DNA of 37,324 nt from an uncultured Halomicronema sp. (GTDB taxonomy: Bacteria; Cyanobacteriota; Cyanobacteriia; Phormidesmidales; Phormidesmidaceae). The notes under the pieces were generated by a model. That model was not told the DNA's origin and ran no database searches. It worked only from the letters and a program-made list of their open reading frames with translations. Below, one piece after another: positions 1 through 37,324 of this stretch. The number at the start of each line of letters is the position of its first letter. Positions within the stretch are counted from its first letter, which is position 1. Position numbers and translations under genes: made by a program. Location: assembly GCA_937899725.1 (NCBI GenBank), contig CALCCA010000085.1, positions 1 through 37,324 of the forward strand, written 5' to 3'.

Positions 1-25
1 GTCGATGCGTCTGATATGAATCATC

Positions 26-379
26 CTATCGGTTCAATTTCCGATAAGGTCTAATCATGAGGACTGCAGTGGTGGGATGAGCATCGGTGTAGTCGCGAAT
101 AGTGCCTGAAACGACCGCAATATCGGGTTCAGGTTCTGAGCGGTCGCCGATGACAAAGGGCTTTTGCTGACGAATGTAATGGCCAGTCGCAAAAACCGGT
201 TTCAACGCCGCATCAACCCAATCAATCGCGATCGCATGGGCACTTTTCATCGCTGCCATGTCAATCACCTGCCCTTCGATCAGCTCTACGCGTCGTCCCT
301 GAAAAAAGTTGAGATCAGCGAGACGATAATATTCGTCACGGTTCCACAAGTGGATGTGAGGCTCGGTTACTGGTGTCAT
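26..379 (-). pseudogene. Uma2 family (DUF820) endonuclease-like protein, C-terminally truncated
   Basis: The protein begins MTPVTEPHIHLWNRDEYYRLADL and shows the first half of the Uma2/DUF820 family, a PD-(D/E)XK nuclease-like fold very common in cyanobacteria: the Y-xx-L-ad segment, RVELIEGQVIDM, then EPEPDIAVV. After AVL the sequence changes to an unrelated tail, MIRPYRKLNR, and stops. Complete members run about 180-200 residues and continue with an E-V-x-D-S segment and a Lys that complete the active site; both are missing here. The ATG at 379 is preferred because an upstream in-frame ATG at 439 adds 20 residues foreign to the family. The break falls at about position 57, beside a candidate mobile-element end. 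Probably inactive. Confidence 0.7.
35..56. repeat. Possible mobile-element end at the Uma2 break point
   Basis: A 22-nt stretch ending in GGTCTAATC sits exactly where the Uma2 reading frame stops resembling its family. A related stretch (16 of 22 positions identical without gaps, including the last nine bases) occurs at 37276-37297 in the same orientation, again beside a broken gene. This suggests the end of a repeated element that continues left of the window. No transposase is visible on this side, so the assignment is inference. Confidence 0.3.
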
Positions 380-636
380 CAGGGGCTGCCGGCTGCCGTC
401 ACCCAAATTGTAGCCACACAACCGCGTGAAAAAAAACACCGCTTGTGCCTCGCGGCGATCAACACAAGTTCCTGAAGCCTTCTTTCACCACGATTAATTT
501 CCCTCTCAGGCAAGCTTTAATCTGCACTTAACCGCTACTTGGGAACGCCTCAGCGCCCAACTCCACTATAGGAATCAAGAAAGCAAAACCCTAGTTATTT
601 CAAGGGTTTGACCATTATGCAATTGAGGCTTTAACC

Positions 637-813
637 ATGAAACGCTTTTTACTCTCGACCTTTGCAGTTGTGATGTCTCTGGGGACATTTGCCACGATCG
701 CCAATGCTCAACAGGTCAGTCTGGGCGACCCGGTTGCCGACCTCAATGGCGATGGCGAAGTGACTCTCCATGAGGTGAGAAACTATAACCGTGATCAACG
801 GCAAAAGAACTAA
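637..813 (+). CDS. Small secreted protein with one EF-hand-type calcium loop (58 aa)
   Basis: A 58-residue protein. Residues 1-24 form a clear signal peptide: MKR, a hydrophobic core FLLSTFAVVMSLGTFA, and an A-N-A cleavage site before QQ. The mature part is about 34 residues and holds one canonical 12-residue EF-hand loop, DLNGDGEVTLHE (D at 1, N at 3, D at 5, G at 6, V at 8, E at 12). A GAGG ribosome-binding site lies about 9 nt before the ATG. A 7-bp hairpin (AAACCCT at 586-592, AGGGTTT at 603-609) lies just upstream in the leader. Small exported calcium-loop proteins are known in cyanobacteria, but I do not recognise a named family. It is not a dockerin, which would need two loops. The 440-636 stretch ahead of it holds no other gene. 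Confidence 0.75.
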   Translation: MKRFLLSTFAVVMSLGTFATIANAQQVSLGDPVADLNGDGEVTLHEVRNYNRDQRQKN

Positions 814-839
814 TTCTCAATGACAGAGGCCATGACAAA

Positions 840-873
840 CGCCCGGCCCCGACACAATTGCCGGGGCCGGGCG
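840..873. terminator. Strong GC hairpin between convergent genes
   Basis: A perfect 12-bp inverted repeat (CGCCCGGCCCCG at 840-851 and its complement at 862-873) with a 10-nt loop. It lies between the small EF-hand gene on the plus strand and the exported-protein gene ending at 978 on the minus strand, so it could terminate both. There is no U-run on either side, which is common for cyanobacterial terminators but lowers certainty. Confidence 0.6.
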
Positions 874-977
874 CATCTCATCTAGTCAAAACGAACTCGT
901 TCTTCTTAACCCAACAGGATTACGAATTCAGTCGTGATCCAAGCAGGCATCCATGAATCGCAGTGGAGTTGGCTGCT

Positions 978-1847
978 TTAGTTAGCCTCGATTTCAAGAT
1001 TCAGCATCTCAACCCAGACCTGGGGACTCCCGGCGCTCATCAGATCAATGACGGAAACCGGCTGTTGCGGGTTAGCGGAAACGCTGAACCCCTTGGGGTC
1101 TTCAATAAAGGCTTTGGTTTCTTCGATGACCGCCATCACCGTCGGATCATCTGCCGACACAAAGAGTTGCGCATTTTGGGAAATCCCCGAAACTAGTTGC
1201 GTCTTAAATTGCTCAACGTCTTGGTTGCTTTCAGCCGCCATCGACGCCATCACCGTCTCAGCAAAAGAGTCATCGCGATAGACAATCTCGGCTGAGTGCA
1301 AAGTGACGCCTGCAGTTGAGGGAGTGTCGGGCGAATAGTTACCCAGCTTAAGTGTGGCTTCCAGGTAGCCCAGATCTTTCGCACCAAAGCGAAACTGCTC
1401 TAGGGTCACCTCACCTGAGGCCTCGTCATATTCATATTTGGTATCGAGGTTGAGGGCCACTGTGCCGTCATAGCCAGCCTGCTTCATAAAGCTGTCAAAT
1501 GCGGGATCATTCATCTCGCCAATATCAAACTGGATGCCCTTCAAGGAGGCATCGACCACCGTCGGGAAGTCAGACTTGTCGTCAAATTCGCGCACAATCA
1601 CCTGGTCAATCTTGACGGCTTGGGCAGGTGCTTCAATCGGGGCCACACTCACGTCTTTAACCGTAATGTCAGCACTTAAAGGATTGACGCTGACCTGGCT
1701 GTACTCAATGACCACATCATCATCAACTTCGGCAATCAACTCGTTGATCTTGGCCTCGGCCACCTTGGCGGTGTAAAAACTGACGCCGGTGTACACACCG
1801 ATCGCTAATGCCCCGATGCCTAATCCCGTAGCCAATAACTTTTTCAT
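978..1847 (-). CDS. Exported or membrane-anchored DUF945/AsmA-like protein (289 aa)
   Basis: Starts MKKLLATGLGIGALAIGVYTGVSFYTA, an N-terminal hydrophobic segment (about residues 5-26) that acts as signal anchor or uncleaved signal. The rest is acidic, beta-rich and soluble, with repeated short strands such as NPLSADITVKDVSV near residues 55-68, a pattern seen in DUF945 (YdgA-like) and AsmA-like periplasmic proteins. The start is preceded by AGAGG. It converges with the EF-hand gene across the hairpin at 840-873. I see no catalytic motif; a role in the envelope is inferred from the topology. The family call is tentative and based on overall pattern, not on a diagnostic motif. Confidence 0.6.
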   Translation of the reverse strand: MKKLLATGLGIGALAIGVYTGVSFYTAKVAEAKINELIAEVDDDVVIEYSQVSVNPLSADITVKDVSVAPIEAPAQAVKIDQVIVREFDDKSDFPTVVDASLKGIQFDIGEMNDPAFDSFMKQAGYDGTVALNLDTKYEYDEASGEVTLEQFRFGAKDLGYLEATLKLGNYSPDTPSTAGVTLHSAEIVYRDDSFAETVMASMAAESNQDVEQFKTQLVSGISQNAQLFVSADDPTVMAVIEETKAFIEDPKGFSVSANPQQPVSVIDLMSAGSPQVWVEMLNLEIEAN

Positions 1848-2173
1848 GCCGAGAAAACCTCTTGGGTGAGTCTATAGGCATATCTTCAGCCTGCTGTAGC
1901 CGGATTCCTGAAGGTGAGAGTATTGTTCTTGCTGAGTCAAACGAGAGAACGAGAGGTTCAAGCAAGAACGTTGAAACCTTGCTTAAAAATTGTCTTGAGA
2001 GCATCCTCAATGAGGTGAATGACGATTGCTTCAACTTACAACAGAGTCTTGAACCGAAGCAAAGCCGCTATATGTTACAAGGCCACAAGCATACTTATGT
2101 GAAACTGTCCATGCTCTAAGAATTCTTCAAAAAGGATCAGCAGCCCAGGAGATTTCCATGAGGAAAGTTATTC
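1848..2173. other. Intergenic stretch, no convincing gene
   Basis: About 330 nt between the exported-protein gene and the end of the TIR/ATPase operon. Open frames here (for example 1862-2119 on the plus strand) show no family resemblance and have no good ribosome-binding site. A 9-bp inverted repeat (GTTCTTGCT at 1925-1933, AGCAAGAAC at 1961-1969, 27-nt loop) is weak. The base composition becomes AT-rich here, marking the left edge of the foreign-looking segment. Confidence 0.5.
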
Positions 2174-4090
2174 CTAGTCATACAAAGGTAATTGAAAAAT
2201 CAAGTAATCTATACATTCACGGGCTAAATTCTTGATTTCTTGGCTAAAGCGTGAGGGTGCATTTTCGTCAATTTCTTCCTGAACAAGGCTGAATGCTTCC
2301 TCATATATTGTGTAATCCAGGACTAGGGGAATTTCTGGATTGTCAAGAATATTACGGCTACCCCACCTTAGACAATGCGAAACTTGTTGTAGAAACTGGT
2401 AAATGGAAAAGCAAAAATCGCTAATTTTTTCAGGATCAATGTATTTTTCAATATCTGGAAACTTTCTTAATGCTTTACGCCCATAGCGTTTAGCCATACT
2501 TTTGCTTTCGCCATCAATCCAGTCAGCAATTTTTCCAGCATCATCTAGTTCATTTATAAAGTCTTCTAATACTTCAAGTTCTTTGGTCTTACATTCTAGC
2601 TCTCTCTCCAATGCCTCGGGAGATTGCCCATCAAGCAGGCTTCCTGGCTCTCGCTCAAGAGCACGAATCTTCTCCTTCAGGCTTAACCGAGTTTCCTGAA
2701 GTAAACTCTTGGCAACATAATGCAATTCCTCAAGTTTCTGGTCAAATTCATTCAAAGAGTGGATTTCTTTCTTCAATCCTAGGAAAGCTGTACGCTGAGT
2801 GCTGGTCAAGTTTCCTTGATCGTCAAGTCTGTCAACAATTTTAAGGTTTGAATTGAGGCTGTCGATTGCATCTGAATCGACCTTGACAATTTCTAGGGGG
2901 ACACTCTGAAGATTTTGATAAACTTTACCACCAGTTGACTCGTTAGCCTCTTTAATAGCTTTTATAAGAGCCCGAAGCGAACTCTCATCTAAGGACTGAT
3001 TGATAGTATCTCCGATATGAATTTCAGAGCCTTGAGCTATAGAAATATTGAACATTCCAAGCTGAGAAGAAACTGTTTCAGGTTTTTCGATCAACCTTTC
3101 CTTGATTTCCTGAAGTTCTTTTCTAGTCAGAGTCTGACTTAGATCGACAATATCCTCTGATAGTATACCATCAGAAAATAATCTCTGAAGTGTTTCTAAA
3201 CTGAACTCATTGGAAAGTAGCTCTGCGACTCTTTGATATGAAAAACTCAAGCCTCCCGGATCTGTAGTTCGCTGTTCAAATACGGTCAAGTTTTCTCCAA
3301 AACTGAAATGAGCAATATATGGAAGCTTGGTTTGTTCCAAGAAATCAAGTGGCGTATATTCTTTGGGAAGCCAGTCATAAAATTCTTCTAATTCCGCAGC
3401 TGCATAATCTAGCCAGCGTTGTGATCGCTCAAATTCAGCACGATCGTCGTATCTAGATAGCAAAGGAAAAGCCAAAAGTTGTTCGCGATCATAAGCAATA
3501 TCTTGATGGGCTTTCTGAATCCGCTTAGCTACATCTTTTGTGCCATCAATACTTTGGCTATTTGCTGTAAAAATCAAAATCAAAATATCTGGCATATGAA
3601 TTGTACAAATGCCACCTATATCAGTAATCCCTGTCCTGCTATCAACAAGTATGAAATCGAATTCTTCACGCCATTCATCTCTGAGTCTTTCAATGTATTC
3701 ACCACCATCAAAATCTGAGAAAAATTCTCTCCAATTAAATCCAAGAACCCAACTGACGTAATCTCCACCATCTTTTCTTCCACTGGAAATAAGAGATATT
3801 GGATGTCCTTGAATACTTTTTGTTTCTTTAACAAGCTTCCTCCAGTTCATGTCTGGAGCATCAGGATAACAGTTTCTTACATCTAGGAACAGATCTAAGA
3901 GTCCAGGCTTCTCTTGATCCTTTGAAAACAAATACTCTGTAAAGTATCGTTCAAGTCCAGGTGCTTCTAAATCCCAGTCAACAACTAATACTCTCTTTCC
4001 CATTTGGGACAGGAGAACTGCTATGTTGGCAAGAGCCATAGTCCTACCAACACCACCTTTGTATGAGTAAAAAGTAACGATCGATCCCAT
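2174..4090 (-). CDS. KGGVGR-type AAA/MinD-like ATPase with C-terminal extension, partner of TIR protein
   Basis: A 638-residue protein. The N-terminus (about 1-290) is a MinD/ParA-type SIMIBI NTPase: a deviant Walker A with K11-G-G-V-G-R-T in the first 17 residues (Arg replaces the usual second Lys), the A' motif DWDLEAPG, and DFILVDSRTG as Walker B/switch II. Database models exist for this KGGVGR variant. From about 330 follows a linker and a short segment (GSEIHIGDTINQS) like the small adaptor domains of bacterial conflict NTPases. Residues about 400-530 are charged and helical, probably coiled coil (ALERELECKTKELEVLEDF). The last 100 residues are helical and unassigned. It starts 2 nt after the TIR gene stop, so the pair is one operon. 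The gene is visibly AT-rich against the GC-rich CIS cluster, which suggests transfer. Likely role: NTP-dependent regulator of the TIR effector (inference). Confidence 0.8.
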   Translation of the reverse strand: MGSIVTFYSYKGGVGRTMALANIAVLLSQMGKRVLVVDWDLEAPGLERYFTEYLFSKDQEKPGLLDLFLDVRNCYPDAPDMNWRKLVKETKSIQGHPISLISSGRKDGGDYVSWVLGFNWREFFSDFDGGEYIERLRDEWREEFDFILVDSRTGITDIGGICTIHMPDILILIFTANSQSIDGTKDVAKRIQKAHQDIAYDREQLLAFPLLSRYDDRAEFERSQRWLDYAAAELEEFYDWLPKEYTPLDFLEQTKLPYIAHFSFGENLTVFEQRTTDPGGLSFSYQRVAELLSNEFSLETLQRLFSDGILSEDIVDLSQTLTRKELQEIKERLIEKPETVSSQLGMFNISIAQGSEIHIGDTINQSLDESSLRALIKAIKEANESTGGKVYQNLQSVPLEIVKVDSDAIDSLNSNLKIVDRLDDQGNLTSTQRTAFLGLKKEIHSLNEFDQKLEELHYVAKSLLQETRLSLKEKIRALEREPGSLLDGQSPEALERELECKTKELEVLEDFINELDDAGKIADWIDGESKSMAKRYGRKALRKFPDIEKYIDPEKISDFCFSIYQFLQQVSHCLRWGSRNILDNPEIPLVLDYTIYEEAFSLVQEEIDENAPSRFSQEIKNLARECIDYLIFQLPLYD

Positions 4091-4092
4091 AA

Positions 4093-4722
4093 CTAATCAA
4101 AGCCGATAAGTTTATCCTGTTTTGTTTTTTGTGAACCTAGATCAACGAGAAACTTTGCTACGGCTGGATTATCTTCCAACAAATTTTCCCATTTAGAATT
4201 ATGCTCAGGAGCAGCATTAATTGCCTCTGCTATATCTGGAACCCAATCATCTACAGCTTTATATAGTTCTTCTCGTCTCGAACTCTTATCGGCTATTCGG
4301 CAATTGGCGAATTCATTTAGTTCTTTAGGCTTCAAAACGCGCACACATTCAGGGATCTTTTGTCTATCACGAATGCGAATATTTGCAGGAACTATCAAGC
4401 ACTGTGAATTTGGATTCTTAGCGAATCCACATAGCTCCTGTCGAGCTAGCATGTGAGCTAATTCAAATTTGCACCATTTGCTGGAAAAATATTCACCAGA
4501 CCAGAGAGGGAGTAAGATACGCGAATCAAAAAGGCTCTTTACTATACTCAAATCCCAGCGTGTACCTGTTTTTACATTCTTGCGGTCTACGAACACTTTG
4601 ACTTTTCTGCACAGTTCTTCTTCCAACAGGTCAATGAAGTCCTCTAAAAAGATCTCGTCAATCCAAGTAGACCATATTTGCTTTCTTTTGTAACTAATAA
4701 ATATATCGTACTCGTATGACAT
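4093..4722 (-). CDS. TIR-domain protein, probable NAD-cleaving effector
   Basis: Starting at the ATG at 4722 the protein opens MSYEYDIFISYKR, a classical TIR box 1. It continues through VKVFVDRKNVKTGTRW (box 2 region) and reaches SSKWCKFEL, where the W-C-x-x-E glutamate (E87 with this start) is the catalytic position in NADase TIR domains such as SARM1. The TIR domain covers about 1-150; the remaining 60 residues are helical and unassigned. A TTG at 4740 would add six residues, but the ATG is nearer the family start. It is the first gene of a two-gene operon with the ATPase 2 nt downstream. TIR domains paired with a regulatory NTPase are typical of bacterial immune or self-killing modules. 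The AT-rich composition matches its partner and not its neighbours. Confidence 0.85.
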   Translation of the reverse strand: MSYEYDIFISYKRKQIWSTWIDEIFLEDFIDLLEEELCRKVKVFVDRKNVKTGTRWDLSIVKSLFDSRILLPLWSGEYFSSKWCKFELAHMLARQELCGFAKNPNSQCLIVPANIRIRDRQKIPECVRVLKPKELNEFANCRIADKSSRREELYKAVDDWVPDIAEAINAAPEHNSKWENLLEDNPAVAKFLVDLGSQKTKQDKLIGFD

Positions 4723-4901
4723 TCTCGAAGTTTTTAGCAACTACAACTGACAAAAAATCATCGATCTTATATGAAAGTCTCTTTTAAACAGCTTATGAGT
4801 CACTTGAAAATATTTTGCACCATGGATCACGTCAATATCAATCCTAATTCAAGACAACCATATTATATGTCGTCGACCTTAGAAGATCGCTAACCATGAA
4901 A

Positions 4902-5146
4902 TTATTCTGATAGGCTGTCCAACTCATCCGCGATCGCCCCTTGCAAATCCTCATCGCAGTGGGTATGCAAGTGAATTACCGAGGCCAATACCTCAGCCAA
5001 AATGCCCTTTTTTGGTCGTCTTGTAAATTTGTCACCTGAAGCTGGTGCATCAGCTCTAGCACTCGACTGCACTCTTCCCCCAGTTCTTGCCTCAGGGGTT
5101 GCAATGTGGCGTTGTTAATCGGTAGCGATCGCTCTCGTCACTGCAT
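4902..5146 (-). pseudogene. Broken small gene (about 80 aa), stop codon plus frameshift
   Basis: A GGGAGA ribosome-binding site and ATG (5144-5146) are followed at once by codon CAG and a TGA stop. Past that stop the same frame reads well (NNATLQPLRQELGEE, then SRVLELMHQLQV). At a run of six A on the coding strand (plus strand 5008-5013) the good reading passes to another frame: KGILAEVLASVIHLHTH, then CDEDLQGAIADELDSLSE and a stop. One extra A would restore a continuous helical, acidic protein. Two lesions argue for a decayed gene; assembly error is possible for the homopolymer. The family is not recognised. It follows the 58-aa gene at 5158-5334, and the two look like one operon. 4723-4901 ahead of the TIR gene holds nothing else I can identify. 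Confidence 0.55.
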
Positions 5147-5157
5147 GATTGTCTCCC

Positions 5158-5334
5158 TTAACGCGGGTGGGCTTGTTGTCTTCTTTTTTCGAAGGCAGCT
5201 ATGTCCTTTTGCCAATGTCTCATCAAACCTGGGGCAGGAATGTCTTCATCAAGTTCTTGCTGAATGTTGATTTGATGCTCTCGAATTCTAGCTTGCAGGC
5301 TACTGATGGCTTGCCGATAGTGCTTTTTGCTCAT
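5158..5334 (-). CDS. Small basic helical protein (58 aa), possibly 5'-truncated
   Basis: Reads MSKKHYRQAISSLQARIREH, then QINIQQELDEDIPAPGLMRHW, QKDIAAFEKRRQQAHPR, stop. Composition and codon use look genuine. The same frame stays open upstream to 5418, and the first part of that extension (YHHGSCVERHRYQS) also looks coding, so the original gene probably began further upstream. The HIP1 octamer at 5393-5400, where a duplicated segment begins, lies inside this extension, so the duplication probably replaced its 5' end. Its stop is 11 nt before the ATG of the broken gene at 4902-5146. Function unknown; two tiny adjacent genes could be a toxin-antitoxin-like pair, but nothing in the sequence proves it. 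Confidence 0.5.
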   Translation of the reverse strand: MSKKHYRQAISSLQARIREHQINIQQELDEDIPAPGLMRHWQKDIAAFEKRRQQAHPR

Positions 5335-5392
5335 GCTCTGGTAGCGATGTCGTTCTACACAACTGCCATGATGGTACTTCTCAGTGGGTTGG

Positions 5393-5750
5393 GCGATCGC
5401 CCAACTCTCTCCATACGTCTAAGGTGGTGGTCGCCAAAAGTCAGGATAATGGAGCCACACCGGGTAAAAGGACGCGGTGCTGTGGCGAAGTCAGACAAAG
5501 AGCAGTTGTTAGGGCTGCCGCGCCTGCAGGCCAGTAAGCGCAGTCAAAAACGCGGCAATATCACGCAGACGCTTCGGCAGCGGAAGCGGTCGCGGGTAAG
5601 CGGCCGCTTCAGTTTCTTTCGGAGTCAGGCGCTCTACCGCATTTACTCAGTGGTGCCCATGCGCGATCGCTGGCTGCTACCGATGCTGCGCGATTCGCTG
5701 CCAGGCATCGCAGAGGCTGAGAAGGCCGAGACGGATGCGGCAGCGATCGC
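5393..5750 (+). repeat. 358-bp partial duplication (copy 1), bounded by HIP1 octamers
   Basis: Matches 10229-10586 with a constant offset of 4836 and no gaps that I can see. It contains the upstream region and the first codons of the pseudokinase gene. Both copies start with GCGATCGC and end with GCGATCGC (5393-5400 and 5743-5750 here); outside these octamers the copies are unrelated. Confidence 0.85.
5482..5750 (+). pseudogene. Truncated copy of the N-terminus of the pseudokinase/substrate-binding protein
   Basis: From a GTG with an AAGGA site 8 nt ahead the frame reads MAKSDKEQLLGLPRLQASKR and follows the gene at 10318 for about 90 residues. Counting from the upstream in-frame ATG, I find 14 mismatches in 100 aligned residues. 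After the HIP1 octamer at 5743-5750 the similarity ends, and the frame runs through unrelated sequence to a stop at 5853. The kinase-like, membrane and substrate-binding parts are all missing, so it is a fragment. The divergence shows that the duplication is not recent, or that selection is gone. Confidence 0.75.
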
Positions 5751-6134
5751 AGATGGAAAATGGGGGTCACGTTTACCCAGTGTTTTTTTACATCCTATCG
5801 AAGCTGAGACAGTCAGCCGCTGTGGTCAGGCAGTGCCCCAGAGACATCGCTAGCTCCAGATCTCCAGTCCACTGAATGTGATGCCCCAGCCGTTACGATA
5901 ATCACACTTCGTTCTCAGGGTTGGGAGCACAGAAAATCGGCCCCCACCCTCAAAATTCATTCGCCAAAGAGCGCGATACAACCGCAATACAAGACATGAG
6001 CAGAAGTCAACATAAAAGGTATGCTGTCAGCGTCAAGCTGATTGATCTGCACTGTCAATGCTTGAACCATCAGATTTTTAGGGATGCCTTTGCAACGATA
6101 GACTTGAGCAATTTTTGAGGGAGCAAGGGCATTA
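5751..6134. other. Intergenic stretch before the ethylene-receptor-like kinase
   Basis: About 380 nt. The first 100 nt is only the run-out of the truncated copy. A 65-codon open frame at 5921-6118 shows no family features and no ribosome-binding site, and I do not accept it. The promoter of the kinase operon should lie here, but no clear -35/-10 pair stands out. Confidence 0.5.
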
Positions 6135-7589
6135 TTGGGAGTGATTCATCATCTTTTTATGAGTTTTGCCTTTATTCCCCACGGTCATTGCTATCTATGG
6201 CAGCCTGAACTCGTCTGGCTACACGTCCTCTCTGATGGATTGATCGCCTTAGCCTATTTTTCAATTCCGATTGCCCTAGTCTATTTTGTGCAGAAGCGAC
6301 GAGATTTACCTTATCCGGGGCTGTTTCTGCTGTTTGGAGCCTTTATCGTGGCCTGTGGTTGTACCCACCTGCTATCCATTTGGACGCTATGGCACCCCAA
6401 TTATTGGAGCGCCGGCGCGATTAAAGCCCTCACCGCGATGGTGTCCATAATGACTGCTGCAGAATTGGTTCCTGTCATTCCTCAAGCTATAACCTTGCCG
6501 GGGCGCAAGGAGCTCGAAATCGCCAAAGCTGAGTTAGAACAGCGGGTTCGGGAGCGAACCCAAGCATTGCAGTTGAGTGAAGAACGGCTCCAGATGGCGC
6601 TGGCTGGTTCTGGGGATGGCCTGTGGGATTGGAATATTGTCACGGATGAAGTTTACTTGAGCCCTCGGTGGCAAGAGATGCTGGGGTATGAGGCTAATGA
6701 ACTCCCCGGACACGTCAGCACTTGGGAAAGTCTCATCCACCCAGATGATCAGCCGGGTGTGAGGGAAAGTCTTGGCCGTCATCTCGAAGATAGTCGAGTC
6801 CCCTACTCCTTTGATTACCGAGTCAAAATGAAGTCGGGTGCATGGAAATGGATCGGTAACTATGGCCAAGTGGTGACCCGCAATGAGCAGGGTGAAGCCG
6901 TCAGAATGTCGGGCACTCACAAAGACATTGGCGATCGCAAACAGCGTGAACAGCAACTCGCAGACTCCCTGGCAGAGAAAAGCGTGATGCTGCAAGAGAT
7001 CCACCATCGAGTCAAAAACAATTTGCAGGTCATTTGTAGCCTGCTCAATTTGCAGACTCAAACGACTGACCCTCACATTGCTGAAGTTATGCAAGAGAGC
7101 CAAAATCGGGTCAGATCAATGGCATTAGTGCATGAAAACCTCTATCAGTCTGAGAACCTATCGAAAATCAATCTTGAACGCTATGTCAAAGATTTATCAG
7201 AAAATCTATTGAGGTCCTATCGTTCTAGAGGGAGCCTCACGCGCATTCATGTTGACGTTTCTAATCTCTATCTCGATATTGATACGGCAGTGCCCTGTGG
7301 ACTGATTATCAATGAGCTAGTCTCCAATGCCCTCAAATATGCCTTCCTTCCGCATCATGGTGGCGAGGTCAATATCCAGATTTCACCGCTAGCCCATCAA
7401 GAACTCATGCTAACCGTGGCTGATAACGGGGTGGGTTTATCGACCGAGGTGAATATTGAACAGACCAAGACAATGGGACTACGGATGGTTAAATCCCTAG
7501 TCCAGCAGATTTCCGGCACCTTCATCGTGAAGCGAGAAGCTGGCACCTCCTTTCAAATTGTTTTTCCCTTCAACAACTACAGTCGCTAG
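6135..7589 (+). CDS. Ethylene-receptor-like membrane histidine kinase (EBD-PAS-HisKA_2-HATPase)
   Basis: Residues 25-115 form a three-helix membrane domain of the ETR1 type: LSDGLIALAYFSIPIALVYF and IVACGCTHLL. With this start, D34, Y41, P45, I71, C74 and H78 lie at a constant +9 offset from plant ETR1 D25, Y32, P36, I62, C65 and H69, the residues that bind copper and ethylene. Residues about 115-150 are a linker helix, 150-265 a PAS_3-type domain (WNIVTDEVYLSPRW), and 280-484 a HisKA_2/HATPase kinase core with EIHHRVKNNLQ (H291 the likely phospho-acceptor), N-box NELVSNALKYAF and G-box DNGVGL. The TTG at 6135 has an AGGGAG site about 11 nt ahead; GTG 6141 and ATG 6159 are alternatives. The regulator gene begins 9 nt after the stop. 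The role in ethylene or light signalling is inferred from Synechocystis Etr1. Confidence 0.88.
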   Translation: MGVIHHLFMSFAFIPHGHCYLWQPELVWLHVLSDGLIALAYFSIPIALVYFVQKRRDLPYPGLFLLFGAFIVACGCTHLLSIWTLWHPNYWSAGAIKALTAMVSIMTAAELVPVIPQAITLPGRKELEIAKAELEQRVRERTQALQLSEERLQMALAGSGDGLWDWNIVTDEVYLSPRWQEMLGYEANELPGHVSTWESLIHPDDQPGVRESLGRHLEDSRVPYSFDYRVKMKSGAWKWIGNYGQVVTRNEQGEAVRMSGTHKDIGDRKQREQQLADSLAEKSVMLQEIHHRVKNNLQVICSLLNLQTQTTDPHIAEVMQESQNRVRSMALVHENLYQSENLSKINLERYVKDLSENLLRSYRSRGSLTRIHVDVSNLYLDIDTAVPCGLIINELVSNALKYAFLPHHGGEVNIQISPLAHQELMLTVADNGVGLSTEVNIEQTKTMGLRMVKSLVQQISGTFIVKREAGTSFQIVFPFNNYSR

Positions 7590-7598
7590 GTTTGACCG

Positions 7599-9728
7599 AT
7601 GTCGATAAACAAGGCCAACATAGCACCGAATGCCTCGATTGCCCCTCCCAGCATCTTGGTGGTTGAAGACGAAGGGTTGATTTCCCTTGATATCGAAACT
7701 CATTTACTGAACTTAGGCTATCAAATCTCTGGAATTGCAGAAACTGGCCAGGCATCGATAGAAAAGGCCCTAGAAGCGAGACCTGATTTAATCTTGATGG
7801 ATATTCGTCTTAAAGGGGAGATGGATGGGATTGAGGCCGCCTCTGCCATCACGGCTCAATTGGATGTTCCCATTATCTTTCTGACGGCATTCGCTGACCC
7901 CGAAACCCTCAAAAGAGCCAAACAGATATCACCCTTCGGCTATATCCTAAAGCCCTTCGACACGATTGATCTCCGCACAAGTATTGAAATTGCCCTGCAA
8001 AAGCATCGTTCAGATAAAGTCATCAAGCGACAGAAGAACTGGCTCAATACTGTTTTAGAAAGTATTGGTGATGCCGTTATCACCACTGATATTGTGGGAA
8101 ACATTACTTTCATTAATCGAGTCGCTGAGTCACTCACTCAGTGGAGCAAAGCTGAAGCGTTAGGCAAAAACATCAATGATGTGATGCCCCTAATGTCTAG
8201 CGAGAAAAGTCCCATTGAGAACCCGATTCTGCAGGCATTACAAAGGGGACAAGGGGATGCATTCACAGAAGGAACGTTATTGGTTACGAAGAATCAGCAA
8301 GAAGTTCCGGTTGAAGATAGTGCCGTCCTCATTTTAGATGCCAATCAGGAAGTTCATGGGGCCGTCATTGTATTTCGCGATGTGACGGAGCGTCTCAAGG
8401 CAAAGCAGCAATTGTTTCACCATGCCTATTATGATGCACTCACAAACTTACCAAACCGTTCATTTTTTATGGAGCGCGTCCAGCATGTCATTGACCTCAA
8501 CCAGCGATATAACAACTGCAAGTATGCAGTTTTATTTGTTGATTTAGATCGCTTTAAGATTGTCAACGATAGTTTAGGCCATCCCCTTGGTGATCAGCTC
8601 CTGATCACCACTGCTCAACGGCTGCAGGATTGTTTACGTTCTACAGATATCGTGGCCCGCTTCGGTGGGGATGAATTTGTCATCCTGGTAGAACAGATTT
8701 CTGATCTGGATATAGTTTGCCGATTAGCCCAACGGATTAATCGTGAACTCAGCACCCCCTGCCGGCTGGGAAATGGCGAATTCTTTAGTTCGGCCAGTAT
8801 TGGTATTGTCCAAGGAAAATCGCAGTATGCAAAGGCTGAAGATCTGATTCGAGATGCCGATATCGCGATGTATCAAGCGAAGGCCAATGGCAAAGGATGC
8901 TATGCCATTTTTGATGAAGCAATTCATGGACCAGTCAAAGGACGGCTAACGCTAGAGAATGATTTACGACGAGCGATTACCGACCATACATTAACAGTTT
9001 ATTATCAGCCGATTGTGTCGTTAGTCACTCAACAAATTACTGGGGTTGAAGCGCTAGTGCGCTGGCGGCATCCTGAGCGAGGGTTCATTCCTCCAGATGT
9101 CTTTATTCCGATTGCGGAAGAGACCGGACTCATTGTTCAGCTGGACCGATGGGTTCTATGTCAAGCCTGTCATCAGGTCAAAGCATGGCAGGAGCAGTCT
9201 CCTCAATCGGCACAGTTGAGCGTGAGCGTTAATCTATCTAGCCACCACTTTTCGCAGTCAGGCGTCGTGCACCAGGTCAAGCAAACGCTGGCCGAAACGA
9301 AGTTACCGGTAGAAAGCTTGAGGCTAGAAATTACGGAAACAGCGCTCATTGAGAACCCCAGGTCGGCAGCTCAGATCTTGTCGGAGTTAAAGCAGTTGGG
9401 CACCCAGATCTCTATTGACGACTTTGGGACGGGCTATTCATCCTTGAGTTATTTGCATAAGTATCCGATTGACACGCTTAAGGTAGACCGCTCTTTTATT
9501 CAAAATATTGACCGTAATAGTAATCAGTTTGAGATCGCCCGCACCATTATCATTTTGGCGAAGGCCCTCAATATGGCCGCGATTGCAGAAGGGATAGAAA
9601 CGGCAGAACAGCTCGCAGCGATGAAAAGTCTGGACTGCGACTATGCCCAAGGCTACTACTTTTACCGGCCATTAAGCGGCGAACAAGTGACAGCATTGCT
9701 GATGAATGCACAGGACTCACCATCGTGA
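7599..9728 (+). CDS. Response regulator REC-PAS-GGDEF-EAL, c-di-GMP turnover
   Basis: A 709-residue cytoplasmic protein. REC domain at about 17-135 with the VVEDE acidic pair and phospho-acceptor D68 in LILMDIRLKG; PAS at about 145-270; GGDEF at about 275-440 with intact GGDEF and an RSTD inhibitory site five residues before it; EAL at about 450-700 with EALVRW, NLSSHHF, EITETAL, DDFGTGYSSL, KVDRSFI and AEGIET. Both catalytic cores keep their key residues, so the protein may make and degrade c-di-GMP, switched by phosphorylation. It follows the ethylene-receptor-like kinase by 9 nt and is its probable cognate regulator. ATG start; the downstream flank is non-coding. Confidence 0.93.
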   Translation: MSINKANIAPNASIAPPSILVVEDEGLISLDIETHLLNLGYQISGIAETGQASIEKALEARPDLILMDIRLKGEMDGIEAASAITAQLDVPIIFLTAFADPETLKRAKQISPFGYILKPFDTIDLRTSIEIALQKHRSDKVIKRQKNWLNTVLESIGDAVITTDIVGNITFINRVAESLTQWSKAEALGKNINDVMPLMSSEKSPIENPILQALQRGQGDAFTEGTLLVTKNQQEVPVEDSAVLILDANQEVHGAVIVFRDVTERLKAKQQLFHHAYYDALTNLPNRSFFMERVQHVIDLNQRYNNCKYAVLFVDLDRFKIVNDSLGHPLGDQLLITTAQRLQDCLRSTDIVARFGGDEFVILVEQISDLDIVCRLAQRINRELSTPCRLGNGEFFSSASIGIVQGKSQYAKAEDLIRDADIAMYQAKANGKGCYAIFDEAIHGPVKGRLTLENDLRRAITDHTLTVYYQPIVSLVTQQITGVEALVRWRHPERGFIPPDVFIPIAEETGLIVQLDRWVLCQACHQVKAWQEQSPQSAQLSVSVNLSSHHFSQSGVVHQVKQTLAETKLPVESLRLEITETALIENPRSAAQILSELKQLGTQISIDDFGTGYSSLSYLHKYPIDTLKVDRSFIQNIDRNSNQFEIARTIIILAKALNMAAIAEGIETAEQLAAMKSLDCDYAQGYYFYRPLSGEQVTALLMNAQDSPS

Positions 9729-10228
9729 TGTCGATGAAGATGGGATTCTCATCAATCATCACTGTTAGAGTTGCCCTGTTTATTGAGTATCCAGTTCAGT
9801 CAAGGGAATGCGACCTCTGCGTGGACGACGCCCTAGTCGACTGCGGTGTGGTTTCATCAACCATTGCCGATGGCTAGGGAGCCGTGGGGGCAAGGGGGCC
9901 AGAGAACTGGGATAGTCGTCTCATACCAGTTCTACAAATTACAGCTACACAGACAAGTCGGCTTTCTCCCTCGGGGAGACGCGATGCGAACGACTCCGCT
10001 CAGCCGACGTTCCTTGAGCCGAGTCGAAAGGAAGATCCATAGCCCAGTTTCAGAGAATTGGTATTACGGCTGCCGTGGAGTACTAGGTCGGGCTGTTGTA
10101 AATGCAATGCCCCCATTGCCAATCTGATGCCACCCCATTCTGGCAATCATTTCCAGCCTTTTGTCTGGTACTTATGTCAAGGCTGGTAAGAACGGTGTGA
10201 GGTTGCGATCAGGCTGGCGCTGATCGAT
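9729..10228. other. 500-nt intergenic region with MITE-like element and possible gene relic
   Basis: No convincing gene. It holds the inverted-repeat element described at 9923-10064. A 33-codon frame at 10102-10200 begins MQCPHCQSDATPFWQSF, recalling the CxxC zinc ribbon at the start of some IS1-type helper proteins, then decays; this is too little to call an IS. The last part runs into the duplicated segment at 10229. Confidence 0.45.
9923..10064. mobile_element. Possible MITE, 142 bp with 11-bp terminal inverted repeats
   Basis: ATACCAGTTCT at 9923-9933 faces AGAATTGGTAT at 10054-10064; ten of eleven positions pair. The interior has no gene and includes a GC-rich stretch of the kind often scattered in cyanobacterial intergenic DNA. 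No target duplication is obvious to me. Confidence 0.35.
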
Positions 10229-10586
10229 GCGATCGCCCAACTCTCGCCATACGTCTAAGGTGGGGGCCGCCCAAAGTCAGGATAATGAAGCCACACCGGG
10301 TAAAAGGACGCTGTGTTGTGGCGAAGTCAGACAAAAAGCGGTTGTTAGGACTGCCGCGCCTGCAGGCCGGTAAGCGCAGTCAAAAACGCGGCAATATCGC
10401 GCAAACCCTCCGTCAGCGGGAGCTGTCGCGGGTGAGCGGACGCTTCAGTTTCTTCCGCAGTCAGGCGCTCTATCGCATTTACTCGGTGGTGCCCGCGCGC
10501 TATCGCTGGCTGCTGCCGATGCTGCGCGACTCGTTGCCAGGCGTCGCTGAGGCTGAGGAGGCCGAGACTGAGGCGGCGGCGATCGC
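10229..10586 (+). repeat. 358-bp duplication (copy 2), 5' region of the pseudokinase gene
   Basis: The intact counterpart of 5393-5750, again framed by GCGATCGC at 10229-10236 and 10579-10586. It includes about 90 nt of upstream DNA, so any promoter or leader signal of the first gene of the CIS cluster exists twice in the window. Confidence 0.85.
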
Positions 10587-12702
10587 GGCTGAGGCGGCGG
10601 CACTGGCCGAACCGCTGGTGGATACCTTACTGCTGCCACCACTTGCCCCAGGCACCAAACTGTTGGGCCAGCTCGGCAGTTACCGGGTCGAAGCCCAGAT
10701 CAGCGTGCGGGGGCGCGGTCGCGTCTATCGAGGGTGGCGCATTGGCAGTGAGCAACCGGTCAGCCTGCGAGAATATTTGCTGCCGCCCCAGCAGTTTAGT
10801 CAGGCCGAAATTCGCCAGCGGCAAGCTGGGTTTCGCGATCGCGGTGGGTTGGCGCTAGCCGACGGGCGGCCCGAACGGTTTCGGTTGATTCAGCCGCAGG
10901 ATGCGATTCCCGACCAGCAGGAACCTCGCTGCTATCTCATCGGCTTTAGCGGCTTAGACCTGTTGCCCTCCCTGCGGAGTCATTTAGAGCAGCAACCTCA
11001 CCCCTGGGCAGCGCCCCCAGTCTGGCGCTTTTTTAACCAGATTTTGCAAACGTTGGAGTCGCTGCATGGGCAAAAATATGTGGTGCCCGCCGGCCAGGTG
11101 CGACCCGGTCTCGTGCATGGCAATCTCAGCCTTGATAGCGTCTTAATCGATTGGCCTGATGATCCAGCACTGGCGGGTGATCCGCAGTTTTTGATCTATC
11201 TGACCGACTTGCAGCTCTGGGAAAACCTGTTTACGCCGCCCCAAGACAGTTTGCCGACGACGACTGTAGCCGACGATTTAACGGCGGTCGGGCAGATCGG
11301 CTATCAATTGCTGACCGGGGCGGCGATCGCTGAGACTGAGGGCCGCGATCCGCGTCAGCCCCAAGACTGGCCCGCTGCGGTGCAGCCGCAGCTGCGAGAC
11401 TTTACCTATCGCCTGTTGGGACTGCGGACGCCCTTTGCCAGTGCCGAAGCGGCGCGGCGGGCGATTCCGCGCGATTGGCAATTGCTGGCTGCGACGCCGA
11501 TCACCGATGACTCAACGGATCTAGAGGAAACATCCCGCCCGCGCTGGTGGCGCTGGCTGGTCGCCGCCCTCATCTTGGCACTGTTGGGGGGCGCGTTAGG
11601 TTGGTGGTTGACCCGTCGCCGGCTGGCGATCGCTAGCCCCAGCGGGCCGCCCCAGCTCTGTTGCTTTGCCGAAGCGGTGGGGGTACCACGGGGACGCTTT
11701 ACCTATGCCGGTGAGAAGGACAGCCTGGGCGCTTACGTGCTGCGGCAGAAGAACTTGGTCTTTCCTGACATGACGGTGGAAGGGGCAATTGAGGCGGCCT
11801 ATCCCGAGGTGGCTCTGACCTATCAACCGCTGGCAACAGATGAGGCGGCGATTGGCACCGTGCTGGATGAAGAGGCGGATTTTGCCCTATCGGCGCTGTT
11901 TGGCAACAGTACCCGGGCCGTGTTGCCGCTGCCACCCACCGTGCAGTCAGTGCCCGTGGCCCACGATGCGATCGCGGTGTTTGTCGCCTTTAGCTATGCC
12001 GAGCGATCGCGGGGCCTGCCACAGGGGTTGCAGGGGCAGCTGACCTTTGAACAACTGCGACAGCTCTACACCGGCCAAATCGTGAACTGGCAGACGCTAG
12101 GTGGGCCAGACTTGCCTGTGCAGCTCTATGTTCCGTCAGAACCCGACCTCGTGGCCATTTTTGAACGGCAGGTGCTACAAGACCCCACGGCGATCGCCAC
12201 CTTTCGCTCACTCTTAGAGTCACCCGCCACCTTTACCGATGAGGCAGTCACGGATCGCCCCCCAGTGAAGGTGTTGCGCACCTTTGAGATTTTACGCGGG
12301 GTGATTCAAGATTTTGAAGCCGAGGCGATCGGCAGCATTGGCTTTGGGCCGCTGAGTCAAGTGTTTGGTCAGTGTTCGGTCTATCCGCTGGCGCTGCAGG
12401 CCGAGGAGGGTGAATTTGTGCAGGCGATCGCCGATGGCCAAACGGGACGGGCCATTGACCCCACCATCGACCTCTGTCAAGACAAGGGTAGTTATCGCCG
12501 CGACTATACCGCCATTTTGACCGGCCACTATCCCCTCGCCTATCCCCTAGAGGTGATTTTTCCCTACGACAATAGTCGGCCCCCCATGGGGCGCAAGGTG
12601 GCCGAAATCTTGCAGTCTCAAGAAAGTCAGCTGCTGTTAGAACGAGCGGGCCTCGTGCCCATCGCAGAGCCGGAGCCCGCGTCGCCCCGTCGCCAAAACT
12701 AG
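10318..12702 (+). CDS. Membrane protein: degenerate protein-kinase domain, TM helix, PstS-like substrate-binding domain
   Basis: 794 residues from a GTG with an AAGGA site 8 nt ahead; an ATG at 10285 is in frame but poorly spaced from any such site. Residues 1-110 are basic then Ala/Glu-rich. Residues about 115-385 follow a Ser/Thr-kinase layout but lack catalytic residues: VSLREYLLP where the Lys strand should be, LVHGNLSLDSVLI instead of HRD...N, and LTDLQLWENL instead of DFG, so it is a pseudokinase. RWLVAALILALLGGALGWWL (about 413-432) is one TM helix flanked by Arg. Residues 445-790 resemble a phosphate/PBP-like binding protein (GRFTYAGEKDSLGAYVL, FEQLRQLYTGQIVNW). With the kinase side inside, the binding domain is periplasmic or lumenal. 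It stands directly ahead of the CIS structural genes on the same strand and may be a sensor for the particle. Confidence 0.75.
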   Translation: MAKSDKKRLLGLPRLQAGKRSQKRGNIAQTLRQRELSRVSGRFSFFRSQALYRIYSVVPARYRWLLPMLRDSLPGVAEAEEAETEAAAIAAEAAALAEPLVDTLLLPPLAPGTKLLGQLGSYRVEAQISVRGRGRVYRGWRIGSEQPVSLREYLLPPQQFSQAEIRQRQAGFRDRGGLALADGRPERFRLIQPQDAIPDQQEPRCYLIGFSGLDLLPSLRSHLEQQPHPWAAPPVWRFFNQILQTLESLHGQKYVVPAGQVRPGLVHGNLSLDSVLIDWPDDPALAGDPQFLIYLTDLQLWENLFTPPQDSLPTTTVADDLTAVGQIGYQLLTGAAIAETEGRDPRQPQDWPAAVQPQLRDFTYRLLGLRTPFASAEAARRAIPRDWQLLAATPITDDSTDLEETSRPRWWRWLVAALILALLGGALGWWLTRRRLAIASPSGPPQLCCFAEAVGVPRGRFTYAGEKDSLGAYVLRQKNLVFPDMTVEGAIEAAYPEVALTYQPLATDEAAIGTVLDEEADFALSALFGNSTRAVLPLPPTVQSVPVAHDAIAVFVAFSYAERSRGLPQGLQGQLTFEQLRQLYTGQIVNWQTLGGPDLPVQLYVPSEPDLVAIFERQVLQDPTAIATFRSLLESPATFTDEAVTDRPPVKVLRTFEILRGVIQDFEAEAIGSIGFGPLSQVFGQCSVYPLALQAEEGEFVQAIADGQTGRAIDPTIDLCQDKGSYRRDYTAILTGHYPLAYPLEVIFPYDNSRPPMGRKVAEILQSQESQLLLERAGLVPIAEPEPASPRRQN

Positions 12703-12772
12703 ACTTTGGTCGAATAGGTTTCCGGTCGGGGGTTGGCCACAATGGACGCAATCATCAGGGGGACTGAGGGGC

Positions 12773-13054
12773 ATGAATCGCTTTCCATTTCCGTGGGCGG
12801 GCGATCGCCACATTGCCCAGGGTGACTGTCGGTCGTCGCCGTTGCCGCCTGTCCGGGTCACCCGTGCCGCTGGGTATGCCGCCCCGGCTGGGGTGCAAAT
12901 CTCAGCGCGATCGCGCCATCGTCTGGGTCGCACCGCCCGCCAGGTCAGGCGCAATCCCCATTTGAGGCGGCAGTTGAGCGAGCGCCTCTATGCCCTCTGG
13001 CAAGCCGAGCAGCGACTGCAGCGCGATCGCGATCGACCCAACTTAGACCGATAG
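12773..13054 (+). CDS. Small basic CIS-cluster protein of unknown function (93 aa)
   Basis: A 93-residue Arg-rich protein placed between the pseudokinase gene and the tube gene. The first 55 residues are Pro/Arg-rich without family features. The end, LRRQLSERLYALWQAEQR, LQRDRDR, looks like an amphipathic helix and shares the pattern L-x4-Y-x-L...[RH]-D-R-[DE]-R with the extreme C-terminus of the giant protein at 13594-18834. That likeness and the operon position support it as real. The ATG has a GAGGGG site only about 2 nt away, so the true start may be downstream. Possibly a small baseplate or tube assembly factor; this is inference. Confidence 0.5.
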   Translation: MNRFPFPWAGDRHIAQGDCRSSPLPPVRVTRAAGYAAPAGVQISARSRHRLGRTARQVRRNPHLRRQLSERLYALWQAEQRLQRDRDRPNLDR

Positions 13055-13078
13055 TCAGGGTGGCAAGGTAGGTCAGCA

Positions 13079-13597
13079 GTGTCTTTTTCCGTCGATCAAC
13101 TCCAAAACTACGTCACCTCACAGCGGTTTTACGTCTATATCGAAGGGGATAGTGAGCCCTCGGCCTGCTTTAGCGAATGCTCTGGCTTGTCGTATAAGGC
13201 CAAGGTCAAACGCTTTTTTGAAGGGGGCGCCAACAACCGCGAGCGCATCTTGGTGGGCCAACCCAAATTTAAGGAAATTAAGCTGAAGCGGGGCGTCAGC
13301 GACAACATGGTGTTTTGGGACTGGATTAACCAGGTTTGGAATCCCGACCCCACTCAGCCCGGCATTCGTCGCAATATCAGCGTGGTGGTCTTTAACCCAG
13401 CGGGGCAAGGCATCCAGTGCTGGACGGTGATTGGCGCATTCCCCACCAGTTGGAAGGCCCCTGCCCTGAAAGCGAAAGCAAAAAACTTAGCCCTAGAGGA
13501 ACTGCGGCTCGCCTTTGAAGGGTTAGAAGTCTCGACAACGGTCGTCTCAGGCGCAACGCAGCTGAGTGGTCGCGATGAGACGGGAGAATTTGGATGA
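13079..13597 (+). CDS. Tail tube protein, T4 gp19 / Afp1-Afp5 family
   Basis: A 172-residue protein with the gp19-like tube pattern: YVYIEGDSEPSACFSECSGL near the start, KVKRFFEGGANN, IKLKRGVSDNMVFWDWI, RNISVVVFNPAG, CWTVIGAFPTSWKAP, and LALEELRLAFEGLEV near the end. Members stack as hexameric rings to form the inner tube of contractile particles. Length fits the family (about 145-175). It starts with GTG and ends overlapping the next gene by ATGA. eCIS clusters often carry two or three tube paralogues; only one is seen here. Confidence 0.92.
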   Translation: MSFSVDQLQNYVTSQRFYVYIEGDSEPSACFSECSGLSYKAKVKRFFEGGANNRERILVGQPKFKEIKLKRGVSDNMVFWDWINQVWNPDPTQPGIRRNISVVVFNPAGQGIQCWTVIGAFPTSWKAPALKAKAKNLALEELRLAFEGLEVSTTVVSGATQLSGRDETGEFG

Positions 13598-16500
13598 CGA
13601 TTACCCCGATGGCGGCGGGGTCAGTGGCCTCACCTGATCGCCCCCTGGGCGCTAGCCCAGCGCTGGGTACAACGGTTATTTCACCCAAGCTGATCGCCCC
13701 CTTGGGAGCGCAATCGCTCACGGTGTTGCAGCCGTTTCCCAATGCGCATTGGGTGGCCGAGGGTGAAACCGCTCAGACGGTACCCCTACAGGCGCGATCG
13801 CAGCCGCCATCAGAGACCAATACCGGGTCGCCCGCCCGCACCGAGGGCGCACCCGCGATCCAACCCGCCGCCGCCGAGCCAGCACCGACCTCATCAGATT
13901 CACCGGCCTCAGGGCGATCTCCGATCATTCAAACCGCGATGGGGGCAGCCCCAGCATCCCCCCCCGCCCCGCGATCGCCAGAAACGCCTGCGGGAAACGC
14001 CGCCACGCCAGTTCCCTCTCTACAAGCACAATCAACCCAAACGCCATCCACTGATTCTGCGACATCGCCCTCCCCAACCTCTCAGGAAGCCGTCGCCTCA
14101 GCTCCCCCACCATCGCCCCCCACCGCACCCTCAACTGCGGCTCCAGCAGTGCAGGCGCAAGCAGCCCCAACCCCTACGCCCCCTGCCGAAACACCCCCAT
14201 CGACTACTGCACCGACAACACAAGCGCAAGCGGTGACCCCTCCCCCCCCTTCTGTTGAAACTGCACCATCCACTGCTGCACCCTCAATACAGACGCAAGT
14301 CGCACCCCCTTCCACACCTGCTCCTGAAGCAACAGCATCAGCTGCCGCGCCATCATTACAGGCGCAAGCGGCGAATCCCTCCACATCCCCGACCCAATCT
14401 CCTGAGGTACAACGCTCGCCGTCGGGTTCTCCGCCATCAGCCGATGCCCCAGCAGCAGCGCTGCCGTCTGCACCGTTAGCATCAGGGAACTCACCCAGTT
14501 CACCTCAAATTCAAGCCAGTTCGGATCCGCAACCACCCATATCAGCGCCGCCGCCCCGCCCAACGACAACATCCCCTGTGGTTCAAGCGCAATCAGAACA
14601 AAGTGCCTCGCCACCAGCAGCCCCCGCTCCCCTGGTTTCATCATCAGCATCGTTAACACCCGAAAATTCACCCCAGTCACCCACCGTTCAAGCTCGGCCA
14701 ACCCCGCAGCCACTGGCATCAGCGCCAGAGCCAGCCCAGACGACGACGGCATCCCCTGTGGTGCAAGCACAGTCAGGAAATGACACACCATTACAATCGT
14801 CGTCTGCTCCCCCCACTCCAGCAACGGCATCAGCGACCGGGTCGCCGCCGTTGGCGCCCGATCGCGCGTCCAGTCCAGCATCAATTCAAGCGCAAGCGAT
14901 GCCGGAGCGATCTCCCCAGGTTGCGGCTGAATCGCCCTCACTGCAGGCGCAGCCAGACCCGGCTTCACTGTTAATGCCCACCACCGCTGCCCCCAGTCCA
15001 CCTCAAATCCAAGCCAGCTCAGCCGGAAGCCCCCAGCCAGATTCGATTACCCCGCCTGCGGTGCAAGCAGCAACGGATGCAAGCTCAGCCGCAACACCCC
15101 CGCCGCGATCGCCCGACTCGTCACCGACCATGGCCACCACAGTAGCCCAGGCGATGCCCACCGTACAGCGTCAGAGTGTTGATGCGGAGCCGAGCGTGCA
15201 GCGATCGCCCTCAACGGGCCTAGACAGTTCACCCGCCGCGCCGGCTGTCCAGCCCGCGCAGCCAACGACAGCGGAACCCTCTACATCGAGCGTGGATGGG
15301 ACGATTCAGCAACAGAGCGGCCCGGCCCCAACTGCCCTAAGCAGATCAACTCCCAACGGCGAGCGACCAACGCCCCCAACTGCCGAATCGACTCAGCCGG
15401 ACGTTCTGCAGCGCTCACCCGATCTCATGACACCCCCGGCAGCGGATGTCACCATTGCGCCATCGCCGTCACCAGTCAACGTCCCGCCGACTACGGACAG
15501 CACGACACCCGCGTCCGATACGGCGACACCCCCTGTTCAGCGGCAAGCTGCGCCTGCCAGTAGCCCGGCAATAATCTCCCCGCAACCTGCCGCTTCATCT
15601 GCTGCCAGCCCCACTAGCTCCGCCAGTTCAGACTCACTGGCCGTGCAACGCCAAGACGATGCCACCGGAGAGATGAGTGGACAAAAGTTGCCGAGCACCG
15701 CCGCAACGACACCAGTTCAGCCAGCGACGGTGACACCACCCGCAACGGTGCAGCGATCGCCTGCGAATACTCCTGACACCTCTGCCGTCAGTAGCTCACC
15801 CGACGCCTCCCTGCCGACATCGGGAACCCCGTCCGCCGTGCCGCTACAGCGCCAATCGGCATCAGCCTCTGAGAGATCAATGCTCCCGACGATAGACGGC
15901 CCCACTAACGCACCCAAGATTCAGCGATCGCCCACCGCTACCGCATCGGCAACTGACGGTTCAGTACAGCGGCAGACAGACTCTACAGTTCAGGCATCAC
16001 AGACGGTTCAAGCGTCACCGACAGCGGTGGCGGGAACCTCCCCAACACCAAGCAGTGAGGCTGCTCGCCCGACCGTGCAGCGATCGCCCGCTGCACCGGT
16101 ATCAGCACCAGTTTCTACAGGGCAGGGTGAGGTAGAGTGCGCCCCTACAACTGCTGACAGCCCAGCCATACAGCGACAACCGGTTCCGTCACCTACTATC
16201 GCAGAGCCAGCCACCGCAGGCATCACGCCCAGCGAATCGTCGCCTCTACAGCGATCGCCCGACCCCGATAGCGCTGTTACGTCACCCGCAGCCGCCGGCG
16301 AGGTTGCCGTACAACGGCAAGCGGACTCATCGCCATCAACTCCGATCGCCCCCGCACAGCCAGAGGCAACGTTGGCGACAAATTCGGTGCAGCGGCAAGT
16401 GTCTTCAGGATCGCCAGAGGTGTCGTCACCACCGACGAACGGGGAGGGCGATCGCCCGACCGTGCAGCGATCGCCGGATAGCGCAGCAGTCAGCCCCCCA

Positions 16501-18834
16501 GATGCGACAATAGGAACGACTTCGTCACCCACAATCCAGGCGGCTCCAGTAATACAGCAACAACCAGCCGCGCCGCTAGTCAGCACTGATTCACCGTCCG
16601 CTCAAACTGTGAGCAGTGAATCGGCTTCGCTACAGCGATCGCCCGAGCCCAGCGATTCGGCCTCAACGCCTGCGGCCGACGAGGTTGCCATCCAAAGGCA
16701 GTCGACACCACAACCGGCACTCACAACACCACCGATTCAGCTCGACACAACAGCCGCTGCGGAACCATCCAGCCCAATGTCAGCGACCACTGAGACGGCG
16801 GCTTTGCAGCGATCGCCTACCCCTGAACAGCTACCTTCTCCCTCGGTGACAACAACCGAAACCTTAGACACATCTCCTAGTGCTGCAGCGGCTTCGTTGG
16901 TGCAAGCGCAGGCGATCGCGCCAATGGCCAATGCTGACAGTTCTGCCCCAACGGCAGCACCGGAGACGACTGCTCCCAATGTTCAGGCCACCGCTAACCC
17001 CAGTGAATCAGTGCCGCCGGTAGAGACGGCGATCGCCAACCCGGTCATACAGCGTCAGGTAGCACCCAACGCGACAGCAACGCCACCCGCGACGACGCCT
17101 GGAACTCCGTCACCGGTTTCTCCTGCCATTCAGCGATCGCCGGTTGATGATCCCAGCACTCCGTCGGCAGCGCCGTACCCGACAGCGGCAACGCCTGCGG
17201 CTCCTACGCGGCAACAGCAACCGGCACCCCATTCGCGAGACTCGACCCCTGCCCCAACAGAGTCGCGATCGCCCCAGCTTATTGACGCCAGCTCAGCCCC
17301 TCCCACCGTGCAGCGGCAAACGCCTACAGCCCCAGTCTCCGCCCCATCGACCCCAACCACAGGGCCGAAAGATGCCGTCGTGCAGGCTTCCCCAGACGGT
17401 CAGCCCACTGCCCCCGCTCAATCCGTCCCCGATGCACCGGACGCCATCGTGCAACCACAAGTAGCTCCCTCGCCGGTGACGGGTGAGCAGTCGGCGGCTT
17501 TACAGCGATCGCCCACGCCATCCCTGAGTGAGACGGCAGTGCCGCCGCCGCCGGCAGAGACGACGCCAGAGCAGCGCCCCCAGATTCAGCGATTGCCCGA
17601 TCTCAACTCAACATCGGCTCCCCCCAGCCCAGATCGCTCGACCAGTTCCCTCGGCCTTACAACGGCTGACACACCTGCCGCACCGACCGTGCAATCACAA
17701 GCGGCATCGCCGTCAGAGGGTAGCAGTCGTCCGGCGGCAACAGTGCCCCTGCAGCGATCACCAGACTCCAGTTCCCCAACCACCCCTGCTGAGATTGCCG
17801 ACTCGACACCCGTGCAGACCCCAGGCGCGATCGGGCCATTTATCCAGCAGCGGGAATCAAGCCATCCAGCGGCGACAACAGCTCCATCAAATTTCCCGAC
17901 ATCCCCAGAAAGTTCAGCAACGCTGCCGACAATTCAGGCTCGTGAACCCGCTGATGGGAACTCCTCATCGCCAGCTCCTATGCCAGTGGCAAATCCACTT
18001 ATTCAGCGAACGGCTCAAGACGCGCAGCCGCTGAGCCCGCCCACGGCTGATTCAATGACGAGTCCAGTTATTCAGCGCGAGGCCCAGCCCACGTCAGCAA
18101 CGCAACCGGCAGCGGCAGTACCTCAACAGTGGTCTACGGTGGCGCAACTCATGGGTGAAGATGCTGCCGCGTCGTCTCCTGTCCCCGACTCGGTCACGGT
18201 GCAGCGAGAAACCGCCATGGCCGAAGCAGAAACGGATGATGAGGTGGCAGCTAGCGCCGAAGACACCCCACTGTCAGCGGAGGAATGGCAAGAACAGCTA
18301 CGCCAAAGTTTGCAGGGAGCCTTGCCGGGAGATGACGAAGAAAGTCAACTGTTGGTTGAAAGCTTTTTGGCTAAAGCGGCGGGATTTGAAGCGGAATACA
18401 ACGAGTTTTTTGCCAGCACCGTGGTTGAGCGGGTTGAGAATGACGAAGATTTCAACGAAGCGACCCAAGAGCTGCAGGCCGAAACGCCAGAATTTACGGA
18501 AGAGCAGTTTTTTGAATCCTTAGAAGCGGCACTCACGGAAGAAGACGAAGCCTTTCAAACGGAGCTGGCAGAGAGCATCAAGGAAGCTGATCAGGTGATC
18601 TTAGAAGCGCTGGCTCTGCGGTTAGAAGAGGCCGATGATGAGTTTTTAGAAGCCCTGGCCGAGACCATCTTAGACGCCGATGTGGAGTTTCCGGAGGGGG
18701 AGTATCTCACGCCCGAAGAAGCGGCGCAAGAGTTGGAGCTACTGGCACGAGAAATGTATAGTCTCATGGGTCACAAAATGGCCCACGATCGCGAACGACA
18801 AGGGGGGCGATATGCCGGGAGGTTGCCGTGGTGA
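13594..18834 (+). CDS. Giant Pro/Ser/Thr/Ala-rich CIS-cluster protein with repeated Q-R-S-P / Q-R-Q / Q-A-Q motifs (1746 aa)
   Basis: Starts inside the stop of the tube gene (ATGA overlap). Residues 1-60 are a short ordinary segment (ISPKLIAPLGAQSLTVLQPF). Residues about 60-1530 are low-complexity P/S/T/A sequence without predicted fold, punctuated every 20-40 residues by a hydrophobic-Gln motif: mainly I/VQAQ in the first third, then alternating L/V/IQRSP and VQRQ. Residues about 1540-1746 are acidic and helical (LSAEEWQEQLRQSLQGALPG onward) and end LAREMYSLMGHKMAHDRERQ, then GGRYAGRLPW. Its place between tube and CIS_tube genes is where other eCIS clusters have a short protein; here the conserved-looking C-terminus is preceded by about 1500 extra residues. 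It may be a length-determining or tethering strand, or a scaffold. No enzyme or HExxH motif is seen. The open antisense frames across it are composition artefacts. Confidence 0.8.
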   Translation: MTITPMAAGSVASPDRPLGASPALGTTVISPKLIAPLGAQSLTVLQPFPNAHWVAEGETAQTVPLQARSQPPSETNTGSPARTEGAPAIQPAAAEPAPTSSDSPASGRSPIIQTAMGAAPASPPAPRSPETPAGNAATPVPSLQAQSTQTPSTDSATSPSPTSQEAVASAPPPSPPTAPSTAAPAVQAQAAPTPTPPAETPPSTTAPTTQAQAVTPPPPSVETAPSTAAPSIQTQVAPPSTPAPEATASAAAPSLQAQAANPSTSPTQSPEVQRSPSGSPPSADAPAAALPSAPLASGNSPSSPQIQASSDPQPPISAPPPRPTTTSPVVQAQSEQSASPPAAPAPLVSSSASLTPENSPQSPTVQARPTPQPLASAPEPAQTTTASPVVQAQSGNDTPLQSSSAPPTPATASATGSPPLAPDRASSPASIQAQAMPERSPQVAAESPSLQAQPDPASLLMPTTAAPSPPQIQASSAGSPQPDSITPPAVQAATDASSAATPPPRSPDSSPTMATTVAQAMPTVQRQSVDAEPSVQRSPSTGLDSSPAAPAVQPAQPTTAEPSTSSVDGTIQQQSGPAPTALSRSTPNGERPTPPTAESTQPDVLQRSPDLMTPPAADVTIAPSPSPVNVPPTTDSTTPASDTATPPVQRQAAPASSPAIISPQPAASSAASPTSSASSDSLAVQRQDDATGEMSGQKLPSTAATTPVQPATVTPPATVQRSPANTPDTSAVSSSPDASLPTSGTPSAVPLQRQSASASERSMLPTIDGPTNAPKIQRSPTATASATDGSVQRQTDSTVQASQTVQASPTAVAGTSPTPSSEAARPTVQRSPAAPVSAPVSTGQGEVECAPTTADSPAIQRQPVPSPTIAEPATAGITPSESSPLQRSPDPDSAVTSPAAAGEVAVQRQADSSPSTPIAPAQPEATLATNSVQRQVSSGSPEVSSPPTNGEGDRPTVQRSPDSAAVSPPDATIGTTSSPTIQAAPVIQQQPAAPLVSTDSPSAQTVSSESASLQRSPEPSDSASTPAADEVAIQRQSTPQPALTTPPIQLDTTAAAEPSSPMSATTETAALQRSPTPEQLPSPSVTTTETLDTSPSAAAASLVQAQAIAPMANADSSAPTAAPETTAPNVQATANPSESVPPVETAIANPVIQRQVAPNATATPPATTPGTPSPVSPAIQRSPVDDPSTPSAAPYPTAATPAAPTRQQQPAPHSRDSTPAPTESRSPQLIDASSAPPTVQRQTPTAPVSAPSTPTTGPKDAVVQASPDGQPTAPAQSVPDAPDAIVQPQVAPSPVTGEQSAALQRSPTPSLSETAVPPPPAETTPEQRPQIQRLPDLNSTSAPPSPDRSTSSLGLTTADTPAAPTVQSQAASPSEGSSRPAATVPLQRSPDSSSPTTPAEIADSTPVQTPGAIGPFIQQRESSHPAATTAPSNFPTSPESSATLPTIQAREPADGNSSSPAPMPVANPLIQRTAQDAQPLSPPTADSMTSPVIQREAQPTSATQPAAAVPQQWSTVAQLMGEDAAASSPVPDSVTVQRETAMAEAETDDEVAASAEDTPLSAEEWQEQLRQSLQGALPGDDEESQLLVESFLAKAAGFEAEYNEFFASTVVERVENDEDFNEATQELQAETPEFTEEQFFESLEAALTEEDEAFQTELAESIKEADQVILEALALRLEEADDEFLEALAETILDADVEFPEGEYLTPEEAAQELELLAREMYSLMGHKMAHDRERQGGRYAGRLPW
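14020..18075 (+). repeat. Coding repeat region, Gln-motif array partly made of HIP1 octamers
   Basis: Degenerate repeats inside the giant gene. Thirteen QRSP units occur by my count, and ten are written CAGCGATCGCC, so the HIP1 octamer itself encodes the motif (codons CGA TCG, preceded by CAG). Between about 15747 and 16805 successive QRSP units lie 155-215 bp apart, usually with a VQRQ or IQRQ between them. Confidence 0.75.
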
Positions 18835-18856
18835 ACCGATGGGGGGAGGGCGCTAA

Positions 18857-19894
18857 ATGACGGTGTTAGAAAAGGCGCGGCTGTTTTGTCCAGACAGTTC
18901 GTCGCTTGACTTTCAATTTATGTTTAACCCGGACAAGGTGCAGTTTAAGGAAGCCGTCAAAGTGGGCGAGTCGGAGTCGGCGCGTACGGAAAGTGGTCGC
19001 CCCAAGGTGAGCTTTGAATACCCCAAGGCGCGATCGCTGCGGCTGAAAAAAGTGATGTTTGACACCTACGAATCGGGTGAAGACATTATGGCGGTGTATA
19101 TTGACCCGCTGCGGCAGTCGGTGCAGTTTCAAGGCTATTCAACCGGGGACACTTACCTGCCGCGTCCGCCCATCTATAAATTTATTTGGGGCGATAAAGA
19201 CTACATCACCTGCTTTGTCGAAAAGCTCGATTACAAACTCACGATGTTCCTGGCTAATGGCACGCCGGTGCGAGCCGAAGTGAACCTTTCGCTGAAAGAA
19301 GTCGATGATTCTTTTTTATCTTCCGAAGCGAGAAGTTATGACGCCGAGCTGTTTGGCGATCGCGATACGCGCACTCAGCCGCCCGCCGCAATCTCCGTCT
19401 CAGAGGCCAACGAATATTATTTAGCTGACCTTAAGGAGCAATGTGAATCGGGGACTGATGAAGCCGAGGCCAAACGCGAAGAAGCCAAAGAGAATTATGA
19501 TCCTGAGGGCAAAGTTCAGCTGTTTAAACATTCCAATAAACAAGGCGACAGTGTCGAGTTTGGGGAGGGCGAATTTGACCGCGGTGACCTCGGCGATTTG
19601 GGCAATGACAACATGACGTCTTTCTTCGTGCCTGCCGGTTATCAAGTCACCTTTTATGAAGACTCTAACTTTAGTGGCACCAGTGTTTCAGCGGTGGGCG
19701 AGCTCTATATTGCCAATGTCAGAGACGACTCTCGGTACGATCGCTTCAACGATGATCTATCGAGTTTGGTGGTGACGGTGGATGAAGACGCAAAGGATCG
19801 GTATGACGAGCTGATGGCGGAGGCCGATGCCTTAGAATCAGGCGCTCAAGCGGCCTGTGATGAATATCAGGAGCGTCAGGATTGGTATGGCTAA
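18857..19894 (+). CDS. CIS_tube / Afp7-like protein with C-terminal beta/gamma-crystallin domain
   Basis: A 345-residue protein. Residues 1-155 match the CIS_tube N-terminal domain of Afp7/Pvc7-type tube-baseplate adaptors (DFQFMFNPDKVQF, KARSLRLKKVMFDTYESGED, YKFIWGDKDYITCFVEKLDY). Relatives normally end in LysM; here residues about 160-218 are an acidic linker, and 219-308 form a beta/gamma-crystallin domain: VQLFKHSNKQGDSVEF, VTFYEDSNFSGTSVS, and two calcium-site motifs of the N/D-N/D-x-x-S/T-S type, NDNMTS (250-255) and NDDLSS (298-303). The last 37 residues are acidic and helical. Both calcium motifs are intact, so calcium binding is likely. A GGGAGGG site precedes the ATG; it lies 22 nt after the giant gene. 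Confidence 0.85.
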   Translation: MTVLEKARLFCPDSSSLDFQFMFNPDKVQFKEAVKVGESESARTESGRPKVSFEYPKARSLRLKKVMFDTYESGEDIMAVYIDPLRQSVQFQGYSTGDTYLPRPPIYKFIWGDKDYITCFVEKLDYKLTMFLANGTPVRAEVNLSLKEVDDSFLSSEARSYDAELFGDRDTRTQPPAAISVSEANEYYLADLKEQCESGTDEAEAKREEAKENYDPEGKVQLFKHSNKQGDSVEFGEGEFDRGDLGDLGNDNMTSFFVPAGYQVTFYEDSNFSGTSVSAVGELYIANVRDDSRYDRFNDDLSSLVVTVDEDAKDRYDELMAEADALESGAQAACDEYQERQDWYG

Positions 19895-20198
19895 CCACTA
19901 AACCTCGCCGCCTGCGGCACCTCTCCTTCTCTTTGGCGTAGCCTGCCCAGAGGGCTTAGGAGAGGCTCATCTAAAGTCTGTTCAAGGATTTACCTCAAAT
20001 GTGACAAGAAATCCGGTTCCTCTCCTTACTAAGGACAGGCTAGGTGAGGTTCTACAGCCCTTTGAACATGGTGTAGTGACTTTTGTGAGAGATAGCAAAA
20101 CCGCCAGGAGAACGCTTCTGCCCAAACCTAATTTAGCTGACCTGACGCCTTAATTTATTCATCCAGATTTCCGTTCCAGACCTCACTCACTTTTAATT
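19895..20198. other. 304-nt gap in the CIS operon with inverted repeats
   Basis: No gene. An 8-bp perfect inverted repeat, CCTCTCCT (19920-19927) and AGGAGAGG (19958-19965), brackets about 30 nt, and CCTCTCCTT recurs at 20019. The text resembles pyrimidine-rich repeats common between cyanobacterial genes. It may attenuate or end transcription, or protect mRNA between the two halves of the cluster. Confidence 0.4.
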
Positions 20199-22016
20199 GT
20201 GGCAACTGTAACCTACGTCCCCATTCCCTATTTAGAACTCGGTGGCCAAGCCGCGCCCGACGAGCTGATCAACGACATTCAGCAGCTATCAGTCGAAGAG
20301 AGTTTGCACCTGCCAGCAGTCTTCACCATCGTGGTCGAAAACCCCTACTATCCCGGCAACGACAACGAATCACCCTGGCGCTACGACGAATACTTCACCC
20401 TGGGGCAGACGGTACGCATTGGGTTCCAATCGAGCACGACGGCGGATACCGCGTTCAGCGAGCCAAAGATGAGCTACCTGATCGAAGGGGAAATTACGGG
20501 CATCGAAAGTCAATTCAGCGCCGAATCGCAGGCCCCCGTCATTGTGCGGGGCTATGACACCTCTCACCGCCTGCATCGGGGTCGCCACAATCGCTCGTAT
20601 CAAGACTACAAAGACAGCGACATCGTGGCCGAGATTGCCGCCCAAGTTGGCATCGAAATCGGTCAGCTAGATGACAGCGGCGATCCGCGCGCCTACGTGT
20701 TTCAAGAAAACCAGACCAACATGGAATTTCTGCGGTATCGCGCCGCGCGGCTGGGGTTTGAGCTGTTTGTGCGCGACGGCAAGCTCTATTTTCGGCAACC
20801 GACGGTAGATGACCAATTGGCGCTGCAGTGGTTGCAAGATTTTGGTGGCTTTCAGGTGCGGGTAACAACGGCAGAGCAGGTGAGCGGGGTCGAAGTGCGG
20901 AGCTGGGATTATGCCAATAAGCGGGCGATCGTTTCCACCGCCCAAGCCACTGCACCGCTGACTGAAACGGAATATGGCCAGGGCGCAGATTTGTCGGTGG
21001 GATTTGGCCTCTCGAACGAGCCGCCCAAGGCCTATGTGGTCGATAAACCGGTAGAAAGTGCCAAAGAAGCCGACGCGATCGCCCAAGCCCTGTTTGATGA
21101 GCTGGGTGGCGACTTTACCGTGGCCGATGCCCAAGCAGAGGGCAATCCGGAGATTCGTACGGGGCGGCAGGTCGAGCTAACCGACATGGGCAAATACAGC
21201 GGCAACTATTACATCACCGAGACTCGCCACCTTTACTACAACCGGCGCTACACCACCGAGTTTGGCGTGCGGGGACTGCGGGGTGGCAACTTGCTAGGCG
21301 ACTTAATGAGTCAACCCCAGCTGCGACCGGGGCAGACGTTTTTGGTAGGCATCGTCACGAACAATCAAGATCCCGACGACCTGGGCCGGGTGCGGGTGCG
21401 GTTTCCGACGCTGACGCCGCAGGAAGATGGCAGCGCCCACGAAAGTAACTGGGCGCGAATCGTTGCCGTGGGGGCGGGGGACGATCGCGGTTTCTATTGC
21501 CTGCCCGAAATTGAGGATGAGGTGCTGGTGGGGTTTGAACATGGCGACATTCACCGCCCCTACGTTTTGGGCAACGTGTGGAATGGTACTGACACCCCAC
21601 CTCACGCAGTCTCAGACACGGTGAATCGAGGTAAGGTGCGCCTGCGGACGTTGCGCACGCGCACCGGCCATCAGATGCAGTTTGTTGAAGAAGACCAAAA
21701 CGCCAGCCAGGCCGGGATTTTCTTTGAAACAGCCGGGGGGGCGCAGGTGTCGCTCAACGACAGCACCGGCACCATTACGATCGCCACCCCCAACGGACAT
21801 CAGCTCAGCTTTAGCGATAGTCAAGGGGACATCACGATGCGATCGCGGGGCGGCCATGAGATCTCGTTGGATGATGCGATGCAGGTGCTCACGGTGCGAT
21901 CGACGGGCAGCCTCAACCTACAAGCCACGACGTCGATCAATATTCAAGCGATCGGGCCGATTAATCTGCAGGGGGCGCTGGTCAATTCCGTCCCGCCGCC
22001 CAACCAGCCGTTTTGA
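20199..22016 (+). CDS. VgrG-like central spike / baseplate hub protein (Afp8 type)
   Basis: A 605-residue protein from a GTG. Residues 1-370 fit the gp27-like hub fold (VIVRGYDTSHRLHRGRHNRS, YVFQENQTNMEFLRYRAARL, YYITETRHLYYNRRYTTEF). Residues about 385-475 form the OB-fold of the gp5/VgrG family (VGIVTNNQDPDDLGRVRVRF, EIEDEVLVGFEHGDIHRPYV, LGNVWNG). The C-terminus (about 490-605) has regular short strands (ISLDDAMQVLTVRSTGSLNL) as in the needle-like beta-helix. No extra enzymatic domain is attached. In assembled particles this trimer sits at the centre of the baseplate and pierces the target. A PAAR tip gene, often nearby, is not seen in the window. Confidence 0.92.
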   Translation: MATVTYVPIPYLELGGQAAPDELINDIQQLSVEESLHLPAVFTIVVENPYYPGNDNESPWRYDEYFTLGQTVRIGFQSSTTADTAFSEPKMSYLIEGEITGIESQFSAESQAPVIVRGYDTSHRLHRGRHNRSYQDYKDSDIVAEIAAQVGIEIGQLDDSGDPRAYVFQENQTNMEFLRYRAARLGFELFVRDGKLYFRQPTVDDQLALQWLQDFGGFQVRVTTAEQVSGVEVRSWDYANKRAIVSTAQATAPLTETEYGQGADLSVGFGLSNEPPKAYVVDKPVESAKEADAIAQALFDELGGDFTVADAQAEGNPEIRTGRQVELTDMGKYSGNYYITETRHLYYNRRYTTEFGVRGLRGGNLLGDLMSQPQLRPGQTFLVGIVTNNQDPDDLGRVRVRFPTLTPQEDGSAHESNWARIVAVGAGDDRGFYCLPEIEDEVLVGFEHGDIHRPYVLGNVWNGTDTPPHAVSDTVNRGKVRLRTLRTRTGHQMQFVEEDQNASQAGIFFETAGGAQVSLNDSTGTITIATPNGHQLSFSDSQGDITMRSRGGHEISLDDAMQVLTVRSTGSLNLQATTSINIQAIGPINLQGALVNSVPPPNQPF

Positions 22017-22049
22017 TAGTTAGCAGCAATCCCTCAGAACTGCAACCGG

Positions 22050-22377
22050 ATGGCGATCGCGAAGCTGTGGAATACAGCTCTTTGATGTGCTCCTGACAAA
22101 TCCAGAGGACATCGCCCTCTGGAGTGGTGGTGCGAGTCAGGCCGCCCCAAACCTGGTTAGGGTCTTGGCGCCTGAGAAATTCGTGCAGGGTGCGCAGGGC
22201 GGCCCCGCTGATTTTTCGGGTGTGGCCAGGAGGGTCATTATGCTTAAGGAAGCTGTGATCGCCATCGTCGAATTCAGTCTCTGGCAGCTTGCTGATGAGG
22301 GTTAGCTGAGGACAGGTCGTTTTGGCCTGGAACATTTGCAATAGTGCAGAGACTGTTGAAGGAACTGTCAGATTCAA
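22050..22377 (-). pseudogene. Relic of the C-terminal part of a larger protein
   Basis: On the minus strand the frame reads ALLQMFQAKTTCPQLTLISK, DDGDHSFLKHNDPPGHTRKI, SGAALRTLHEFLRRQ, VWGGLTRTTTPEGDVLWICQ, EHIKEL. This looks like real protein and recalls the tail of large cyanobacterial leucine-rich-repeat or GTPase-type signalling proteins, though I cannot name the family with certainty. There is no proper start codon (only a TTG near 22377) and no upstream part. The frame then runs into the 3' end of the spike gene. It is best read as a leftover from an insertion or rearrangement in the CIS cluster. 22378-22537 holds nothing else I can name. Confidence 0.45.
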
Positions 22378-22537
22378 GCAGGGTTACGACATAATTTAAG
22401 GAGAACTTTTTGTCGTGCCTAAAGTATTGGGAAGTGTTTGGTCAATCATGGGCGCGATGCGCTTCATCAAAGGAGCGTGGGCTTGACTACTACCCATCAT
22501 TATTAAAGTGACTCTACTTCTCTAACTCCCGCTTGTA

Positions 22538-23179
22538 ATGATTACCTTGCAACTTCAACAGCTCGATGTACCGGTGGGGCAACGCTTACTCATTCGCAAT
22601 GTGGATTGGCGAAAATTTGAGTGCATCTTAGAAGAATTGGGTGAAAGCCGCTCTGCACGTATCGCCTACAGTCTTGGCACATTAGAAATCAGAATGCCTT
22701 CTCCAGAACATGAAGTTGACAAAGAGCTCATCGGTGACATCGTCAAAATTTTGCTAGATGAACTCGAAATCGACTGTGAGTGTTTTGGGTCAACCACTTT
22801 CAAGCAAGAAGCAATGGCGAGCGGTATTGAGCCTGACCAGTGTTTTTACATTCAAAATCAGGCGCAGATGCGGGGGAAGCGACGCGTGAACCTGGCCGCT
22901 GACCCACCACCAGATCTCGCCATTGAGGTCGATGTCACTTCCCGAACTCAGCTCGCCGCCTATGCGGCACTTGGGGTACCTGAGTTGTGGCGCTATGAGA
23001 AGAATCAGCTCAGCATCTATACGCTGCAAGCGGGGCAATATCAATCGTCTGTAAGCAGTCCGACCTTTCCCTCATTGCCAACGCTGGATTGGGTCACCGA
23101 AGTTTTAGCGCAAAGTATTGAAATGGGTCGGAGTCCGGCCTTAAGAACGTTACGCACAAAGATTCGGCAGATGGGCTGA
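22538..23179 (+). CDS. Uma2 family (DUF820) endonuclease-like protein
   Basis: A 213-residue, apparently complete Uma2 protein: WRKFECILEELGESRSARIA near the start, YSLGTLEIRMPSPEHE, GIEPDQCFYIQN, PPDLAIEVDVTSRT, and YAALGVPELWRYEKNQLSIY. The E, D...E and following polar residues form the PD-(D/E)XK-like site of the family, whose biological role is unsettled. In many Uma2 proteins a Lys follows the V-T-S stretch (K-xx-Y); here the place reads RTQLAAYAALG. It is unrelated to CIS function and splits the spike and gp25 genes, so it most likely arrived by insertion. 23180-23316 is non-coding. Confidence 0.85.
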   Translation: MITLQLQQLDVPVGQRLLIRNVDWRKFECILEELGESRSARIAYSLGTLEIRMPSPEHEVDKELIGDIVKILLDELEIDCECFGSTTFKQEAMASGIEPDQCFYIQNQAQMRGKRRVNLAADPPPDLAIEVDVTSRTQLAAYAALGVPELWRYEKNQLSIYTLQAGQYQSSVSSPTFPSLPTLDWVTEVLAQSIEMGRSPALRTLRTKIRQMG

Positions 23180-23316
23180 ACGTTTGGGAAGCGAATGTTT
23201 TCAGTCCTCAAAGAATAAGTGATATAAACGTTTTCGCAAGACTCGCCAAAGGTCGAATGTCGGGGCCAGCGCAACAAGATACACCTGGAACAGGCACCCA
23301 GGAACTCTAAACCGCT

Positions 23317-23748
23317 GTGGCTTCTCACCCCTCTAACTTGTCCGCTTCCCCCCATCTCGGCACCGGGTTTGCCTATCCGCTCGGGGTCAGCCCTCAGGGC
23401 AACCTGCAGGTGAGCCGGGGGGAACAAAGCGTGCGCGAATCGATGTGGCTGATTTTGCGAACTCGACCGGGTGAGCGACTGCGCCGTCCAGAGTTTGGCT
23501 GTCGTCTGCAAGAGCTGACCTTTGCCCCGCTCAACCAAAAAACGCTGGTGGAAATGCGGCTGCATGTCGAAGCAGCGCTGAAAACCTGGGAGCGGCGCAT
23601 CTTCGTTGATGAGGTGCGGGTTGATCCGCAGGCCGAGCTGGGGCGGGTGGATATCACGATCGCCTATCGCCTGCGAGATACCTATAGCGCTGGCAGCTTA
23701 GTCTATCCGTTTTATTTGCAGCCGCTGGAAGTGAGCACCGCCCCGTAA
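23317..23748 (+). CDS. gp25-like baseplate wedge protein (Afp9 type)
   Basis: A 143-residue protein, GTG start, with the GPW/gp25 signature: GTGFAYPLGVSPQG, VRESMWLILRTRPGERLRRP, EFGCRLQELTFAP, and RIFVDEVRVDPQAELGRVDI. It joins the sheath's first ring to the baseplate in contractile particles, and the conserved E-F-G-x-x-L is present. Length fits. It reopens the CIS gene series after the foreign segment; the baseplate J-like gene follows 49 nt later, so the PAAR gene that other clusters carry at this place is absent. Confidence 0.9.
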   Translation: MASHPSNLSASPHLGTGFAYPLGVSPQGNLQVSRGEQSVRESMWLILRTRPGERLRRPEFGCRLQELTFAPLNQKTLVEMRLHVEAALKTWERRIFVDEVRVDPQAELGRVDITIAYRLRDTYSAGSLVYPFYLQPLEVSTAP

Positions 23749-23797
23749 CCGCCGCGCCGCCTGACTCAAGCCCCCCTCGATTTACCATTAGGAGCCA

Positions 23798-25987
23798 ATG
23801 CCGGGTATGGAGTTTGATTTTCTGCCCAATCTGCCCAAATCGAACCTGGACGATCGCACCTTTGAGGATCTGGTCGAAGAGTGTCTGCAGCGCATTCCTC
23901 GCTATTGCCCCGAGTGGACGAACCACAACCCCAGCGATCCGGGCATTACCCTGGTGGAACTCTTTTCGTGGCTGACGGATCAAATGCTGGGGCGCTTTAA
24001 CCAGGTGCCGCGCCGTCAATATGTCGCCTTTTTAGAACTGCTGGGTATTCGCTTGCAGCCGCCCACCCCCGCCCAGGTGGAGGTGACCTTTTACCTCAGC
24101 AGTGCCCTACCGCAGCTTTACACGATTCCCGCGGGCATTGAGCTAGCCACCGAACGCATCACTTCCGAAGAGGCGATCGTCTTCACCACCGAAGCCCCCC
24201 TCGCCATTGGCTGTCCCCACATTCGCCACGTCTTAACCGCGCCCCAGGCCGAAACCATGCCCCAGAGCCTGCGCGATCGCCTGGCCAATCGCTGGTCAGA
24301 GATGGGGGCGGGCGACTGGGGTGGGCCGGAACTTGCCCTGTTTAATGAGCAACCGCAGCCCGGCAACTGTTTTTATCTGGTGTTTGATGAGGCCGATCTG
24401 CTGGACGGCAACGCGATCGCCCTCACCGTCAAGGGCCAGCAGGCGACGCCCACCGGCATCAACCCCACCCTGCCGCCCCGCCGCTGGGAAGCGTGGGATG
24501 GTGAACAGTGGCAGCCGATTCTCGATCGCGAAGTGGATGACGAAACCCAGGGCTTTAGCTTTAGCGAACTGGCCCGTCAGGGGGGCAATCCGCTGCAGGG
24601 GGCTGACGTGCTGCTGCATCTGCCGGTGGAATGGCCCGCTGTGCAGTTCACCACCTATCGCGGTCGCTGGCTGCGCTGCGTCTGTTTACCGGCGGCTGAC
24701 CAACGCACCCCCTACGAAGCCACCCCGCGCATCACTGGCCTTGCCTGTCGGTCAGTGGGCGGCACCGTGCGCGCCAGTCAGTGCACCCAGATCGAACGCG
24801 AGCTGCTGGGCATCAGCACCGGAGAGCCGGGTCAAACCTTTACTCTCGCTTCGACTCCGGTGTTGCCCCGCCAGGCCGACGAACATATCGTCACGGTTGA
24901 TGCCTTGGGCACCCCCCGCCGCTGGGTCGAGGTCAATGACTTCGCTGATTCGGGGCCGCAAGACCTGCACTACACCCTCGATGCGGGGCAGGGCACGATT
25001 CAGTTTGGCCCCCAGGTGCGCGAGGCCAGTTCGCTACAAGCGCAGGTCAGAGCCCAAATGGGAGCCCGATCGCGATCGCTGGCTCTCGCCGCCAGCCAGC
25101 CAGAGGCCGCCGCCCTCGAACATCAGTATGGCGCCGTCGCACCGCGCGGCAGTCGCATTTTTATGGCGGCCTATCGTACTGGCGGCGGCATCAAAGGCAA
25201 TGTGCAGACGGGCACCGTGCGAGTGCTCAAAACCGCCGTGCCCTACGTCACCCAGGTAATTAACCGGCGACCGGCTCGCCACGGTTCTGACGGTGAGACC
25301 TTGGATCAGGCGGTGATTCGGGTACCGAAACTGCTGCGCAGCCGCGATCGCGCCGTCACCCCCGAAGATTTTGAAACTCTGACCCTGCAGGCCGGGCAGG
25401 GGGCTGTGGCCCGCGCTCGCTGTCTGCCGGTCACCACCGACGGGGCAGGCACAGTGCGGGTGCTAGTGATTCCCCAAGCGGATACGACCACGATTGAGCA
25501 GGGGTTAGGGCTGGCCCCGACGGCGCTGAGTTTAGAGCCGCTGCTAGAGCAGCAGATTCTCAGCTACTTGGATGAGCGGCGGCTGTTGGGAGTACAGGTC
25601 ACCTGCGCCGAACCCGACTATACCGGCGTCTCAGTGCAGGCGGAGCTGTTTTTAGAGCCTGCCTTTAACCATGCCGAAGGGCGCGAAGACGTGCTGCAGC
25701 GACTGCGCTTGGCCCTATATCGGCAGTTCAACCCGTTGATTGGCGGCCCCGATGGCGAGGGCTGGCCCTTTGGTCGCCCGGTCTACGTCGCCGATGTGAT
25801 CGCCCTCTTCCAAGCCTTTCCGCAAATTCGGCAAATTGGCGCAGTGCAGCTGTTTGAGGTGCGCCATCAGGGCGATCGCTGGCAGCGCCTGCCGCCCGCC
25901 TCGGTGATTGATCCGGGCAGCGAAGGCACGATTTGTTCTTGGTTTGACCGCCATCTCAACTCGGGGCATTTTCTGAGTTGTTATTAA
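23798..25987 (+). CDS. Baseplate J-like wedge protein (Afp11 type)
   Basis: A 729-residue protein with a TAGGAG site before the ATG. The start, LDDRTFEDLVEECLQRIPRY, CPEWTNHNPSDPGITLVELF, SWLTDQMLGRFNQVP, is diagnostic for the large 'putative baseplate assembly protein' family of eCIS and related tails. A baseplate_J-type core follows at about 430-640 (APRGSRIFMAAYRTGGGIKG, NRRPARHGSDGETLDQAVIR, SRDRAVTPEDFETLTLQAGQ). The C-terminal part holds FGRPVYVADVIALFQAFPQI. It forms the triangular wedge around the hub. Length fits the eCIS subgroup. The tail-I gene starts 1 nt after its stop. Confidence 0.93.
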   Translation: MPGMEFDFLPNLPKSNLDDRTFEDLVEECLQRIPRYCPEWTNHNPSDPGITLVELFSWLTDQMLGRFNQVPRRQYVAFLELLGIRLQPPTPAQVEVTFYLSSALPQLYTIPAGIELATERITSEEAIVFTTEAPLAIGCPHIRHVLTAPQAETMPQSLRDRLANRWSEMGAGDWGGPELALFNEQPQPGNCFYLVFDEADLLDGNAIALTVKGQQATPTGINPTLPPRRWEAWDGEQWQPILDREVDDETQGFSFSELARQGGNPLQGADVLLHLPVEWPAVQFTTYRGRWLRCVCLPAADQRTPYEATPRITGLACRSVGGTVRASQCTQIERELLGISTGEPGQTFTLASTPVLPRQADEHIVTVDALGTPRRWVEVNDFADSGPQDLHYTLDAGQGTIQFGPQVREASSLQAQVRAQMGARSRSLALAASQPEAAALEHQYGAVAPRGSRIFMAAYRTGGGIKGNVQTGTVRVLKTAVPYVTQVINRRPARHGSDGETLDQAVIRVPKLLRSRDRAVTPEDFETLTLQAGQGAVARARCLPVTTDGAGTVRVLVIPQADTTTIEQGLGLAPTALSLEPLLEQQILSYLDERRLLGVQVTCAEPDYTGVSVQAELFLEPAFNHAEGREDVLQRLRLALYRQFNPLIGGPDGEGWPFGRPVYVADVIALFQAFPQIRQIGAVQLFEVRHQGDRWQRLPPASVIDPGSEGTICSWFDRHLNSGHFLSCY

Positions 25988-25988
25988 G

Positions 25989-27080
25989 ATGCCGACGCCC
26001 CTTGCTCCGTCTGGGAGATTTTTGATGACCCTAGCCCTCGATCATCCCGCCCTCAGCCTGCGCTTTACCCCCATGGATGTGCCGGTGACACGCCCGTGGG
26101 AAGAGCGATCGCCCACGCTGGCGGCCAATCTCCCAGCAGTGGTCAATCCCCTGGTGCTGTATCCGGGGGAACCGACGGAAGCAGCGATTTTGGTGGCGAA
26201 TGAGAGCGATCGCCCGCTCGATCTATCGGTGGTAGTGGGCGGCGACTTTCCGACCGAGTGGTGTCAGGTGCTGCGATCGCAACCGACCCTGGCGCCGGGC
26301 GAAGGGAGCACAGCGATTTTGCTTTTTCAGGTGCCCGCCGACTATTTTGAACGGGCCGTTGCCCCGGCGGAACCAGACGGCCTGCCGCTGGAATACCACG
26401 GTCACCTGCGCTGCCTGAGCGCTAATCCAGGCGGCACTGCCCAACTGGTGCGGGCGATCGAATTCACTCTCTACCTGCGCCCCCGCAGCCTCTATCTCGA
26501 CTTTTTGCCTGACCTGTACCGCGAGGTCGATTTTGTCGGTCGCCTGCTCAAGGTATTTGAAATGGCCTTTGAGCCGGACGTCCGCACCCTCGACGGGCTC
26601 TGGGCCTATTTGAATCCGCGCTTGGCCCCGGCGGGAATGCTGCCCTTTTTGGCTCACTGGGTCGGTTGGCCACTCTCGTCGGATCTGAGCCTGGATCAGC
26701 AGCGCGATCTGATCGCCCGCGCCCTGGAAATCTATCGCTGGCGAGGTACGCAGCGGGGGCTGCGGCTGTCGCTGCATTTAGCGACGGGTCTGCCGCTCCA
26801 TACGCCAGATGGGGAGGAACCGGCGATCGCCATTCAAGAAACCTTTGGCTCGGGATTGGTACTGGGCGAAACCCACCTGGGGCCAGAAGCCATTATCGGC
26901 GGCACCAAACCCTTTCATTTTCACGTGACGCTGCGGCAGCCCCCTGGGTTCGCTATTGATGAAGCGCTGATTCGCAAAACCATCGAACGGGAAAAACCCG
27001 CATTTTGTACCTATGAGCTAGCAATTCTGTCCGCCGCTGTTAGGGTTCCCCCTACCGGGCCAATCGCGACCGTCGCCTAG
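25989..27080 (+). CDS. Phage tail protein I-like baseplate protein (Afp12-like) with N-terminal Ig-like domain
   Basis: A 363-residue protein. Residues about 40-165 are an Ig-like beta-sandwich (VNPLVLYPGEPTEAAILVAN, ESDRPLDLSVVVGG, GEGSTAILLFQVPADYF). Residues 165-350 match the 'phage tail protein domain' group found in eCIS (YLDFLPDLYREVDFVGRLLK, VFEMAFEPDVRTLDGLWAYL, MLPFLAHWVGWPL, YRWRGTQRGLRLSLHLATGL). It should cap the baseplate wedge periphery. The first ATG follows the previous stop by 1 nt; an ATG at 26024 is out of frame and unused. The Ig-like module resembles those in the two large membrane proteins downstream, which suggests a shared docking surface. Confidence 0.88.
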   Translation: MPTPLAPSGRFLMTLALDHPALSLRFTPMDVPVTRPWEERSPTLAANLPAVVNPLVLYPGEPTEAAILVANESDRPLDLSVVVGGDFPTEWCQVLRSQPTLAPGEGSTAILLFQVPADYFERAVAPAEPDGLPLEYHGHLRCLSANPGGTAQLVRAIEFTLYLRPRSLYLDFLPDLYREVDFVGRLLKVFEMAFEPDVRTLDGLWAYLNPRLAPAGMLPFLAHWVGWPLSSDLSLDQQRDLIARALEIYRWRGTQRGLRLSLHLATGLPLHTPDGEEPAIAIQETFGSGLVLGETHLGPEAIIGGTKPFHFHVTLRQPPGFAIDEALIRKTIEREKPAFCTYELAILSAAVRVPPTGPIATVA

Positions 27081-27082
27081 TG

Positions 27083-27183
27083 GCCCCTCTAGCTCTCCCG
27101 CCCCCGAACTCCCCTGCCCCCTAGCCCCCGGTTCTCCTACTCCCCCGCTCCCTCCACCTCCCCACTCCCTCACCCCCGCTGCC
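27083..27183 (+). repeat. C-rich low-complexity tract before the 465-aa gene
   Basis: About 100 nt made almost only of C and T in short units such as CTCCCTCAC and ACTCCCCCGCTC, ending CCCCCGCTGCC directly before the ATG. No Shine-Dalgarno site is present. A very similar tract lies before the ATG at 33247, with the same CCCCCGCTGC ending. Confidence 0.7.
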
Positions 27184-28581
27184 ATGACCGGTTTTCTTAG
27201 TCCTCATCCCGCCTCTCTCCCGGTTGCCGCGATCGCCCCGCTGCGACGCTTGGCGGTGCGCAACGGTCTGCTGCTGGATGCCGAACGGTGGCAGGTAGCC
27301 CACGACTACCATCGGCAGCGTCAAAACCTGCACTATCAGGCTCTGCACCTGCCGGGCATCGTCTGCGGTCTCGAAGTCGCGGTGGGGCCACCGCCCGCTG
27401 AGGTCAGCGCCCGCTATCGTGATCAGCGCTGGCTGCAGGTGAGTCCGGGCGTGGCGATCGACGCCCACGGCAATCTGGTCGTGGTCGATCAGCCGGTGTC
27501 GGTGCATCTAGCCTCCCTGGCCGAGGCGCAGCCCCACTGGGTCTATCTGGTGGTGCGTCACGTGGATCCCGAAGGCCTGCAGCGATCGCAGCCCACTGAA
27601 ATCATTGCCGAAACCTTTCGCCTGGACGAAAAGAAGCAGCCCCCCGGCCCCTTAGATATTGAAGTCTGTCGCATTCTGCTGCCCCCCAGTGACGGCCCGC
27701 TCTTGCCCGCCGCCGATGTGTTTGCCCCCGATGTGGGCGAGATCGATCTGCGGTATCGCCAGCAGGCGCAGCTGCGGCCCCAGGCGTTGGTCAAAGTCGC
27801 CTATGCCCAGACGGCCCTAGCCTCGGAAGATCAGCGGATTCGCCACAGTCTCGAGACGCTGTTGGCTGCCACCCAGGCCCTGTATCCGGCCCTGCAGGGG
27901 GAAGCCGACCTGCAGGCGGTTGATTTAGGGACATCCGAGACGGCATCACTCGAAACCGCGCCGCCCGCCCTGGTGGACTGCGACCTGTTTTATCTCACCC
28001 ACCGCCAGTGTTTGGGGCTGTCACCGCCCGCGATCGCGACGCTGCAGCGACACCTGCATCAGGGGGGCGTACTGCTGGTCGAGCTGCCCAGCCGCGACGG
28101 CAATTTTGAAGAGATGCACGCCATCGGACGCGAACTCGACACCGCTGTAGCCGATCTGCAGGGCTCCCAACGCTTTGCCGATCTGCGATCGCAATTAGCC
28201 ACTGAACAGGTGGCCGTCACCGAGAGTTTAGACAGTCGCCTTGCCGCTACCCAGCAGGCCCTGCTGCTGCATTTGAGCCAGCCGGACTGGACCCCGCCCC
28301 CCCTGGCGGCTCCCCCAGAGGATCATCCCCTGCGGCGATCACCCTTCGCGTTTTCACAATGGCCGGTGATTCGCCAGGCACCCCTGCGGCTCTACAGCGG
28401 CGGCGGCATCGTGCTGGCCCTGGGCGATTTATCCCTCGCTTGGGCCGCTAGCTCCGAGCTGGCCCTGCCGCGTGACCGGGTGCGTGCCGCCCACGAGCTG
28501 GGCATTAATCTGCTGCACTTTGCCTGGCAGCGCCACCACTGGACGCAAATTCAACAGTCCGCGCCAGTCGCCCCGGTTTAA
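27184..28581 (+). CDS. CIS-cluster protein with DUF4159-like C-terminus (465 aa)
   Basis: Residues 20-110 (RNGLLLDAERWQVAHDYHRQ, NLHYQALHLPGIVCGLEVAV, LQVSPGVAIDAHGNLVVVDQ) match an N-terminal module seen in proteins next to baseplate genes of cyanobacterial and other eCIS clusters. Residues about 255-460 recall DUF4159 (VDCDLFYLTHRQCLGLSPPA, LQRHLHQGGVLLVEL, and near the end HELGINLLHFAWQRHHW). No TM segment or signal peptide is seen, so it is probably cytoplasmic and baseplate-attached. It follows the tail-I gene after the C-rich tract, with no usual ribosome-binding site. Function unknown. Confidence 0.75.
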   Translation: MTGFLSPHPASLPVAAIAPLRRLAVRNGLLLDAERWQVAHDYHRQRQNLHYQALHLPGIVCGLEVAVGPPPAEVSARYRDQRWLQVSPGVAIDAHGNLVVVDQPVSVHLASLAEAQPHWVYLVVRHVDPEGLQRSQPTEIIAETFRLDEKKQPPGPLDIEVCRILLPPSDGPLLPAADVFAPDVGEIDLRYRQQAQLRPQALVKVAYAQTALASEDQRIRHSLETLLAATQALYPALQGEADLQAVDLGTSETASLETAPPALVDCDLFYLTHRQCLGLSPPAIATLQRHLHQGGVLLVELPSRDGNFEEMHAIGRELDTAVADLQGSQRFADLRSQLATEQVAVTESLDSRLAATQQALLLHLSQPDWTPPPLAAPPEDHPLRRSPFAFSQWPVIRQAPLRLYSGGGIVLALGDLSLAWAASSELALPRDRVRAAHELGINLLHFAWQRHHWTQIQQSAPVAPV

Positions 28582-28642
28582 AGGCCGAGTCTCAGCCGCT
28601 TTTTCCCCCGCCCTCTATTCTCCACCCTCTGTCCTCAACGCT

Positions 28643-30835
28643 ATGTCTTCGCCGTCCGCTGCTCCGTCTCAATCACCGCTACACCGGGTCAAGCATCGCT
28701 TTGGCCTCAAGGTCAAGCTAACCGGCATGATGCTGCTGACCATTAGTGCCATTGCAGCGATCGTCCATATTCCCTGGGTCTATATCTCTCGCCAAAACGT
28801 CAAGCAAATGGTCAGCGTCCTCCACGATGAGGCGTTTAAGGGGGCGCAAAACGATGCGGCGGCATTCTTCGATAATGTGTTGGCGATTCAGCACATTATT
28901 TTGAGCAGTCTCAACAACGGCCTGATTGATTTAGAAGACCCGGCCGGCCAAGGGCAGCTCTATCTCAATCTGCTGCACGCCCACGAAAACATTACCTGGG
29001 TGCAAATCGGTTTCGCCAATGGCGACTTTTTGGGGGCGCAGCGGCGGGCCGATGGGCTCTACAACCTCGACGTCCGGCGGTGGGACGACACCCTGGGACA
29101 ATTGGCTGAGCCAGGCACTGATCTGGCGGCCCAACAGCGCGATCGCGCCCAGCAGGCCGCAGTCTTTGAACAAACCCAAGCGGCTAACATCAGCCCTGGT
29201 CAGCTCGATTGGCAGGTGCGCACCTTTGACTTTGTTGAGGCGGAGGATGCCTGGCAGCAGGTCGATCAAACCCAGCGCGACGAGTTTTACTTTTCTCCTC
29301 AGCGCCCCTACTATCAGGCGGCACTGGCGACGCCCGGCGAGTCCGTGTGGACTGATGTGTATCGCTTCCGCACGGGCAATGTGGTGGGACTCGATGCCGC
29401 GATCTCCTATGAAGATCCCGAGACGGGCATCCTGCAGGGCGTCGTCAGCATTTCTTTTGGCCTGCGACGGATTTCGGAGTATTTGTCCGATTTGAAGCAG
29501 CCGGGCGAGGGCCTCCTCTTCATTGTCGATAGCGCCGGTAATTTAGTGGCGGCCAGCGACCCCGCAGTGCTGGCCAGCACCTTTGAAAGTGAAACCGAGG
29601 CCGAATTACTCGCCCTCGCAACCGTCGATAATCCCCTCCTGCAGGTGGTAAATCAGTCCCTGGACGAACACGATGTGGATCTGCAGGAGCTGGTGGATCT
29701 GCAGGAGCTGTCACAGTATGACCCCATCACCGGCGAACGGTATTACGTGGCCGTGAGCCCGCTCGGCCGGCTGGACTGGGTAATTGGCAGCATCACGCCG
29801 GAAACGGTTTTTTTAGAGCAGATCGATCGCAACCAACAGCGACTGCTCATCATCATTCTGGTGTTGTTGGGGGGCGGCATGATTATCCTCTGGCAGCTGA
29901 GCGATCGCCTGCTGATTCGGCCGATTGTGTCGATCAGTAATGCGGCGATCGCGATGGAATCAGGCAACTTTGCCGGCGTTGCCCTGACTGAGACGACTCA
30001 GCGCGATGATGAACTCGGGCGCTTGGCAGAGGTATTTCAGAATATGGCGGCGGTGATTGGCGATCGCGAACAGAGTCTGAAGGCCCAGCTCGAAGATCTA
30101 CGCGACAGCGGCAGTGAGATGGCGGGCAGCCAGCTTGAGGTGGCCTATTATCAGGCTCTGACCGCCCGCGCCACCCAACTCCGGGCCGTGTCCGAACCGG
30201 CGGTGACCCCATCGTTTCCCCCCGCTGATTCGTTAAGTGCCTACTATCGGGCGTTAAAAGAGCGGGCAGCGGCGGTGCGGGTGACCCGCATTAGCGGGGG
30301 TGAAGTGGAGCAAATGCTGCGCCAGGAAGAGTACCTTGCTACTTTGCCCGATGGCGACCTGCGCGAATTAGCCAGCGGGGCGCAGCGCCAGACCTATGGA
30401 GTAGGTGAACTGATTTTCCGAGAAGGCGATGCCGCCGACACCGTCTATGTGCTGGCCGTCGGCACTGTCGAAGTACGCTCCACCAGTGATGACAGCCCGC
30501 TGCGGGTGCTGCAGCCAGGGCAGATCTTTGGCGATTTGACCCTGATGCTCGACGTGCCGCGCACCGCCTCCGTGCGCCCGCGCGACCCCACGGTCGTCTT
30601 CACCCTTGATGAAGCGTTGTTTAGCCGCATTTTGCGCCACAATCCCCAGGCCCAGCCCGCCGTTGAGGCCAAGCTGATGCAGCATCAAGACGTGTTGGCG
30701 GATGCGCAAATCTGGCTGGGCGAAGGGCAATCGCAGCTGGCTGCTGGGGCCACCTGGCGCGACCTCGCCAGTCAACAGCTGCAGCAATGGTGGCGGGGAC
30801 CGTTAGTGGAACACTCCAGGGCAGACCGGCCATGA
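28643..30835 (+). CDS. Membrane sensor: TM-Cache-TM-HAMP with C-terminal cyclic-nucleotide-binding domain, no output enzyme
   Basis: A 730-residue protein from the ATG at 28643; the frame is open further upstream but overlaps the previous gene. TM1 about residues 28-50 (MMLLTISAIAAIVHIPWVYI), an extracytoplasmic dCache-like region about 50-385 (AFFDNVLAIQHIILSSL, PYYQAALATPGESVWTDVYR), TM2 (LLIIILVLLGGGMIILWQLS), HAMP (RLLIRPIVSISNAAIAMESG, RDDELGRLAEVFQNMAAVIG), a helical linker, and a cNMP-binding domain near the end (GELIFREGDAADTVYVLAVG, GQIFGDLTLMLDVPRTASVR). The usual kinase, cyclase or GGDEF output is missing, so the signal probably passes to a partner. An 18-bp perfect tandem repeat at 29675-29710 doubles VDLQEL. 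The next gene overlaps its stop by ATGA, which ties it to the CIS operon. Confidence 0.85.
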   Translation: MSSPSAAPSQSPLHRVKHRFGLKVKLTGMMLLTISAIAAIVHIPWVYISRQNVKQMVSVLHDEAFKGAQNDAAAFFDNVLAIQHIILSSLNNGLIDLEDPAGQGQLYLNLLHAHENITWVQIGFANGDFLGAQRRADGLYNLDVRRWDDTLGQLAEPGTDLAAQQRDRAQQAAVFEQTQAANISPGQLDWQVRTFDFVEAEDAWQQVDQTQRDEFYFSPQRPYYQAALATPGESVWTDVYRFRTGNVVGLDAAISYEDPETGILQGVVSISFGLRRISEYLSDLKQPGEGLLFIVDSAGNLVAASDPAVLASTFESETEAELLALATVDNPLLQVVNQSLDEHDVDLQELVDLQELSQYDPITGERYYVAVSPLGRLDWVIGSITPETVFLEQIDRNQQRLLIIILVLLGGGMIILWQLSDRLLIRPIVSISNAAIAMESGNFAGVALTETTQRDDELGRLAEVFQNMAAVIGDREQSLKAQLEDLRDSGSEMAGSQLEVAYYQALTARATQLRAVSEPAVTPSFPPADSLSAYYRALKERAAAVRVTRISGGEVEQMLRQEEYLATLPDGDLRELASGAQRQTYGVGELIFREGDAADTVYVLAVGTVEVRSTSDDSPLRVLQPGQIFGDLTLMLDVPRTASVRPRDPTVVFTLDEALFSRILRHNPQAQPAVEAKLMQHQDVLADAQIWLGEGQSQLAAGATWRDLASQQLQQWWRGPLVEHSRADRP

Positions 30836-33033
30836 CGAATAAGATTCTCCGCGAGGTGTGGGACAAATTAGACGATCAGGGGATGACCACCCCCGCCTCC
30901 ACTGAAAAAAATCTCGACGTCAGCCTCTCGGCCAAAAGCCTGGAGCTGGTGCCGGGGGAAAGCATCGCTGAGCTGGCGATTACCGTGGTCAACCAGAGCG
31001 ATCGCCGGGCCAGCTTTCAGGTGGAAATTTTAGCGGCGGGTCAAGATCCGCGGGTGACGCTGCGCTGGTATGACCTGTCGCCAGAGGTCAGCAGCGTTAA
31101 GCCGCCGGGCGATACCACGCAGTTTCGTGTTGCCCTGGTCGATAGCCCCATTGTTGGATTCTTTGGCTGGGTCAGCCTGACTGTGCGGGTATTTTCGTTG
31201 GAACTCAAAACGGAAGAGCGGCAGGTCCTGCGGCTCAAGGTAGTGCCCCCCGCCGGGGCCATCCCCCTGAAGCTGGAACTGTTGACGCCGATCTTGCGCA
31301 GTCGGCCCGGTCGCACCACACGGCTGCCGGTGCGTATCTACAACCTGGCACAGCTCACCGTGGGGGCGTTGGTGCGCTGCGAGGGCCTACCGCTCGATTG
31401 GTTTGTGCAAGATGCTGAGCAGGCGATCGACCTGTTGCCCCAGCAGTGGACGACAACGGAATTTGCGATTACGCTGCCCGCCCCCGCCGAAGCCCTGGCC
31501 GAGGCCCTGCCGCTGCGAGTGCAGGCCGAAGTGCCGGGCAGCGTGCCCGCGATCGCCGAAGGCCGCTTCGAAATTCTGCCGGTGGGGCGGCTGGCCTTTC
31601 GGCCCCCAGTGCCGACGCAACAGCGCCTGCCCCGCACTTGGCGACGGCGAGAAATGCCGCTGCCCGCCAGCTATGAGCTGACCTTTGAAAACGCCAGTAA
31701 TCTAGTGCCCACAGTGACGCTGGCGCTCAATAGCGAAACGGCGGACGACCTGCAGTGGGCTTTAGAGCCCGATGACACGCCCTGGTTGCCGGGTACGGTG
31801 CAGGCCAAAACCCTGCAGGTGTGGGCGCGGCGGCCCTGGCTGGGGCGCACCCAGACCCACGTGATTGAGGCTCAGGCGGCTGTCTCGGACGAACGGCTTG
31901 GCCCCCCGGTCCCGGCCAGTCGACCCTTGCAGCTGGATGTCGCCCCGGTCGTGCCCGCCTGGCTCGCCCTTTTGGGAGGGCTGGGCCTACTGTGGCTGCT
32001 GTGGCTGTTGTCTTGGCTGAATCCGGCCAATGGGCTTTTTGGCCATCAAGCCGCTGTCAATAGCGTGCAGTTTGACGGCTTAGGCGAAACCATTGTCAGC
32101 GGTTCTAACGACCAGACGGCGCGGTTTTGGCGCCGCCGGAGCTTTGTCAGACCACTCGAAAATCATGCCCTCGGCCCGGTGGCGACGGCGGATAAGGCCC
32201 TGCGGGTGGCGCGCTATCGACCCCTCAACAATGATCAGCTGGCCGTGGGTTTAGAAAATGGCGAAATTCAACTGTGGGATCTGCTGCGCCAGGAGCAATT
32301 GCTGGCACTCGCGGCCCCCAATCAGCGCGACGATCGCGTCTTAGATGTGCTTTTCACCCCCCATACCCCAAGCTTGTTGAGCAGCCACGGCAGCGGCGCC
32401 GTGTTGCGCTGGGCGTTAGGCCCCGAGGCCGATGTGGCGGGCGACAGTCGCCTCTTGCAGACGGCCCAGTTTGACTTCGCGGCCTACAGCTTGGCGGCAG
32501 TCGGCCCCGAGGGCACCATGATTGCCGTGGCTGGCCGCTATAACCGGCTAGAGCTGTGGGATTGGCAAACCGATGAGCGAATGGCGATCGCGGACTTTGC
32601 CGGCGGGCAAGACGATTACATCACCAGCTTGGCCACCGCGGCGGCCCACCCCAAATGGCTCGCTGTGGCCGATAACCAGGGGCAAATTACGCTGCTAGAT
32701 TTGAGCCCCTGCCTCTCGGGCAACGCGGCCTGCCGCACCCTCGATCGCTGGGCTGCCAGTGAGGATGGCCAATCAATTCGGGCGATCGCCCTGACTCGCT
32801 CGGGCTGCTATCTCACCAGCGTTGGTGATGATGGGCAGGTCAAACTGTGGCCGCTCTCACAAGGGCGACGGCACGGTCGCTTTGCAGCGGGCAAAACCCT
32901 CGCTCGCCTGCCGCAGCCGCTCAACAGTGTAGATATTCGGCTCAAACGCAATCAGCTGTGGCTGGTATCCGGCAGTGACGACAGTCGCGTGCGGGTGCAC
33001 CGTTCACCCTTGCAGCCCACCGACTGCCGCTGA
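30832..33033 (+). CDS. Ig-like - TM - WD40 membrane protein of the CIS cluster
   Basis: A 733-residue protein; the ATG at 30832 overlaps the previous TGA. Residues 1-370 hold two or three Ig-like beta-sandwiches (KSLELVPGESIAELAITVVN, VRIYNLAQLTVGALVRCEG, SYELTFENASNLVPTVTLAL), without signal peptide. One TM helix at about 374-396 (VPAWLALLGGLGLLWLLWLL). Residues 400-733 are a WD40 propeller (FGHQAAVNSVQFDGLGETIV, SGSNDQTARFW; SVGDDGQVKLWPL; VSGSDDSRVRVH). If the N-terminus stays inside, the propeller is outside the cytoplasm. The first Ig module resembles those of the tail-I protein and of the next gene. Likely an anchor or receptor element of the particle (inference). Confidence 0.85.
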   Translation: MTNKILREVWDKLDDQGMTTPASTEKNLDVSLSAKSLELVPGESIAELAITVVNQSDRRASFQVEILAAGQDPRVTLRWYDLSPEVSSVKPPGDTTQFRVALVDSPIVGFFGWVSLTVRVFSLELKTEERQVLRLKVVPPAGAIPLKLELLTPILRSRPGRTTRLPVRIYNLAQLTVGALVRCEGLPLDWFVQDAEQAIDLLPQQWTTTEFAITLPAPAEALAEALPLRVQAEVPGSVPAIAEGRFEILPVGRLAFRPPVPTQQRLPRTWRRREMPLPASYELTFENASNLVPTVTLALNSETADDLQWALEPDDTPWLPGTVQAKTLQVWARRPWLGRTQTHVIEAQAAVSDERLGPPVPASRPLQLDVAPVVPAWLALLGGLGLLWLLWLLSWLNPANGLFGHQAAVNSVQFDGLGETIVSGSNDQTARFWRRRSFVRPLENHALGPVATADKALRVARYRPLNNDQLAVGLENGEIQLWDLLRQEQLLALAAPNQRDDRVLDVLFTPHTPSLLSSHGSGAVLRWALGPEADVAGDSRLLQTAQFDFAAYSLAAVGPEGTMIAVAGRYNRLELWDWQTDERMAIADFAGGQDDYITSLATAAAHPKWLAVADNQGQITLLDLSPCLSGNAACRTLDRWAASEDGQSIRAIALTRSGCYLTSVGDDGQVKLWPLSQGRRHGRFAAGKTLARLPQPLNSVDIRLKRNQLWLVSGSDDSRVRVHRSPLQPTDCR

Positions 33034-33137
33034 GGCCGTTAAAACATGGTGAGACTTTGCCCCCCTGCCTCCGACCGCTCCGATAATCATGAAACCCAGT
33101 AAACGCTACGCATCCCGAACCCTCAGCAATAAAAAAC

Positions 33138-33243
33138 CCACTCCCTAGCCCCCTGCTCCCTAGCCCCCCTGCTCCCTAGCTTCCCTACCCCCCTACTCCC
33201 TTACCCTCCTACTCCCTCGCCCCCTTACCCTCCTGCCCCCGCT
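33138..33243 (+). repeat. C-rich tandem-like tract before the 950-aa gene
   Basis: Units like CTCCCTAGCCCCCTG repeat with small changes for about 105 nt and end CCCCCGCTGCG at the ATG at 33247. The opposite strand carries many G-runs and could form G-quadruplexes. The 100 nt before it (33034-33137) shows nothing else. Confidence 0.75.
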
Positions 33244-33246
33244 GCG

Positions 33247-36099
33247 ATGCCTGTCAACCGCGATCAAAAATTGAACCTGCTGCGCTCTGTCGATTGGGTC
33301 GTCAACCCGTCGGGCGAAGTGGCGATCGCCAGTGGCGACACGTTAGAGCTGCGCGTCACGTTGATGAACCAGGGCCATCAGGGGGCCGTTTTTGACGTCT
33401 ACCTCGATGAAACGGCAGAGCCCGTGCGCCACTGGTGTCGCGAGTCGTTTCAGCGCTTAGCCCTGGACGCGCAACAGTCGGCGGAGGTAGTCTTTCAGCT
33501 GGAGGTGCCGCTGCAAACCCTGCCCGACGCCTATGAGTATCTGTTGGTGCTCGATGCGCCCCAGCATTACCCAGAAGAAACGCCGCTGCAGCATCAATCA
33601 CGCCTGCGAGTGTTGCCGCCCGTGCAGTCGGCGGAGCAGACCAAAGATCCCACCTTTCGCGTCGTGCCGGAGACAACGCCCACTCAGCCCCTGCTGCTGC
33701 GGCCCGGTCAGCCCTTAGAGTTTCAGGCGGTTGTTCACAATCGCTCGGATCGGGTCGATCGCTTCCGGCTCACCTGCGCCGACCTGCCCGAATCCTGGTA
33801 TCGCATTGTCTACCCCGAGGGGCTGCAAAACCTGGGGCAGGTAATCAGTCGCGACAGCTTACTACTCAACCCCGGGGCCGAAGGGCGCATTCTGCTATTG
33901 TTGCAGCTGCCTGGCGACGTCCCCGCCGGACAACACCTGCCGACGCTGCGACTCCACACCGCCAACCATCCGGATCTGGTGCTGATCGACGTCGCCTATC
34001 TGCAGGTCGCGCCCCACTTTGCCCTTGACTTGCACCTGCGATCGCAACTGAGCCGGGTGCAGACCGGAGCGGGCACCTATGAACTGATACTGGTGAACGG
34101 CAGCAACACGCAGCGCTCCCTCACCTTGACGGCTCAGGAAACCGCCGAAAATCCGGTTTGCACCTATGAGTTAGCGACAGCTGACCTGACGCTGGCACCT
34201 GGTGCTACGACCACGGTGCCGCTGGCGGTGCAGCCGACGCGGCGCTGGCGGCGGCCTTGGTGGGGCCGGGGGTGGGCCATTCCCTTTTATGTAGAAGCGC
34301 AGGACACACTGGCGCTGCGGGCCGATCGTGATCGCGTCGAGGGTGAGCTGCTGTGGGAAGCGCGGCCCTGGTGGCAACGGCTGTTAGCGGTGGCGCTGAT
34401 TATTGGCGGTCTGACGGCCATGGGCTTGCTGATTTGGCTGGCATTTTTTCGTCCCCCGGCGCGGCTACAGGTGGCGGAGCTGGCCGCCGAGGGGGAGCTG
34501 TACGAAGCAGCGCAAAATGACTTTATCCACCTGCGATGGCAAGTCGGGCCACCCAGCGCCATTCGCTCGCTGCAGCTGACGGGGCAGGCACTGTCGGGTG
34601 ATCGCGACCCGGCCCCGCTGACCTACGATCTGAGCGACGGCCTACCCCCCGAACTGCAAGATATTTGCACGATCACTCGGCGCTGGCTCACCTGTCGCTT
34701 TGTGCGCACCGATGCTCGTCAGCCCGGTGACTATCGCTTTGAGCTAACGGCTCTGCCGCGCCAAACCAGCCAAGCGATCGCCACGGCCGAGAGCGAGTCG
34801 ATCACCATCAACCCACTGCCCGACCCGCAAATTGCCCGGCTGACCAGTCAGCTCATGGCCTGGAAGCCGCGCCCCGACATTGCTACGGCAAACCGCTCGC
34901 CGCGATCGGCCTCTCTGGCGAATCCGTTGGCGGCGTTTCCCTGGTTGTTTCAAGGGGCGATCGCGCCGATTAATCTGGCGCAGCTGCCGGATCAGATTTT
35001 GGTATTAGCCTGGCAGATTGCCCATCCGGGGCAGCTCACCCAGCTCGAACTCACGGGGCGGGCGGCGGATAGCAGCCGCGATCTGCCCACGCTCACCTGG
35101 CCATTGGCGGCCGGACTGCCCGAAGAACTGCAGCCGTTTTGTCAGGTGAGCGATCAACAATTGAGCTGCCAGCGATTTCCTGCGGCGGTGCAGGCGGGTG
35201 AATACGTTTTTGAGCTGGCCGCCCGCTATGGCATCACCGCCGATGACCCAGTGGGCACCGTGCTGACGGCAGCGACCGATCCGCTGCAGCTGGTAGCGCC
35301 CCCCGCGCCCGAAATCTTGGCCTTCGCCCCCGATCGCTTCACCTATGACGCGGGCACCACTGGCCCGCTACGCCTGGGCTGGACGATCTCCCATCCCGGC
35401 CAGCTGCAAACCGTGCGCATTATTGGGCGATCGACCGATGGTCGCGTCAGCGTACCGCCCTTTCAATTCACCTTTAGCGGCGGCATGCCCCCGGCGCTGG
35501 CCAATTTTTGTCAGCTCAGTGCGACCCAGCTCACCTGCAGCGGTGTCCCGATCGAGTTTGACCAACCCGGTCAGTATCAGTTTGAGTTAGAAGCTGTGGC
35601 GATCGGCACTGGAGGGCAGGCTGCAACCAAGCTGAAGTCAGAACAGATTGATATTGAGGGGAGCACCGCCAATAGTCCCGGCCCGCGGGTGCAGTTCTTT
35701 CGTATTGACGGCCAAAACGCGCCGCCCAAATATACCGTCGCCCTCGACCCCAACGCCCCGGCCCGCGATATTCGCCTGGCCTGGAAAGTGACCGGCACAG
35801 ATTTACAAGTGGAACTCCTGCCTTCCCCCGGCACGGTGCCCGCTGACGCCTTCCTCACCTACGAACTTGGCCCTGGCGAAAAAACGGAAACGCTCACCCT
35901 GCGCGTGACTGATGGTGAAGGACGGCAGGTGCAGCGATCGGTCGTCATTGCAACGACGGTGGCTGCCCCTAGCGCTGCTGCTGAGTCTCTTGGTGCGCCC
36001 GCTGCAGCGCCATCGCCTGCCCCCGTTAATCTGCCCTCATCCGACCGCGATCGCCTCCGCTACCCAGAGCCCAGTAATCCGAGTCCGACCCAACCGTGA
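33247..36099 (+). CDS. Ig-like - TM - triple Ig-like membrane protein of the CIS cluster (950 aa)
   Basis: Residues 1-370 hold Ig-like beta-sandwiches of the CARDB/NEW3 kind (SGDTLELRVTLMNQGHQGAV, RPGQPLEFQAVVHNRSDRVD). One TM helix lies at about 379-401 (LLAVALIIGGLTAMGLLIWL), after an Arg/Trp-rich stretch (TRRWRRPWWGRGW), so the N-terminus is probably inside. The C-terminal part has three homologous repeats of about 120 residues (about 405-530, 575-700, 705-825), each with L-x-W-x(I/V) near the start, G-(L/M)-P-x-x-L in the middle, and a C-x8-C pair (ICTITRRWLTC, FCQVSDQQLSC, FCQLSATQLTC), then a fourth looser domain and a Pro/Ser-rich tail. Paired cysteines suit an oxidising periplasm or thylakoid lumen. 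Last gene of the CIS series in the window; 36100-36335 is non-coding. Confidence 0.8.
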   Translation: MPVNRDQKLNLLRSVDWVVNPSGEVAIASGDTLELRVTLMNQGHQGAVFDVYLDETAEPVRHWCRESFQRLALDAQQSAEVVFQLEVPLQTLPDAYEYLLVLDAPQHYPEETPLQHQSRLRVLPPVQSAEQTKDPTFRVVPETTPTQPLLLRPGQPLEFQAVVHNRSDRVDRFRLTCADLPESWYRIVYPEGLQNLGQVISRDSLLLNPGAEGRILLLLQLPGDVPAGQHLPTLRLHTANHPDLVLIDVAYLQVAPHFALDLHLRSQLSRVQTGAGTYELILVNGSNTQRSLTLTAQETAENPVCTYELATADLTLAPGATTTVPLAVQPTRRWRRPWWGRGWAIPFYVEAQDTLALRADRDRVEGELLWEARPWWQRLLAVALIIGGLTAMGLLIWLAFFRPPARLQVAELAAEGELYEAAQNDFIHLRWQVGPPSAIRSLQLTGQALSGDRDPAPLTYDLSDGLPPELQDICTITRRWLTCRFVRTDARQPGDYRFELTALPRQTSQAIATAESESITINPLPDPQIARLTSQLMAWKPRPDIATANRSPRSASLANPLAAFPWLFQGAIAPINLAQLPDQILVLAWQIAHPGQLTQLELTGRAADSSRDLPTLTWPLAAGLPEELQPFCQVSDQQLSCQRFPAAVQAGEYVFELAARYGITADDPVGTVLTAATDPLQLVAPPAPEILAFAPDRFTYDAGTTGPLRLGWTISHPGQLQTVRIIGRSTDGRVSVPPFQFTFSGGMPPALANFCQLSATQLTCSGVPIEFDQPGQYQFELEAVAIGTGGQAATKLKSEQIDIEGSTANSPGPRVQFFRIDGQNAPPKYTVALDPNAPARDIRLAWKVTGTDLQVELLPSPGTVPADAFLTYELGPGEKTETLTLRVTDGEGRQVQRSVVIATTVAAPSAAAESLGAPAAAPSPAPVNLPSSDRDRLRYPEPSNPSPTQP

Positions 36100-36335
36100 G
36101 GCCATAAGGCCATATTCCATTTGGGCTATTCACAAACCGCACCTGTTGGCCGGGCAAATTTGAGGTCGGTAAGGTCGGAGTGTTTGCCGCTTGGGGAAAC
36201 GACTCCAGGTCATTCTGGATGAACGATGAGCATATAACCAACCGTCTTGGGATTCTGATGTCGAATAAACAATCATGCTGCCAAGAAGCTTCAGCAAGAG
36301 GTTGACAGAAACAAATTCTATGAGCAGATTTAAAT

Positions 36336-36356
36336 AGTTCAAATTTTGAACCTTTC
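36336..36356. promoter_or_regulatory. Probable MarR operator 1
   Basis: A near-perfect palindrome GTTCAAATTTTGAAC followed by CTTTC, ending 15 nt before the GTG of the MarR gene. A TTGACA at 36302-36307 could be a -35 box, though no -10 box at good spacing is clear. The same arrangement recurs at 36844-36864 before the SDR gene, which supports MarR autoregulation and control of the SDR. Confidence 0.7.
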
Positions 36357-36371
36357 GACGACTGAAGCAAC

Positions 36372-36821
36372 GTGGGCAAAGCAGACGAACTGACAAAGTA
36401 TATTGCCATGCTTGCTGACCTTTTTGAGGTGGCGCAGGCGAGTTCAGGTGAAGCAGTTAGCATCAATAAGCAAGAATGTCGTGTCATCAATATGGTGGGA
36501 CAGTATCAACCGCTCATGATGCGTGAGATTGCCGAAAGAGCGAAACTCAGTATCACTAACACGACTGGAATTGTCGATAAGTTAGTCAAAAGGAAGTATC
36601 TGCGCCGCGATCGCTCCGATGAAGATAGACGCATAGTGAGGATTTTTCTGACATCCGAAGGAGAGAAAATTTATACGATGGAGATTGAGAATTACCGGCG
36701 GGTTAGTCAAGCCATTCTGAATGGTTTAGAAGAACCAGAACAACAAGAGATGCTGCGAATGATGCAAAAAGTAGCCGTGCATCTTAATCGTCAGAAAGCT
36801 GAACTGTTGAAAAATTTGTAG
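36372..36821 (+). CDS. MarR family transcriptional regulator
   Basis: A 149-residue winged-helix protein: QECRVINMVGQYQPLMMREI (helices before the HTH), AERAKLSITNTTGIVDKLVK (recognition helix), KRKYLRRDRSDEDRRIVRIF (wing with the DxR motif), then a long C-terminal dimer helix. Members sense small ligands, often phenolics or oxidants, and repress adjacent genes. The start is a GTG; an ATG at 36408 would cut into the first helix. Twin operators lie before this gene and before the downstream SDR gene, so it should control both. With the SDR interrupted, part of its regulon is lost. Confidence 0.9.
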   Translation: MGKADELTKYIAMLADLFEVAQASSGEAVSINKQECRVINMVGQYQPLMMREIAERAKLSITNTTGIVDKLVKRKYLRRDRSDEDRRIVRIFLTSEGEKIYTMEIENYRRVSQAILNGLEEPEQQEMLRMMQKVAVHLNRQKAELLKNL

Positions 36822-36843
36822 GGACTATTTTTTTGGGCCATAA

Positions 36844-36864
36844 AGTTCAAAAAATGAACCTTTC
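36844..36864. promoter_or_regulatory. Probable MarR operator 2, before the SDR gene
   Basis: GTTCAAAAAATGAAC followed by CTTTC, matching operator 1 in 18 of 21 positions. It lies 45 nt before the SDR start codon. Confidence 0.7.
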
Positions 36865-36908
36865 AAAATGTGAGTTTTATGGTCAACCAACCAACACAGG
36901 AGAAAACC

Positions 36909-37013
36909 ATGCAGTACTACGTTGGGAAAACTGCTCTGATTACTGGCGCCTCCAGTGGCATCGGAGAATCATTTGCTTATGAATTGGCAGAACGAAAAAT
37001 GAACCTTGTTCTG
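36909..37013 (+). pseudogene. SDR family oxidoreductase, cut after 35 residues by an IS fragment
   Basis: A good ribosome-binding site (CAGGAG) stands 6-7 nt before this ATG; an in-frame GTG at 36870 is less likely. The product opens MQYYVGKTALITGASSGIGE and continues SFAYELAERKMNLVL, the NAD(P)-binding T-G-x3-G-x-G start of short-chain dehydrogenases of the YdfG/DltE type (normally about 250 residues). After NLVL the sequence is IS-derived and stops at 37070. The fragment lacks the catalytic S-Y-K and cannot be active. The DNA past 37297 may be the continuation (GTGGTCGAAAGT is close to what V-A-R-S would need), but too little is visible. Confidence 0.75.
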
Positions 37014-37297
37014 AGAGGATGTTTGAGAATTCCTCCGAGGTATCGAATTAGGCTAAGCGCCTCACCATAATCCGAATCATCGCGAGGTAAATGAACGCCT
37101 CACTCGTTTCGGGCAAGACCTCATAATCTTTGCTCAAGCGTCGATAGCGGTTAAACCAGCCAAAGGTGCGCTCCACCTTCCACCGCTTTTTCAGCAAGAC
37201 AAACCCTTGCGCGGCTTCCGGTCGCAGGACGACCCAAATGACCCAGCGCAGCGTGTCAATGGCCCACTGGTATAGCAATCCGCATAAAGGTCTAATC
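37014..37297 (-). mobile_element. Remnant of an IS5-family insertion sequence in the SDR gene
   Basis: Starts about GAGAGGATGTTTGAG, where the SDR frame breaks, and contains only the C-terminal end of a transposase. The other limit is set at the GGTCTAATC motif, which recurs near the left end of the window. At under 300 bp it is far shorter than an intact IS5-type element (about 850-1300 bp), so it is internally deleted or joined to another element. The boundaries are estimates. Confidence 0.55.
37048..37278 (-). pseudogene. IS5-family transposase, C-terminal fragment (76 aa)
   Basis: Reads from a [23 protein letters not shown], then [40 protein letters not shown] and [14 protein letters not shown]-x-VERTF-x-W and RRLSKDYE-x-LPETSEA are hallmarks of the DDE transposase C-terminus in the IS5 group (IS1031/IS427 type); the Glu of VERTF is the catalytic E. 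The preceding catalytic domain is missing; five codons upstream there is already a stop. Inactive alone. Confidence 0.85.
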
Positions 37298-37324
37298 GGT
37301 TAAAGTGGTCGAAAGTTTAGAGCA

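What the first reader, a model, noticed from the sequence alone, without database searches (positions are those of the whole stretch)
10318..36099. Membrane-anchored contractile injection system locus with built-in sensors and no visible sheath
Seen: tube (gp19), CIS_tube, VgrG-like spike, gp25, baseplate J and tail-I genes on one strand, with four membrane proteins in the same series. Known: eCIS clusters normally carry sheath, PAAR, tape measure and AAA+ genes nearby, and cyanobacteria have thylakoid-anchored CIS. Inference: this is an anchored CIS whose missing parts are encoded elsewhere, or a reduced device. The presence of a pseudokinase/PBP protein, a Cache-cNMP protein, a WD40 protein and an Ig protein suggests that ligand sensing is coupled to the particle.
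Basis: partly seen in the sequence, partly recalled or inferred. Interest (0 to 1): 0.82.

Follow-up and report, generated by a model that had tools for sequence, protein, structure and literature searches.

The report
Split cyanobacterial injection system with sensors
This stretch of a cyanobacterial genome encodes the tip and base of one phage-tail-like injection machine, related to the one that kills Streptomyces cells from within, together with membrane proteins that accompany it in other cyanobacteria and may help decide when it fires.

Summary
In detail: one strand (10285-36099) carries the spike/baseplate half of a contractile injection system (CIS) and four predicted membrane proteins, without a sheath. 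The device is neither reduced nor sheathless: the genome's one sheath, three more tube genes, two cap-type genes, an AAA+ ATPase and eCIS-core proteins lie on contig C59. In a same-genus genome the halves are about 3 kb apart; in eleven other genomes sheath and baseplate J are over 0.4 Mb apart.

The closest solved relatives are Streptomyces cytoplasmic (type IId) CIS, not the thylakoid-anchored Anabaena CIS. The membrane genes are real partners: 82 of the 86 (of 388) cyanobacterial genomes with full baseplate J also carry the pseudokinase-TM-PBP, Ig-TM-WD40 and Ig-TM-Ig proteins, sometimes unlinked.

The sensing idea needs splitting. The WD40 and Ig proteins share their Ig-TM part with a Streptomyces CIS-linked family laid out like known CIS effectors. 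The pseudokinase-PBP protein resembles the adaptor CisA in architecture only and has lost kinase and PstS motifs. The Cache-HAMP-cNMP protein is of sensor type, its family lacks output domains, but it is linked in a minority of loci.

Best reading: a new variant of IId CIS that acts on its own cell, perhaps receptor-gated.

The parts
10285..12702 (+). Pseudokinase-TM-PBP membrane protein (CisA-like in architecture only)
   Evidence: PF12849 1e-05, just under its cut-off; HGN for HRD; TM 425-443; kinase and ModA folds (low-confidence model)
12773..13054 (+). Small gene of 93 aa before the tube adaptor; similar small genes before it in several relatives
   Evidence: No Pfam family; phmmer matches in relatives
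13079..13597 (+). gp19-type tube adaptor (Cis5-like)
   Evidence: PF06841, TIGR02241, CIS5
13594..18834 (+). 1746-aa Pro/Ala/Ser/Thr/Gln-rich protein with conserved C-terminal tail; possible lumen or length protein
   Evidence: 67% PASTQ; tail shared with relatives
18857..19894 (+). Cis7-type tube initiator with beta/gamma-crystallin-like tail
   Evidence: PF19266 5.8e-17, PF03995 1.4e-4; crystallin and Afp7 chains
20199..22016 (+). VgrG-type spike (Cis8)
   Evidence: PF04717, NF033848
22538..23179 (+). Uma2 gene at the place of the tip gene of relatives; probably an insertion
   Evidence: PF05685
23317..23748 (+). gp25 baseplate wedge (Cis9)
   Evidence: PF04965
23798..25987 (+). Baseplate J (Cis11)
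   Evidence: TIGR02243 630 bits; 9gtp 1e-103
25989..27080 (+). Tail-I (Cis12) with extra N-terminal Ig-like part
   Evidence: TIGR02242; 9gtp_E covers residues 171-353; Ig profile probability 94.8
27184..28581 (+). DUF4159/CIS13-like baseplate-linked protein without TM
   Evidence: PF13709 2.5e-8, CIS13_fam 37 bits under cut-off, hydropathy 1.37
28646..30835 (+). dCache-HAMP-cNMP sensor, two TM, no output domain (longest frame starts at 28472)
30829..33033 (+). Ig-TM-WD40 membrane protein (longest frame starts at 30787)
   Evidence: PF00400; Ig-TM homology
33247..36099 (+). Ig-TM-Ig membrane protein
   Evidence: Fold model mean pLDDT 73; homology; co-occurrence

Best explanation
The window holds the spike/baseplate half of one type IId-like contractile injection system with its membrane partners; the tube/sheath/cap/AAA+/eCIS-core half sits on contig C59. 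Shown here: the two gene sets, the single copy of each marker gene in the genome, the IId-like kinship, the constant company of three membrane proteins, and a sensor family without output domain. Inferred: the particle assembles in the cytoplasm and is used against the producer's own membrane, as in Streptomyces. The pseudokinase-TM-PBP protein plays the membrane-adaptor part that CisA plays there. The dCache-HAMP(-cNMP) protein, where present, passes an extracytoplasmic ligand and second-messenger signal by protein contact to the baseplate complex. The two Ig-TM proteins (WD40 and Ig ectodomains) are membrane-active, effector-family proteins that may dock through Ig modules like that at the N-terminus of Cis12. 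Firing breaches the membrane and kills the cell.
For: One sheath in the genome, one full J, four gp19 genes, one here and three on C59, one PK-PBP, one WD40-type and one Ig-type gene at the E limits used: one system in two pieces. In the same-genus genome G287 the pieces are convergent, about 3 kb apart. Kinship: sheath 8bky/9gtp 403 bits, Anabaena 7b5h 190; J 9gtp 1e-103; Tail-I 9gtp_E only; 9gtp and 9gts are named as S. coelicolor CIS in PMC12237407, and 8bky and 8bl4 are deposits of PMC10066040. Co-occurrence over 388 genomes: WD40-type 84/86 and 5 outside, Ig 84/86 and 4 outside, PK-PBP 84/86 and 8 outside, all three in 82/86. HRD replaced by HGN or HGR in 18 of 18 PK-PBP proteins. HAMP in 28 of 29 sensors, an output domain in 0 of 29. 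Ig-TM kinship: WD40-type with Ig-type, hhalign probability 99; with Streptomyces CIS-linked proteins E 6e-8 to 8e-11; Cis12 with the Ig-type profile 94.8. Function of the Streptomyces relatives: PMC10066040, PMC10020575, PMC12237407 (passages).
Against: PK-PBP and CisA profiles do not match (hhalign probability 0.3); the likeness is only Zn ribbon-TM-ectodomain, and the window's copy has lost the ribbon. A sensor gene is linked in only 13 of 30 unnamed neighbourhoods, in two of these after the Ig gene, and in 10 of 60 named ones. Sco4256 itself was not compared; the kinship rests on two plasmid relatives and published descriptions. A WD40 propeller and about seven Ig-like domains are bulky for tube cargo, so effector and anchor roles stay open. 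Co-occurrence was not corrected for relatedness. There are no expression, localisation or phenotype data for this system here.
Confidence: 0.55

Rival explanations
1. The Ig-TM-WD40 and Ig-TM-Ig proteins are structural anchors, not effectors: their cytoplasmic Ig domains bind the Ig domain at the N-terminus of Cis12 and hold the baseplate at a membrane.
For: Each is in 84 of 86 CIS genomes, also where unlinked. Cyanobacterial Tail-I/Cis12 is 333-392 aa in 27 proteins against 179-222 aa in three Streptomyces loci, and its N-terminal part matches the Ig-type profile (probability 94.8) and WD40-type profile (88.5). A folded propeller is bulky for tube cargo (inference).
Against: Streptomyces proteins of this layout are reported toxic in E. 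coli, needed for a filled tube lumen, and their loss phenocopies CIS loss (PMC10066040, passages); Sco4256 was found in purified particles (PMC10020575, passages).
Confidence: 0.3
2. A thylakoid-anchored CIS of the Anabaena kind that uses other anchor proteins.
For: The host is a cyanobacterium; [quoted passage not shown] the N-terminal extension of Cis12 here is analogous.
Against: The nearest solved relatives are Streptomyces CIS. Of 62 genomes with only partial or weaker J matches (148 minus 86), 56 carry none of the three membrane genes at the thresholds. The CIS13-like protein has no clear TM segment. Location at a thylakoid is not excluded, only kinship.
Confidence: 0.15
3. An ordinary extracellular CIS released on lysis to attack other cells.
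For: eCIS_core (DUF4157-type) genes accompany the sheath; the DUF4159 gene has a weak match to CIS13_fam, the family of Cis13, the numbering counterpart of the Afp13 tail fibre (37 bits, cut-off 370).
Against: No other tail-fibre family was seen in the window proteins scanned; membrane proteins accompany the system; the IId relatives studied in Streptomyces act inside the producer (PMC10066040, PMC12237407, passages).
Confidence: 0.1
4. A reduced or decaying device lacking a sheath.
For: No sheath in the window; no PAAR (PF05488) or DUF4280 (PF14107) match in the genome; a Uma2 gene stands at the usual place of that gene.
Against: Open sheath, tube, cap-type and AAA+ genes on C59; S. coelicolor also lacks Cis10 (PMC10066040, passages).
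Confidence: 0.02

Closest known systems
Cytoplasmic CIS of Streptomyces coelicolor (type IId)
   Same: Closest solved sheath, baseplate J and Tail-I; order tube adaptor-Cis7-VgrG-gp25-J-TailI in Streptomyces plasmid loci; large Pro-rich protein with a reduced form of the same C-terminal tail; an Ig-TM protein family and a single-pass protein with Zn ribbon.
   Different: Two loci instead of one; Cis12 with an extra N-terminal Ig part; two Ig-TM proteins with WD40 or Ig ectodomains; a pseudokinase-PBP protein without a profile match to CisA; HAMP sensors.
CisA (SCO4242), membrane adaptor needed for firing (PMC12237407, passages)
   Same: Bitopic, cytoplasmic N-terminus, Zn-ribbon pattern in most homologues, one TM, binding-protein-like ectodomain, tied to a IId CIS.
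   Different: No sequence match (against four Streptomyces plasmid proteins at or near the CisA position); pseudokinase added; ectodomain of PBP type here, weak NADase_transloc F5/8 type C match in one of two Streptomyces proteins scanned.
Sco4256-4258 effectors (PMC10066040, PMC10020575, passages)
   Same: N-terminal domain, one TM, variable C-terminal domain; PMC10020575 already noted Sco4256 homologues in IId loci of filamentous cyanobacteria.
   Different: C-termini are a WD40 propeller or an Ig array here, a ricin-type domain in Sco4257/4258; toxicity untested for these.
Thylakoid-anchored CIS of Anabaena PCC 7120 (PMC8894136)
   Same: Cyanobacterial CIS with a baseplate extension.
   Different: Distant sheath (190 bits) and no J match at E 0.001; [quoted passage not shown]

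Membership tests
Type IId (Streptomyces-like) CIS | Sheath closest to the Streptomyces CIS sheath | tested here: met
   8bky/9gtp 403 bits and 8bl4/9gts 394; next 323 (9ezm) and 190 (7b5h, Anabaena)
Type IId (Streptomyces-like) CIS | Baseplate of TIGR02243 J and TIGR02242 Tail-I type, as in Streptomyces relatives | tested here: met
   630 and 112 bits, over the cut-offs; 9gtp matches
Type IId (Streptomyces-like) CIS | Tube, cap and AAA+ ATPase present | tested here: met
   C59: gp19 x3, Pvc16_N x2, AAA+
Type IId (Streptomyces-like) CIS | Position within subtype IId in a tree as in dbeCIS | not tested
   No tree was built; dbeCIS is not held
CisA | Sequence homology over the conserved C-terminal domain | tested here: not met
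   hhalign probability 0.3 between 11 PK-PBP and 4 Streptomyces proteins at or near the CisA position
CisA | Single-pass protein with Zn ribbon and ectodomain, encoded with a IId CIS | tested here: inconclusive
   TM and ectodomain met; Zn-ribbon pattern seen in most homologues but lost in the window's copy
CisA | Needed for contraction in situ | not testable with these tools
   Needs a mutant
Sco4256-type effector family | Homologous N-terminal Ig-TM part | tested here: inconclusive
   E 8e-11 and 6e-8 (WD40-type profile), 1e-10 and 4e-10 (Ig-type profile) to two Streptomyces plasmid proteins of that layout; Sco4256 itself not compared
Sco4256-type effector family | Toxic, loaded in the tube | not testable with these tools
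   Needs bench work
Thylakoid-anchored CIS (Anabaena) | Sheath and baseplate of the Anabaena lineage | tested here: not met
Thylakoid-anchored CIS (Anabaena) | TM segment in Cis13 | tested here: not met
   CIS13-like protein peaks at 1.37; whether it is the Cis13 counterpart rests on a weak match
Protein kinase (PknB-like) | Catalytic Asp of HRD (recalled) | tested here: not met
   HGN or HGR in 18 of 18; kinase-like fold predicted (model mean pLDDT 57)
PstS phosphate-binding protein | SGT phosphate-binding motif (recalled) | tested here: not met
   Absent from 17 of 18 proteins; the one SGT (G296a) lies in the kinase-like part

The most novel reading that the evidence does not exclude
Cyanobacteria run a receptor-gated CIS: a dead kinase joined to a degenerate binding protein, plus Cache-HAMP-cNMP receptors without any output enzyme, form a membrane switch whose output is the contractile baseplate itself, so that an extracytoplasmic ligand and a cyclic nucleotide decide directly whether the machine fires into the cell's own membrane.
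Probability: 0.28. Interest if true: 0.82.

Novelty: new variant of a known kind. Interest (0 to 1): 0.58.

Why it matters
What makes an intracellular CIS fire is open. CisA is the one membrane factor shown to be required in the papers read here (passages), and those passages name no sensor. A set of membrane partners that accompanies the machine in nearly all sampled cyanobacterial genomes that carry it, together with receptors that have no other visible output, names concrete genes to delete and domains to swap. It also means that searches which need all CIS genes in one neighbourhood may miss, or call incomplete, many cyanobacterial systems, since sheath and baseplate are often unlinked.

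Tried and rejected
Sheathless or reduced device: rejected. Kinship with the Anabaena thylakoid type: rejected. Homology of PK-PBP to CisA: profile alignment, no match; kept as likeness of architecture. Catalytic kinase and phosphate sensor: rejected by lost motifs. A PAAR or DUF4280 tip gene in this genome: none found with PF05488 or PF14107 (where nothing rang anywhere; one search then rang in relatives G150, G181 and G266 and weakly in G298, not in G287 or here). The giant protein against the PDB: no match. A profile comparison of the sensor with the WD40 family failed and was not repeated; the line printed for it there is stale. The PK-PBP model is of low confidence (mean pLDDT 57), so only supports a kinase-like and a PBP-like part. 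The Foldseek hits of the Ig model are generic multi-Ig proteins with low TM-scores.

Rules of counting; full J meant at least 460 bits (lowest counted 467, next 398); PK-PBP at least 60 bits; WD40-type any match at E 1e-8; Ig-type at least 140 bits, leaving out matches from residue 73 on, at 28-31% identity, to a separate family (G107, G162, G235, G249, G263), but keeping G137 (from residue 77, 35%, next to its WD40-type gene). The handle lists were copied by hand. The sheath search took 76 of the 86. The 30 neighbourhoods come from 29 genomes picked for contig length and spread, not at random; the simple gene caller missed J in G013. One sensor-profile match there (G147, 831 aa, upstream) was left out as unrelated. 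Two of the 29 sensors are 96% identical.

Inferred, not tested: that the Streptomyces 'hydrolase/hydrolytic protein' genes are Sco4256-type (layout and CIS linkage only).
Full report
What is in the window. The window is contig C85 of a 7.0-Mb cyanobacterial genome, G000 (relatives named are cyanobacteria). On the + strand from 10285 to 36099 lie: pseudokinase-TM-PBP (10285-12702), a 93-aa gene (12773-13054), a gp19 tube adaptor of Cis5 type (13079-13597), a 1746-aa low-complexity gene (13594-18834), Cis7 with a beta/gamma-crystallin-like tail (18857-19894), VgrG/Cis8 (20199-22016), Uma2 (22538-23179), gp25/Cis9 (23317-23748), baseplate J/Cis11 (23798-25987), Tail-I/Cis12 (25989-27080), a DUF4159/CIS13-like gene (27184-28581), dCache-HAMP-cNMP (28646-30835), Ig-TM-WD40 (30829-33033) and Ig-TM-Ig (33247-36099).

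Where the rest is. The genome has one sheath match, on contig C59, in a run of Pvc16_N, sheath, three gp19 tubes, a second Pvc16_N gene, AAA+ ATPase, and two eCIS_core proteins with a TPR gene between them. gp19 occurs four times in all; J and each of the three constant membrane genes match once in G000. It is one machine in two pieces. In the same-genus genome G287 the pieces are convergent with about 3 kb between the Ig gene and the last eCIS_core gene, and the response regulator and histidine kinase beside the sheath end are shared. On C59 the genes scanned beyond the eCIS_core genes are two-component, PAS-kinase and metabolic genes or have no family, so the pieces were rearranged; their distance here is unknown. 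A sheath of this kind was matched in 75 of 76 searched genomes with full J (G189 had none, and G003 gave only a contig-edge fragment). In eleven of them sheath and J lie more than 0.4 Mb apart on one contig (G013, G032, G034, G045, G055, G088, G147, G150, G177, G185, G374); in others they are 5-35 kb apart (for example G154, G236, G133, G287).

What kind of CIS. The sheath matches Streptomyces CIS sheaths with 403 and 394 bits and Anabaena's All3325 with 190. J matches 9gtp at 1e-103 and otherwise only a wedge protein gp31 at 2.9e-5. Tail-I matches 9gtp_E only. PMC12237407 names 9gtp and 9gts as S. coelicolor CIS; 8bky and 8bl4 are deposits of PMC10066040. Plasmids hold relatives of J: four cyanobacterial ones at 50-57% identity, Streptomyces and Deinococcus ones mostly at 33-38%, others lower. 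Pseudanabaena plasmid ABRG53d has the window's order: substrate-binding protein, small gene, tube adaptor, giant gene, Cis7-place gene, VgrG, PAAR, gp25, J, Tail-I, next gene, cache protein, and a protein matching the Ig-type profile at 3e-12 in the WD40 place. The system is IId-like; no tree was built.

Are the membrane genes part of it. Of 388 genomes of the class, 86 have full J. WD40-type N-termini occur in 84 of these and in 5 others; Ig-type in 84 and 4 others; PK-PBP in 84 and 8 others; all three in 82 of 86; Fisher p at most 6e-73, relatedness not corrected for. Of the nine genomes outside, six hold partial or weaker J matches. The genes keep company even when unlinked: in G150 the Ig gene is 1.3 Mb from J, in G287 the PK-PBP gene is 0.8 Mb from J. 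Of 62 genomes with only partial or weaker J matches, 56 lack all three at these thresholds. Within 30 fetched 34-kb neighbourhoods of J (window not counted): gp25 26, Tail-I 26, CIS13-like 24, WD40 23, Ig 18, sensor 13, PK-PBP 8. In the 60 of 80 named loci with at least 9.9 kb downstream of a called J: Tail-I 58, CIS13-like 57, WD40 23, Ig 21, sensor 10, the sensor each time between CIS13-like and WD40. In 29 of the 60, many of them Nostoc, only Tail-I and CIS13-like follow.

The pseudokinase-PBP protein. Eighteen proteins show HGN or HGR where kinases have HRD, and none keeps an SGT motif in the PBP part (motif meanings recalled). A low-confidence model (mean pLDDT 57) still finds kinases (best 8.6e-9) and a ModA binding protein (1.4e-6) in the PDB. 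Most homologues have an N-terminal Zn-ribbon-like Cys pattern; the window's copy has lost it. Four Streptomyces plasmid proteins at or near the CisA position have a TM-like peak (1.63-2.83); the two scanned have Zn ribbons and one an F5/8-type hint. The profiles do not match. It may work like CisA; it is not a member by the sequence test. PMC12237407 (passages) describes CisA as bitopic and needed for contraction in situ.

The WD40 and Ig proteins. Their N-terminal parts are homologous to each other (probability 99), to Ig-TM proteins of two Streptomyces plasmid CIS loci (E 6e-8 to 8e-11) and to Deinococcus CIS-linked kinase-Ig giants (E 2e-18 and 4e-18, WD40-type profile). The Ig model (mean pLDDT 73) shows about three all-beta domains, a helix at 375-398 and about four more beta domains. 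PMC10066040 (passages) reports that Sco4256-4258, with similar N-termini, one TM and C-terminal domains, are toxic in E. coli, that their loss leaves most tube lumens empty, and that the mutant phenocopies CIS loss. PMC10020575 (passages) noted Sco4256 homologues in IId loci of filamentous cyanobacteria, so this kinship is partly in print. I therefore rank effector family above ligand sensor for these two and keep structural anchor as a serious rival, since Cis12 here carries a related Ig domain (probability 94.8) that the shorter Streptomyces Cis12 proteins have little room for.

The sensor slot. Twenty-nine proteins (16, 13; 28 at 95% identity): HAMP in 28, dCache in 23, cNMP in 15, and no kinase, cyclase, GGDEF or MCP output domain in any at E 0.001. 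The cNMP phosphate-binding pattern (recalled) is kept in 14, the window included with D for E. Some loci hold two or three such genes (L105, L119, L164).

The giant gene. Fourteen proteins at this place (776-2531 aa) are low in complexity. A tail of the form LAxEIYxxLRxRLExERERxG is found by pattern in 9 of 14, and by eye also in the window and Pseudanabaena with one or two changes; in G374 it lies at the end of a second, differently framed stretch; G077 and G161 have only its first part. Streptomyces counterparts carry a reduced form. Position and tail suggest a lumen or length-setting protein held at the spike; this is inference.

Print status. Searches pairing 'contractile injection system' with WD40 and cyanobacteri (one paper, on sponge microbes by its listing), Cache domain (none) and pseudokinase (none) gave no description of this set. 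'hamp' gave 44 papers; of the two checked one holds only forms of 'hamper' and one no whole word HAMP; the rest were not checked. Passages of PMC8213781, PMC12210884, PMC12923769 and PMC12998442 did not describe it. The library holds open-licence papers only.

Noticed in passing
window 5393-5750 and 10229-10586: A 358-bp segment, 90% identical, duplicates the 5' end of the pseudokinase-PBP gene; an ETR1-type histidine kinase gene and a response regulator-PAS-GGDEF-EAL gene lie between the copies.
   Followed up: partly
window 2174-4740 (-): A ParA/MinD-like protein with EAD10 domain next to a TIR-domain protein: a candidate conflict or defence pair.
   Followed up: partly
L098 23788-28566 and L102 18107-22897: Two Deinococcus plasmid CIS loci carry a giant of about 1600 aa annotated as protein kinase whose later part is related to the cyanobacterial Ig-TM family.
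   Followed up: partly
window 22016-23317: The place of the PAAR-like or DUF4280 tip gene in relatives is taken by a Uma2 gene; PF05488 and PF14107 find neither in the genome.
   Followed up: yes
L096, L097, L099: Plasmids of Oscillatoria, Pseudanabaena and Brasilonema carry large parts of such CIS loci, so the system can be plasmid-borne.
   Followed up: no
L002 1039-2863: A response regulator and a histidine kinase gene flank the sheath operon here and in G287: possible regulators of the system.
   Followed up: no
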